Assembly: GCA_905160935.1 (NCBI GenBank)
Contig: CAJHZI010000811.1
Span: 354,501 to 418,500 of the forward strand
Direction of reading: 5' to 3'
Source of the DNA: Enchytraeus crypticus
Lineage: Eukaryota > Annelida > Clitellata > Enchytraeida > Enchytraeidae
DNA length: 64,000 bases
In this document: positions 1-64,000 of the stretch, piece by piece
How positions within the stretch are numbered: position 1 is the first letter of the stretch
How the letters are laid out: every line of letters begins with the position of its first letter
Notes under the pieces: model-generated
What the model was told of the DNA's origin: nothing
Seen by the model: the letters and a program-made list of their open reading frames with translations, nothing else
The model's database searches: none
Program-made: the position numbers and the translations under genes

Positions 1-100
1 AAGAGTAATGCGGAAAATAGAGAAGAGTGGAAGCGTTATATAAAATGGAACTGCCAGTAGACAGTGAACCAAGATAGGTTTTTTAATCAACTCAACAATG
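1..100 (+). mobile_element. LINE family A, 3' end fragment
   Basis: The bases match the 3' end seen in better copies at about 6840-6915 (plus) and 31372-31450 (minus): codons for R-E-E-W-[RK]-R-Y followed by a CCAGTAG(G/A)CAGTG tail. It is a 5'-truncated piece cut by the window edge, with no usable reading frame. Family A is a non-LTR retrotransposon with endonuclease and reverse transcriptase and is the most frequent repeat of this window. Confidence 0.75.
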
Positions 101-609
101 TGCATGTAAATTAGTACTACGGTACAATCGATTCTCCAATGCATTAGTTTTATCTCGCATTCATTAGGTAAATGTCTTACTGCGTCTTGTAGAAGGCCTA
201 TTGTTTATGCAAAAAATAAGAAAAAATAATAAGTTAAATCTACATGACAATATAGCTTTGTCGGGCTTAGAACTGATGAAGTTACTATATCAATGTCAAG
301 TGTTGCTAACATTCTCGATTGCGAGCAAGAATACCAAAAGGAAATGCAAACTTTACAACAGGTAGACGTTTGGCCTTTTAAGTTACTGCTTTTGTAATAA
401 GAAATTCCTTACACAAATGCGGTGTTAAATTACTACAGTTAAAAATAGGTAATAGTTCGGATGCAAATTAAATTTTAAAGTTAAAATTGTGTATCTTAGG
501 TTTAGTAATTCAAAATAACGTAATCTGTAACTTACATACCAACATTTTTAACTTAGGCTATGTAACTTTTTTAAATTTTAAATATTTTCGAAAAAGACAA
601 TGTCAGAAA

Positions 610-770
610 GGGCATTCGGTTGGTGAGCGCATAGGCTCCAGAAAGAGCTACAAAACTTCTAAAACGAAGGAGAAGTTTCCTCACTCACAGAGAAGAGTGG
701 AGAATTGCTTTCATATCCCGACCCTAGCTTAGCTGGTATTTAAGGGAAGAAGAAAATGATGACGATTAGT
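610..770 (+). mobile_element. LINE family E (RTE-like), 3' end fragment
   Basis: A stretch reading E-E-W-R with a CATATCCCGACCCTAG block and AAGGGAAGA downstream matches the end of the longer copy at 35100-35815, where the same order (E-D-W-R-R, ATCCCGACACCCTAG, AAGGAAGATACCGATGA) is seen. It is a 5'-truncated copy. The stretch between 100 and 610 is AT-rich and shows nothing I can assign. Confidence 0.55.
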
Positions 771-946
771 AAAACAATATAACAAAGAGTTACCTATATG
801 GAATATCTTAAATTTTTAAACTTAACTCTTAGATTCAACAAGACCAAGTTCTAACTTTTATGTCTAAAGTTTTCCTAAAAACATCAGAAACCCAAATATT
901 CACAATTTAATAACAGAGCAGTATAACATTGGTAGATTTTTCAGTA

Positions 947-2270
947 GGGGAGACCGGGGTAGGTTGTAACACGGGGATGGTTGTAACATGCCAATTTTTT
1001 CACTGAATAAAAGAGGAATGCAAAAACTTATCACCTGATATTGTTCATTGCTCATAAACAAGCCTAATCTGAAAGCAATCGTTCAAACAGGTGGGGTGTT
1101 ATTTCAATTTGTATGTTTTTTGCTACCAAAAGTAAATTTTGCCATTTGATGTTTCATTTTGACTAGTCGACTCAGTTTAAGGTTTTAACAAGTAAGTCTT
1201 GGGCATAAGGTATACCGTTCAAATGTCTTTAAAGTATTTACTTTGAAGTTGACTAAGAAAACTCATTTTGGCTACGTAATCATTTTAGAAACTCATTTTA
1301 TTACGGGGCAGGTTGTAACATTTCACGCGGGGAAGGTTGTAACACAGCTATATCTTGCCCCGTGCAACTTAGGCGGCTTGATGCAGTGGTTTATGGTCAT
1401 ATACATAGTCCTACTACGTTAAAGGCCCCTACTTGAATGGATATTCGTTAGTTAAGCCTGTATTGGACAATTAATTATTAGTGAAATAATATATAAGTTT
1501 ATTATGTATGCCTATGACTTTTAGAATGAGGAATTTTAAGAGGAAATCTTCTCGTTGCAGCGTTTCAAAAGAAGCCATGGGAAGTGCAGTTGAAAGAGTG
1601 CTAGATAGTAGATAATCCATTAGAGCTACTGCAGTAGATATGGGAATCTGTCATGTTACTTTATTTTCGTTACATTTACATTTACAGTCAAGGCAAGGCG
1701 TGCACCTGGGAATATTAATACAACTGGCATAATGATTTTATTCATTATTATTTTTCTCTCATATATTGTGAACCCTACAGCAACAGCAACAATCGTGATA
1801 AATGGGTGCAGTATGTAGACTGTAAGATGTGGTCGCATGAATAGTGTGCAGTTGGTGAATTTCCTTATCTGAGGCCTAACTGTGACTCAGATTAGACTCG
1901 GCAAATGGATGTTCCTAAACAGTGAAAAATGACTTAAACTTTCATATAAACATGATTTCAATCAAAGCATATTAATAATTCAGAGGATGGAGGGGAGATA
2001 CTTTAATATTTTTAAACTGTAATTGCGTTACAACCTACCCCGGACTTCGTTACAACCTGCCCCAGGGTAGGGGCTGGTTGTAACGTTTGGGTTGATCACT
2101 TTGAATGTGAATTACTCAAAAAATACTAGCACTAGGCACGCCTAGTTTATATTAGAACATAGATGAATAATATATTGTACAAATTGGTGTACACATTCTT
2201 CTGAATTGTGTAAGCTTGCTTGAAAAATATGCAAGACTCATTTTTTTTTTTTTTTTTCCCCGGTCTCCCC
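947..2270 (+). mobile_element. pogo/Tc1-like DNA transposon, degenerate
   Basis: The element is bounded by perfect 13-bp terminal inverted repeats, GGGGAGACCGGGG at the left and its complement at the right, each flanked by TA, the target duplication of the Tc1/mariner/pogo superfamily. The motif GGTTGTAAC recurs near both ends: direct at about 963, 979, 1310, 1335 and 2075, inverted at about 2030 and 2048. Such subterminal repeats are typical transposase-binding sites. A T-tract lies just inside the right end. At about 1.3 kb, and with only a fragment of a transposase gene inside, it cannot be autonomous. Confidence 0.75.
1526..1666 (+). pseudogene. N-terminal HTH of a pogo-like transposase, broken
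   Basis: Translation from ATG 1526 gives a basic N-terminus (M-R-N-F-K-R-K), then a Psq-type helix-turn-helix pattern (S-K-E-A-M-G-S-A-V-E-R-V-L), a stop codon, and in the same frame S-I-R-A-T-A-V-D-M-G-I. This is the DNA-binding start of pogo/tigger-type transposases, which usually reads S-[LI]-R-x-A-A-x-x-[FY]-G in the second part. No DDE catalytic domain is recognisable downstream. It lies inside the TIR-bounded element at 947-2270, which supports the assignment. Confidence 0.6.
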
Positions 2271-2397
2271 TACTATGTATGACGTAATTTATTGGTCAGT
2301 TGAGCCTTGTACTGACTGTACAAAGATCTGCAATGTAATGTAGAAATTTGTGCAATGAACCCTGCTGTGTTGCGTAGCATCAGAGAATAGGATGTGG

Positions 2398-2452
2398 AGA
2401 GAGAGAATGAACAGAGAATGATAGAGATAGAGAGAGAGAGAGAGAAGAGATG
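2398..2452. repeat. GA-rich microsatellite
   Basis: A run of GAGA with occasional T or A interruptions. The 450 bases after it, up to the TRIM exon, show no gene or clear repeat. Confidence 0.8.
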
Positions 2453-2901
2453 TTTCGCTTCTTTTACTATATTAGGATATGTCGCACTCGTTCAACCATC
2501 GTTTAACAACTTCAACATCAACAGTGTGCAGACGAGCCAAACCACCATCGAGCTTTGACATAGGACACTATTCCACAAAGTGATGCTTGTGTTGGCAGCT
2601 GAGCACCATACGGCAAAGAGTAATTTCTTGCTAATAAAGCAAGCTTCTGGTCAAAATCGATATACATATTCTGAATAAATTAGACAAAACTTTTAACTTC
2701 TTTTCGGGGTGAGGAATTCAATGCAATTAATTAACGATTGATCTTTAAATCATCTAAGTTTTCTAATCTAACAATTACTTGCTTTTGCATTTTTATATGC
2801 ATTTCAACAACTACAACACCTTATACATTACGACAACAATAAAGTATTTTTCGGCGTTATATAAAACATAAAATCAAATCTAAATGATATTTTTTGTTTT
2901 A

Positions 2902-4155
2902 GGTTCCTGGTTTATCTGATCCTAAAATTATAGTGTTGCATTTGCTTGAGATATCTTAGAATTGACCTAATGGCGACGTCTAGCCTCAGATCACAAGGAA
3001 AAGAGAGGAGCTATGAAAAGGATCAAGACATGGAATGTTCTATTTGTAAGGATGAATTCACGAAACCAAAGCTGCTACCATGCTACCATACTTTCTGTCA
3101 GGATTGCTTGAAGAGACATTGTGATGAGTATCATTATGAGGAAGTCCCATGTCCACTGTGCTGGAGTGAGTTCAGTGTACCACTAGGTGGTGTGGAGAAG
3201 TTACCTGATAATCTGTTGATGGTTAGATTGATTCAGCAAAAGAGCATCGTAAACGAAGAGTGCCTGTGTGATCTCTGCAGGGAGATTGGAGAAAGTAATA
3301 AAGCGGATTCATTCTGTATGGAATGTCGTCAGAATCTTTGTGAGAGGTGCACCCTCGTGCACCTCTCACAAAGATTCTGACGACATTCCATACAGAATGA
3401 ATCCGCTTTATTACTTTCTCCAATCTCAAAAATTCATTCAAAAGCCAACAGCACAAAGCAACACAAAGTTGTTCGTATTGAAGAGAAGCCAACAGATTAT
3501 GAGCTAAAGAGATTAATGTCAAGTTACTGTAGTAAACATGACAACAAAGAATTAGATTTGTACTGTTGTGACTGCAGAGAGTTGATCTGTGCTCTGTGTC
3601 ATGGCAAAGATCATAACAAACATGATTGCAGAACTTCACATGACGTGGCTAAACAAAAGAAAGAAGTTGCTGAGAATGACAAGGAGATCATTAAACAATA
3701 TCGAAATATAGTCAGTGAAAGAAAAAAGAGATTAGAGAAGATTAAACAAGATTTTCTGCAACAGCTATCAGCAACGGAGTGCTCTCTAAGAAAATCTCTG
3801 GATGCCATTCGCAAACTCCTGGACGAATGCGAAAATGAAATGATGAATGAATTGAGAATCTTCAAGGACAATAAAATAAAAGATTTGGGGATTAAGAGAG
3901 ATTTGGAAGAGCTCCACTATGCTACTTTGGACAGTTTCCACGCATACAGTAGTATGGTTAATGAGCGTGGTACAGATTGTGAGATAATAAGAGCTGCTGA
4001 TGATCTACACAAGAGAGCTGAGGAGCTGATCCGAAATCAGATGAAGAAAACTTCAATGAGGCAAGCCGAAACAAAATTGAACTTCATTCAATCAGTGACT
4101 CCAACCCGAGAACATATTATGAGACTTGTTGGAGAAATTGAGTGTAAAGATACGG
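2902..4155 (+). pseudogene. TRIM-type RING/B-box/coiled-coil E3 ligase, 5' exon (interrupted)
   Basis: A splice acceptor (TTTTGTTTTAG) precedes base 2902, and the start codon is probably ATG 2970. Residues 23-64 form a complete C3HC4 RING (C23, C26, C38, H40, C43, C46, C61, C64). A first B-box (C-x2-C ... C-x2-C, ending C-E-R-C-T-L-V-H) follows, then a second B-box from about 3528 (C-x2-H ... C-x2-C ... C-x2-C ... H) and a Lys/Glu-rich coiled coil to about 4120. The exon ends at 4155 before GTAAGA in phase 1 and joins exactly with the exon at 7529. Family role: ubiquitin ligase with RING for E2 binding. Oddity: a 63-bp fold-back duplication (about 3366-3428) keeps the frame but adds a TGA at 3378-3380, so this copy as read would stop inside B-box 1. 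Sequence beyond it is in the same frame and otherwise healthy, so the break may be recent or an assembly error. Confidence 0.8.
3282..3427. repeat. Perfect palindrome, 71-bp arms, 4-nt loop
   Basis: Arms 3282-3352 and 3357-3427 are exact reverse complements; the loop is CCTC at 3353-3356. The right arm repeats coding DNA of the TRIM B-box in reverse. The nine bases GAGGTGCAC and their complement around the loop look like a natural seed hairpin of the coding sequence. Confidence 0.97.
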
Positions 4156-4540
4156 GTAAGAACGCTTCAGTTAATATTTGACCAATTATTTAAATAATTA
4201 ATAAATTATATTATACAAAAAAAACATAATCTCTGCTTGTACAGTAAATCTAGGCTACTTTCCAATCCGATTGTAGAAAACCTTTGCAATTTGCAAATTA
4301 TAGTCTGCATACCTTGAAACATTTTTGCGAATTTTTGATATAAAAAATAAAGTCTATTCAGTCAAATGTCTGCCTGAAAACATACCAGTAGGCTACTTGA
4401 TATTGGAGGGGGCTTGATATTAGTTTGTGTCCTGCTTATGTACTGCCGATCATGCTACTTATTTATCTCCAATAAAAATTAAAATAATTATCTACAATTT
4501 TCTTCTCAAATTTGTCACGATCTTCGTCCGGCGCAGCCAT

Positions 4541-4630
4541 ATCTGCAGCGTGAATTGACGTGGTAGCAGTACTTGTACCTGGAACTGGCGTGGCAGCAAT
4601 ATCTGCAGCTTGAACTGACGTGGCAGCAAT
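4541..4630. repeat. Three tandem 30-bp units
   Basis: Three consecutive 30-base units share the pattern CTGRA-YTG-RCGTGG-AGCA. They lie in the TRIM intron. The rest of 4156-4850 is AT-rich DNA with nothing further recognised. Confidence 0.8.
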
Positions 4631-4858
4631 AATTTAATTTTCTAATTTAATTTAACTGTATAGTTTTTTTTTAATATGATGCTCAATTTCAGCGACATTT
4701 TATTATATTGACTTTACTTAACCATATTTAAATTTTAAAAATTCGTTTAAATAGTTCATTGTTGATGAAGAATGACGGATCAGAGTATGTAAGAGTAATA
4801 CTGAAGTTATAATAAAATAGTCTCAGAGGACACGGGAGGGAGAGATCACAGCTTCACC

Positions 4859-5344
4859 GTGTCTAGCAGAGCTGCTGATCCGCTCAACTCATTCGACTCA
4901 TACCATTCTATGAATCATCTCAGTCGTCTCGAGGAACCCTCTAACCAACAACTTTTTCTCACTAGCGCCCCTCAAAATTCCACTCTGCATCTTCTAGCTC
5001 AATTCAAACCGGGAACTCAATCCCCACACGCCGCTGCTTTAAGGCGGGATATCGTAACCGGCGCCGCCGTGGCTTGGCATTCAATAGTCGCTCTCGCCAA
5101 TCACCGGTCCAGAATCTCACCTCATCACATACCAAGATCCCACGAAAGGAGGATTTTGAGAAGAAATTACCTGCAGAATGATGATGCTGTGTCTGGTAGG
5201 GTGATCACTTTGAATCACTCAGGGGAGAGAAGTCGATCGGGGAGTAACGTGACATTCGGGAGAGTGGACGGGAATCGACAGTTGCATTTTAGCTCAGGGG
5301 GTAATGAAACAAGGGGGGGTTATGGGTGTGGTCTATCGCTGCAG
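4859..5344 (+). CDS. Unassigned coding-like open stretch upstream of CFAP119-like exon
   Basis: An open reading frame of about 160 codons with higher GC than its surroundings and ordinary amino-acid composition (Ser, Arg, Asn and His rich). I do not recognise the protein and see no domain. It is in the same frame as the CFAP119-like stretch that follows, separated by a TGA at 5345-5347 and an AG just before it (CTGCAG) that could be a splice acceptor. It may be an upstream part of the same gene, a 5' untranslated region, or an unrelated exon. It lies inside the intron of the TRIM gene on the same strand. Confidence 0.3.
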
Positions 5345-5347
5345 TGA

Positions 5348-5932
5348 TACCAGGATGACAGTGTACACGACTGTTGCGTGGAGTTGCCGTTTGACAACAT
5401 GTCCTCCTGCCACTGTCTCCTGCGACAGCTCGTTCTGTGCCACTCCGTACATCGACCTCCCATCTCCATCGATCTCTACCCGCTAGAGGACGCTCAGCGG
5501 ATCGTCGAGTACGTCACCGACACCTACTTCCGTCACTTCAAGCTCTACAAGTACATGTACACGCCAGATGTTAGCTTGGACGTGGCATTTTACTATCCGA
5601 ACATACCGGCGCCTGCAGTTGAAGCGACGGATTCTGCTGGAAAGGAAACTGGAGTGAGTGATAAGACGGAAGAACAACAGAAAGGTCAAGATGAAGGTCA
5701 CATGGAGATGGAGGAATCAGAGGATTGTTCCACTCTGAGGAGACTGATAAGACTCCACCTGACTGAGGAGCTTGGTCGCCTCAAGAACTCTGCAGACATG
5801 GGGCTGCTCTCTGTCTCACAGGTCCTGGAGGAAAAGGTGGAAGAGGCGGAGAAACTGAGCGCTGAGGCTGATGCAGGAGTGAAGGTAAAGGGCTCGGGAA
5901 AGAAGGAGAAGGAAGTAAAGAAGAAAAAGTAG
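5348..5932 (+). CDS. CFAP119/CCDC189-like protein, C-terminal part
   Basis: The frame reads through L-C-H-S-V-H-R-P-P and T-Y-F-R-H-F-K-L-Y-K-Y, then L-D-V-A-F, followed by an acidic linker and a Glu/Leu-rich helix, ending in a Lys tail and TAG at 5930-5932. From memory this order (S-V-H-R-P-P ... Y-F-R-H-[YF]-x-L-Y-K-Y ... L-D) is that of CFAP119 (CCDC189), a cilium/flagellum-associated coiled-coil protein; I could not check it. The N-terminal half of such a protein is not evident, and the start is uncertain: either a terminal exon with its acceptor near 5344, or a fragment. There is no poly-A tract after the stop, so nothing marks it as a retrocopy. Bases 5516-5613 are duplicated at 8362-8459. 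Confidence 0.45.
   Translation, partial: YQDDSVHDCCVELPFDNMSSCHCLLRQLVLCHSVHRPPISIDLYPLEDAQRIVEYVTDTYFRHFKLYKYMYTPDVSLDVAFYYPNIPAPAVEATDSAGKETGVSDKTEEQQKGQDEGHMEMEESEDCSTLRRLIRLHLTEELGRLKNSADMGLLSVSQVLEEKVEEAEKLSAEADAGVKVKGSGKKEKEVKKKK
5516..5613 (+). repeat. 98-bp segment duplicated at 8362-8459 (donor copy)
   Basis: It runs from ACCGACACC to CCGGCGCC and encodes the Y-F-R-H-F-K-L-Y-K-Y block. The copy at 8362-8459 differs at two positions only. This copy sits in the longer coherent CFAP119-like frame and is therefore the likely source. Confidence 0.95.
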
Positions 5933-5939
5933 TGACGTT

Positions 5940-6560
5940 TATGATATTGACACATTGTGACGTTTATGATAGTGACATATTGTGATGTTCATAATCGGAT
6001 AGCATCATATTAGCATTTATCTCCAATTGATTCTACATAAGCATTTCTAATATTTCATTATAAACGATGTTTTGCAGATCTTTCAGCTTTTCGTTAATTC
6101 TTGACTATTAATTCAGATATTAAAGTGTCTGGGACTTGCCATTGGATTTTAAGAGTGCCAAGAAATGTTAAGTGTGAATCCCATCAGCTTCAGTGCTTAG
6201 GTAGCCGCACTCATTTCTCTCTGCAAACTGAATTGCTGCACTATAGTAGGTATATAAGCCTGTCATCTCAAATATTCCAAAAAAATTTTTATCATCTTTA
6301 TTGCGTGGTTTAGGGGCGAACTCCATACATTGCTGCAACATTGCTCGGAATAAAACAATCGTTATTCTAGGGTTTGCAGGAAGACAATTTAATTGATGAC
6401 GACACAGCTATTTTCGCATCAATCTATAGGCTATGAGTGAAACAATTTCTGAAATTGGAATAATGTATGCGGATGATATTTCTGCTGCTGATATTAATAT
6501 TATGATTACTGTCAATTGCATAAATGTTAAATGTTCATAGTTCTTGTGATATTAGGAAAC
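5940..6560. other. Non-coding stretch in TRIM intron
   Basis: AT-rich DNA; the start holds two imperfect copies of a TGTGACGTTTATGAT unit (about 5933-5985). No gene, promoter or known repeat is evident. Confidence 0.5.
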
Positions 6561-6569
6561 TGTTCGGAA

Positions 6570-6957
6570 GATATTAGGAAACTTGAGGCATTGAAAATGT
6601 TGATTTGGAGAAGAATAGATAAGATTATCTGGACTCAAAAGGTCACAAATGACAAAATTCTGGAGAGTTGATACAGATAGACAGTTGATAAATGAATTAA
6701 GAAATTGGAAGAAGAGATGGATAGGACACATTCTAAGAGGGGAAGAGCAATTAATGGAGGTCATAGAAGGTAGAATGATAGGGAAAAGAGGCAGACCCAG
6801 GCCGAGATTTGGTATATTGGATGATTTAAAGACCCAAGCATATGTGAAAATGAAGCAGAAAGCTGAAAACAGAGAAGAGTGGAGGCGTTATATACCATGG
6901 TCCTGCCAGTAGGCAGTGCACTAAGAGAGAGAGAGAGAGTGTGTGTGTGTGTGTGTG
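6570..6957 (+). mobile_element. LINE family A, 3' fragment with GA/GT tail
   Basis: Frames at 6585-6912 give the family A C-terminus: W-R-R-x-x-[KR]-I-x-W-T-Q-K-V-T-N, then D-R-Q-L-I-N-E-L-R-N-W-K-K-R-W-I-G-H-I-L, G-K-R-G-R-P-R-P-R and E-E-W-R-R-Y. It ends GCAGTGCACTAAGAGAG and passes straight into (GA)n(GT)n at about 6925-6957. It is 5'-truncated and frame-broken. Confidence 0.85.
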
Positions 6958-7144
6958 ATTGCATACATGGCATATCGTACGTGTTACTTAGTTTTCTAAC
7001 TTGTTTGCTGTTTTTGTAGTTTTATTTATTTTCTACATTCGTCTCTCTTGTTACGAGCAATCTTTAATTATTGATAGTGCATTGCTTGCATCTATAACCC
7101 GCTATACGCGGTTATTCGAATAATCGTAAAACACCCTGAGAATT

Positions 7145-7352
7145 TTATTCGGAAGTTCTACTAAGAGAATTAGTAGAAGGTAGAATGGAAGGAAAGAGAA
7201 GCAGACACAGAGCGAGATTAGGCATGTGAGATGATTTAACCCATTCATCTATGGACATGAAGAGGATAGCGGAAGACAGCGAAGGGTGCAGGTTGCATGT
7301 CATGGACCTGCCAGCAGGCAGTGCACTAAGAGAGAGAGAAAGAGAGAGTAGT
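7145..7352 (+). mobile_element. LINE family A, second short 3' fragment
   Basis: It matches the last 200 bases of family A (E-G-R-M-E-G-K-R-S-R-H-R, then CCTGCCAGCAGGCAGTGCACTAAGAGAGAG) with a deletion and stops. It also ends in a GA tract. It lies just upstream of the second TRIM exon. Confidence 0.8.
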
Positions 7353-7528
7353 TATTTTAGCAGAGCATTATACTTTAATTTTTAATGTTATATTTTTATT
7401 TTCATATAATATATATTTTTCATTTTATATTTTTATTGCATTATTTTTCTAGGTTGTGACTATTTTTAAAATATTTTCTTAATGCTGCTTATTATGAAAT
7501 GTTGCATATGGCCTTTTACAATGTTTAG

Positions 7529-8361
7529 GTTCTAGTGAAGCATGGCTCAGCTCTAGTACTGAGGTTAAGGTCTTACAAGTCAAGACTGAGCAGATCATGG
7601 GACTAACAGTCGTGGATGATGAGATCTTTGTGGTGGGAGCGCGTCAGTCACAAGTCAACGTGTATGACTCACACAGTCTGACATGGTCACGTGATATCAA
7701 CATTCCTGGTATGAGGAAACCTCAAAGTTTGGCTGGTTGCACCTACAACAAAGCTCTTTATATCAGCAACTGGTGGCTCGACTATATCCACAGAATCGAC
7801 CTCAACAACAACAACTCTGTTACTCGCTGGAAGATGAGAGAGAATCATAGGCCACGTTATCTCTCAGTGACACAAGAGCACAATGTGCTTGTTACAGTGA
7901 AGAGGATCAATGATGAGACATCACCGTGTGGCTGTGATCTGTACACGAGTGAGGGTCAACTGCTGCGTGAGATAGGATTTGATAAACGCATTGAATACGC
8001 TCAGCAGGCAATTCAGTTGTCACGTGATCAGTTCATCGTACGTCACGGGTTGGACCCCTACAAACTCCTTTGTGAAGTGTCTTTGATAAACGCTGAGCCA
8101 CAAATTGTAACATTGCATAATGGAGTCGCTAAAGATATGCCGGTCCATGTCACCTCATTAACAGTTGATTATAAGCATAAACTCGTTTTTGTGATTAAAT
8201 ATAATAGCAAAAGAATTTTTGTATTAGACACAGACTTCAAATATCTAGGTCAGGTTCATACACGACGTGACCTCCAGGAACCTCGTTATCTGTGCTATGA
8301 CTCTTCCACTGACAGACTATTTGTATCTGAGTATAAGAAAGGTGGTGCATTTGTCATTAGT
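7529..8361 (+). CDS. TRIM gene, propeller exon
   Basis: The acceptor ATGTTTAG precedes base 7529. The two leading bases GT complete the Gly codon begun by the G at 4155, and the frame then stays open. The roughly 280 residues show repeating propeller-like strands (D-x-I-F-V-V-G, K-A-L-Y-I-S-N, R-Y-L-S-V, H-K-L-V-F-V-I-K-Y, R-I-F-V-L-D, D-R-L-F-V-S-E) of the NHL/TolB-like beta-propeller found C-terminal in many invertebrate TRIM proteins, where it binds targets. Without the fold-back the two exons would give about 687 residues including the odd tail. The expected closing strand after about 8361 is replaced by the 98-bp CFAP119-like copy, so the last blade is probably truncated. No human orthologue can be named; such TRIM families are expanded in invertebrates. 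Confidence 0.75.
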
Positions 8362-8469
8362 ACCGACACCTACTTCCGTCACTTCAAGCTCTACAAGTAC
8401 ATTTACACGCCAGATGTTAGCTTGGACGTGGCATTTCACTATCCGAACATACCGGCGCCATATACATAA
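8362..8469 (+). pseudogene. CFAP119-like segment fused in frame to the TRIM propeller
   Basis: Bases 8362-8459 copy 5516-5613 with two differences (a T for G and a C for T) and are read in the same frame as the source, so the propeller continues as D-T-Y-F-R-H-F-K-L-Y-K-Y before TAA at 8467-8469. No splice signal lies at the joint (GTCATTAGTACCGAC), so it looks like a direct DNA fusion followed at once by a hairpin (8469-8515). Confidence 0.85.
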
Positions 8470-8515
8470 TTATAATTATCAAGACGTACATATAGTACGT
8501 CTTGATAATTATAAT
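8469..8515. repeat. Perfect hairpin, 21-bp arms, 5-nt loop
   Basis: Arms 8469-8489 and 8495-8515 around ATATA. It starts at the stop codon of the fused TRIM exon. Confidence 0.95.
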
Positions 8516-8942
8516 GGGTTAGCGACTAATAACCGAGGTGTCTTCCTTCTAAACGCCTTGTCATAGCTGTACCAGGGTCAGTCTTACAGAAATAATTAAC
8601 AAATATCTAACAATTCAACTTTTTTCACATTTGATGTGATAGGCTCCTCAATAACTTTAGTAATTTCTGATCAAAACTTACTTCTTATCTATCTTAAATA
8701 AATAATGTTTTTTAATTAATTAGTTTGCAATATGGTGCTAACAACAGCTACAGCCTATACATGTATGTCTATTTGCAATGGATGCAACATCGATCGACTA
8801 GCATTGCCGTATATTTCAATACCATAACTAATACGTTAATAAATAAGTGCGTGAAATAACATTAAGCGACAATTAATGGGTAAGAATTTTTACGATTGAA
8901 TAGCATTGAATTTAAAGAATTTATTTATTTAGCTAATTGATT
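8516..8942. other. AT-rich flank without assignable content
   Basis: This is downstream of the TRIM exon; no polyadenylation site is clear beyond scattered AATAAATA-type strings near 8696 and 8839. Confidence 0.4.
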
Positions 8943-9072
8943 TATATGTTCGTGAAATGATAATTTGGATTGATGATAAATTATCATTTCACGAACATAT
9001 AATTCCTTCTTCATTAATTAATATAATTAATGAAGAAATCCTTCTTCATTAATTAATATAATTAATGAAGAA
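8943..9072. repeat. Cluster of three hairpins
   Basis: First: arms 8943-8966 and 8978-9001 (24 bp, loop 11 nt). Then a shorter hairpin with 14-bp arms around AATA (about 9007-9037), CTTCTTCATTAATTA and its complement, is repeated directly at about 9040-9072. Confidence 0.9.
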
Positions 9073-9414
9073 TAATATTTAATAATTCCGATAACAGTAA
9101 ACCGTGTGTTAAATTCTGCGTGTATACAGTATATGTTCATAATGCGGCTCTTTGTTGACATGTACATTGCATATTAAGTTTTATTCAAATTCAAAAAGAT
9201 TTGAAAATAAATTTGAATAAATATTAAAGTGCTTTGCTTGAAATATTACATCTAGTTTCTCTTGAATAGGCCTATTCATATTATTAAATCTATTCTTAAT
9301 CATAGCATATATGACTTAGTAATGTGACTACAATAGTATAATATTTAAAAAGCGAAGATACCTAATTTTCGCTTGGTGACCCTTTGGGAAATTAATTAAT
9401 TATCCATGTTGATC

Positions 9415-9655
9415 TGTTTGTCACACTGTATGTATCGATCAGCTTTGATCATATGGAAGCTGTTACACATGGATAGACGTTATCGATCAGCTGTGATCAT
9501 ATGTGACACATCGATAGTTATGATCATATGGAAGCTGTGATAGATCGATAGACGATATCGATTAGCTATGATCATATGTGAAACATCGATAGACGTTATC
9601 GATTAGATATGATCATATGAAAGCTCTGACACATCGGTAGACGTTATCGATTAGC
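9415..9655. repeat. Tandem repeat carrying TGATCATATG palindromes
   Basis: About five imperfect units, spaced roughly 30-60 bases, each combine ATCGAT[CT]AG with TGATCATATG and GACACATCGATAG. TGATCATATG contains the palindromes TGATCA and CATATG. Confidence 0.85.
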
Positions 9656-9709
9656 TGGGTCGTCGAGATATCGACATTTATTGTGCCGTAAATCTTAACC
9701 TGGGGAAGG

Positions 9710-10015
9710 TGTTATAACTTATAAGTATTTAGTACTAACAGGGTAATGACTACTTAGGAGTAACCTATGTAGGGTTGATGAGTACTTAGTAGTGACCAAG
9801 AGAGGGATACTGAGTACTTAGTAGTAACCTAAGAACGGGTGTCGAGTACTTAGGAGTAATAAATGGACGGGTATTGAGTACTTGAAGTATCCTAGGGAGA
9901 GGTGATGAGAACTTAGGAGCAACATATGGAGGGTTGGTGTGTATTTAGTAGTAACCTAGGAAGGATTGAAAGGTAGTTAGTAGTAACATGGAGAGGATTA
10001 ACAAGTACTCAATAG
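9710..10015. repeat. Degenerate minisatellite, about 37-bp unit
   Basis: About eight or nine units share GAGTACTTAGTAGTAACCTA-type cores with a G-rich spacer (AGGGTTGAT, AGAGGGATACT, GGACGGGTATT). The units differ by 15-30% by eye. Confidence 0.85.
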
Positions 10016-10294
10016 TTATCTACATGTACTCGATTCTGCGAGTATTTTCTCAGTTTTTTTCTGTAATAACTTGCCTTCAAATTGTGCAATTTTTTATCTC
10101 CTGCATGGTTTGTATGGGACACATATAGTCTACATGTATATAGGCTTAATCTGTATGCATACATTTCTCAAATGTAATTAAAACTATACCAAGTTGTCTG
10201 ATTACATTTATTGAATTTCTCCCAAATTTACTCTCGACAATGTCTGACCGTTCTCAGCTCCGCGTTGTACCTTATTTATTGTGCTATTAAACTA

Positions 10295-10575
10295 AGTTAA
10301 TAGAGAAGGAGAGAAGGTTGACAGAAGGTTGAGGTTTTTAGGTCATTTACTGAGAATTTCTGAGGATAGATACGCAAAGACTGCAGTTAACTGGAAGCCA
10401 ACTCAAGGAAAGCGGAAACGAGGAAGACCTAGAAGTACTTGGCTAAATACGATCAAAACGGATTTGAGAGCATTAAATATTTCAAGGGAAGACACTGCGA
10501 AGATTGCTGATGATAGAAAAGAATGGAGGAATGTTACCGCCCTATGTTCTGTACAGAACTCAAGGAACTGATGAT
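10295..10575 (+). mobile_element. LINE family C, 3' fragment
   Basis: The frame 10329-10571 encodes R-F-L-G-H-L-L-R-I-S-E-D-R, G-K-R-K-R-G-R-P-R-S-T-W and E-W-R-N-V-T-A-L-C, the C-terminal end of a LINE reverse transcriptase polyprotein. The tail after the stop is TGATGATGA, matching copies with long (ATC)n at 17258-17393 and 22197-22310 on the minus strand. Confidence 0.8.
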
Positions 10576-10809
10576 GAAATTAAGTTGATGCTAGTCGTTT
10601 ACTTGAGATCTGTATAAAGTCATTGCAAATCAATTCAAGCGTGCAAGAAAGCTAACAATTGACATATTGCACATACATCTAACGAATTTTGGCTTCGTGA
10701 TGTTCGGATTACAGAAGCTGAAGTCGAATGTAACACCGATATTTCTGTTCATGGCATACTACTGAAAATACAATAATGATGGAAAAGAATAAATCATTCC
10801 ATAATGATG

Positions 10810-10910
10810 GAAAAGAGCACTGGAATTGAACCCTGCTCCTACTGATCCACTGTCAAACAATCTGCTAACACACCGCTTGCTAAGCCCTCGTTCTGCCACA
10901 ATTGAATACA
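10810..10910 (-). mobile_element. tRNA-derived SINE head
   Basis: On the minus strand a promoter-like A box (TAGCAAGCGGTGTGTTAGCAG) at the 5' side and a B box GGTTCAATTCC about 50 bases downstream are visible. It is not a functional tRNA, because no cloverleaf pairs closely enough. Confidence 0.5.
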
Positions 10911-11079
10911 AATGGTGACTTCTAGAAATTGTATAGTAAGGCTAATTGTCACTTATTCCTCTATTGAGAAATGAACAGAATGGTACTGACGAGCAGCTGT
11001 CAGTGACGACAGAGGTCGTGGTGGCCGCATTCATCCACGAGCTGAGGATCAGTGGAACTAAGAGACTACATGTATCAGT

Positions 11080-11219
11080 GACAGGGTTGATAACACTAAT
11101 AGGGTTTATATCAGTGATAGGGTTAATAACCGTGATAGAGTTAATAACAGTGATAGGGTTTATATCAGTGATAGGGTTAATAACCGTGATAGGGTTAATA
11201 ACAGTTATAGGTTGATAAC
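11080..11219. repeat. 18-bp minisatellite with 54-bp higher-order period
   Basis: The units are AGGGTTTATATCAGTGAT, AGGGTTAATAACCGTGAT and AGRGTTAATAACAGTGAT in this order, and the trio repeats. GATAGGGTTA inside it resembles a telomere unit, but the 18-bp period is not telomeric. It makes artefactual V-I-G-L-I-T frames on both strands. Confidence 0.95.
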
Positions 11220-11241
11220 AATAATCGGCCATAGGCCTCGG

Positions 11242-11419
11242 TCAGGAAATTGCAATTCATGTCACCTCCTGTTATTGCCTAGCTATAGTTAATTCCTGCA
11301 ATATCGGACTCTAACCTATCACTGTTATCAGCATAACAGTGATAGGTTAGAGTCCGATATTGCAGGAATTAACTATAGCTAGGCAATAACAGGAGGTGAC
11401 ATGAATTGCAATTTCCTGA
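11242..11419. repeat. Perfect palindrome, 87-bp arms, 4-nt loop
   Basis: Arms 11242-11328 and 11333-11419 are exact reverse complements with loop CAGC. The inner arm end (ATAACAGTGATAGGTTAG) is nearly a unit of the minisatellite that ends about 20 bases to the left, so the fold-back involves satellite-like DNA. Confidence 0.97.
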
Positions 11420-12040
11420 AGACGAATAATCAATCCACAAATATTAATGCTAGATTTAATTGCCTATGTATTGAGTTGTGTAATGCACATCTTGAGATTC
11501 CTAGTGAAGTTATGTATACTTTCGCCATGGAGAAACGCAATGCTTATTCATAAATTAATCTTTTTCTTGTCAGCAATATTAATATGAAATTTGTACATTC
11601 GTTAATTACTATTACTGATTTTGACAAACTCTCTGATCAACTACCAGTCGTAATTTTTGATCATTAGGAATATCTTTATGTTGTATCCTTAAGTGATACT
11701 TGTTTGTTGTCTGTTTTCGTTTTTGTTTACTGCCATGAATTTGGTGAAATAAAGATTATATATAGGTTAAAAAAATTAAATGGGAATGAGCACCAATTAT
11801 TATTGATGCTTGAAGGTTGTTGTGCGCGCAACATCAACGTCAGAAGTACAAAACTACTGAAACTGACTCGACAAACTCTAATCTAAGATCTTACTTAATT
11901 ATCGACATCTGGTCGATTTCAATCACACATCCTAATCACTAAGATTAAGTTAACAGCAAGCCAATCAGTCAATCTTAGCCACTAGGATATGAATAATGAG
12001 AGATTTCAACTAATTACATGTAGACCTAGTTGATATTTAT
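11420..12040. other. AT-rich DNA without assignable content
   Basis: No gene or repeat recognised; an open stretch near 11704-11886 has no protein-like features. Confidence 0.4.
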
Positions 12041-12046
12041 TTTCAT

Positions 12047-12300
12047 GTGGGTTTAACTTCAAGGTCAGAAGCCCCACGGGCTTCAAGGCGTCAGGTATAT
12101 CATTGTACCCTGAAAGGTAAATATACGAGATTTTACTCTCTGATCAGCTCTACTGGGACCAGAAACGCATGTGCCAGAGAAACAATGGGAGTGGGGAACA
12201 CTTGCAAGGGACGCCACCAATATTTTACCTGTCATAATCCAGTTTTATTCACGACACCGTACATGGTAAAGTGTGTAGAAATCGTGAACTATGAACCTCT
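12047..12300. repeat. Interspersed repeat shared with 44990-45080
   Basis: The block GGGACG[CT]CACCAATATT with a GGGGAA lead occurs both here (about 12195-12220) and at about 45028-45055, in the same orientation, within loosely similar surroundings. The family is not identified. Confidence 0.45.
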
Positions 12301-12317
12301 CAATTGACTGATTGACA

Positions 12318-12362
12318 GACTGTCTGTCTGTCTGTCTGTCTGTCTGACTGACTGACTGACTG
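12318..12362. repeat. (CTGT)n/(CTGA)n microsatellite
   Basis: Uninterrupted CTGT units followed by CTGA units. Confidence 0.95.
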
Positions 12363-14141
12363 ATACAATTAATTATGAATACTGATACAATTTATTGTTT
12401 AAACTTGCTTAAACATTCTTTTAATAAATACTTGAAGAACAATTGATCGAAGTAGCTAGTTAATTAATCGACAATGTACTAGCCCAAGCATGAACTCTCG
12501 TTTCGTATATTATCGTTATGAAATTATTAGAACAAAGCTGAAGTATACGAGATGCATTCGTGTTGTACATGTATCAGTCAATATGATGTGTTGGAATTAT
12601 CGATATTTCTCGGCTAATGAGATTCTACTATACATGTAGGTGCTACTGATAAACAAGGCAGATGATAATGTAAGTGCTTTCTAAAATTATCCAAATAGCT
12701 TTACTATAGTTCACTAAGAAGAACTGTCGATGCCAAAGCCGAATTTCAGTGAAACAACTAAATGAAAAGAGAAGAGATTTCAGCTACATCTTCTTCTCTT
12801 GAATAGGCCTATATATCGTATAAAAATGCCCATTTACTAACAGTATTGAATAAACTGTTAAAATTTCTAAAATGCAAACATTGGCTTTTAGTCAAATTAT
12901 GTTGTCAATAGCTTTCAATGCCGATTTGAAATCTAGCATAGGCCTATATACGTTTTACGAGATGAAATTTTATGTATTCGATCGAATTTGAAAAAAAGAT
13001 GACTGAACTGGGTATTTTATTCCATAGCAGCAAAATTAGAACTTTAGAAGTTTGAGTCTGTAAAAGATAACAGTGTATGAGTTAAGTCCACACCGGATAA
13101 TTGACGTAGTTTTTGGTCCTTTTATTTTGTTCGCCGGCTTGAATTTGACTCAATAGTGCTCGATGTTGTCATTGATGACTGCAGCACTCTAGTTGTTGTT
13201 ATTATTATTCATAGTGCTCCATTTTGTCAAGGATAGCAGAAGCACTGTGCGGTATTGCACTGTACAATAGAGTTTTATATGCGGCAGATAATTGGATTTA
13301 CACATAAAGCCTTTGGCTATGTAATGCAGGCATTGTTATTCTCATCTGTAGAGTTAATTAGAGCAATTTATGCTTACAGGTGCGTCACGTAAACATCCTC
13401 CTCTATTTAAGAGGCGTTTACTGTAGATGTGTTTCAGCAGAACAGACTTGATCTATAACGATGTCAGTAGCTGGAACTTTAGGCCATCTTTTGGAGCTAT
13501 TTTAAAGCACGAAATCTTTTAGGGCTTGATTTTTAATACCATCTTTGAAAAGCTAAGCTAATATAAGTTAAAGTAAATTTAAGTTTAAAGTAAGCCGAAC
13601 CGAACTCTATAGAACTTTATAGTGGTGGTTAATTCATGTTCATTGATGTTCTGTTATTCATTAATTATATCGTTTGATATCTATTTGAGCTTACTTATTT
13701 ATGTTCGATTATTCATAATTAATTATAGTTAATATATATTTTCGCGAGCGCCGTTAGGTTAAATAAGCCATAATCACACGGGTTGGTTATACGTTCAGAT
13801 CGAGTGATAATATAATGAAAGGACAAGTTAGCATAATTGTATACGCCAATGCTTTTCAACCTTTTGTGTTACAGGGCCAAATTTTTTTAGCCAATGGAGA
13901 CTCAATGGTCACCATAAAACAAGCCCAAGCCGAAAGTTTGACCAAAACATAGCCTAAAGCGTTGCCACAGGTTTTTCATACAAAATTGTATAACCTTTAT
14001 GTACATCTATATACGTCTAGGTCTACACACATAGAAATATTCAATGTATATAAATAAACGTTATCAATAACATTCGCCATATTATTCTTATAATTTTAAA
14101 TTCCGCAGCGGTTTTAATTATTCAGGATAACATTAATGAAT
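12363..14141. other. Region between the TRIM side and the GABPA 3' end
   Basis: No coding exon is recognised. It should contain the 3' untranslated region of the minus-strand GABPA gene just below 14142 (candidate polyadenylation signals are in AT-rich DNA near 14040-14100). A weak duplicated motif (CATAGTGCTC...TGTCA...GCAGCACT) lies at about 13150-13250. Confidence 0.4.
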
Positions 14142-14420
14142 TCAGTCAGTGCCATCAACAATAAGTGTTTCTGTAGCAGTCTCCGCTGCTATGTAGACCG
14201 TAGATCCGCCAGCTCGTTTAAGTATTCCAGGTACTCGTAGAGTCTCTCGCAGCTGATTTAGTCGTGCTCGCTCAGAACTCAAGTCCTCCACTTCCTGCTG
14301 CGAGCTGGTAGCATAGTGAAGAGAGGGTAGATCTACTATCCGTTTGATATCTGACGGAGTGAAGCCAATCAATGATTTCAGATCACACACAAACTTGTAA
14401 GTGAACCTCTTTCCAGCTAC
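14142..14420 (-). CDS. GABPA: GABPA exon 7: end of ETS domain and C-terminus
   Basis: The acceptor TGTGGTTTAG precedes base 14420. The exon begins V-A-G-K-R-F-T-Y-K-F-V-C-D-L-K-S-L-I-G-F, the last strand of the ETS domain and the typical start of the GABPA tail, and ends in a Thr/Ala-rich stretch (S-T-V-Y-I-A-A-E-T-A-T-E) before TGA at 14144-14142. The tail of vertebrate GABPA is similarly Ala/Thr rich. It joins in phase 0 with K at the end of the preceding exon. Confidence 0.9.
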   Translation of the reverse strand, partial: VAGKRFTYKFVCDLKSLIGFTPSDIKRIVDLPSLHYATSSQQEVEDLSSERARLNQLRETLRVPGILKRAGGSTVYIAAETATETLIVDGTD

Positions 14421-14879
14421 CTAAACCACAGAGCGCACATTTATCATAGGCCATTACAACGCAGATTAAGCAGTAATTTCACCCGTCAAGTCAGATACGA
14501 TACTTGTCCATGAACCTTGTCTATGTCATAAAAGTTCAAAAGCGCAGCAAACATGTTTTTTTAAAGTTTTCATAAAAAATTATTTTTATTATTAACATTT
14601 ATTAGTATTCTTGACATTAATAGTAGGCCTATTGACCTATAGGCTCTCTTTTAATATATAGGCCTACTAGCCATTTTTATTCATTTATAAATGAAATTTT
14701 TAGCGCTACTATTTAAATTGTGTTTCATATACTCTTATGACATACTTATTTCTTTATTCTGAAAGTCTTCTAGTAGCACATAAAAAATACGCAATGAACG
14801 GCGATAATCTAACAACGCCATGACGATTTCTAAGAGATTTAGGCTACTTGATATTAGCTGAACTAGATATAGGCCTACC

Positions 14880-15880
14880 CGTGTTCAAAATTGCACAGTT
14901 CTAGGAAAAATAGCCACTTTTAACTGAATCTTGATTTGAGCCTTAATGCTAATTAGGCCTAATGCTAATCTCTTAATACTAACGCGGACGGTCCATGGCG
15001 ACAGTAACACTTTTTAAACAAATATCATGCAGTAAGTCAACGTCAAATATATTTGTTTAAAATGTGTCTGTATTTTGTCAGACGCCTTGTTGTGGTCTTC
15101 TTGTGTTATTCATTATTTACATGACATCATGCAGTAAGTCAACGTAAAATATGTCATGTAAATAATTAATAACAAAAGTAGACCACAACAAGGCGTCTGA
15201 CAAAATACAGACAAAATTTATATTGTCAAAAAGTAGGCCTATATAGGTAGGCCCCATGGCCTAAATAACAATTTTAAACAAAAATATTTGACGTTAACTT
15301 ACTAGGCCTACATAACGCCATGTAAGTAATAAAAATATCAAAAGAAGATCACAATAAGGCCTCCAATAAAAAAATGGAAAAAATTGAAATTGTCCAAAAG
15401 TATAGACGAACGTTAAAAATAGTCCAAAAATCTCATGTAGGCCTTTCCAAATTTTTATGATGATGATGACGACGATGATAAAACTTTTATGATAATGAAG
15501 AAGATGTAGATGTACCCGTATTCGTGCAAAAATGGTCACATCGCGGAAAACGGTCACTTAACTGAAATTGGATTTGAACCCTAATCTCTCAATCCACCAC
15601 TCATCGTCAGGTATTATAACAAAAACAAAAGAAAACCACATTTTGTCCATTTTTTGCGTGCAGCAAAAAATGGACAAAATTTAAATTGTGAAAAAATATA
15701 GAAGAAAGTAAAAAATTGTCCAAAAATATCATGTACCGTAAAATGTTTATGATGATAATTATGATGATCAAGATCTAGATGTCCGCGGCAGCAAGCAAAA
15801 ATACTCATGACATGACATGAGCCACAATCTCTCAATCCTAAGGCGAACGCTAAACCAATTCTACCAATACGCTTCAATAT
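14880..15880 (-). mobile_element. Cluster of tRNA-like SINE copies with an inverted repeat
   Basis: Three related blocks (about 14880-14990, 15290-15600, 15605-15880) share GTCACTT-AACTGAA-TTGGATTTGAACCCTAATCTCTCAATCC, i.e. on the minus strand a tRNA-type B box GGTTCAAATCC after GATTGAGAGATT. Each is followed by Lys-free AT-rich text with ATTGTCCAAAA and CATGTAGG/CATGTACC. Between them, 15066-15126 and about 15158-15218 form a long imperfect inverted repeat (GTCAGACGCCTTGTTGTGGTC and complement) around GCAGTAAGTCAACGTAAAAT, whose core also occurs at about 15030. The blocks look like two or three tandem or rearranged SINE copies. Confidence 0.6.
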
Positions 15881-16039
15881 ATGAAAAAGGTATTTTATTT
15901 CAAAATATATATATATGACGCTGCTATTAAATTTACATTCATCAAATTTATATTTAAATTAAATATTTTTTTAAATAATAATTAATAATTGTTTATTTTG
16001 TTAATAAAATAAAAATAAAATAAAACTTGATTTAATCTT

Positions 16040-17251
16040 ATACGCAGCGTAATTCATCTAATTATCTTTGTCCACTCCTTTCGAGTACTGTTTCATTTTT
16101 GACGTGGCCCCATATGGTGGATATTTAAAATTCTTCTGAGGCATCTTTGTTGAAAATAGTTTAATTTGTGCTTTCTTTTATTAGTACTTTCCCAGGTTTC
16201 ACATGCATACATTACAACTGGTTGGATAATTGTTGAATATATATATTAATCTTTAATTGCTCCTCAATTTTACTCTTTCAAATATACTGGAGCTTTTGGA
16301 ATAAGTCATATACTTTACCAATTCTACACTAAACATCACTTAAACTTGATCCATTTTGCGATATTGTACTGCCTAGATATGTGAACTTTTTTACCCTTTC
16401 AACCTCGCTTTGATTAACTCTTATCGTGAATATGTCTGTCTCTGCAGTTGTGAGGATTTTGGTCTTCTCAGAGCTAATTAATTATTAATCCAACTTTTGC
16501 AGCATTTTCTTCTAATGCTAATGTCATTTCATGCAGTTGATGACTGTTGTTTGCAAGTAAAGCTATATCGTCTGCAAAATCAAGGTCAATAAATTTTCTA
16601 TGACCCAACTTTATTCCCCATTCTCTTTCTTCAATAGCCTTTCTCATTACAAAATCAATCACTAGAAGAAAGAGAAATTGTGATAAAATACATCCCTGTC
16701 TAACTCCTGCCACAATGTTGAAAGAGTCAGTGAACTCCGTTTGCATTCTTATGACGAATAATTTAAACAAATCTGTGAATTCCCCAGGAATTCCATAACT
16801 TATTTTCCATAAAGTACCTCTATGGATGCTGTCAAACGCTTTCTTGAAATCAATGAAATTTATGTAGACATCTCGCTGAAATTTAATGCTATTGTATAAT
16901 GTGCCGTAAACTAAAAATTTGTTCATTTCTTCATCTACTACTCCTAAAGCCTGCTTGATGTTCCCTTAATTTTTTTTTTTTTTCTATTTTTATTCTCTCA
17001 AGTATTACTGAACAAAAGACTTTGCAGGTATTGATAACAATGTTATACCTCTCCAATAATTGCAGTTACTCAAATCTCCCTTTTTGGTCAGCCTAGCAAA
17101 TGTGCCCCTCTTCCAACTCTTAGGTATGTTCATTGTTTTTTGTTTTCCAAATGGTGTTAAACAAAGTAGTCAATTCTCTTATTACGGCAGTTGATCGATA
17201 TTTTAATAATTCCCCTGTAATTTGATCCTCTCCTGGAGCCTATGTATATAT
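16040..17251 (-). mobile_element. LINE family B, reverse transcriptase 3' half
   Basis: Read on the minus strand, this gives A-P-G-E-D-Q-I-T-G-E-L-L at the upper end, then the reverse transcriptase blocks F-I-D-F-K-K-A-F-D-S-I-H, G-V-R-Q-G-C-I-L-S and F-A-D-D-I-A-L-L (the catalytic F-x-D-D) with several frameshifts, and a C-terminal region to about 16040 followed by A-rich DNA (plus-strand AATAAAATAAAA). The upstream half of the same frame is found at 23960-24620; the two halves overlap by ten bases (AGGCTC[CT]AGG). Degenerate and inactive. Confidence 0.85.
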
Positions 17252-17257
17252 ATATAT

Positions 17258-17393
17258 ATATATATCATCATCATCATCATCATCATCAGATAGGGCGGCA
17301 ACATTCCTCCATTCGTTTCTATCATCAGCAGTCTTCACAGTGTCTTCCCATTAAATGTTTAATGCTCTTAAATCATTGTTGATCGTAACAAAG
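17258..17393 (-). mobile_element. LINE family C, 3' fragment with (ATC)n tail
   Basis: It matches the 10440-10571 copy in reverse (GGGCGGCAACATTCCTCCATTCG) with (ATC)n at the plus-strand left side next to a short (AT)n. It is truncated at about 17393. Confidence 0.85.
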
Positions 17394-17511
17394 TATTTTT
17401 ACTGGGTTACTGCGCAACACTGGTAGTAGCAAACTGATTTTTACAGTATTTAGACACCATTGCCAGCAAAGATACGCAGCCATGATTCTATCCTCTTCCC
17501 TGTTCATAAAG

Positions 17512-17641
17512 TTTGAATTCGCGTTTTGCCTATGATGACACTTTACCCATTGTTTTAACACTAGCAACCCCTATTCATAGAGTCTGAATTCGCGTTTTGC
17601 CTTAGATGACACTTTACCCCAATGGGTAAAGTGTCATCTAA
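17512..17641. repeat. Direct repeat and hairpin with 4-nt loop
   Basis: GAATTCGCGTTTTGCCT followed by ATGATGACACTTTACCC occurs twice (about 17516-17550 and 17586-17619). The second copy continues into a perfect hairpin, arms 17602-17619 and 17624-17641, loop CAAT. After the hairpin the text resumes with CATCTAAAATATTTCAACACTAG, resembling the sequence after the first copy (TTTTAACACTAG). Confidence 0.9.
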
Positions 17642-18829
17642 GATATCATCTAAAATATTTCAACACTAGTAGAATATAACTTTCGCAGTGCGAGAGCTTA
17701 CTCATTACACTCCAGCTAAATACTCTGGTTACTGTAAGTCTTCAGACTACGGTAAAATAATTACACATCGTGTTACCAAGGGTCTTTCTCAGTCAATCTT
17801 TAATTTTCATTTATATATTTATCCTTTTCTAATACAGAAGAATAACAGCATGAATACTGAAGAATAACAGCGTTTAAGTCACCGGAGCAGAGTATTAGGC
17901 CTACTTGTAGATTACGCATTTCTACAAGAGAAGCAAGTTTAAAATTGTATCACCATTATATCACCATTTGGCATAGAAGAATGAACGGTAGTCTCTGAAA
18001 TAGAGATGGAAATTTTATGAATTTCCAGAGTTCGGTTCGGGTTCGGTTAGCAGTTGACAATTTGAGAGTTCGGATCGGTTCGGTTAGTTGAAAATGAGAG
18101 TTCGGTTCGGGTTCGGTTAGCAGTTAACAATTTTAGAGTTCGGGTTCGGTTCGGGTTTGCTTCCCACCTCTCAAGAGTTCAATTTAAGTTCGAAATGGTT
18201 TGGTTTGGATAATATTGCAATTATTTAACATTACTTATAATAATCATGGCTATGATAAACATGTTTCAAATGGTTTATGGTAAATGTGCTCAAAAATACA
18301 TAAATTAATAATAACTGCCACATTTTTCACCTGAGTAAAAATATGACAATGAAAATATGAGAGAAGTGTTATTTATTCCTGTACGTTTCAAATTTCTTAA
18401 AATATTGCAAGTTGATCAGCAAATGTTCATAAAATAGATATTTAGCTTTATTACTGTATCTGAAAAGTTCTCCTTGATTACAACCAGCAAATAGAATTCT
18501 TCATCAGTTTAAAAATAAATTTTGTCACTAGGCCTATATATTAGAAATGTTTATAATTACGTGAAAATGTCTTGGCCAAAATTTGATTCAATATTTCCAA
18601 TATAATTTCAAATTTTCAATATAATTCAATATAATAATATACAAAATGTAATTTATTAACATAAAAAAGTCAAATAAGGAGCATTTGATAAGCAAGCGTA
18701 CTTCCACAGAAAAATGATCACAATATATACCGTTTGCTATCAACTGAACCAGTAGTAAATTTCATAATTTACCTTAGGGTTTCAAATTTGAAACTAATAG
18801 TTTATTTGAGTCTAGGTAATCCTTTCCTT

Positions 18830-19262
18830 TCTTTTCCATATCCACATTTCCAATGCCTGTAGTTTCCTGATATTTTCATTCCTTGATGTCCATGTTTCAC
18901 ATCCATATAATAGCGTGGTCCATACCAAGGTTTGCGCTATCTTTATCTTAGTTTCTTTCTTTAGGCTTTTTGTTAAAAGTTCTTTCCTATTATCGAAGAC
19001 TTCTTTTGCTTATGCAATCCTACTATATGCTAAATTTCAGTCTCACATTTCCCATCATCTGTTATAGTATGGCCTAAATATTTGAAACTCCTTACCTGTT
19101 CCAATTTCGTAACATTTATTATAACATTGACTTCAACTCTATTCTGGGATACTCTCATCACTTTTGTCTCTTTGATGTTAATCTTTATTCCATATTTCAA
19201 TGCCGTATCAGTCAGACTATCCACTATCTTCTGAACAAAAGTCTCGCTTCCCTGTACCATTC
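18830..19262 (-). mobile_element. LINE family A fragment inside the hAT element
   Basis: The minus strand encodes G-S-E-T-F-V-Q-K-I-V-D-S-L, Y-G-I-K-I-N-I-K-E-T-K-V-M, S-F-K-Y-L-G-H-T-I-T-D-D-G-K-C-E-T-E-I and part of the region after it. It has frame breaks. Confidence 0.85.
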
Positions 19263-19380
19263 CTTTGTAACGCTACCATTCCATTATATCGCTATCTGCT
19301 ATTAATTTTAACATTTGTGTCAGAACCAGCCTTACCTGAATATATGCTGTTAGATACTGTCAGACATGTAAATACAAAAA

Positions 19381-19383
<3 letters not shown>

Positions 19384-19452
<69 letters not shown>
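19384..19452. repeat. (AT)n microsatellite
   Basis: About 34 uninterrupted TA units; open frames of Tyr-Ile repeats over it are artefacts. Confidence 0.97.
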
Positions 19453-19457
<5 letters not shown>

Positions 19458-19840
19458 TATACAATGTCAACAAATCTCCATAATATCTTAATGAAGACTT
19501 TGAAAAATATCTGAAAAGAAAAGTGTTCTTTTCTCCTGGAGCTGGCAAAGGAAAAGGAACTTCAAGAGATCGGCTCGGTTCGGTATGGACGAAAGCCAGG
19601 GTTCGGGTTCGGGTTCGGTTCGGGTTCCGCCAGAGTCTGGGTTCGGTTCGGTTCCCATCTCTACTCTGAACTATTAATACTGGGATGGTAACCAAGAAAA
19701 AAGTCTAGAGGTTTTATCACATTTTTGAAATTTCTATAAATGAAATAAAATTTTCATAGACATATTTTCATATACCAATTTGTGGAGTTAAAATATATCA
19801 TTACAGTTAAATATTTATAATACAGATGTATAATTCGAAC

Positions 19841-20064
19841 CTTTGCGATCATATCACCATCATAGTAGTAACGTAATGCACGAGATAACTTTTCATAGTT
19901 CATGTTGGGTTTATTCTTTCGCTGACCCCACAATTTAGCGACAGCCTCATGATTGTTCAGCTTAAACTCTCCGTCATCACCAACCCACTGAATCAAATCT
20001 TGAAAGCCAGAGTCTGTCAATAGCTCTAGCAAAAACTGCCACAACTGAATCTGTCCATTGTTAC
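19841..20064 (-). CDS. GABPA: GABPA exon 6: ETS DNA-binding domain
   Basis: Acceptor TATGTATTTAG, donor AAG|GTTCGA. The exon encodes [17 protein letters not shown], then [22 protein letters not shown] and the recognition helix [19 protein letters not shown]. Both helix arginines that contact GGAA are kept. The closeness to GABPA rather than other ETS groups rests on G-Q-I-Q-L-W and the N-K-P-x-M-N-Y-E run. It lies between the two halves of LINE family B (see 16040 and 23960). Confidence 0.95.
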
Positions 20065-20604
20065 CTAAATACATAATACAAAAATCAATTAATAAATATC
20101 ATTTTTATTCATCAAGAGGCATATATTGCAGGTTAATCTCAAAATGATTAGACAAAAATCATAGTTTAATGCTAGCTGTGAAATATTCTATCTAAAACAG
20201 TATTATTTCAGATGACGAAAACCGCAACGGAAATATCAGATGGAAAAATTCCGAATTTGTCAACTTGAACAGTAATGACAAAGAAAAATACACCATTTGA
20301 TAAATGTAAAAGTAAATCTTAATTAAGAATAATCGACAAATAGAAAAACATTCGCAGAATACGGTTCTTCGCGGAATACGGTTCACGATAAATGGAAAAA
20401 TAAAACTGAAGCGTGAAATTAAACAAAATTCTAGCCACATTTTCGCAAAGTTGCAAAGAAAAAGCAATCAGAAATTTTAATAAAGTTAGTGGGTTTATCA
20501 GCCACTTTCAGGAGCTTCATTGTGTCATTGCCTTTGCATTCATGGTATGCATTGCGTTAGTGTCAATTCTTCATTCTGTCTGTCTTAATTCACTCTGTCC
20601 TTAT

Positions 20605-20870
20605 TGGTCAACTTACATGTATATTGATATCTATCACATTTAATAGCCCATGTTTAAACCATTTAAGCCCATTTTTCATATAACTAATCCAGTGAATGTC
20701 AGCGATTTTACGCTCAGATCGATCAGCGCGGCTAGGATTCGAACCCACGAGGGTTCAATTCACCTTAGGATCTATCATTTAAAACTTCAGAACGCTATCC
20801 TTGCGTTGTTATGCCATTCTACTGAACTTCTATCAAGCTCTTCGTTGCCTTAGTCAAACTATATTTAGAA
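20605..20870 (-). mobile_element. SINE family 2 (tRNA-derived), copy 1
   Basis: The minus strand has a B box GGTTCGAATCC (about 20733-20743) in a tRNA-like head, followed by a body containing GGTTTAAACATG and ending GATAGATATCAATAT. The same plus-strand order (TGTTGATATCTATCA, ACATGTTTAAACC, CAGTGAATGTC..GATTTTAC) recurs at 21438 and 60628. Confidence 0.7.
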
Positions 20871-21437
20871 TCATGCAGTCATTAAATCCCATTACGAAAC
20901 TCAATCACAAGACAATAAAATAGGTTATGGAATAAGACGTTTTTGTTGTGTGATAAATACATGTACAAGTATTCCTGCTAAAAATAACAGTTTTAATTAT
21001 ACTATTGCAACTTGAAATAACTGTGATTGGCGAAAGGCGTGATTGTGGTAAGCAAGATGTTGAATGCAGGGTTATATTTGATACGTTTTTCCAAAGGGGG
21101 TCGTCAGTGAGGTTGAGGGCCTGCCAGGGGGTTCATCAGGGCATTGTCATAGAGAGGAGTTTAAAACTGGAATTAAAACTTTAACACGGTAATACACATC
21201 TGCCAAGGGGGATTGAACCTCCCCCCATCCCACCAAAGCAAACACAACCATGGAACTCGCATTTTCAATTGCTGATTGTACTAAAAGAGTTTTTTTAGTC
21301 ATATAAATTCAATTAACACAATTATATTAAGTTTGAGAGTCAGATTTTGTGACAATACACATCTTTAGAGTGCAGTTAAATATGAACATTTTTCGTATTT
21401 TGTCCCGCAGTAAAGTAAGTAAACACACATTATAGTG

Positions 21438-21600
21438 AAATGATCAACTATGTTGATATCTATCATTTTTTAATACCACATGTTTAAACCATTAAGTAAT
21501 TTAGTCTATTTTCCGTGTAACCAGTCCAGTAACTGTCCCGGATTTTACTCTCAGATAAGCGTGGATGGGATTCAAACACACGAGGATTAAGACGTAATAT
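21438..21600 (-). mobile_element. SINE family 2, copy 2
   Basis: It shares ATGATCAACTATGTTGATAT, ACCACATGTTTAAACC and GATTTTACTCTCAGAT with the other copies; the B box side is degenerate (GGATTCAAACAC region). Confidence 0.7.
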
Positions 21601-22196
21601 ATATTGTTGTAAGTTGAAGTCTATTCATCTCAACATCATGATCACAATCACGATGATCATCTTTAATCATAGTTTACTTTAGGTTGGGATAAGATTAGAT
21701 TAAACTTTTCCATTCGTTATCGATAAGTTTCTATCAATTTCTGAAGCCCAGATGCTCAATAACTGAACCAAACAAATGCTCTTTCTGACATTCAGTAGCA
21801 TCTCGGTGCTTTGTTGCCTTTTACGACACGTGCAGTCCACGGATGGTTCATTTCTCAGCTACTAGGACAAAACACGGGAAAGTAAAGCCTGTTATTAATT
21901 AATAATTCAATACTAAATAATAATTAATTAATTACTAAATATCTTATTAATAATATATTTTAATCAATTAATTAAGGAACTATTAGTAATAACATAATAA
22001 TCATTGATATTTATAATTTAATAATTACTAATTTATCATTTATTATCACTTAATTAATATTAAAACAATATATATATATATATATATGGTAATATATAAT
22101 AATAGTAATAGTAGATATATAGAATAATAATTCTATAAATAAGTATAATATAAAATAATAATAAAAAATTCTATTATTAAGGTACATATTAATATT

Positions 22197-22310
22197 CATC
22201 ATCATCAGTTCCTTGAGTTCTGTAAAGAACATAGGGCGGCAACATTCCTCCATTAGTTTCTATCACCAGCATTCTTCACAAAGTCTTTCCATGAAATGTT
22301 TAACCCATTA
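22197..22310 (-). mobile_element. LINE family C, 3' fragment
   Basis: A CATCATCATCAGTTCC tail, then GAGTTCTGTAAAGAACATAG and GGCGGCAACATTCCTCC match the reverse of 10440-10571. It is 5'-truncated at TTTAACC, where the next element starts. Confidence 0.85.
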
Positions 22311-23960
22311 ATGCCCAACTTTTCTTCATAATTTTTGTTGGTGACATGTCTTTAGGGTCACAATAATGGGATCAGGTGGTATTTCCAGATTTTTTCACTT
22401 TTGTGAAAAATATCATAAAATATACATGCGTCCCATATATGAGATCGTAAGCATGAATACACGCGTATTTTCAAGCAATGCTTGTGATGTGTTAATTGTT
22501 CATTAAGCACCATATCATTATTTCTGAGACATCAAATCAATATACATATAGGAAGCTAAAGAGTCTGGCACATATTTAAATAATTTTTATTTGTAATATG
22601 TGCTCCAACAATCCGGTAAGGTGCCTAGCTCTGCTTAACACGACCAAAAATCACATGCACTATTGTTGGAACTAACTTTAGCTAGTCCTATCAGTCCAAA
22701 ATATCTCAGACTTGTTATTAGTCTCAAATTTTACAGTGTGCACGGTGTATTTGTTTGAAATACACTTACTGTACAGGCCTACATTGCACTTCAAGCATTT
22801 GTATTTAGACTCTCCTCTACAGCTCTCACTATGCAGCTATGATTTGCTATGGTCTCTGTAATGATTTTGTTGATCAAAATGTACATCAGCAAGAACACAT
22901 CGATCCAGAGAGACTTGATACACAGTGGTCAGCCCAAGCTTCAACGAAATGTATATCGTATCAAATACACTTGATATACATTTCACCAAAATGGCAGCAA
23001 TTCCAATTGTTTATCTAGTATTTCTGGTGACTAGTATGGAGAGTCGTGCATTCTGCATAGCGACATCCGATCGACATTTATGCGAAGAGTGACCATCATC
23101 ATTTATTGTATGGTACACAGTGCATAGGCTGATAAATTTCGATCAATTTGGTCCTTACCTCTCATTTCACGCCAGTACGCCAAGCACAAGTATGTTTGCT
23201 GCACCTCAAACACACGCCCTTTCACTCTAGATCAACGCTTGATAATTCCAAGTCGAATAGCAAGTAGGCCTACAACGTGGCAAGTCGAGGTGAAAATTTG
23301 TGAAAGCAGAACTATCAGTCCAACGAACAATAAAATGTTTGACTTCTCATCCTAAAGACTTTCAAAACACCCATGTTCTTTCGTATTCTTGAGGTCAGGG
23401 AACATTTGGATACGTGGTTTACGCAGATGGTTCCTGTAGCAGCAATTCCACTACTAGCTTTAGAGGGGTAAGCAGGTTGCCATAGTAGAGTTGGTATATC
23501 TTCAGTGGTGGCAGTTCTGCTATCACATTTATACTGCATGTATCCGTGCTGTAATACACTAATACATGGCAGAGAGGCCTACCTTACTGAACAGACAAAT
23601 TATTGCCTGACAACAATTTTAAAAAAAGTAAAAAATACTATTTCTGAGTGATATAGTGGCATATGCTGAAAAAGTTTGGAAATCTGGAGGATAGCAACAG
23701 AATTTTATCACTTTACAATGATACGTCAAACCGTGTGTTTTCGTGCCTACAATCCCATATATGGGCCGCACGAAAGTGTAACACATTTTTATGGAAATTT
23801 TAAACCAACGATATTTTTATAATTAACACATTTCTAAGGGCATCTACGAGTATCACTATCAGCAAAAAATATTTTAGGATTATGTTTCCAAATAATGAAT
23901 CATAGCTTTTTTAATGTGCGAATATCATTGTTTGTAAAATGAGAACGAGATGGAACCACC
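22311..23960. mobile_element. Putative DNA element with internal inverted repeat
   Basis: The left side begins TTTAACCCATTAATGCCCA, reminiscent of a TTAA insertion. At about 22425-22470 the block GTCCCATATATGAGATCGTA recurs in inverted form at about 23735-23775 (CCCATATATGGGCC), about 1.3 kb away. The interior has no transposase I can read. An imperfect hairpin (GAAATGTATATC ... GATATACATTTC) lies at about 22944-22984. The right border is about the point where LINE family B starts. Assignment to a superfamily is not possible; piggyBac-like is one option. Confidence 0.35.
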
Positions 23961-24620
23961 TAGAGCCTTATTATAATTTCCTTAGGGCAATTTCTACTTC
24001 TTGTATAGATATATCCTCTTTATCAACATTCTCATCTTCATCTTCAGCTGGCATTATAAAATCGAAGGTGTTAGTTACATGGAGTTTCCAGATTTAGTGT
24101 CTCTGCAAAGTATTCAATCCATCTTTTGTTCTGTTCTTCTTCAGTACACAGAGTGGGGTTTTGTTTATCCTTAATCAAATTGGTGTTGTTGTGTTTTCCA
24201 GTTAGGTCTCCTACTATTCTGTATAATGTTTTAGTGTCAATTTGATAAGCTGCAAATTGAGCTTCAGTGCATTTTTGTTCGTACCATTTTTTTGTCCCTT
24301 TTGCAGCTTTTTTTAACTTCTTTGTCAAGATTTTGATATTTTTCGTGCATTTTATTCTTTTCAATTCTGTTGCTGTTTTGTCTGTAAGCCGTTTTGCTTC
24401 TCTGCGTTCATCTATCGTTTTTCATGTGTTTCAGAAATCCACTCTTCCCGTTCGTTACATTTCTTCCTTCCGAGTCGTTCTTCTGCTACTTCTAATAAAC
24501 AACTCTTACACATAACCCATTGTTCTTCTACATCCTCTGAGTGCATTAAAGAATCAAATCTGTTTGCTAGAGTAATTTGATACCCTTCAGCAGTTTGCTT
24601 ATCTTTAAGTTTCTGAATAT
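23960..24620 (-). mobile_element. LINE family B, endonuclease-RT linker (5' half)
   Basis: The minus strand encodes W-Y-E-Q-K-C-T-E-A-Q-F-A-A, T-L-Y-R-I-V-G-D-L-T-G-K, L-C-T-E-E-E-Q-N-K-R-W-I-E-Y-F-A-E-T-L-N and, after a frameshift, I-S-I-Q-E-V-E-I-A-L-R-K-L, the linker that precedes the reverse transcriptase. It stops exactly at the N-K-A-[LP]-G codons, where the 17251 piece takes over. Confidence 0.8.
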
Positions 24621-24835
24621 TAATTAATATAATAGTATATAATTAATTAAGTAATTAGTAATTTAATCAATAATTAATTTTAAGTTAAATATTAAATGTC
24701 CATAATTATTAAATTATAGTTATTAATATTAATAAAACAGTAAATGTAACTACCAATAAATAAATTTGTATCGTTTACATTTAAATAAATATTTTGTAAT
24801 AATAGTAATTTATTAATATACATCTTTATTCAACA
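24621..24835. other. AT-rich stretch without content
   Basis: Very AT-rich (ATTAATTAATAT type); nothing assigned. Confidence 0.4.
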
Positions 24836-24837
24836 AA

Positions 24838-25600
24838 ATTATAGTAGAATATATACAGAAGGTGCAGTACACAGTACAAAATGAATGGCATCGTGTTCAC
24901 GAAAAATAATATACTATAAGATATATATAGCACGAAACGAAAAAACATGAAACTTCTCATAACATGTACCCGAAAAACAGTGCGAAACAAATAAATAGAG
25001 AAAATTTTAATTTTACTTTTCGACTATCGGGCATATTGTTCAGTTATTGTTCTTATTGGACTTATTGTTCAGTTTATTATTTTCAAAGAAGATACGCAAA
25101 TACATATTCCAGTTAATATCAGATAGTTCTGTCATATTATAACCGGTTAAAAAACACCCATACTCGGTCAATACCTTGCCTAAATCACTATGCCTATAAT
25201 CAATAATTTCATAATAAACATTACCATTTGAACTTTGCTTATATAAGAAATTAAATCTTTGATTTGTAATTTTTAATTCAGCAGGTAATTGTCCCATGTA
25301 GTATTGGTTTGCGCTATATTTTTATCGAAAATGTGAAATAGCTTAGAATAAACCTGTGTGTAGGCATTTTGCATGCTATGGATTAGTGATTCAGGCAATT
25401 CAATACAGTCTAAGCCATATAGCAAGATGGATACACATTGCGACTCAATCAGCAAAAATGCCACCTTCGGTGAAGAAGTGCTAATTCTTGAAAAAAATTG
25501 CGTTAAGTGCTCTAATAATTTTTGTTTCCTATTTTGCAAGTTTATATTGAAATGATTAGAAGAAATCAAAGATAAACCTAAATACATGACTGCGCCAATC
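24838..25600 (-). mobile_element. LINE family D (CR1/jockey-like), 3' half
   Basis: The minus strand from 25600 reads W-I-G-A-V-M-Y-L-G-L-S-L-I-S-S-N, then C-V-S-I-L-L-Y-G-L-D-C-I-E and a C-terminal region to about 25040, the post-polymerase part of a LINE ORF2. It continues the RT half at 28836-30430; a hAT element of 3235 bp separates them. Confidence 0.8.
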
Positions 25601-26368
25601 CAGTGCTATGAAGTAATGAAGTAAAAATACTTCGTTACAAATAAAAAGTACGAGCGCTACTTTTACTTGTAACGATGTTGCCAATTTCTCTGGGTACTTC
25701 TTAATTGTAGCAAAGTAATTTTTGTAGCACTTTTGACTTTTACTTAGCCGCTAAAGTGAAAAAGTCGTGTTATTTTTGGATAACTGTAGCCTACGAATAT
25801 CTATCGCAATTATTTTTGGTGTAACCAATAAAATTTGCAATACTAGGAGAGTAAGGATTAAAATATTATAAATTCACTGATACCATAACTGTGATTTAGC
25901 TAGCGCCAATAACTGAGCATATCAGTTGTGTCACATAGATCAAAACCTTTGATCTGCAATGCACGTCACACTGCACAAGCCTATTTGTATTCTAGTTAAG
26001 AATCTGGTAAATTGGGCATTGGGGTTTACAGCAGTATTAAAATTAGCGATGGTTCAGAGGATAACGTCTATAGTGTTTTATACAATTTTATCTTAAGATT
26101 CTTGATGACTATCTTTCTTCGAGATTGTTAAGCAGAGTAAAAGTTTATAGTTAAATATGCCCAGTTTGCAATTAAGACCTGGAAAATATTTTTAAATACA
26201 TGTAGAAAAGAATTTAAATAAATATTATTCTTATAAGAAACTTAAAAAAAGAAAATCCTCCAATTATATATTCCTGAAACAGTCCTAACATGCATCTCAC
26301 TCTGTATGTGTCTAGAAAGACAGACACAGTGCGCCTCGATCTATTGAGTGATAGTATCTTGAATGTGA

Positions 26369-26369
<1 letters not shown>

Positions 26370-26404
<35 letters not shown>

Positions 26405-26412
26405 AGAGTGAG
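26370..26412. repeat. (GA)n microsatellite
   Basis: GA repeats with two GAGC interruptions. Confidence 0.95.
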
Positions 26413-27479
26413 ACTCAAGTTTCGCCAGGAGCATTTAACTCTCTTCCTTTTCGTTCCTAAAATTATGATGTTCATGTTCATGTTTAGCACCCCCCCTCCC
26501 TGTCATTATTTAGTACCGTTGTTTAGTTGTGCTGCTATGTTAGTTGTGATACAGAGAATGGAATGACAGTCAAACTATTTGAGAATCTGGTCTTCTAAAA
26601 ATTAGTATTTGAAAGTTTGAGGTACATTAGGTATCTATCATGAAACTCATTTGCATAATTGTGTAGGAATAAGCATCTTCACATATTTTGCTTATCATCA
26701 GACATTTAAAATAGATGTATACGTCTTAGCATTTTGATTTGTAGGTTGACTGATTTGACTCTAATTTAAAACCTTCAGTAGAGAAATGTAGGTTTGACGG
26801 TGAAAGTGATGGAATATAAATATCAAGAATACAAAATTTATACTTTTGTTCAAAATATGCACTATTTACTAATGAGAGCAAAAATATGAAAACATAGAAC
26901 ATGATCCTACAGCTATATTTTGTGTACCTTACCGACATGCCAAAGATTATTTTGATCTTATCAAGTCTGAATTATGTAAGTTGCGTCTGGATACAGAAGA
27001 ATAACTGTTCATAAACAGCACGTGTCGCAAGAGGCGACAGAGTAAGAGCTGAGAATGACAATGGAAAACCACCTCAGTAACTATATTATTCCTACTGAAG
27101 CTGTCTGATAAATTAAGGTGTGAGTAACTCGATCATAGCCTTTTGAGCAGGGATTATCCTGTTAGTCGGTGGAGTGCTCTTTAGAGAATGTTAAGGTAGT
27201 GATGGCAGCATATGGGTAGGAATACGAATACATTGGACCTCCTACGTACTTGATTGCTAGGACACAGGAGAGAGAGTCTGAGTTAACCATTTTAATTTAA
27301 CTTAATTGTGCAAGCAAAATTAAATCTAATGTACAATTTAAAAATCTAATGTATACATGCGCATGTGGATTGAATATTCGTTTAGTCCAGAAACTTCAGA
27401 CATCGAATTTAAAGCTTCCGTTCTTAATTAGAATTAAATCGAGTAATTAACTTGACTAATTTAAGAAAAAGTAAATCTT

Positions 27480-28690
27480 TTCTCGCTCTCTTAGTGCACT
27501 GCCTACTGGCAGGTCCATGGTATATAACGCCTCCACTCTCCACTCTTCTGTTTTTCGCTTTCATCTTCATTTCCATATATGTGTGGGTCTTTAAATCATC
27601 TAACACACCTAATCTCGGCTTGCCCCTGCCTCTTTTTCCTTCCATTCTACCTTCTATGACCTCTAGAAATAGACCTTCCTCCCTTAGGATGTGTCCTATC
27701 CAACTCTCCTTCCTATTCTTAATACATTTATCAACTGTCTATTTGTACCAACTCTCTCCAGAACGTCCACATTTGTAACCATTTGAGTCCAGCTATTGCT
27801 CTCCATTCTTCTCAAAATCCAGATTTCCAATGCCTCCAGTTCCTAATATCTTCCTTCGTTAAGGTCTATGTTTCATAGCCACACAATTGCGTGGACCAAA
27901 CCAAAGTTTTCACTATCTTTATCTTTGTGTCTCTCTTCAGACTTTTTGTTGAAAGTTCTTTCCTATTACCAAAAGCCGCTTTTGCTTGTGCAATCCTACT
28001 GCATATTTTTGACTCACATTTTCCGTCATCGGTTATAGTATGACCCAAATATTTGAAATTCCTCATCTGCTCTAATTTCGTATCATTTATTGTGATATTA
28101 ACTTCACCTTTATTATTTGATACTCTCACAACCATGGTCTTTTTGATATTACTTTCCATGCCATATTTCAATGCTATATCATTCAGCCTATACATTATCT
28201 TCTGCAGTCCAGTCTCACTGCCCGCTACCATTCCTTGGTCATCTGCAAATCGTACATCTTGTAACAATTTTCCTCCTACTGCTATTTTTTCTTCCATGTC
28301 TTCCTCCATCATTGCCTTAGCGTAAATGTTAAACAGTAGCAGCGAAATGCTACAACCTTGTCTTACTCCAAGTCCTATTTCACCTTCTTATGATTATTCT
28401 TCTTGGATCTTGATCACTGCTCTTTGATTCATGTACAAGTTTAAAATTAGTCTCCTATCTCTCCAGTCAATTCCTATTCTTTTCAAGATATTCATCATCG
28501 TTTTCCAATCAATCCTGTCAAAGGCCTTCTCAAAGTCCACAAAGCATACAAAAACGTCATTTCCATACTTACTTAAGAACCCGCACGACCCCTATCGCTT
28601 CTCTGGTGCCGCATACTTTCCTAAAACCAAATTGTGTCTTGCTCCAATATTTTCTATCACGGTATAATTTGTTTTCTTAAAATATTCATA
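27480..28690 (-). mobile_element. LINE family A, RT C-terminal copy
   Basis: The minus strand gives V-C-F-V-D-F-E-K-A-F-D-R-I-D, Q-D-V-R-F-A-D-D-Q-G-M-V-A-G-S, N-F-K-Y-L-G-H-T-I-T-D-D-G-K-C-E and K-R-G-R-G-K-P-R, ending in the CACTAAGAGAGCGAG tail. Frameshifts occur around 27780, 28330 and 28400. It is nested in the hAT element. Confidence 0.9.
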
Positions 28691-28835
28691 GTACTTTGAC
28701 TCTTTACATAAAAGTACTACTTTCTTATGGAGTGATTTTACTTTTTACTTAGGTAAAATTGAGATAAAGTACTTTTTACTTTTACTAATCATTTACTTTT
28801 ACTTAAAGTATTTTGCTGAGTACTTTACAAAACTG

Positions 28836-30430
28836 CGCCTACCCATTGTACAGGTCTACCATTTATTGAGATGTGTGAAGCTTTAATGGAATATCTAGGG
28901 CCAATACGAGTACAAAATGTCTTATAGCAATTTATTGATAAACCAAACAAGTGAACTAAGTTCTTCGGTGCATATATCGGTAAGTTTCTGTAAGTCGTGA
29001 AATGAAGTAGACAACAAGATCAAGTCGTCTGCATACAATTTTGAATTATAGCAAAAGGCCTTTAGTAAAACATCCCAGCTTTGATGTCTCTAATTTTAGT
29101 AACAGATCATCAACAGTTAAAGTAAACAGTATTGGGGATAAAATACCTCCTTGTCTAACCCCAAAGAAGTGATAAAAGGTTTAGAGAAATAATTTGTATA
29201 TTTAACTACAGAATATAGCTTAGTATACCAATCCTTTAAAATTTCAATAAACCATATTGGTCGATCTCCGATCGATTTGTTTAACAAGAAGCATATTAAA
29301 GATTATTTTATCGAATGCTTTAGCTAGATTCAGGAAGCAGACATTAACTGTAGATCGTGTCTGTAAAGTAATCCACTGTCTTTCTAAATGAATAGATGGC
29401 ATTACTACAAACAACTTTTTTCTTTAATTCGAATTGTCTTTCTGAAGCAACAAAGTATTTTTTCAAGTAATGCATTAAACAGCTTTCAAAGATTTTAGAG
29501 GAAACGCAGCTGATTGTTTAACTTCTTTAATCTTCCAGTTTGGTTGGATTGTGTTTCATGTCCCCTTTCGGGATAGGAATTAATACCCCTTGACTAAAGG
29601 TTTTTGGCACATATTTGGCCTTTACCATGTAATTAAATATTCTGATTAGGGAACTGCATACTATAGACTGTATACACATGCTATACACTGTATACATGTC
29701 TGTAGGTTTTACGAATTCATTATAAAATCATTCTATTTCATGAATTAAATGTGCATGATTCAAGCTCATTATCATATCACTGGCTAAAAATGTCTGCAAC
29801 TGATGCCACAAAGGCGTGAATATTCGAAAAGCACAGTCATAATATATCGCCAAGTCACTATGATCCCAACATAACACAGGTACACATTTCGCAGGACTAT
29901 CTGTAGGCTTACAGGCAAAATCAGCACATACATTTGAACAAAGCAATCGCTAACATATAAAAGAAGAGAATTATGGTCGGAAAAATTAATTGAGCTCTCA
30001 ATAACCAGGAACTTCTGAACACTATCAAATATACCTCATTTACTAGAAAATAATCAATAAGACTACTCGCAAATTTACCAAAAGATTCGCTAGAAATAGT
30101 GTATTTAATTGCATTGTTATCATGCATAAAACGATCACATAACGTCAAATTTTATTTAAGCAGAAATTGTGAGAAAATATTAGACCACCAAACATTTATA
30201 TAATCTAAATTAAAATTGAAATCTTCACCCAAAATAATATTATGCTTGGAAATCTTTTGAGATATATAAATTAGTCCCTCGAATATTGAAGCAGTATTCA
30301 GCACTATCATGTAGGCACTCGTCAGGTATATATTGAGATCTACATGCTGTCTGTAATGTTGTACGAATTCCTAAGTCAGCGAGTAAATCCAAAAACGCAA
30401 GATACGTATGATAGAGCACTTTATTAGAAT
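28836..30430 (-). mobile_element. LINE family D, endonuclease and RT half
   Basis: The minus strand shows G-E-D-F-N-F-N-L-D (AP-endonuclease G-D-F-N motif, about 30230), S-D-H-N-S-L-L-L (about 29980), L-A-K-A-F-D-K-I-I (RT block, about 29310) and L-Y-A-D-D-L-I-L-L (catalytic, about 29030), with many stops. The order matches jockey/CR1-type LINEs. The last codons G-R-P-V-Q-W-V-G join the 25600 half. Confidence 0.8.
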
Positions 30431-31320
30431 CTTAAAAACTGCAGGATATGTAGACACACGATGCTTATACACTCTACAACAGGCATAACCCCTGTTGTCA
30501 AGCAACCCCCTTTTAACAAGATTAAAGGGCTTCATTTACATATCTATTTATTTTATTTATTGCTTTATTTATATTCTTGGATGAAGCTGTATATCAATTA
30601 AAGAGATTGTACACCGCTGTTACGTTAACTTCCATGTGTAATATGATAGTTAGATACTTTTATTATACAGTGGTCCGGCTTCACTCAATTCTTGGGTGAA
30701 TCTGTAAACCAATTAAAGAGTCTGTCCACGGTTGTTAAGTTAAAATCCGTGTGTAAATTAATCGGTATGTACAACTGTATGACACTGTCATGGTGCGTTA
30801 TTTAAAGAGTTTAATACATCTTTATCGAATTGTGCTGGAGTTAGTTACTCTACCTTTAGCCAAACACATAACGTTACATTACAATGGGCTGGCAGGCCAT
30901 TTTTGGTCCATGGGCCAGGGGTAGCGCATCCCTGTCATTCATATACATTCAACAAGCATGCGTGTTTTCTATCCTGTATATTAATTGATGGCCAGTTAGA
31001 GTAAATCACAATCCTGCAGTGACAGCTCCTTGGTGTCTGCCTAAGTTGTCCTCAAGAGCACTGAGGAGCAAGTGTCAACAGTAATATCTTTATAGTGATC
31101 CTACACACGTGGAGGAGTTGTGACTGTATAAATGTTTTATTTTAAAATGTTAAAATATATATATTGAAAGCCTTCAATACCACAATATTTATTAAAAATT
31201 AGTTCATGCTTAACTAAAGCGCAAGACACCTGACCAGCTTTGCAATTACCCGAAAACTTAGTCAACTTCGTTGACAAGACCTTTGCAACTTCTTCAAAAC
31301 TTTGTTCTATTATATTTCAA
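30431..31320. repeat. Intron stretch with an imperfect direct repeat
   Basis: ATTCTTGG[AG]TGAA[GT]CTGTA followed by AATTAAAGAG occurs at about 30572 and 30689, about 117 bases apart; the copies continue to about 30770. The rest up to 31320 is unassigned. Confidence 0.55.
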
Positions 31321-31329
31321 AATGATATA

Positions 31330-32965
31330 CACATCTCTCTCTTTCTCTCTCTCTCTCTCTTAGTGCACTGCCTACTGGCAGGTCCATGGTACATAACGCC
31401 TCCACTCTTCTCTGTCGTCCGCCTTCCTCTTCATTTCCACATATGAGTGGGTCTTTAAATCATCTAACATACCTACTCTCGGCCTGCCCCTGCCTCTTTT
31501 TCCTTCCCTTCTACCTTCTATGACCTCTTTTAATAGACCTTCCCCCATTAGAATGTGTCCTATCCATCTCTTCTTCCTATTTCTTAATACATTTATCAAC
31601 TGTCTGTCTGTGCCAACTCTCTCCAAGACTTCCTCATTTGTAACCTTTTGGGTCCAGGTAATCCTCTCCATTCTTCTCCACATTTCCAATGCCTCCAGTT
31701 TCCAAATATCTTCCTTCCTTAAGGTCCATGTTTCACATCCATACAATAGCGTGGTCCAAACCAAAGTTTTCACTATCTTTATCTTTGTGTCTTTCTTTAG
31801 ACTTTTTGTCAATAGTTCTTTTTTACTACCAAATGCCGCTTTTGCTCGTGCAATGCTACTGCATATTTCTGTCTCACATTTCCCGTCATCGGTTATAGTA
31901 TGACCCAAATATTTGAGACTCCTTACCTGTTCCAATTTCGTACCATTTATTGCGATATTAACTTCACCTTTATTATTTGACACTCTCATAACCTTTGTCT
32001 TTTTTATATTAATCTTCATGCCATATCTCAAAGCCGTATCATTCAGCCTATCTTCTGCAATCCAATCTCGCTGCCCGCTACCATTCCTTGGTCATCTGCA
32101 AATCGTACATCTTGTAACAAATTCCCTCCTACTTTTATTCCTTCTTCCATGTCTTCCATGGCTTCATCCATCATTGCCTCAGCATAAATGTTAAACAGCA
32201 GCGGCGAAATGCTACAACCTTGGCTTACTTCACGTCCAATTTCACCGTCTTCAGAGTATTCTTGTTGGACTTTGATTACAGCTTTTTGATTCATGTACAA
32301 GTTCAAAGTTAGTCTTCTATCTCTCCAGTCAATTCCTATTCTTTTTAAGATATCGTTATACAATCATCGTTATTCAATCATCGTTATTCAATTTACATCG
32401 TTATTCAATCAATCCTGTCAAAGGCCTTCTCGATGTCTACAAAGCATACAAAGACGTCATTTCCATATTCTAAGCTTCTTTCGCAAAGAACCCGTATTAC
32501 TCCTATTGCTTCTCTTGTGCCACATCCTTTCCTAAAACCAAATTGTGTCTTGCTCAGTATCATCTCTGCTTTCGACTGAATGCGATTATTTACTATCTTT
32601 AATAAGATCTTCGATGCATGAGGTATTAAGCTGATTGTTCTGTAATCCAAACACTCCATAGCATTGGCTTTTTTGGGAATTGGGATCATCACTGACTTGG
32701 TGAAGTCGTCTGGCCAAGTACCTGTATTGTACACTTCGATACATACCTCCATTAACTTATTGAGTGTTTCTCCTTACAACATTTTCAAGAATTCTACTGG
32801 GATTTCATCTATTCCGGCTGCCTTCCCCTTCTTCATACTGTTAATTGCAAAATAAATTTCCTCCTTCATTAAATCGGGGCCCCTTTTATCGCTTTCTATT
32901 ATATTTTCTTCTTCTATATTAAAATCCTCTTGAACTGGTATAAGGCTGGGATATACACATAGAAT
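31330..32965 (-). mobile_element. LINE family A, best preserved RT copy
   Basis: The minus strand encodes M-I-P-I-P-K-K-A-N-A, S-L-I-P-H-A-S-K-I-L-L-K-I, F-V-D-I-E-K-A-F-D-R-I-D, S-Q-G-C-S-I-S-P-L-L-F-N-I-Y, V-R-F-A-D-D-Q-G-M-V and a 219-codon open C-terminal frame (32031-31372) with Y-L-G-H-T-I-T-D-D, W-T-L-R-K-E-D, R-W-I-G-H-I-L and R-G-R-P-R. The 3' end CACTAAGAGAG runs into (GA)n. Breaks: an insertion of CGTTATTCAATC-type repeats near 32360-32405 and a small deletion near 32045. A non-LTR retrotransposon polyprotein with FADD active site; not intact but younger than the other copies. Confidence 0.92.
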
Positions 32966-33950
32966 GAACTAATTACTAAAAAAATCTAGCAATTACATCC
33001 TTTGTGATACCAATTTATATATTTTTCCAATAAATGCTTAACAATACTGATATTTTATAATTTTGTATAATATACTTGTATCAATATTAATCCCCCACTA
33101 TCATAATAATAAACTTATAGCTACAAGTTGTACTTGGCAACAACGAAACCAAAATACAGCTACAGGAACACAAACCAGATCTGTTACCCCGCCCCTGAGC
33201 AGCCAACCGTCTGTTTGCATCATATTCAGAATTTGTTCCGGTTTCTGACGGCTGGTTCACAGCTATAACACAACAAAAAAGCTACAAGGCGTCAGCTACT
33301 ATTCTACTCCGAATCTAATGGCTTCAGATGTCTATCTCACGGATTCATAAGCAACACTAAACAAGACAATGCACACGTTTTTAGCAAGCTAACTACTTTT
33401 TTTTTATATAATGACAACATACAAGTGTATATATTGTCATATATATATACATGTATATATAGGAATTAAACAAATATAAAAAGCGAAGTAACATAAACAT
33501 TGTAAAGTAAACTACGCATTGTATACAGAAGTTACGTACAACCGGGCTGAACTAGAACTTAAGCGACCTTCTTCGAAGATTGAGTTATGACAGCTTTGAA
33601 TGAACAAAAACCAATGAATTTTGGAAGGTTATTCTTAAATGTTGGCTAAAATCGTTGCGATCTTGAAAGAAAGAGAGAAGGAGAGAAAGGAGGAAATAAC
33701 GAAATGCTAAAAAAAACTAGGCCAGGAAACTCTATAAACACATGTTAATTGTGTAATTGTGCGAACGAAAATTAAAATTTATAAATTGAACTCCTTAACA
33801 ATTTAGTAAAGACAATACATAAGATAAAATAAGTGATTATCTAATCTGTTGTACAGAGAAGCCCGGCAATTGACAGTAACTGATAAAAAGGCGACGAAAA
33901 GTACTTAAGTATAAATGGCAAAAGATGGAGAGTTCAAGACAAAGCGGAAT
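32966..33950. other. Intron DNA without assignable content
   Basis: It contains a short TATATATACATGTATATATA palindrome near 33440-33460 and an A-rich purine stretch near 33660-33700, with no coding signs. Confidence 0.4.
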
Positions 33951-33954
33951 GCAG

Positions 33955-34915
33955 ATTTTTAACTCATGAAAGAAAATGTAATAGGAAATGACGAAGTAGA
34001 CCCTGATATAATGAATAAGGAAATATGCAATCTGACGATATTCCAGCATAATTCTTGACAATGACAGAGAGTCAGACACTCAACAAGTTAGGTGAAGTAT
34101 GTACAGAAACTTGTGTATAAAGCCATTTAGCCAGAAGACTTTACCAAGTCAGTGATAATCCCAAACCCTGAAAAAGCCAATGCTGCGAAGTGTTCAGATA
34201 ATAAAACAATTAGCTTAATACCTCATGCCTCAATGATCTTATTAAAGATAATAAATAATCACTTTTAAATTGAAGCGGACATTATATTGAGTAAAAAACA
34301 ATTTGGTTTTATAAAATGTGTTATGTTATAAAAGGTGTTATGTATGTCCCTCGTGAACGAAGCTTACAAATATGGATCAAATGAAGTTTTTATATGTTTT
34401 GGGGACTTCGACAGGATTGAATGGATTACGATCATTATTATATATAGAAAAAGTAGGATCAGACTGAAGAGATAAATTACATAAACCAAAAGCGTCAGAC
34501 ATAAATACTTCATACTCCTAAATTATAAACTTTACATGAATGAAAGAGCTGTGATCAAGGCAAGAGTATTGAGAAAAAGACGAAATAAGATGTAGAGTAA
34601 AACTAGGTCACATCATTTCATCACCGTTGTTTAACATTTACGATGGAGAAGGACTTGGAAGACATTGTAGAAGAAATAAAAGTTAGAGGTAAAGTATTGC
34701 AAGACATGAGATTTGCAGATGAGCAAGAAATAAAAGCAGGAAGTGAGAATGAACTGCTCAAGGTAATGGATACTCTGAACGAAATGGTATTGAAGTGCGG
34801 TACGCAGAAAATAAAAAACAAATGTGATGAAAGAAATTGTCAACATCACCATAAATGATACAAGACGTTATAAATACTTTGGTCACATATAACAGATGAT
34901 AATTACAGTGATTAA
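33955..34915 (+). mobile_element. LINE family A, degenerate plus-strand copy
   Basis: Fragments F-T-K-S-V-I-I-P-x-P (about 34140), S-L-I-P-H-A-S (34215), Q-F-G-F (34305), M-E-K-D-L-E-D-I-V-E-E-I-K-V (34643) and L-Q-D-M-R-F-A-D-E-Q follow the family A order with many frameshifts; the catalytic second Asp is Glu here. Confidence 0.8.
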
Positions 34916-34952
34916 GATATGGTAGCCAGAATCAAGAAGATAATGGATACTT

Positions 34953-35090
34953 TATGGCGACGTCGATAAGATACTCGACCACGGATCAGTATGTGCAGGG
35001 TTCAAATCCTGGGCTCGCCGGTCACTGATATCGTCTTCGAGTGAGGAAACTGATGTTAACCTTAGCTTTACTAGCTTTTACTAGGAGTTA
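34953..35090 (+). mobile_element. SINE family 1 (tRNA-derived), copy 1
   Basis: TGGCGACGTCGATAAGATACTCGACC, then GGATCAGT, a B box GGTTCAAATCC, GGGCTCGCC and a tail GTGAGGAAACTGATGTTAACC. The same order recurs at 40085, 47105 and 60960, all on the plus strand. Confidence 0.85.
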
Positions 35091-35099
35091 CTGTGGAGA

Positions 35100-35815
35100 A
35101 AGTAAAAGGAGATGTTGGAAAACGTAAGAGTCATTGGAAAGTAAAGGACACAGGGTGAATAACGAAAAAATTGAGCAATCGGAGAGTAGAAGGAAGGGTG
35201 AGATGATAAACGGAGATAGAGTAATAAGACAGGGAATGGAGCTAAGGAAGGTCACAGACTTTAAGTAGTTAAGGTCTATAATAGAGAATGATGATGAGTT
35301 GGAAAAGGAGGTTAATAGTAGGATTCAGGCTGGGTGGGTAAAGTGAAGGGCAGCTGTGTGATAGGAAAATACAACTAAGATTGAAAGGCAAATTTCACAG
35401 TTCTGTGGTACGGCCAGTAACGATTTATGGTTCAGAGGGTTGGGCCCAAAACAGGGAACTTTTACAGAGTTTGCATGTGGCTGAAAAGAGAATGCTATGT
35501 CTAATGTGTAGCAAAACAAGGAAGGAGAGAATGGAAAATGAATAAGTGAGCATTAATGCGAGTGTTGAGGGGATCAGCGATAGGTTGACTAAGTCGAGAT
35601 TGAGATTGTATGGGCATATGAGGATGCAATAAAGAGAGTTTAGAGGGAAGATTGGGCTGGATATTAAGCTAGAGAGAAGTAGACCACAACTGACATGGGA
35701 TGCAGTGAAAGAAGTATGTGAAAAATAGGGGATTGACTGATGACATAGTGTGGGACAGAGAAGATTGGAGAAGGTCTATTCGTATCCCGACACCCTAGAT
35801 AAATAGGGATTTTAA
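35100..35815 (+). mobile_element. LINE family E (RTE-like), C-terminal part
   Basis: The plus strand reads with frameshifts S-x-I-E-N-D-D-E-L-E-K-E-V-N-S-R-I-Q-A-G-W-V-K, V-R-P-V-T-I-Y-G-S-E-G-W-A, V-A-E-K-R-M-L-C-L-M-C, R-L-R-L-Y-G-H-M and R-E-D-W-R-R-S-I-R, typical of the end of RTE/BovB-type polyproteins. It ends at about 35815 before GGAAGATACCGATGA. Another 3' end of this family is at 610-770. Confidence 0.8.
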
Positions 35816-36086
35816 GGAAGATACCGATGAATAATAAATAACAGAATTACGTGACTAAATACTGCCGTCCTATTAGTATGATCAATTCAAGCTTTAGAGC
35901 ATTTGTTTAGATTTAGAGCCAAACTTATAACTAATACAGTATATCTTTAATTATTACATTATCTATAACTGCTTAACACTTATTGATGGCTTTTACAAAT
36001 AAACGTTCTCTTTCGCAAATCTTTATTTTATTAAACTATTATGAAGTACACTAAAAAGAATAAATCTGATATTCTAAAATAATTAC
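35816..36086. other. Intron DNA next to the Pointed-domain exon
   Basis: AT-rich, with no recognised repeat. Confidence 0.4.
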
Positions 36087-36299
36087 CTGCAAATTTACAT
36101 TTACGCAAGAGCTCAAGATGAGTCCAGAAGATACTGTCCACATCATTTGGGAAAAGACTGTTAAACTCATCCAGTGTAAGGCGATATAAATCTTGACCAG
36201 TTAATTCGATGCTGTGAATGTCCAGTTCATTAAAACAGAAGTGTTCAGATGCCCAGTGAAGCCAGTACTTTACATGATCCGTCGTCCACTCTACAGGAT
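36087..36299 (-). CDS. GABPA: GABPA exon 5: Pointed (SAM/PNT) domain
   Basis: Acceptor ATCTATAAG, donor GCAG|GTAATT. The exon reads D-P-V-E-W-T-T-D-H-V-K-Y-W-L-H-W, L-T-G-Q-D-L-Y-R-L-T, F-P-N-D-V and I-F-W-T-H-L-E-L-L-R-K, the helical Pointed domain of ETS factors (protein-protein interaction). The first Asp codon is split with the exon at 41987, and the last G continues in exon 6 as Gly. Confidence 0.93.
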
Positions 36300-36438
36300 C
36301 TTATAGATAATAAACAGCCAAGCATATTGGAGACTGTCAGTATTTCACTAGCATCACATCGATTTCAAACACACCTCTACATATCTATGTAAGCAATTAT
36401 AGAAAATCTTAAATCTCCAAGAGTTTTCTCTAAGCATT

Positions 36439-36624
36439 TTAGAAATATTCTGATATATGCATCATTCGAGTGGTGTACTCTAATACTTCATGTTTCAAAA
36501 GGGTGTCGTCTTCAAGATTATGGTTTTGCTCTCCAGAAGACTCAGGCTCTGCTGAATCGTTCTTAGTCGGACATGAGTGATTTTTGTTTGCACTTGGGCC
36601 TTGTGGACTAGCTTTTGTTAACAG
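36439..36624 (-). other. Coding-like open segment upstream of the Pointed exon
   Basis: On the minus strand an open frame reads K-A-S-P-Q-G-P-S-A-N-K-N-H-S then D-S-A-E-P-E-S-S-G-E-Q and D-D-T-L-L-K-H-E, ending at TAA 36441. The composition (Ser, Pro, Glu, Asn) is that of a disordered linker. An AG precedes it at about 36613 and a possible donor GTATTA follows H-E, but its phase does not fit a cassette between exons 4 and 5. It may be chance, or an alternative exon. Confidence 0.2.
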
Positions 36625-37064
36625 GAAATATTTTAAATGTCAGGATCAAGACATAAAATCCTTAACAATAGCCAATGTACCTGAATAAAAGGAATAATGA
36701 TATGTTTCTTTATAATTTCGCTCTTCATTCCCCTCATGCAAATCTTATCTTACTGTATATATTAATTAGCTTAAAAGACTATCAAAGTTGTAGTTAATCA
36801 GTTAAAGTAGTTACACATAACTAGACAAAGTTTAAGATTATGGACGATATCAGGCTGAAGATGCCGGGAATTCAATGTCTAAACGTTAAGAATACAAATG
36901 CTATAGTAATTAAAATTGAGGGAATTCAAAATGGCAAGGCAAACAAGCTATATTGCAATGAACCTGTCGTAAAAAATGTGATATTGCCTTTAGATGTTTT
37001 GCAACAGCACTTTTGCAATAAAGACTTTGAGGCATAGTTTATTATTGGTCTAATATAGTACAAA

Positions 37065-37565
37065 ATAATGCATAGTACGCGATTGGAACAAGTAAGAAGC
37101 TTGAAATATCTGGGCCACACCAGCACGGACGATGCAAAGTGTGACATGGAAATAAAATGTAAAATTGCACAGGTGAAAGATGCTTTCAGAATGAGAAAAA
37201 ACTACAAACAAAAGGCATTGAGGAAAATACAAAGATAAATATTGTGAAAACATTGGTATGGTTGACACTTCTATGTGGATGTGAACGTGGACATTAAAGA
37301 GATATCAGGAAACTGGAAGCACTGGAACTGTGGATATGAAGAAGGATGAAAAAGATTAGTTGGACTGACAAAATTACAAATTAAAAAGTTCTTGAAAAAG
37401 TCGGTCCCGAGAGACAATTAATATGATAAAAATTTGAAGAAAATCTGGATGGAACATATTATAGGGGGGGGGGGGTGATTTGTTAAAGGATGCAGTAAAG
37501 GAATTATGACAGGGAAAAGAGTTAGAAGACCGAGATATAGGATGTTGGATGATCTGATAACAATT
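37065..37565 (+). mobile_element. LINE family A, plus-strand 3' part
   Basis: L-E-Q-V-R-S-L-K-Y-L-G-H-T-S-T-D-D (from 37083), K-I-N-I-V-K-T-L-V-W-L-T-L-L-C-G-C-E and E-A-L-E-L-W match family A; a poly-G run of 13 interrupts it at about 37465. It ends near G-R-R-P-R-Y-R-M-L-D-D-L. Confidence 0.8.
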
Positions 37566-38100
37566 TCACATTGTCAGGGACCTGATTCTACAATTTAATC
37601 TGAGGTAAAATGACGTCCTGAGATTAAATGTTCCAATAATATGCCTCTCATAATTTATTTTGGAATCTTTGCCTGTCCTCGATTTTCCACTGAATCTAGA
37701 TATCCTACTAATCGATTAATAACTTCAATGACTGTATTAAAGTAAATATTAATTTAATACGAAAAGAAATACAAATAATACACGAATATGCAGTACAACG
37801 AAAATTAAAATGATTTCAAATGGTACGTGTAAGCTAATTTTGTATAACTTAAAATTATACTTTTCTATCGAATTACAGTTCACTTTAAATATCGCAATAG
37901 CAAGTACTTTACGTAAAATACAAATACTTTCGACACATAAATTAGTACAACGCTCTCTACCACAAATTCCTACACTTTACTTCCTCTCGACTATTCGCCT
38001 ACTTGGATTCCTTCTAGTATAATCCCTACGTTAGATTATATCGGTGAACCTCTCTTCCAGTTTGATCACCTACAGATCACTCTCTTCACATAGACTGTTT
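37566..38100. other. Intron DNA without assignable content
   Basis: No repeat or exon recognised. Confidence 0.4.
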
Positions 38101-38104
38101 GATG

Positions 38105-38225
38105 TACTGGACTCCGGTTCCAGTTTGACCGGATTCCGGCATTTTTTGAAAATCCAGTTCCGTCAAATTTTGCCAAATCCGGCCCGATATGCTACCGGAT
38201 TTGGTAAACATATTTTGATATAAAA
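38105..38225. repeat. CCGG-rich interspersed repeat
   Basis: GACTCCGGTTCCAGTTTGACC, GGATTCCGG, AAATCCGG and ACCGGATTTGG motifs alternate, resembling the TTCGG iterons of hAT ends at 18001-19663 but of different sequence. The element borders are not visible. Confidence 0.45.
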
Positions 38226-38269
38226 AGTAATAAATTTATATTTCAAAATGTGCTGAAAATTTACCTCAA

Positions 38270-38576
38270 AGAAGAAGAACATAAGACTTAATGATGATTA
38301 TTTGATTAAGCATACATGTCGCAATGGTGATGCTTTTATAGTCTATTTTGATAACTTGGTTAATGATTCAATGACTGAGGCAATTAATGACTTCAAGAAG
38401 ATGACTTGATAGAGTATATACTGATATCCTAATTAATTAATTGCCTTAATAATGATGACTGAATGAGCATAAATTGGTAAAGTAGTTATAATGATTAGTG
38501 ATGATAAATAGACTGAACATATTATATTGATAACAAAGTTAATTATTCAATGATGATGATTTTATTGAGCCTGTTA
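38270..38576. repeat. Degenerate TGATGATTGA-type repeat
   Basis: About four units of 60-80 bases with GATAACTTGGTTAAT-[GAT]-ATTCAATGATGATGA. The same text resumes at about 40021-40085, so the element at 38577-39918 and the palindrome at 39925-40020 lie within this repeat. Confidence 0.6.
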
Positions 38577-39920
38577 ATTCCCTGACTTTTCCAGTGTGCC
38601 TCGACATTTCATTGCCATCGCAGCATCGATTCAATGTTGGAAAACAATGTCAGAAATGATTTCTAAACAATATGCACTTTGCTATTTCATTTTACACTGA
38701 TAGATCTACATGGTATCAAATTAGGCAAGTATCAGCATTCATGCGATTATTTTGTAACACCATTTTCTTTATGATAAGCACTGAAGTCTTGCAAATACTT
38801 TGTATATATTTATAAAAGTGATGCCTATAACTTATCTAAACCATCAAATAAGTAAATAATTAAATAGGCTAACCAATTAGATAACAGGGCGTACGCAACG
38901 TACAGTCTTGCTTGAAGAGATGTAATTTTGCTATCAATTGCTACTGCTTCGGCATTCATTTCTGACAGTTTTTGTTTCTTCCACTGCTTGAGACTATCTA
39001 TCATTAGTTTACGCTTCCTCTCTTCACTGGCACGCTTTTCTCCTTCAGATTGTTGTTCTTTCGTCAATCTGAGTGCATTCTGATAAGTGGCATGAGACTG
39101 CATAACACAGGCTATCATCTTGCTTGATAAGTCTATTTTAGTTACCTCCACACCTGCTAGAAAAATTTCATCAAAAACTATTCTTTGTGCCACAACAGAG
39201 CTTTTCTCCATGTTGTCAATTAGGAGCTCCTTATTTATTAAGAACCTAGATTCTACGGACGCATTGCCATGAGAGAGTCAAAATCATTTTAATAACTTTC
39301 CACAATCGTGATTTCTTAAGATTGCTTGGTACAAAAATTACCTGGTACAAAAATCTTAGAATAAAATTCATCAAGGTTTTGATCCCTATTATAGCTGCTT
39401 AACCTTTCTTACATTTGGTTTGTGCCAATGAACAGAGTTCAGTAAAAGAAGACTTAGTGGGTTGCAAGGGTTGCATATGTTTGAGTTTTTCAGTACATAA
39501 TTGCTGAAGTGAGTAGCCAAACCATAGTTTATTCTGTATGATGCTTTTGTCCTGCCTAGACTAAACTTTTTAGCCACCTTTGAATCGGGAAACATGGATT
39601 TAAGCAGATCTCAAGTGTCATCTGCAGGACGCATCGAGGCATGGCTTTTGACCATTTTCAAACAATACAGAATTTCCGCGCGAAAGACTTGATGATCTAA
39701 TAAATCGCATTCATCTTAAATGCTCCGACACCGCTGGTCTATGCAACTGCAGCAGTTTCTGATGTCGAGCTACAAGATGACGAGGTTGCTTCTAACTGTG
39801 AAAATGTTAAGAATGCCAACATTCTATTTTCCCTGACTTTTTCCATTTTTCCTGACTTTTCCCTGACCACTTTCAAATTCCTTGACTTTTTCCGGTTTTC
39901 CAGAAGAGTGGTCACCCCGT
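38577..39920 (-). mobile_element. hAT-like DNA transposon remnant
   Basis: The right end holds GGTGACCACTCTTCTGGAAAACC (read on the minus strand) followed by repeats of the [AG]AAAAAGTCAGGGAA type; the left end has CCCTGACTTTTCC. The minus strand encodes A-E-I-L-Y-C-L-K-M-V-K-S-H, M-F-P-D-S-K-V-A-K-K-F-S and G-R-T-K-A-S-Y-R-I-N-Y-G-L-A near 39710-39480. Later, in an open frame 39275-38825, come L-S-H-G-N-A-S-V-E-S-R-F and M-E-K-S-S-V-V-A-Q-R-I-V followed by a Lys/Glu coiled coil. I know the motifs S-H-G-x-A-x-V-E-R-G-F and M-F-P-D-S-x-I-A from uncharacterised transposase-like proteins of animals. The middle of the transposase is deleted. Confidence 0.55.
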
Positions 39921-39924
39921 AATG

Positions 39925-40020
39925 ATTATATGAAGCTTGAAAGACTTGATTGAACATAAACTTATAACCTCACTAGGTTATAAGTTTATGTTCAATCAAG
40001 TCTTTCAAGCTTCATATAAT
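39925..40020. repeat. Perfect palindrome, 46-bp arms, 4-nt loop
   Basis: Arms 39925-39970 and 39975-40020 are exact reverse complements; loop CACT. It starts within a few bases of the transposon end. Confidence 0.97.
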
Positions 40021-40084
40021 GGTTCAATGATGATGATTGATTGACCGAACGCTGATAACCTAGTTAATAACATAATAATGATGA

Positions 40085-40195
40085 TTTCCGAGAGCAGATC
40101 AGTATATGCGGGATTCAAATCCTTGGCTAGCATGTCATTGATATCGCCTTCGAGAGATGAAACTTACGTTAACATTGGCTTTATATAGTTTTTAA
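40085..40195 (+). mobile_element. SINE family 1, copy 2
   Basis: CAGATCAGTATATGCGGGATTCAAATCC, GTCATTGATATCGCCTTCGAG and ACGTTAACATTGGC; the left part is missing. Confidence 0.8.
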
Positions 40196-40257
40196 TATTA
40201 CAATTATAATATTGAATAATATATAATAATAACATTATAATATTTTTTAATATTACA

Positions 40258-40273
40258 ATTATATATATATATG

Positions 40274-40354
<81 letters not shown>

Positions 40355-40355
40355 T
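40258..40355. repeat. (AT)n microsatellite
   Basis: Long TA run with some TATG units. Confidence 0.97.
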
Positions 40356-40389
40356 ATATATATCTTGATTGATCTCCACTGAAGTAATG

Positions 40390-40433
40390 AAAATTGATAT
40401 AAACTTCAGAAGTTTATATCAATTTTCTATTCT

Positions 40434-40468
<35 letters not shown>

Positions 40469-40520
40469 TATACATGTATATATAAAGTAGAATTGAAAAT
40501 TGATATAAACTTCTGAAGTG
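40390..40520. repeat. Inverted repeat centred on (AT)n and ACATGT
   Basis: AAGTTTATATCAATTTTC and TCTACTTTATATAT (about 40408-40450) are mirrored by ATATAAAGTAGAATTGAAAATTGATATAAACTT (about 40477-40515, with one extra base). A smaller hairpin ATTGATATAAACTT/AAGTTTATATCAAT lies at 40392-40422. Confidence 0.9.
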
Positions 40521-40726
40521 TAGAATTTAGTGTTTCTCTTTAAGATGTCTATGAAATCTAATTTGCTTTATTTTAATAATATAATCTTGTTATTGGATTT
40601 GGATAACGAATATATTAAAAATCATCTGCTGAAATTTATCCGCTGCTATTTTTTCGTTGGCTTATTATTGAATTACCTTGCGACAAATTTATTGAAATAT
40701 ACTAAGACTAGGCCTACTCCATAATT

Positions 40727-40888
40727 TGAAAAAATACTTTCACTTTGTGATACTAGGAAATAAATACTTGTATTTTTACTTTTACTTTCGGATTTCTAAA
40801 AAAAATACATTTACTTCAACTTTTGGATTTCTAAAAATAAATACTTTTACTTTTTAGTTGAATAAATTAAAGTACTTTACCAGTGCTG
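40727..40888. mobile_element. hAT element terminal fragment
   Basis: Repeated TACTTTTACTTT strings and the end AAAGTACTTTACCAGTGCTG resemble the ends of the hAT at 25601-28835. The partner end was not found. Confidence 0.55.
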
Positions 40889-41380
40889 AGCTGGTCTACT
40901 TGGCATTTCGATATCTTTAAACATTTGAATGCGCTGATTGCATCCAGGCTAGGACCCCTAACTCATTAATTATTTCTTAGTGATAAACTGTTGGGTTCGT
41001 AGAAAGTTGGAGATAGAACATCGACGAATATTATTGGGCACTGTTGATAAATTCCCATAACTCGTAAAGGATTTCTTCAATTGCCTGAAACAGCGGAGAT
41101 CAATCAAGATGACTAATTGTCTTAGATTTCAAACAACCTGCAGTCACTGTTGTAACCATTTTTATTTCTATCGGTGACTTGAACATGCGAATGTATGGCA
41201 GGGTGTATGATCCTTTGTCGCCGATATGAATGAAATTTTAGATCTAACGGCTCCAGGCAGAAATTTATCAACTGATTGAATTGAGTCAAAGCACTGTTAA
41301 CAAGCAAAGCACAGAAGCGTCGGTTTCTTTGCTTACTGGATTGGGATGAAGAGTAAATATCAAAAATTGTATGACAAATC

Positions 41381-41583
41381 TTTGCGTATCATTCTTCCAT
41401 TTGCGGCCTCTTACTAGTGTGAAACGGGCTTATCAGCACTGATAACTATAAAAACGACACATCAAGCACGTCTCGGTGTTACAGCGGACCTGCATCTCTG
41501 TCTGAGCCATCTCTCATCTTGCTACGCTAAACTGGCGAAGAAACTAAAGTTCACGGAGCAATTTAGGACTGATCTGACTCTGT
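41381..41583 (+). pseudogene. hAT transposase C-terminal (dimerisation) fragment
   Basis: The frame reads L-P-F-A-A-S-Y-stop-C-E-T-G-L-S-A-L, T-I-K-T-T-H-Q-A-R-L, T-A-D-L-H-L-C-L-S, Y-A-K-L-A-K-K-L-K, the C-terminal block of ZBED/hAT transposases (usually C-E-x-G-F-S-x-L ... K-x-R-x-R-L ... D-L). One stop interrupts it. Upstream transposase sequence is not evident. Confidence 0.65.
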
Positions 41584-41986
41584 AAATGTATCGTACTGTG
41601 TACAATGTACATTTTATCCTGCAAAAGTGTATTTCGTTTCTAATACTTCTGACATTGCTTACTAGTGCTGTAGTTCAGAACAAAACAGCGGACTCAGGAT
41701 AATCAAATAATTATTATAATGTACATGTATGCTTTGAAAGTAATTTTTTAGTAATATTATTCTAAGGCTAGCCACTAGAGTCTTGACTACTAATATTTCA
41801 TTAGTAGTTGTCTCATACAGTATTTTTGGTAACTTTGTTCTTGTCTGATAAGATAAAATTAAGTGCTCCAGAGTTTCAGAAGATACAAAATTATACGCAT
41901 CATTGTAGAAAATTGAGAAATACTGCATTAGAGAATTAAAGCACTTAAAAAATATTGGCACAAAAGATATACATGAATGAGGATAC

Positions 41987-42163
41987 CTTTAGGAATGCCA
42001 AGATCATCCAATGACTGCCTGAACTGCTGATCCACTACCCACCTAGCAATATTATTGTCAGGGTTCCCAAGATCACCAGCGGCTGCACCTGACATGCGAA
42101 CTGCACGATTCCTGTATCTGGGTTTAAACTTTTGAACTCTCTGTGTTGCATCTATACCAGCTC
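41987..42163 (-). CDS. GABPA: GABPA exon 4: linker leading to the Pointed domain
   Basis: Acceptor TTTATTTGGCCTTTAG, donor AAAG|GTATCC. It reads A-G-I-D-A-T-Q-R-V-Q-K-F-K-P, then R-W-V-V-D-Q-Q-F-R-Q-S-L and D-D-L-G-I-P-K, which leads into D-P-V-E-W of exon 5 as in known GABPA (L-G-I-P-x-D-P). It joins exon 3 in phase 1. Confidence 0.9.
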
Positions 42164-42169
42164 CTAAAG

Positions 42170-42895
42170 GCCAAATAAACAAAAAATAGACAATATATAA
42201 TTCCTGTAACTCTAAGCTTACAATACACAGATTTGATATTTAATGACAGTATATTAACAAACTGAGAAGCATCTGAGAACGTAAAGTGGAATTAAATCGA
42301 ATAATATTAACCTTATCAAAACGACACTCAACAAATCTACAGCAAAAGCTAAGATGACAATATAATAATAGTTCTTTTATCAGACACGACACAGAAAAGC
42401 ACACACAGTTACATACAGGTAAACACAGATAAATATACAAGTACATTAATATTAGTCAGAAATTTAATGACAATCTTTGTAAGGCATCCTCCTAATGAAG
42501 TTACTGTCACTTACAGTTTAGAGAAATAATTTGATTACGCTTTATATTACGCTTTATTTTTATATACTAACAATTTAGTTTCATTGTTTTAATGTAATAT
42601 TTTATCTTAACTTGTTGAATTGTGTCTCATAAATTTTACTATACTATATTACCTATAACTTTCTACATTTCAGTATATATTTATTTTCTTAAAATTTACA
42701 ATAATGGCTTTTACATATTTGTTTTGAAGCTTTCACGTTTTTTACTGCACTTCTATCCTTGCACCTTTTTGTCCTAGAATGCTTTTCCTTTACTGTAATT
42801 CATTGATTTCTTTCTGCTTCACCCACAGAATGAAATCATTTCCTGTTTTCATGCCATAAATGCGCTTTCATGGTTCTTTATTTCTTTTTTTTTTT
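42170..42895. other. Intron DNA without assignable content
   Basis: AT-rich. The plus strand from about 42690 has Leu/Phe-rich translations only. No exon seen. Confidence 0.4.
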
Positions 42896-42899
42896 TAGC

Positions 42900-44600
42900 C
42901 CTCACTACTCCCCACATGACTAACCTTTTCACTTGCAATTCCATTGACCATATTTCGTCCTCGTGCAATTTTTCTTACCAAACTATACCGCATGCCTCCG
43001 TTTGTCAGTGCCTTGATTTTTTACCTTTGCCATACTTTTCCAAATCCTATCTTCATGTTGTTTCACTTAACCTCACTTCTAAACGACATTTAAATTTCTT
43101 TCCTTCCTTTTTCTTAATTCTCGCTGGCGATATGAATTGAATCCTGGCCCTGTTTCTTCTTCTAACTTGTCCACTTACTGTCCCAATGTTCGGTCTGCCA
43201 CTACAATTACAAATAATCAAAGCAAAACGTGAATAAATAAACGTGCAAAATTGCATGTGGTCATTAACTCATTTGCTTCTAGAACTATTAAAAGTTATCG
43301 TAAAGTCTCCTCCATCAATTTTTCTTCATTTTCTGCTGATATTATGGCTTCTTCATTATACTTCAATCCAACTTCAACTATTGCTAATTTTACACAGTAA
43401 TTTCCTCTCTGTGCTTTCGTCTTTACTGCACAAACATGCTCCTCTCTTAGTATTCTTGGTGCTCCAATCTGAGGAAACCCTTTATTTCTGATGAAATTCT
43501 TGTACAAAAATTCTTACCTTCAAACTAGAATCTAAAAATGGGAGAGAGATAAGAAAAATCCTCCTGAAATGTAAAAACCCACGCTCAAGGCTAACTTTTT
43601 TTTAAACAAAGTACGTTAGTTGATCATATGACCTCCTCCTCCGTGAGTTTTTACTTTAGGAACTTGATCTTGTAGAATCAAAACTGCTCCAAAAAACTTT
43701 GGTAACAGTTAATCTACACCCCCCCTCAAAAAAACGAAGCAGCCAATTCTTCCATCTATTTTCAAAATCTTGCTCTCACTCCTACTCTCAAGGCTAAAAG
43801 CCTTGGTGTCATATTTGATGAAAATCTTGGCTTCAAGTATCATATCTCATTCAACTGTCATTCATCTTTCTTCCAGATCCGTCAAATCAGACAGATACAG
43901 TCATTTCTTAATAAAAATTCATCCGTAATTCTTGCAAACTCGATAGTCTCATTCTTAATTTGACTACTATAATTCATTGCTATATGGCTTACCTTCTTCA
44001 TCTCTCATGCGTTCGCAACTCGTTCAGAATTCTCTAGTACGTGTTGTCTGTCGATCATTAAGGCTTCAAGCCACCTCTAGTTCCTAGTTTAAATTTTTTT
44101 ATTGGCTTCCCATGGTTCAAGGAATTAAGTATAAAATTGCTGTGTTAACTTACTGAACACTTCTCTTTGGTAAACCTTCATGCCTTTCTGATCTCCAAAT
44201 CCAATATCAACCTTCTCGTAAGCTTCGTTCTTTCGATGCCAAACTAGTCGAAATATTTTTCCTAGTATTCTCACTTCGTTAGGTATAGACATTCATGTTC
44301 TTTCTCAGCTCCTACTGTTTGGAACTCTCTGCCTCCTGATCTTCACTAATGTTCTACTACTTACACTTTCTGTTGTAGGTTGAAAACACAGCTTTTCCCA
44401 CCATAGACATTTTCATCTTGCCTGTTTTTTTATCACCTGACAGGCACCGTTTAGGATCTTTTTCTTTCTCTTCAGCACTTGTTTTTTCAGATCCATTTGG
44501 GGTGAATCGATTTGTAGTGGCATGTGATGGGGCACGTCTCTGACATCATCCTTGTATGAGGAAATGGACGTTAAATCTTTAATATTATTATTATACAGAT
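42900..44600 (+). mobile_element. LINE family F, endonuclease and 3' end
   Basis: It starts with weak endonuclease-like text (L-I-L-A-G-D-M-N near 43120). From about 43735 it gives K-S-L-G-V-I-F-D-E-N-L-G-F-K-Y-H-I and I-R-Q-I-R-Q-I-Q-S-F, and later T-L-C-L-L-I-F-T. The usual RT core is deleted (about 43500-43740). The tail reads GACATCATCCTTGTATGAGG, AAATGGACGTTAAATCT and (ATT)n, and it closely matches the 3' tail of SINE family 1. Confidence 0.6.
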
Positions 44601-46515
44601 CCTTTACCGGAAGAGGGACACGGGGTAGAAAGCATTTTAGTGAACGCAGAAATTGTGGAAGAGAAGTTAAAGAGATTAAAGCCGAAGAAAGCACCGGGGT
44701 TGATGGCATCCTCACGAGATTATTAATTTAAACGGCAGATTTAATTTCAAGGCCAATTTTTTACTTTTTTTAATAGCACGTTAAACACAGGATGTTTACC
44801 AATTCAATGGAAGATGTCCAATGCAATACTTATTTACGAGAGGGGAAAGAGGTTTGAACCAGGGAACTATATACCTGTGAGCCTAACTCAACATTTATGA
44901 AAGATGTTTGAGAGTATGATAAAGGATGAGTTAATAAATCATTTGGAGAAACACAACATCAGGTTAGGGTAGGGGTTGGCTACTAGAGCCGAATAAGACC
45001 CAAGTCATGGATTAAATGGCGTCGGGGAAACTACGCAGGGACGTCACCAATATTAACATACCTCCGTTTTCTTAATGCTCATTGGCACAGAGAATTAAGA
45101 AGTGTAGCAAAATTTGTGAACCACCGGGAATCGAACCTCGTATCTCTCAACTTGGCCTCCAGCGTGCTAACCATTGTGCTATAGTTCACACAGATACTAC
45201 ACTTCCCAATAATATACTAATGAAATTTATGCCTAAGAATGCTCGATATGCTTCATTGGGCTTAGCATGTCTTGGTTTCGACTCGATTAATTTATATCTC
45301 GGTGTCATGGGGGACAGTATCCCTTAAATTCTAATTGTTTGAATTCTTTAATGAATTGTATTCTCAAATTCTAAACTCTCAGTCCCAGGTTAACCAGACT
45401 CTGGGTTGCCATTTATGGCTAATTTCCTTATAATCTACGGGGGTATACACATTAGCGACGGGACTGCCAGGGTCCCCGAAAGCACCTTATATAATACGAA
45501 ATCTTAGCATGGATTCATGAATAAAAGATAATGCTTTACTAACTTAATTAGCTTTTTAGAGAAAGTGAATCTGTGGATACACAAGGGCGTGACTGTTGAT
45601 GCAGTGTACTTGAATTTCAGAAAGGCTTTGATACTATCCCTCACAAGGAACTTCTACTTATGATTAAGTCTTGCAGAAATAGAAGGGAAGTTATACAAAT
45701 GGATAGAAGATTGGTTAAGGGGAGTAAGCAGAGAGTTACGCTGGGTGAAGCTAAATCAGGTTGGGTGGAGGTAACTTCGGGGGTACTGCAGGGTTCAGTA
45801 GTGGGGCCTATTTACTTCTGATCTTCATAAATGATATAGATACAGAACTATTTAATGCTATCTTGAAGTTTGCTGACGATACAAAACTATTTTGAAAAGT
45901 TGGTATGAAAGAACACAGTGAGAGTATGGTTCGGGACTTGCATTTGCCGAGTAAGTAGTCCCAAAAATGGGGATTAAAATTCAATGTAGACAAGGGTAAG
46001 GTAATTCACTTTGGTAAGAATAGCCCTAATGAAAAATTTGTTGTAAATAATAAGATACTGCAGGCAGTGAGCGAGGAGAAGGATTTAGGGATAATATTTA
46101 GCCAGGACCTCAAAGTGAGGAAACAATGTATTGTGGCTGTTAAGGCAGCTAATAGGGCCTTAGGAATAATAAAGAGAACATTCAAAAGTAGAGATAAAGG
46201 CATTGTTTTAAGATAGTATAAATCTTTGATTTGACCTCATCTGGAGTATTGCATGTCAGTGTGGAGACCACACTACAGGAAGGATATTGAACTTATTGAA
46301 GCAGTGCAATGAAGAGCATTAAGAACTATTAGGGGATTCAAAGCATTAAGGTATGAGGATGCTAAGGGCAGTTCAACTGACAGCCCTAGAAACCAGGAGA
46401 AACCAGAGGTGATCTTATAGAGGTTTACAAATAATGTACGGGCATACTGAATTAAGAGCAACAGATTTTTTCAATTTCTGTTGAGGAAAGGGAAAGGGAC
46501 ATTAAACCATTAGAG
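44600..46515 (+). mobile_element. LINE family G (CR1-like RT), interrupted
   Basis: Fragments K-R-L-K-P-K-K-A-P-G (44668), I-K-D-E-L-I-N-H-L-E-K-H-N-I (44918), then after an insertion S-Q-H-G-F-M-N-K-R (45507), L-Q-G-S-V-V-G-P (45787), K-F-A-D-D-T-K-L-F (45868), D-L-G-I-I-F-S-Q-D-L-K-V (46082), I-K-R-T-F-K-S-R-D (46169) and L-E-Y-C-M-S-V-W-R-P (46242) are in order and mostly readable. Stops and frameshifts make it inactive. Confidence 0.88.
44963..45506 (-). mobile_element. Insertion with a tRNA-derived SINE head in LINE G
   Basis: LINE G is broken at E-K-H-N-I-[R]. Inside, on the minus strand at about 45192-45117, is a tRNA-like head: A box TAGCACAATGGTTAGCACG and B box GGTTCGATTCC. The part near 45028-45055 shares text with 12195-12220. 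The right border is followed at once by the LINE frame S-Q-H-G-F. Confidence 0.65.
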
Positions 46516-46904
46516 TACTATTATTAACTTTTATTTCTTTAGCTGTAAAAGCTGTGTGACATGGTAACAATAATTTAATCAAATACCCAGTTTCGCCATA
46601 CGGCTACTCAAGATCGTTTTAACTTAAGAATAAAAGAGCCACGAAAGTAAACAGAGTTGAATCTCTTTAGCGGCAGAGAAAGTGCTTGACGCCTTACAAA
46701 AGACGTCTTGCAGGCGATCTGTATGGGAAGCATATCATATAGGTCTACTATATGAAAAGCAATTAATTTGCCAATTGTGTTATGAAATAGGCTCCAGCTG
46801 CATGGGCTCATGGGCCCTTATAGTCTCAATGGCAACAAAAGTGATTTGGGAAAGCAATTTACAGGTATATCTTTTACAATTTTTTTGCGGCTAAGCTGAT
46901 TGCT

Positions 46905-47035
46905 AAGGTCGAGTTTAGCATAGTTTCTTCTTCCAAAAGCATGTCTGTGACAGGCGAGTCTCTGATTTGAACCCCGAAATTCCTGACCCGTAAACGGATA
47001 CCATACCTGTATTACCACTTTCCCCTGTCATGCAA
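46905..47035 (-). mobile_element. tRNA-like SINE head
   Basis: The minus strand has AGTGGTAATACAGGTATGG and, further on, GGGGTTCAAATCAGAG, in tRNA A-box/B-box order. No other copy was found in this window. Confidence 0.45.
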
Positions 47036-47104
47036 TTACAATTATTTATTTATTGTTGGTTTATTGCAATGGTTTATCAAAAACATTATTATTACTTATT
47101 ACTG

Positions 47105-47242
47105 GCTGGAGCCAGTGGCGAAGTCGTTAACATACTCGACCGCGGATCAGATGGTGCGGGGTTCAAATCCAGGGCTCGCCCGCAACTGACATCGCTTTAG
47201 AGTGAGGAAACTGACGTTAACCTAGGCTTTTTATTATAGAGT
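47105..47242 (+). mobile_element. SINE family 1, copy 3
   Basis: AGTGGCGAAGTCGTTAACAT, GGATCAGATGGTGCGGGG, B box GGTTCAAATCC, GGGCTCGCC and the tail GTGAGGAAACTGACGTTAACC then TTTTTATTAT; the fullest copy of the family. Confidence 0.88.
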
Positions 47243-47526
47243 GATTATGTATTATAGCTGTACACAAGGGCAGATACTACAGTTGTATACTGAACACTCT
47301 TTCATTGGTTGACGATTTTAATTGGTTGACTGCTGGAGGGCTTGAATTGTTTGACAGCTTGTTAACTTAATTAACAACAACGCCTAACTGCCGTAGTTAC
47401 TAAGCCGTGAATAAAGGAAAGACGAAAGAATCCATCCCGTGGGATTCTCTAGTGACGAATCAAAATGACAAATTAAGATTACTTGGTTTCTCCAGTAAAG
47501 CCGTGAACCAGCTGTCTAGCTGAGAT

Positions 47527-47566
47527 TCCAACCGGACCGATTCTTGAAGGAATCGGTCCAATTGGA
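47527..47566. repeat. Imperfect palindrome near the piggyBac relic
   Basis: CCGGACCGATTC and GAATCGGTCC around TTGAAG; the outer CCAA/TTGG extend it. Confidence 0.8.
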
Positions 47567-47629
47567 ATTTTGTAAAACTTGAAGGAATTTAGATATACTC
47601 CTTTAATCATGTAAAGCCACCATTAATGC

Positions 47630-48182
47630 AGGGGGGTTGCTTGACAACAGGGGTATGTCTGCAGGGTATATAAGGATAGGATTGTTGGAAGTTGTTGACC
47701 AGCCAGTTTGCCACGTAGTCCATTTCGACAATTTCTTCACAAGTCATCAACTTATGTCTGATCTCAGTGACAAAGGTTTTAGGGCATGTGGCACTGTGCA
47801 TGATAACAGGTGCAACAAGTGTCCTTTGATGACCATACCTCATATAAAGAAGACCAAACGAGGCCACTTTGACTACAGATCTAATGGATAGGTACTCTTC
47901 ATACAACAATTCTGTAGTCACTATTGCCAGCAACCATCTAGGCGTTACACCAGTACATTCAGCGAAAAGGAGGGTAAAGGGTGTGAAGGAAACTAAGGCA
48001 ACACAGCCTGATCTCATCAGAATGTACAATGTAGGAGTGCGTGGTGTTGATGTGTAAGAAAGGATGCTGGCTTTGTATCGGCCACGGCTCCGTTCTAAGA
48101 GGTGATGGTGGAATCTGTTTAACAACGGTCTAAACATGGCAGTAGTTGCTGCTTTCAGCACCCACCAATATTTGTATCACTG
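47630..48182 (+). pseudogene. piggyBac-type transposase relic
   Basis: The plus strand gives V-V-D-Q-P-V-C-H-V-V-H-F-D-N-F-F-T-S (47691-47744), with the catalytic-type Asp of the D-N-x-F-[TS]-S motif, then G-F-R-A-C-G-T-V-H-D-N-R and K-K-T-K-R-G-H-F-D-Y-R-S. After a frameshift come I-A-S-N-H-L-G-V-T-P-V, K-R-R-V-K, P-D-L-I-R-M-Y-N-V-G-V-R-G-V-D and finally L-R-S-K-R-W-W-W-N. This is the order of DDE_Tnp_1_7 (piggyBac) transposases. The N-terminal half is missing, and stops and a frameshift are present. Ends and TTAA duplication were not resolved. Confidence 0.88.
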
Positions 48183-48705
48183 AACGCGACGTTGCTTATG
48201 CACAACGTTCCCATTTTGGGAACATAAAAAATTTCACTTAAATGTAGCAAATTTGTCAAGATGTTTACAAATGATGTTATGGGAGCCCAAATTGTGTAAC
48301 ATATCCAAAAATTAGCCATATATGTCAACTCTGTCTATGTTCCGACTGTAAAAACGGTTAATGACTCTAATTGCTCTGCTATTAGTCTGTAAACCTCCGT
48401 TTTGCTCACAGTCTGACTATATTATCAGTGGAACATGTAGGCCTGTAACGTTTAGATGACAAATCCAGACGTTGTTTCACGTGTCTCCTTTATACTGGTC
48501 TAGCACTTTCTATACTTTGCCTCTCAGATATTGGTGTCCACAGTAATTGTGAAGGATTCGTATACAAACTCAACAATTATTGCCTCCTTACAATCAGTAT
48601 TTTGAAGAACTAATTAAAGAACTAGTACTAGAACTAGTTAACTGCCATGTTTTTTCTTTTAACTATATATTCATAAATTAAATTATTAGTATTAAAATTG
48701 TGAGT
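48183..48705. other. Intron DNA without assignable content
   Basis: It follows the piggyBac relic and may include its 3' end; no TIR identified. Confidence 0.35.
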
Positions 48706-48709
48706 CGTA

Positions 48710-48862
48710 GGCCTCGTCTTTCCCAAGGCCAAGGATTTGATCCTGAGACCAAGAGCAAGGCCAAGAACCTGAGGTCTAAGGCCAAGGCCTAGGAATTGAG
48801 GTGTCAGGGCCAAGGAGGCTAAGGCCAATGAATTTGACCTCGAGGAATTCTCAAAGGCCAAA
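48710..48862. repeat. AAGGCCAAG-type minisatellite
   Basis: About eight imperfect copies of AAGGCCAAG in 25-35 base units with TTTGA/TGAGG spacers. Confidence 0.75.
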
Positions 48863-48979
48863 TACAAACATACATCTACATAATATTATGTTAACTACTA
48901 ATTTCACAATTATATCATTCACAGTTATAACAATTATTTAAATAAATAACTATGATAATTTGCAAAGCTAATTTTTTTA

Positions 48980-49870
48980 CGAGGATGCTTTTAATAGCAG
49001 TGTATCCCTGGGTTCAATATTATTTGTTCTACAACTTAAATGATTCGCATCAATAGTGAATCAGGATAGTCCAGTCAAATTTTCTTTAATGTTAAAGTCC
49101 GTTGAAACATGGTCTAAAGCCTGGCAGCTTCCAATTTCCATGGAAAAAATCTGTTTGATGAGAATTTCAAATCGCAGAAACTGTGGAGTTTTTTTTCCTA
49201 TCAAATACTAGACTCATTATGACTAACGAAGTGAGACTTGAGAGTAGTTTTTAGTTCTGATATGGACTTCTCAAACCATATTAACTCAGTCATCAAGAAG
49301 GCTAGGCAAGGAATTTATATCATTCGTAAGAGCTTTAAGTGTGGAGATTCAAAAGTGCTCATTTTTGTTTATAAGACTTATGTGCTTCCGCTTCTAGAGT
49401 ACTGCTCTCCTGTCTGGTCGCCATCCACTGTTTCTGGAATTATTAGACTTGAATCTGTACAGCGATCCTTCACAAAAACTCTTAAGCTTACTTCAGATTT
49501 GCAGTACAGTGAGAAACTTAAATTACGTGGATTACCTACATTAGAACTACATAGATTGAGAAATGACTTTGCTATGCTATTCAAATTTACAAATAACATA
49601 GTTAATATAACATTGGTAACTTAACACTTAAACTAACTTACTATTAAAAACTTACTATTCCACTTAAAACTAATATTCGAGGTCACTCATGCCAATTTAA
49701 GATGCTTAAAGCACGTCTTAATGTCACAATACCCTAGTTTTTATATCGATCTACTAAAGTATGGAATGCATTGATTGAATCAACTGTCTCGGGCCAATTC
49801 GTTTACTTCTTTTAAATGCTCCTAAAATCTGAGGATTTATCTTTTTTTTATTTTTAACTAGTTCTTTTAT
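48980..49870 (+). mobile_element. LINE family K, RT C-terminal part
   Basis: The open frame 49238-49624 reads V-F-S-S-D-M-D-F-S-N-H-I-N-S-V-I-K-K-A, Y-V-L-P-L-L-E-Y-C-S-P-V-W-S-P and L-E-S-V-Q-R-S-F-T-K, the post-polymerase region of jockey/Rex-type LINEs. Upstream text (A-W-Q-L-P-I-S near 49123) and downstream Y-G-M-H fragments belong to it. It is 5'-truncated. Confidence 0.8.
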
Positions 49871-50052
49871 GTTTGCTTTTAACTGAGATATTGAACAATG
49901 AATTCTAATATAGTGTGAATTCAACTTTCTTTTATTGCTGGAATGCTTTTATGGAATTGCTACTAAATTCAATATTTATATTTTCTGCTTTATTAGCAAT
50001 GCATTGACTTTCACTATTCATGATACTGACATAAATTCTGTATATAATATGT

Positions 50053-50064
50053 ATGTATACTGTG

Positions 50065-50124
<60 letters not shown>

Positions 50125-50128
50125 CACA

Positions 50129-50180
<52 letters not shown>

Positions 50181-50186
50181 ATTTCC

Positions 50187-50226
<40 letters not shown>
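50053..50226. repeat. (AT)n tracts with flanking inverted repeat
   Basis: ATACTGTGTATTTATA (about 50056-50071) and its complement TATAAATACACAGTAT (about 50116-50132) enclose (TA)n; two more (TA)n tracts with ACATGT follow to 50226. Confidence 0.93.
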
Positions 50227-50229
<3 letters not shown>

Positions 50230-51425
50230 TACATTTAACCTTATATGGGTCCCTATTAGTGTCTAGTGCCTTGGGTTAACCCTAACTTGGCAATTATGTG
50301 CTATTCACTTATATTATTCAAACTAGGCTACAATGTATATTTGCTATGCATATTCGAAATTTTAAATAAACAAATAAATATTATATATATACATGTATAT
50401 ATAAATATATCATATATTGTAAATTTATGATATTATAATATTTATAATATTATAAATAACCATTCACACACTGTGTAGAATTTTATTAAGGATGTCACTT
50501 AGCCCACCACATTCATTAATTCTGAAACAAATTTCTGAAGTAAATTTAGCAAATAGATCAAACCTTAAAAAATTTGATACCTACTCTAGTAAAATTTGAT
50601 ATAATAATGTAAAATTGCTTACTCCACAATTACTTCATTCACACTTATCACAATTATTTCACGTTAAATTAACGCCTATTTAAAAAATATGGAGTTTTTC
50701 CTATGTGAATGTTTTTAGTAACTCTGTATATATGTAGAAACTTGTATTTGATATATAAAGTCCTATGAAAGAATACATTTATATCTTTAAGCCGATATGA
50801 AACTTTTTGACTGCAGCTTGTTGAGATTACAAAAGATTATGGTACTTTCATTTTCATTACAGTCGTACCGACGATTATCAATAATTATGGTTTACAGAAA
50901 TTGTGCACAACTTACAACATTATACTTTTCTAATGTAATTTTTTTTGCGCTGATTTCAAAAATCAGCTTTTGGTTTTGCTCTATCACCCTCAGTGGCTGA
51001 GATATTGAGACTTACATCATTTTAAATTTTTACAGAATTATAATTTTTGGACAAACATTTTAGTCATAATATAATTATATTCTGTATATAATTATATAGC
51101 ACTTCAATTTAGTAATAAAATATTTTTATATAACTTATAGGTTAGAAAATAAAGTTAAATAATAACTGAGAATAACTGGCGTGTAATTTCAACGGACTAG
51201 TAAGCATTATAATGAGAGAATTTAGTAACTAAATTAAACCACAATTTCATTTCGCCTCTAATTTATAAATGCAGTACACGTCAATTTTAATTCTTTTGCT
51301 AGTCTAACTTGACAAGCGTGTACTAGATATTGCGACAGCAGCTCAAGTATGCTGTATCGTCCTGAAGAGCCTTTGTGAGCTTCTGAACCTTGACGTTCAG
51401 CACAATACCACCTTCTGTCTCCTAT
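50227..51425. other. Intron DNA without assignable content
   Basis: AT-rich; a palindromic TATATACATGTATATA lies near 50385. No exon signals found. Confidence 0.4.
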
Positions 51426-51429
51426 AAAA

Positions 51430-52605
51430 ATGGCTGCAACATCAACATCAATTTCAGATCACACTGGAGGATCATCAAAGTCTGCTAGGCGTTACACGAT
51501 CCAGAGAAGTTCTACTATTCTACTATGTCTGTGGACAGTTTGTGCCCAAGAAGAACAAGAGAAAGATCTTAATCCAAGATCAAGCAGCATACCATCTATA
51601 CTCTGGGTATAAAATCGGCAATCCAGATAAACAGTGGGCTCCAAGCGTAATCTCTTCTACATGCTCAATATCACTCGGTAAATGGTTGCGTGGTGGAAGC
51701 AAATCAATGCCATTTGCTGTGCCCATGGGATGGCGTGAGCCTCTTATTAATGTCACTGTCAGCTACTTCTGTTTAAGTAATATAGCTGGCTTCCATGTTA
51801 AGAATCGTAGTGGCATCACATATCATTCAGACAGGAGACCCGTCCCACACAGTGAGGGTCTTCCAGTATCTCAACCAACCAAGTCATATGTTCCTGAAGC
51901 TGAGAAAGAACCTGATATGAATAACAACGGAGATATATATGACTCGGATTACATCCTCATTAAATCAGTCATGAGGTTTCATTTGAAGAATACATATGAC
52001 AATTTGAAGCTGCTGCTTGAAAAGATAAAGTACACTGATCATGGCTGGCAGATATATGGTGACTTAAAAGTCATTGGACTGTTTCTGGGCTTGCAAACAG
52101 GTTATACTAAGCATTGCTGTTCCTCTGTACCTGGGTCAGTCGAGCGAGATCCAAACATTATTTTCAGAGGGAAATGCCACACCGAACAGGATTACATCCA
52201 GGAACATACAATGTCACTCACGAATCTCTTGTCGATCCTCAAGAAATTCTTCTTCCACCTCTAAACATCAAACTGGGCCTAATGAAAAACTTCATCAAGG
52301 CCATGGATCAAAATGGAGAAGCCATTCAGCACTTGAAGTCACTATTTCCATTTTCCATATCTCAGCGACGCGAAGTTGAAAGAAGAAGTGTTTGTATTGC
52401 AAACACGACAGGTTATATGCAACTGGGATTTTGAAATTAAGCTAACGGGTCGTGAGTTGGATTCCTGGATATCTTTCAAAGCTGTGGTTAGTGGTTTTGT
52501 GGGAAACCATTGTGATCCTAAAAACAGAAACTGCATAAGGAATATGCTGGAGTGCTATCAGCTAATGGGATGCAATATGTCACAAAAAATAATAGTAAGT
52601 TAAGT
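51430..52605 (+). pseudogene. Degenerate member of an uncharacterised, probably mobile protein family
   Basis: A 1.2-kb intronless coding stretch spread over three frames. It begins M-A-A-T-S-T-S-I-S at 51430 and shifts near 51530 into V-P-K-K-N-K-R-K-I-L and Y-K-I-G-N-P-D-K-Q-W-A-P with C-S-I-S-L-G-K-W-L and P-M-G-W-R-E-P. It continues with R-P-V-P-H-S-E-G-L-P, Y-D-N-L-K-L-L-L-E and I-Y-G-D-L-K-V-I-G-L-F-L-G-L-Q-T-G-Y-T-K, then shifts near 52125 to S-R-A-R-S-K-H-Y, D-P-Q-E-I-L-L-P-P-L-N-I-K-L-G-L-M-K, and again near 52375 to S-F-K-A-V-V-S-G-F. From memory the W-R-E-P, R-P-V-P-H and G-D-L-K-V-I blocks occur in abundant unnamed proteins of arthropods and cnidarians. I know no function; catalytic or zinc residues cannot be assigned with confidence. 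Confidence 0.6.
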
Positions 52606-52669
52606 ATGCAAAATAGTATGTAAATTATGTCACAATAGTAAGAAAATTTGAAACATTAATTGTACAAAC

Positions 52670-52808
52670 CATCATCAGCTTCGTCGGCAGCCTTTAGAAT
52701 ATCTATAATGTTAATTATTTGTCGACGTCCATGTCGCAACTCTATGTTCACCTGAACTAATCCAGTAGCCTGAATACACTGCGAAGCTAAACTTTTAGTA
52801 GCATCCAG
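52670..52808 (-). CDS. GABPA: GABPA exon 3: end of the N-terminal GABP-alpha domain
   Basis: Acceptor TTATTGTATCTCAG, donor GATG|GTTTGT. It reads L-D-A-T-K-S-L-A-S-Q, A-T-G-L-V-Q-V-N-I-E-L and I-I-N-I-I-D-I-L-K-A-A-D, matching the ubiquitin-like GABP-alpha domain pattern (G-x-V-Q-[LV]-x-[VI] ... [LI]-x-I-[LI]-x-[IL]-[VL]-K-x-A-D). Phase 0 in, phase 1 out. Confidence 0.92.
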
Positions 52809-52959
52809 CTGAGATACAATAAAATAAAACAAGGCAAGGAATTTAAACTATTCGAAACCTGAGCTTTTAGCTTCATATATGCTTTCTGAAATGATTATAT
52901 CATGATTGCTACCCCAATAAGAAACAAACACAAAAAGTCAAAAACAAACTGATAGGCCC

Positions 52960-54600
52960 AGTAGCACCTGCTATAAGCAGTCAATCTGCATATAGAGCTT
53001 TCTTCTCTACTGAGTCTTCACTTCTTAAATTGACTTCTGACATATCAATGGCTGTTGATAGGGGTCAGCTCACTCTTCGTATGATGCTTGATCTCAGTGC
53101 TGCTTTCGATACTACCGACCATAGCATATTCTTCTTCTTCTTTTCTCAGCGTAACGTCACTTTGTGGACACCAGAGCAGCCTCTTTTACCTTCTGCCTCC
53201 ACTGATACCGGTCCTGGGCAAGATCATAGACATCACTCTGTGAAAGGTTACATTTAATGTTTATTTGTCCTATATCTTTATTATATTGTTTAATTAAAGT
53301 ATATTTATTTCCCATTCCTAATTTCATTTTATTATTTGTTATTCTTTAATTTAGAGCTTGTCTTACTGGAGTATTTTCATCCAATCTTAGCATATGTCCT
53401 ATCCAACTGAGTCTTTTGAATTTTATTTTAATTCACTCCATGGTTTTTCTTGTGTTCTGTCATATAGGTCCGTATTGCTAATTATATGTGGGTATTTTAT
53501 AATTAATATAGTTCTCGAAAGTTTTCTTTGGAATACATCTATATTACTTTCTATGCTTTTAATTATTATCCATTCATTTTATATGACGGCATACTACTAT
53601 CTAGACTAAATAAATCCTTTGGTATATCTAACATGGCTCTTGATTGGTTCCGTTATTATTTACTTGATCGTACTCAGCTTGTTTCTTCTGGAGGTTTCTA
53701 ATGTTTCGTCTTTGGCATGTGGTGTACCACAGGGGTCTCTTCCTGGACCTATTTTATTTGTGCCATATACCGTCGATGTACTTGCCATCATTGAGAGAAA
53801 GGGTCTAAATGGTCACATGTAAGCGGATGGTACTCAGAATGCTTGCATTTTAATTCAAATAAGGTTGATTCTGCTATTATTAAGTTAAAAGGTGATTTAC
53901 TGATCTTCAGTCTTGGATGTTTAATAACAAACTGGTTCTTAATGCATCTAAAACATAAAAGTAATTATCTTTGGCTCTCAGTGCCAACTCAATGCAATTA
54001 ATATAACCTCGATTGCATTGCGTTAAGCAAATGTACCTGTTGAGAACACTGTTCGTAACCTTGGTGTTGTCTTTGACTCTAACCTGAACTTTAAGCAGCA
54101 TTCTAAGCAATTATCTTCTTCCTGTTTATCCAGATTCGCCAGTTATGGCATATTAGACCATGTCTGTCTGATTCTTCCACAAAAATTCTTGTTCATACTT
54201 TTATTTCCTCAAGGCTGGATTATCGTAATAGTCTGTTCTTAAGTTACAATAAATCGGTAATTGATAGGCTGCAAAGAATTCAGAATGCAGCTGCAAGATT
54301 AATTCTCGGTGCTCTGATTTTGCTTCGCCACTGCTACATAAACTTCACTGGCTTAAAATTCCTGAACGCATCAAATTCAAATCCTGCCTTTTCACGTTCA
54401 AATGCCTGACTAATTTCTCCAAATTCACATTTCCAATGCCCCCAGTTTCCTAGTATATTCCTTCCTAGCTCTGTTATATATGATAGTTATTTGATATTGG
54501 AGTGATTTTTACTATGTGCATTTTATTTTATATTGCTTGTTTTACTGTAACTGTTGTAAAGTATAGAGATGCTTAGCGGGATATACTCTATTAGACATTA
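52960..54600 (+). mobile_element. LINE family H (CR1/L2-like), interrupted
   Basis: Fragments S-S-L-L-K-L-T-S-D-I, L-D-L-S-A-A-F-D-T-T-D-H-S-I (53089-53130), then after an insertion L-N-K-S-F-G-I-S-N-M-A-L-D-W-F (53607), C-G-V-P-Q-G-S-L-P-G-P-I-L-F (53722) and A-D-G-T (53824), and beyond N-L-G-V-V-F-D-S-N-L (54057) and R-I-Q-N-A-A-A-R-L-I-L (54278). The RT core F-A-D-D is lost (A-D-G-T). The end at about 54600 has GACATTAAACATTAAA. Confidence 0.85.
53131..53612 (-). mobile_element. LINE family J, 3' fragment nested in LINE H
   Basis: On the minus strand it ends D-L-A-Q-D-R-Y-Q-W-R, E-A-A-L-V-S-T-K-stop, then a GAAGAAGAAGAA tail. Upstream it gives F-K-R-L-S-W-I-G-H-M-L-R. It interrupts LINE H between D-H-S-I and L-L-S-R-L; flanks AGCATA and GGCATA look like part of the target duplication. 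A related plus-strand piece is at 63885-64000. Confidence 0.8.
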
Positions 54601-54839
54601 AACATTAAATGAGTGTGGCTTTAAAATATAATCTTCCAATACACGTACATACTTATCAATAATCATATTAAAAATTGCACAGAATAACTGTAAATGTAAA
54701 CATTTAACGCCCTTTTCCTTAGTTTTTGTTGCAACTAGCCATTATGATCAAATCCAGCATCAGGTTTTAAGTAAAGAACAAAGCAACTTCAGAGGGACAG
54801 GACAGGTGGTGAATTATGAGTAGAGAATAGTCTCAACTT

Positions 54840-54940
54840 TTAAAGTCAATTTTTCACTTCAGCGGCTAAAAGTAAAAGTTAAAAGTACTACAAAAATTAC
54901 TTTGTTACAATTAAAAAGTACCCAGCTGAATGTGGTTATT
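54840..54940. mobile_element. hAT end fragment
   Basis: It is the reverse of 25680-25775 (AGCGGCTAAAAGTAAAAGT, GTACTACAAAAATTACTTTG, AAAAAGTACCCAG). No second end found. Confidence 0.7.
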
Positions 54941-54959
54941 AAAATAGGAGCTAAACAAG

Positions 54960-56190
54960 TACATGGTGTTCTCAATGCAAAAAGCATAAAAAACCATTGA
55001 TCACAAGCGATATGTTAGACATAATGGACGAAAGACAGAAATGGAGAAGTATTGATACGAATTGAGAACAAAAGGAATATATAAGATGAAATAATGAGTT
55101 TAGAAGAACTGCAGACAAAGCAAATGATCATTGGTAGAGTGAAAAATGTGATTTTGCAGAATATGATAGAAGAGGGCGTTCTAATTTGAAGTACCAAGAA
55201 GTGAAGCAATTGACAAGAACTGATCAGAAAAAAGGAGATGCACAGAATATTAGCTTAAATGGCGATAATGGTGAATTAAAAACAGAGTTGGAAGAAGTCA
55301 AAGAAATATGGAGAGAATATACAGAGGAGCCATACGATAAGGCTGGGATGCCAGTTCAGAAGAATTTTGAACTAATGAAAGAAAATGTAATAAATATATG
55401 TAAGAAAAGATGAAGAGATTTTCATACTTCACCGCATTTTTTTAACATTTACGCAGAAGCCAAATTGGAAGAGGGAATAAAGTAGGGGATAAACTATTAC
55501 AAGCAGTGAGATTTGCACATGATCAAGGAATGGTAACATGAAGTGAAAATGGACTGCATAAGATAATGAATTGCCTAAACGATACAGCATGATAAGAAGA
55601 TTACTAAAAGACATCATTGATGAGAGTCACAATAAATTGTGCGATCTTGGAACAAGTGAGGAGTTTCAAATATCTAGGTCACACCATAACAGATGATGGG
55701 AAATTGCGAGACAGAAATTTTTAGTAGGATTGAACAAGGAAATCAGGCCTTCAGTAATAGAAAAAACTCCTAACAAAAAGTCAAAGAAAACCACAAAGAT
55801 AAAGATAGTACAATTTTTATATGGACCACGCTATTATATGGATACGAAACAAGAACATTAAGGAAGGAAGATGTCAGGAAATTAGACCCAAAAAGTTAAA
55901 AATGAAGAATTCATTAAGAAAGCCAGTATAGATAGACGGTTATGTTATAAGAAATACAAAGAAGTATTGGATAGGACACATTCTAATGGGAGATAGTTTA
56001 CTAAAAGAGCTCATCGAAGGTAGAATGGAGGGAAAGAGAAGCAAGAGACAGAACGATATTAGGAATGTTGGGTGATTTAAAGATCCACTCATATGTGGAC
56101 ATGAAGAGGAACACTGGAGACAAAGATGAGTGGAGACACTATATACCATGGAGCTGCCAGTAGGCAGGGCACTAAGAGAGAAAGATAAAG
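54960..56190 (+). mobile_element. LINE family A, degenerate plus-strand copy
   Basis: K-E-I-W-R-E-Y-T-E-E (55303), E-E-G-I-K-x-G (55470), A-V-R-F-A-H-D-Q-G-M-V (55508), F-K-Y-L-G-H-T-I-T-D-D-G-K (55667) and I-G-H-I-L-M-G-D (55973) follow the family order; the end is CCAGTAGGCAGGGCACTAAGAGAGAAAG. The catalytic first Asp is His here. Confidence 0.85.
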
Positions 56191-56430
56191 ACTTCAGTGA
56201 GAAATACTTTACTTCATATCAAAACTTAGTCTTTATGGATGGACATTAAAAATTATAAACCGTTTTAATATGACTCTGCAGAACTATAGAAAACTAGAGA
56301 ACTAAGATATCTAAACAGACAACGGTTTGGCATAAAATACTAGAAGAAAGAGGATAATTGAAAGAAGACTCTGGCTATAAATATTAGAAAAGGAATGACA
56401 CAGAGGAATACCAAACGAACAATCTACATA

Positions 56431-57374
56431 CAGGGTGAGTAAAAAAAAAAGATTACACCTGCAAAAAGTTTGAATATCTCAGGCTACTGTTAATATTTTA
56501 AAAGAAAACTTTTACCAATTACTAAAGGACTAATTGTAGATGGGTTGGCCAATTTTCATCCATCTTAATCCATGGATTGGCCAGATATACAAGTTTCAGC
56601 AGAGCAACCCCCCATTTTACCTAAAAATGGCGTTTGCTACAACGGTAAGGGCAGATTGCACTTCATTGACGAGAAGGTAAAGGTGAACTCTCAGTATTAC
56701 GTCAACACTTTGCTTCTGGAGCTGTTTTATGATTCCTGTGCTCTTCTACCAAATGGCTTCAACTTTCAGCAGAATGGTGCTCCCGCTCATGCATCTTGTC
56801 ATGCACAGGAATGGATCAGCGAGAGAAACCCGGATTTCATTAAGAAGAATGAATGGCCTCCAAACTCTCCCGATCTAAATCCTCTGGATTGCTATGTTTT
56901 GGGAACCATTCCACATCTCTATAAGAAACACCAGCAGAAGCCTAAAAACTGAAGTAAGTGCAGGAAGTGCTACAATCGATCTGGGAGAGCGTGCCCCAAG
57001 CTGGAACCACCAAGGCTGTCCTAGCGTTCCGAAAGCAACTGCAGTCCTGCGCAGCAGCAGGAGGAAAGCATATCGATAGTCAGCAATGCTAGCAGATACA
57101 AATGGTTCTTTCTGAACCACTACAATGGCCCTTTTCAGGGCCAAAATAAAAATAAAATAAAATATAATTTATATTTACAGTACATTAAAAAATGGGGGCT
57201 GCTCTGCATAAACTTGCATAACTGGTCAATCTACGTACCGAAATGGATGAAAAGTGGCCACCCCATCAGAAATTCGTCCTTTAGTAATTGGTAAAAGTTT
57301 TATTGGAAAATATTAGCAATAGCCTGATATATTCAAAATTTGTAGAGGTGTAATCATTTTTTTTACTCACCCTG
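56431..57374 (+). mobile_element. mariner-like element with long inverted repeats
   Basis: The tips CAGGGTGAGTAAAAAA and complement are flanked by TA on both sides. Inverted repeats extend about 140 bases inward with moderate divergence (TTTTACCAATTACTAAAGGA and its complement are identical). The total of 944 bp and the missing N-terminal half of the transposase show internal deletion. Confidence 0.9.
56572..57079 (+). pseudogene. mariner-like transposase C-terminal half, catalytic Asp lost
   Basis: The frame from 56572 to 56952 reads N-G-K-G-R-L-H-F-I-D, Q-Y-Y-V-N-T-L-L, F-Q-Q-N-G-A-P-A-H-A-S and W-P-P-N-S-P-D-L-N-P-L-D-C-Y. In active relatives the second catalytic residue is the Asp of Q-Q-D-G-A-P; here it is Asn. 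The third acidic residue (P-L-D) is kept. A frameshift near 56940 is followed in another frame by Q-S-I-W-E-S-V-P and A-F-R-K-Q-L. Inactive. Confidence 0.88.
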
Positions 57375-57695
57375 TACATACAAATCTATATACATATGAT
57401 CAATTTAGAATCTTGTATTCCTCTTCAACATATGTATATAAATTTCTTTTGTGAATCAACACTGTAATGACAAATGTTATCTACATAACATGTCTCATTA
57501 CATCGTTGATTAAATAGAATGTCAGCTTTGGCAGTATCCTTTGAACAGGTAACACACGTTTAATATAACAATTTTTTATGGAGGTCTGCTATGACCAAAA
57601 TATTTTATTTGTGCCTCCCATAAAGTTTGTGCCTCCCATAAAAATGTCTCAGATATAATGTTGCAACTATAATCATTATTAGATTTTTATAATAC

Positions 57696-58031
57696 CAGAG
57701 TGAAATCTCTCAGCCAGAATTCGTAGTTATCCAGACATGCTGACGACTGCATCTGAAGAAGATTTCTTAGCGTCTCGATTGGTTCTGATATGTCCATGTG
57801 TTGCACGATAACACTTTGACACTCCTCATCTGCTTCATCCTCGCTCTGTTGTGATTGATAGACAATAGCATGCTGAATGTGCTCCTGCAAATCTTCATCC
57901 TGCTGCTGCTCTTCGCATACCTGCTGCAGAACCTCCAGTTCCTCATCCTCTACTGCCTCCTGCTTTACTCCACCTCCTGTCAGCTCAGTTAAGCTCTCCA
58001 CATTATACTGTTGCACTTCACGTAGTAGTTC
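57696..58031 (-). CDS. GABPA: GABPA exon 2: acidic region and start of the GABP-alpha domain
   Basis: Acceptor GTGACTATTTAG, donor CTCTG|GTATTA. An acidic, Gln-rich segment (E-E-Q-Q-Q-D-E-D, E-D-E-A-D-E-E) leads to V-I-V-Q-H-M-D-I-S-E-P-I-E-T-L-R-N-L-L and F-W-L-R-D-F-T-L, the D-I-x-E-P-I-x-x-L-[KR]-x-L-L signature of GABP-alpha. The Gln/Glu part is longer than in vertebrates. Both phases are 0. Confidence 0.92.
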
Positions 58032-58454
58032 CTAAATAGTCACATAACACCAACCATTCACAACACACCAGCTTAAATTATCGTGATTATTAGCTTACAA
58101 GACAGTTTAAAAAAATTTTAAATCAATAAATTTAAATAGAAAGTCTTAAATAGTCCACGGCATGCTTTTGAATAATGCTCTTCTTAGGTCCCGCAGACTA
58201 GATATTGTTTAACTCTTACTTTCAAAGCAATTAATTATAAATGAATGGTTACAGTAATTAAACGCATACATTGACCAAATTTCTAGTCTTCATACATACA
58301 AAAACTTCTAGTCTTCAAACATACTTATCAGTGCCTATTTTATATATGCAACCCTGAAATTTGCAAACTTAGTCATTAATAAACCTTTGCAATGATAAGA
58401 ACAGGAGACAAAATCTCAGCATCACTAAGCAACTGTTGTAAACAAATATCTCTC

Positions 58455-60350
58455 TCTTAGTGCACTGCCCGCTGGCAGGTCCAGGCACTCCTTTTCATTT
58501 CCACAAGTGAGTGGGAATGAGTTAGAGAACTCATTCAACATACCTAACCTCGGCCTGCCCCTGCCTCTTTTTTCTTTCATTCTACCTTAGAACTATGACC
58601 TCTATTAAAAGACCTTCTCCCCTTAGAATGTGTCCTATCCAACTCTTCTTCCTATTTCTTAATACATTTCTCAACTGTCTATCGGTACCAATTCTCTCCA
58701 GAACTTCCTCATTTGTAACCTTTTCAGTCCAGCTAATCCTCTCCATTCTTCTCCAAATCCACATTTCCAATGCCTCGTTTCCTAATATCTTCCTTCCTTA
58801 AAGTCCATGTTTCACATCCATATAATACTGTGGTCCAAACCAAAGTTTTCACTATCTTTATCTTTGTGTATTTCTTTAGGCTTTTTGTTAAAAGTTCTTT
58901 CTTATTACTAAAGGCCGCTTTTGCTTGTGCAATCCTACTGCATATTTCAGTCTCACATTTCCCGCCATAGATTGTAGTATGACCCGAATATTTGAAACTC
59001 CTTACCTGTTCCAATTTCGTATCATTTATTGTAATATTAACTTCACATTTATTATTGGATATTCTCATAACCTTAGTCTTTTTTATATTAATCTTCAAGC
59101 CATATCTCAAAGCCATGTCATTCAGCCTATTCATTATCATCTGCAATCCAGTCTCGCTGTTCGCTACTATTCCTTGGTCATCTGCAATTGTACATCTTGT
59201 AACAATTTTCCTCCTACTTTTATTCCTTCTTTCATGTCTTCCATGGTTTCCTCCATCATTTCCTCAACGTAAATGTTACAAAGCAACTTGTCTTACTCCA
59301 CATCTCGTCTTTAAGTCGACCTTGTATTACTCCACGTCCTATTTCACCTTCGTCTCAGTATTTTTGTTGGATTTTAATTACTGCTCTTTGATTCATGTAC
59401 AAGTTTAAAATTAGTTTTCTATCTCTCCAGTCAATTCCTATTCTTTTCAAGATCATACAAAAACGTCATTTTCATATTCTAAGCTTCTTTCGCAAAGAAC
59501 TCGCATTACCCCTGTTGCTTCTCTTGTGCCGCATACTATCCAAAACCAAATTGTGTCTAGCTCAGTATCATATTTGCTTTCGACTGAATGCTATTATTTA
59601 TTATCTTCAATAAGATCTTCGATGCATGAGGCATTAAACTCATTCTTCTGTCATCCGAACACTACACAGCATTGGCTTTTGTGGGAATTGGGATCATCAC
59701 TGACTTGGTAAAGTCGTCAGGACATTTGTCTAGTATCTTGCTTGTGATACAAGATTTTTTAGCCATATTTTCTTTAAGAAAGCCATATACTTCTTTTGCA
59801 CCTATTTTATTAGTCTCCTTTAGCAGACACCTTTCATTTACTCCGGTTCTTTCGCAGTCCTTCATTTTCTTAACTTTTCTTTCCACTGCTTCCTGAAACT
59901 GACTTCTTTTCTCATTCAATCCATTCAAATTCCATCTCTTACTGCTTTTCTTCTTAAGTATTTTCTTCAGCTGAAGCCCTACTTTTGCCATTACTAGATT
60001 GTGGTCTGAACTAACATCGGCTCCTGGATAAGCCCTTGAATTCTTCACACTATTCCTGTACCGTTGCTTGATCAGAATATAGTCTATCTGGTCTCTTCCC
60101 TCATTTCCCGTGCTTCCTGGTTTCTTCCACGTGAAACTTTTTCTCTTCTCATGTTTGAACCAAGTGATGGTCACCACTAATCTCATTCTATTACAGAAAT
60201 CAACCAATTTCTGTTCTCTCTCATTTCTTTTTCCTAGACCATATTCCCCAATTTCATTTCCTTCTGAATCTCTCCCTTCACCCACCACCGCATTCCAATC
60301 TCTCATAACTATCAGTTGATCTGTGGCATTTTCTCCTTTAATCAATCCTT
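58455..60350 (-). mobile_element. LINE family A with endonuclease region, internally deleted
   Basis: The minus strand from 60345 reads M-R-D-W-N-A-V-V-G-E-G (endonuclease), R-D-Q-I-D-Y-I-L-I, V-S-S-D-H-N-L-V-M (the S-D-H motif) and a linker with M-I-P-I-P-T-K-A-N, open for 227 codons. A rearranged RT part and the C-terminal region (Y-S-G-H-T-T, L-V-W-T-T-V-L-Y-G-C-E-T-W, R-K-K-S-W-I-G-H-I-L) follow down to the CACTAAGAGAGA end at 58455. The RT core is broken near 59210-59460. This is the only copy here with a readable endonuclease domain. Confidence 0.9.
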
Positions 60351-60367
60351 ATATTTTTTCGTTTTAA

Positions 60368-60476
60368 AGGGTAAACGGGATAGTAAGGATAAACAGGATA
60401 GTACGGGTAAACAGGATAGTAAGGGTAAACAGGATAGTAAGGGTAAACAGGATAGTAAGGGCAAACAGGATAGTTT
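60368..60476. repeat. 18-bp tandem repeat, six units
   Basis: GGGTAAACAGGATAGTAA units with few differences, directly next to the endonuclease end of the LINE A copy. Translation gives a K-Q-D-S-K-G repeat that I do not consider coding. Confidence 0.95.
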
Positions 60477-60627
60477 TCTCAGGGAACGACACCCCTGCCC
60501 TATAAATGACAGTCAAAGCGGAGGAAGGCATAAGGGGCCCACCTCGTCAAAAGCATATCCCCAAGAAAAGTATGGTATATCACAACAATAATATACATAA
60601 AAAGTAAAAAGTCAACATTCATAGTAG

Positions 60628-60850
60628 TGAAATGATCAACATGTTGAAATCTATCACTCTTAATACCACATGTTTAAACCGTTAGGCAATGTTTTGTCCA
60701 TTTTCCATATATCCACTCAGTCAGTGAATGTCCGAGATTTTACTCACAGATCAACGCAGACAGGAATTGAGAGTTCAACTCACCTCAGGATCTGTCATTT
60801 GAAATTTCATAACGTTATCACTACACTACTGAGACATTCAAATATTTATT
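60628..60850 (-). mobile_element. SINE family 2, copy 3
   Basis: AATGATCAACATGTTGAAAT, ACCACATGTTTAAACC, CAGTGAATGTCCGAGATTTT and CACCTCAGGATCTGTCATTT match copy 1; the B box is mutated. Confidence 0.75.
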
Positions 60851-60954
60851 TACGTTTCCGCGTGTCATTCTACTACTCAGTCAATTTCTGCACACAAATT
60901 CAACAATTTATTGGACCTACAACAGAATCAAATTTACTGTTAAGTCTGTATTAA

Positions 60955-61085
60955 TTGTGGTGATGTCGCTAAGCTCTTCGACTGTGGATCAGTGTACACG
61001 GGGTTCAAATCCTGGGTTCAATTCGCCCATCACTGATATCGCTTTCGAGTGAGGTAACTGACGTTAACATTAGCTTAACAGCTTC
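60955..61085 (+). mobile_element. SINE family 1, copy 4
   Basis: GTGATGTCGCTAAGCTCTTC, GGATCAGTGTACACGGGG, B box GGTTCAAATCC, CACTGATATCGCTTTCGAGT and ACTGACGTTAACATTAGC; it lies about 60 bases below the first GABPA coding exon, inside intron 1. Confidence 0.85.
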
Positions 61086-61145
61086 TTGTTTGTACAAAGA
61101 TAGATAAAAATCAAAGATATTTTAAAAATTAAACAACTATTTAAC

Positions 61146-61274
61146 CTGATTCTCATTTTCTCTAGATATGACGTTCTGAACAGAGAAGTGAGAAGATGTG
61201 TCGGCTGTAGAATCTAGTAGACCTATTGAAGTACCACTGTCACTGTCAATTATAGCAAACTCACTGTCACACAT
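61146..61274 (-). CDS. GABPA: GABPA exon 1 (first coding exon)
   Basis: From ATG 61274 the frame M-C-D-S-E-F-A-I-I-D-S-D-S-G runs 43 codons to E-N-E-N-Q and the donor CAG|GTTAAA in phase 0, fitting exon 2. An acceptor-like TGTTATTGTAG lies at about 61311, so a non-coding first exon probably lies further right. The frame is open above the ATG too, so a longer N-terminus is possible; the ATG was chosen for its AAAATG context. Sequence conservation of this part is low, so the call rests on phase, position and acidic Ser/Asp composition. Confidence 0.6.
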
Positions 61275-61285
61275 TTTACTTCCGT
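61264..61285 (-). promoter_or_regulatory. ETS-type site ACGGAAGT next to the GABPA start codon
   Basis: On the minus strand AACGGAAGTAAAATG places a CGGAAGT core, the preferred GABP target, directly upstream of the ATG. Self-regulation is possible but may be chance. Confidence 0.3.
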
Positions 61286-61319
61286 TTATGTCACTAGCAA
61301 TTCTACAATAACACAGCAT

Positions 61320-62150
61320 TAGCCTAAGTACAGTTTGGATGCATTTAAGGTTTCAGTGCAAGTTTATATACAATGACTTAACTTGAAATTTGATTATTTT
61401 TAAAGCTTTATATCTTCTAAAAGTCTAGTCAAAAAGACTACATCAACAATGCAGGAAGTAAAAATTAATACATAAATAATATAATCCAAATAATGCTTTA
61501 ATTTGCTTAACACAAAGCAAAAGGTGTAGGGGCACCTTTAAAAACTTCATCATACTCAAGAATTTCTTGACATTCTTAAATTGGCAACAATAACTATAGA
61601 GTTACATTAGATAGAGTCGCCAGTTAAACGACACAATAGCCACGATAGTGCCCTCCTTTAACCCTTTCAGCAATGCAATTTAATATGCCAATGTAGTTAT
61701 TAAAACTTGTAAATATTTAGATATTTTGATTGTGCCCAATTCTATTTTGGCACATAAAAGCTCTATAGAGTAACTACCTACAATTTGATAAACTCAGCAA
61801 AGCATCCTTTTTTTTACCATCTCTATACTTCAGAATAACCCCTCGTAAACGTCATGAAGTCACCATTCATGTGACCACGCTACTGCTAATAGTCGTTTGT
61901 TGACAAACAATGGATTGAACACATTGATAAATACAAGAAATATTATAAAATGTTCCATAAATTGACATTTATATTGGTATTTACCCCATAGAAGTTGATG
62001 ATTACATACGGCAGCAAAGAATTTTACCATTTGCTATCTTCTAATAAGAAATAAACACATTGAAAACGATTATTTTGTGCTTTTAAGATCAAACTGCTAA
62101 GATCGACAATACAAAAACTGCATTTTTGTGTCAACAAACTGCATCCAGCC
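61320..62150. other. 5' flank or intron of GABPA
   Basis: No exon or repeat recognised. CACAATAGCCACGATAGTG and CTACTGCTAATAGTCG are the only less AT-rich parts. Confidence 0.4.
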
Positions 62151-62330
62151 TTCACCTTCTAGCGTCTGTTTACTTATTTCCTATTGGCTATATAGTTCAA
62201 CCTTAACAATGAATCGTCACACTCTTACGAGGAATAGACCATTGCGAAACTCACAAATTCCAACCAATAGGATGCCAGTGGCCTGACCTAGAACAATCTT
62301 CGTTTCTGGGTCAGTACACTTTACAACATG
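62150..62330 (-). promoter_or_regulatory. Candidate GABPA promoter with two CCAAT boxes
   Basis: This stretch is less AT-rich than its surroundings and carries TCCTATTGGCTATATAG (about 62178-62195; ATTGG, i.e. CCAAT on the minus strand) and CCAACCAATAGG (about 62259-62270; CCAAT on the plus strand), about 80 bases apart. It lies about 0.9-1 kb upstream of the first coding exon. A TATA-like TATATAG is next to the first box. This is an inference from composition and motifs. Confidence 0.35.
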
Positions 62331-63720
62331 TAACCAAGGAGGCCACATAATCCTTGATATAATATACTTAAAATATGTTCTGAAATCTTTAAATTTGGTA
62401 AGCAAATCTTTGAAAGTTGAAGTGATAGTCATATAGATGTTATCTAATGTAAATTAATGAAATTTAAAGTACCTAAAACCTAGCAATTAAATCAGATTTT
62501 GCAAAATTTCCGTAGTGAAATAACTTAATGTATAGGCTCGTGCATGTAATTTACTTTGATAAATATTGCATAAAAATTAAGAAGAGAATTTTTATCATTT
62601 CTAATGTTATCTTGATAACACTATCGATTAAAAGCAGTTTAAACGGTCTTAGACGTCCTAAGGTTGTTTTAGATTCTATTCCGTATAAAATTATAACTCT
62701 TATTCTGGTGCTCAGATGATTTTCCTTTTTCAGTGCGATTTCTTTTGCATTATTTATCTTAAATATACTGGAATTTAGATAAATTTTTGTCAGAAATTAT
62801 TCAAAATAACATTGACTGAAATTTAAAAAATTAAATAAAAATTACAAAAATTGAAGTGCTATACTGTCGTCCATAGCAGCATCGAGCACTATTGATATAT
62901 ATCCAAGCTGATGAGCAAATTTAAAAATTTAAAATTTTAAGCGATTTCAATTTAGCTTAAATTATATGACATCTTGATATTATTCTTTATTTCAAAAATA
63001 TCATATTCTGGAATGATCCAGAACAGCAAAAAGAAATGAATGTGGTGATGGTAAAATGACATGGCGCAAACGTTAAACTTGACTGGTGTAATTACTTGTT
63101 TAAAAACATGCATTAATGACAATTAATTGTAGTATAATCATCTTTGTATGTAGTTGAATATATTTAATTCTTTTAAGCAGAAGTACAGAATGATCACAAT
63201 CTGATATATTATTTGTACAGTCTAGGATTATTATATGCAATATTAGTTAAATAAGTAAATTTATTTAACTTTGCAAACTCAAAGACTTCTCCTTAAAAAC
63301 TAACTTATTAAAATTTTAAAGGGGAACAATCAGACCTTAAGGGACAGCACATGAATTTCAGAGTTAAAAAGGCCATTAAATTACCAATAATTTCTACTTA
63401 ACTTATTAAAGTTTTGCATAAATCTTTCCAACATTTTATGTTTTGGAGTACGGTCGCATCCTTGAGTAACAAAATTCAGTGTCTTTCTCATGTATTTGAC
63501 ATTAGTTAATTTATTTGGAAAGGAGTAAATTGAATTATTCTCCAGAATTATATGTGATGTGATTGCAAGGGAATGGGCATTATTATATTGTATGATGTCC
63601 CAGTATTCAATTTTGATTACCTCGGTAGCTAGGTAACCAAGAGATCTTTTCCCTTGTTCTTATGTCTCGCAAAGGTTTATTAATTCATACCATGTAATTA
63701 TTTCTTAATATAAATGCATT
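62331..63720. other. AT-rich DNA without assignable content
   Basis: No coding exon, TIR or tRNA-like element recognised. Confidence 0.4.
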
Positions 63721-63789
63721 GTATTATCTAACTATTATATGTTGTTTATATATACCACCATTATATATAGAATTAAAATTGGCTCGCCC

Positions 63790-63856
63790 TTTCCCCCCCC
63801 CCCAAATAATGACAACGAAGTCGGAAATATCTTGAGTTTCCCCCCCCCCCCCCCAA
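63790..63856. repeat. Two poly-C tracts
   Basis: CCCCCCCCCC at about 63790-63802 and a longer run at 63839-63855, separated by 36 bases with an ACGAAGTCGG core. Followed by CTGAAACGACATCTCTGCACC. Confidence 0.9.
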
Positions 63857-63884
63857 TCCTGAAACGACATCTCTGCACCTGATA

Positions 63885-64000
63885 TAATTAGTAATATGGA
63901 CCTCAATGACAGAACACAAGAAATACCAAGTGAATTTATAAAGCTCAAAAGACTCAGTTGCCAAGTTGGATAGGGCATATGTTAAGATAGGATGAAAATA
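63885..64000 (+). mobile_element. LINE family J, fragment cut by the window end
   Basis: ATGGACCTCAATGACAGAAC, ACAAGAAATACCA and AAAAGACTCAGTTG..GGATAGGGCATATG match the reverse of 53390-53490. The encoded order is L-K-R-L-S-x-x-G-H-M. Confidence 0.8.

Follow-up and report, generated by a model that had tools for sequence, protein, structure and literature searches.

Short-loop perfect hairpins in a 64 kb stretch of the Enchytraeus crypticus genome: inverted loops and a probable origin by inter-strand template switching

Perfect hairpins in genomic DNA are often ascribed to snap-back priming, to elements or to artefacts, because the sequence that preceded the event is not known. How such hairpins arise is the question raised by a 64 kb stretch of Enchytraeus crypticus DNA (the window). 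Several of its hairpin loci have hairpin-free copies within the same 524 Mb genome, which served as the comparison genome, and the pre-event sequence can therefore be read. The orientation of the loop then reveals the route taken, and the same test is applicable to any repeat-rich genome.

Perfect hairpins in the window and in a genome sample

The features considered are the following (P1 to P4 are names used throughout):
2970..4181, + strand: RING/B-box (TRIM-type) reading frame with an in-frame ATG at 2970, open apart from a stop in P1
3282..3427, + strand: P1, arms 71 nt, loop CCTC
8469-8515, inside a composite insertion at 8363..8494 (+ strand): hairpin, arms 21 nt, loop 5 nt (ATATA)
8942..9002, + strand: hairpin, arms 25 nt, loop 11 nt
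11242..11419, - strand: P2, arms 87 nt, loop CAGC
15640..15680, - strand: hairpin, arms 18 nt, loop 5 nt; absent from an earlier note on this DNA
17601..17642, + strand: P3, arms 19 nt, loop CAAT
39925..40020, + strand: P4, arms 46 nt, loop CACT
40389-40427: AT-rich hairpin, arms 19 nt, loop 1 nt; likewise absent from the earlier note

The coordinates, arms and 4-nt loops of P1, P2 and P4 are exactly as that note had given them. For P3 the loop CAAT stands and the arms, put at 18 nt (17602-17641), were re-measured as 19 nt (17601-17642); of two looser relatives, 8469-8515 keeps its 5-nt loop, and the other keeps its 11-nt loop with its ends corrected from 8943-9001 to 8942-9002. The observation that all four loops start with C proved strand-dependent: it is true of three of the four along the direction of copying, and P2 reads GCTG because its copied arm is the right arm.

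The perfect hairpins of the window far exceed chance. With AT-rich and low-complexity arms excluded, 11 non-AT perfect hairpins with arms of at least 12 nt and loops of up to 30 nt were found against 0.1 expected (40 order-2 Markov simulations in 2-kb blocks); with arms of at least 15 nt there are 9, against none in all 40 simulations, where the longest arm was 13 nt. The eight window hairpins with arms of at least 18 nt have loops of 1, 4, 4, 4, 4, 5, 5 and 11 nt, and one loop length common to at least four of eight has p ~0.03 in a post hoc test under a uniform 0-11 model. The analysis of origin left aside the AT-rich hairpins at 40389-40519 and 50047-50142.

A blind sample of 197.5 kb from the same genome is likewise rich in hairpins, and short-loop hairpins are frequent elsewhere in the genome. 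The suggestion that the window hairpins look like the outcome of a fold-back type mutation process is supported. A genome-wide tetraloop rule is not established, since the loop lengths of the sample have no 4-nt peak: loops of 4 nt make up 3/20 in the sample and 4/11 in the window for arms of at least 12 nt (Fisher p = 0.21), and 0/4 and 4/8 for arms of at least 18 nt (p = 0.21), small numbers that exclude neither outcome. One repeat-borne hairpin of the sample (L028 5150-5326) has a 15-nt loop whose orientation is kept, not inverted, and could be a snap-back product. Of the 22 sampled hairpins listed, four with short loops and diverged arms are left (L022 4554-4611, L032 2168-2247, L032 3211-3254 and L038 3562-3610) after exclusion of AT runs, tandem repeats and repeat-borne cases, weakly hinting at an age tail.

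Loop orientation relative to hairpin-free copies

The comparison set consists of paralogues or repeat copies, neither a sister allele nor another species, and these paralogues would represent the state before the event; genome-wide copy searches were made for P1, P2, P4 and 8469, among the matches listed. In five of the window hairpins, out of six that could be read, the loop matches the reverse complement of what comes after the arm in hairpin-free copies, the pairs of loop and copy being CCTC/GAGG (P1), CAGC/GCTG (P2), CAAT/ATTG (P3), CACT/AGTG (P4) and GGATTGATGAT/ATCATCAATCC (8942-9002), the last with 11 bases instead of 4 and exact over all 11 in its copy (L013). Loop and second arm match the inverted flank, and the insert, as read from the sequences, is therefore an inverted copy of the arm and the next k bases, with k = 4 at P1-P4 and 11 at 8942-9002; because the loop is inverted, the opposite strand would have been the template. 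Such an inverted copy of neighbouring sequence, missing in homologous copies, is found at P1-P4 and 8942 and in composite form at 8469. Relative to the hairpin-free copies the far-side flanks resume at P1, P2, P3 and P4; for 8942-9002, no far flank turned up over a distance of about 400 nt.

The P1 insert (3353-3427, 75 nt) comprises the loop and an inverted copy of 3282-3352, lies in the B-box 1 region of the TRIM-type frame and introduces an in-frame TGA at 3378-3380. Among the matches listed, at least 29 genome stretches stop at the final base of the P1 left arm, and in the ten paralogue pairs whose coordinates were compared the window is 75 nt longer. The next bases are GAGG at 4 of 10 selected paralogue sites, including the closest (L002, 90%), and the same four are those that continue with ATTC like the window. 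The window retains AAAA where the template must have carried GAGG, which counts against template switching. No relatives of the TRIM-type protein were found in prokaryote-genome and viral collections. A natural-seed model of P1, with a 63-nt insertion onto a pre-existing GTGCAC-CCTC-GTGCAC, fitted the window by itself and was ruled out by the paralogues, which show 75 nt and lack such a hairpin.

At P2 the inverted copy spans the left arm and the loop (11242-11332), the right arm being the older sequence, and a copy (L010) reads GCTG ahead of the right arm; the adjoining 13 nt (11229-11241) have no alignment to the hairpin-free copy. P3 sits in the second of two adjacent repeat units and, relative to the first (unit A), which reads ATTG, carries a 34-nt insertion at 17620-17653, with the qualification, counting against template switching, that the far flank of this neighbouring unit differs, AATATTTC against ATTGTTTT. 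P4 is located within a dispersed repeat, six copies of which were fetched and lack the hairpin: after the arm, four read AGTG and the remaining two TGTG and AGTA, the order arm, 4 nt and AATGG is found in 5/6, and the return point has a 3-nt homology, AAT.

The composite insertion at 8363-8494 consists of 98 nt copied from a CLAMP-gene segment, 9 further nt, an inverted copy of 8495-8515 and the loop ATATA, with GTAC present at both sides. Its loop differs from the TAATG predicted from a copy (L047), which counts against template switching. The left arm of 15640-15680 is missing in an 80%-identical neighbour, an identity too low to trace the origin of the loop.

Inter-strand template switching and its alternatives

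The predominant explanation, based on sequence comparison, is that the five hairpins with inverted loops are probably one-off local insertions produced by a short-range template switch between strands. Synthesis would run to the end of the arm and switch to the opposite strand at a point k bases ahead (k being 4 four times and 11 once). From there it would copy backward, first across these k bases and then across 19 to 87 nt of the arm, before presumably returning to the template it had left. The k bases would become the inverted loop and the copied arm the second, perfect arm. Replication or repair synthesis is the likely agent, and the hairpins may be of recent origin. The corresponding geometry, in which the second switch point lies ahead of the first, is found at five of the six readable window hairpins and is absent at 8469 and at L028 5150-5326. 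As described for great apes, this order excludes an intra-strand template (PMC7954356), and in yeast, spacer inversion is reported to proceed through intermolecular switching (PMC8604942). The composite insertion, with its distant template, is consistent with serial switching. Plain template switching leaves k = 4 without a reason.

The same inverted loop would be yielded by a staggered break. Here a double-strand end carrying a short 5' overhang, often of 4 nt, would fold and seal so that the overhang becomes the loop; a nick inside the arm would then reopen the hairpin end, which would be filled in and joined, with added filler, to the opposite end of the break. The product would resemble the P nucleotides that arise in V(D)J joining, only longer, and topoisomerase II leaves 4-nt 5' overhangs. 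Such a break would account for k = 4 in four of the five cases, for the extra bases at the far junctions (AAAA at P1, 13 nt at P2 and 11 nt at P3) and for the GTAC that flanks the 8363-8494 insertion on either side. However, at P1 and P4 the far side of the inverted arm does not retain the four bases, the 197.5-kb sample lacks a 4-nt peak, and k = 11 at 8942 and the AAT homology at P4 suit switching equally. We give a staggered break a modest chance. A smaller one attaches to the idea that a lesion staggered by four bases recurs in this genome, the broken end being closed by its overhang, which forms a tetraloop, and reopened tens of bases away. If true, this would signify an end-processing route at work genome-wide, leaving long inverted copies akin to P nucleotides, each with an inverted loop of four bases, and breaking genes, for example the TRIM-type gene at 2970-4181.

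An artefact of library or assembly, through fold-back or chimeric molecules, is improbable, even though the arms are perfect, the stop codon falls in a gene, fold-backs are described as common in long reads (PMC12870357) and structure-dependent chimeras are reported from short-read libraries (PMC10908179). A fold-back read would double back along its own sequence, whereas at P1, P2 and P4 the flank on either side continues; moreover, some junctions contain filler and a distant template, and the genome has a few hairpins with diverged arms.

Intra-strand snap-back priming on a short natural hairpin, which the earlier note had proposed, is very improbable, as the loops are inverted at five loci and the copies lack such a hairpin, their in-register complementarity being 0 bp at P1-P3, with 1 bp at P4 and 3 bp at 8942. 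It would fit the short loops, the over-representation of 4-nt loops reported at switch-corrected rRNA hairpins (PMC8794818), the stability of the closed cores as DNA (-3.5 to -5.1 kcal/mol, a property of the product) and the geometry of L028 5150-5326. Least probable of all is a MITE, a fold-back element or a hairpin-RNA gene: some hairpins of the genome are repeat-borne (L028 5150-5326 and L038 7170-7244 in the sample) and P4 lies inside a repeat, but P1-P3 have no flanking target duplication (near P4 there is only a non-abutting AATG) and the arms of P1-P4 have no other copy in the window apart from those in the hairpin and, in the case of P3, in unit A, while the fetched P4 copies are hairpin-free and Rfam gave no match at the hairpins, the sole match at gathering score lying elsewhere. 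The earlier note's separation of these hairpins from MITEs is supported.

Relation to known systems

The process that template switching between strands would represent is itself already known; the present cases are long, clustered and readable against hairpin-free copies. As these cases illustrate, a single event can build a long stem without mismatches, introduce a stop into a gene or bring a distant exon into a different gene. In the four-point short-range template switch mutations described for great apes, an inverted copy of nearby sequence likewise creates perfect inverted repeats in one step, and in the inter-strand type the second switch lies ahead of the first; copied stretches there have a median of 12 and a maximum of 128 nt and sister species serve as reference, whereas here they are 23 to 91 nt (loop and arm), with at least 5 cases in 64 kb and paralogues as reference (PMC7954356). 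In the yeast spacer inversions reported, the loop also becomes its reverse complement and the arms are perfect afterwards, with example spacers of 3 to 5, but these start from pre-existing inverted repeats, 9/10 perfect beforehand, whereas the copies of P1-P3 have no in-register repeat and arms of 19 to 87 nt are wholly new (PMC8604942).

Hairpin-creating switches in rRNA resemble the present cases in forming perfect stems in one step, with 4-nt loops over-represented, although in the account given there correction of existing stems prevails and loop inversion is rare (PMC8794818). The small inverted triplications of rad27/FEN1-mutant yeast are also small local inverted copies and are tied to DNA replication; they are described as DUP/IN/DUP, with a spacer of about 30 and arms of about 150 bp, whereas the loops here are short and no second direct copy of the arm follows the inverted one beside P1-P4 in the window (PMC13334657). 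ODIRA inverted junctions share strand-to-strand switching at the fork and hairpin-ended intermediates, but as described concern kilobase amplicons that begin at pre-existing interrupted inverted repeats (PMC10766183). Long perfect inverted repeats in coding DNA, with switching as one suggested cause, are reported from nematomorph mitochondrial genes, where both arms are still coding, whereas P1 adds a stop codon (PMC6649704).

Short-loop hairpins in the window and across the assembly

All four palindromes singled out on first reading of the window were recovered in place, although the arm of the third (P3) proved one pair longer than had been claimed. The hairpins discussed individually are the following.

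3282-3427, forward strand: hairpin P1, arms of 71 nt, loop CCTC
8469-8515, forward strand: hairpin within a composite insertion, loop ATATA
8942-9002, forward strand: hairpin with an 11-nt loop
11242-11419, reverse strand: hairpin P2, arms of 87 nt, loop CAGC as read on the forward strand
17601-17642, forward strand: hairpin P3, arms of 19 nt, loop CAAT
39925-40020, forward strand: hairpin P4, arms of 46 nt, loop CACT

A scan for perfect hairpins with arms of at least 12 nt and loops of up to 30 nt, leaving out AT-rich and low-complexity arms, returned 11 hairpins in the 64 kb, as compared to 0.1 expected from order-2 Markov simulations; nine had arms of at least 15 nt, whereas none did across 40 such simulations. 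The eight with arms of at least 18 nt have loops of 1, 4, 4, 4, 4, 5, 5, and 11 nt, in which the recurrence of 4 departs only slightly from expectation (post hoc p about 0.03, taking loop lengths 0-11 as uniform). The 204 arm pairs of the three longest hairpins (P1, P2, and P4) contain no mismatches. Divergence between arms is therefore capped at about 1.5%, and these hairpins are either young or kept identical.

Twenty 10-kb stretches of the same assembly, taken at preset positions (200 kb, including 2,500 N), yielded 20 perfect hairpins with arms of at least 12 nt against 0.6 expected, four of them with arms of at least 18 nt (0 across 10 simulations). The longer class is denser in the window (8/64 kb vs 4/197.5 kb, p = 0.0024), which was itself chosen for oddity, while for arms of at least 12 nt the densities of window and sample do not differ significantly (p = 0.21). 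Loops are at most 10 nt in 16/20 sampled hairpins but show no peak at 4 (3/20, and 0/4 with arms of at least 18 nt); short-loop hairpins are thus abundant in this genome, and the earlier note's pattern of exactly 4-nt loops is not established. A few sampled short-loop hairpins have diverged arms, which is weak evidence for an age tail because the rest of that list consists mostly of AT runs, tandem repeats, and repeat-borne or perfect hairpins.

Hairpin-free copies of the hairpin loci

In 5/6 readable window hairpins, the insert repeats, in inverted orientation, the arm together with the k bases that adjoin it in a hairpin-free copy, and those k bases form the window loop; the comparisons for P1-P4 and 8942-9002 were rerun together in one script. 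At P1, at least 29 assembly stretches among the matches listed stop at window 3352, the final base of the left arm. In the ten pairs of adjacent stretches that were compared, the window has 75 extra nucleotides and thus carries an insertion of that length, made up of 4 nt and the 71-nt left arm in inverted copy. Among 10 paralogue sites chosen by pattern, four carry GAGG directly after the arm, against CCTC in the window loop, including L002, the closest paralogue among the matches listed (90% identity). Exactly these four continue with ATTC as the window does, the remainder having GAAG, AAAG, GATG, or GCAC after the arm. GAGG itself has been lost from P1, since AAAA and then ATTCATTC follow the inverted arm. 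The template was the locus's own arm, since the P1 arms match at 71/71 positions whereas paralogue arms differ by about a tenth. The insert, a multiple of three in length, brings a TGA (3378-3380) into the B-box 1 region of a RING/B-box frame otherwise open across 2970-4181.

The P2 counterpart, L010 on contig C372, shares 95.7% identity with the window beginning at the right arm and 88.7% on the upstream side. Its right arm is preceded by GCTG, a place taken in the window by 13 unaligned bases followed by the left arm and the loop CAGC. P4 lies inside a dispersed repeat whose right part has at least 35 copies among the matches listed. In each of six fetched copies, four bases separate the arm from AATGG (ATTGG in one copy); these are AGTG in four copies and TGTG and AGTA in the other two, against the window loop CACT; AAT is common to both sides at the return junction. 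For 8942-9002, L013 on contig C421 is 95.4% identical across 195 nt ending at the arm end and continues with ATCATCAATCC, while the window loop is GGATTGATGAT. At P3, the arm is followed by ATTG in the repeat unit next door, whereas the corresponding stretch of the window, 34 nt altogether, holds CAAT and the arm in inverted form; this is the weakest case because the two units have different far flanks.

Two bases past 8942-9002 starts a 35-bp palindromic unit (14-nt arms, 3-nt loop) with a tandem duplicate at 100% (9004-9072). A dispersed repeat at 40094-40197, with several occurrences in the window and sample, may be SINE-like because its GGGATTCAAATCC resembles a tRNA B box.

Probable template switching and its alternatives

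These events are best filed as long and densely occurring members of short-range inter-strand template switching. The second switch point lies ahead of the first, on sequence still unmade by the nascent strand, whichever way the event is read, a sign of an inter-strand switch according to Walker and colleagues (PMC7954356). The value k = 4 may hint at a staggered break. The process class is itself found described: published work covers four-point switches, spacer inversion, switch-made hairpins, and small inverted triplications, and perfect repeats have been surveyed (PMC13155455). In the literature covered, with subscription journals mostly outside it and some sources available in part, no set of long new inverted-loop hairpins read against hairpin-free copies from the same genome was found.

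That the hairpins arose in library preparation or assembly is unlikely. The perfection of the arms and the stop codon within P1 would suit such an origin, but both flanks are collinear at P1, P2, and P4, junctions carry filler and a distant template, contigs are megabase-sized (802 contigs and 524,188,772 bases in the assembly; longest encountered, 5.69 Mb), and the loops obey a rule described in living yeast (PMC8604942). Snap-back priming on a natural hairpin, as the earlier note proposed, retains loop orientation and requires a small in-register hairpin beforehand; it is rejected for P1-P4 and 8942-9002 because their loops are inverted and the hairpin-free copies show, by eye, no in-register base pair at P1, P2, or P3, a single one at P4, and three at 8942.

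Exceptions and genomic setting

The hairpin at 8469-8515 departs from the arm-plus-k rule, having the loop ATATA rather than the expected TAATG. It belongs to a composite insertion, flanked on both sides by GTAC, that comprises 98 nt copied from a CLAMP-gene segment (98% identity to 5516-5613), a nine-base stretch, the 21 bases just beyond the insertion in inverted copy, and the loop; in L047, a paralogue on C372, ATTAGTAC runs directly into GTTTTGATAATTATAATGGG without it. The CLAMP-gene copy stands in frame at 8362-8459, where an NHL-like frame ends. Among the sampled hairpins, L028 5150-5326 has 81-nt arms with 1 mismatch and a 15-nt loop in original orientation. It lies at the end of a repeat with at least 39 other stretches among the matches listed, where the repeat's own start recurs as an 81-nt inverted copy; this is snap-back geometry or an element-end event.

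The window looks eukaryotic because it holds the RING/B-box frame (starting at an in-frame ATG, 2970), CLAMP-domain and reverse-transcriptase frames, and a histone 3' stem-loop.

57122-57168: histone 3' UTR stem-loop (RF00032), score just above the gathering score

C372:1022050-1034623 matches window 3000-3700, 8493-8756, and 10850-11750 in order on one strand, and this collinearity suggests that about 3000-11750 has a paralogous segment there lacking the three hairpins.

Hairpins at 15012-15062 (14-nt arm) and 15112-15166 (16-nt arm) have unlike arms and a common 23-nt loop, CATGCAGTAAGTCAACGT(A/C)AAAT; the latter is nested in a 70-nt imperfect hairpin (15058-15220), and 15271-15303 matches 15031-15063 in inverted orientation.
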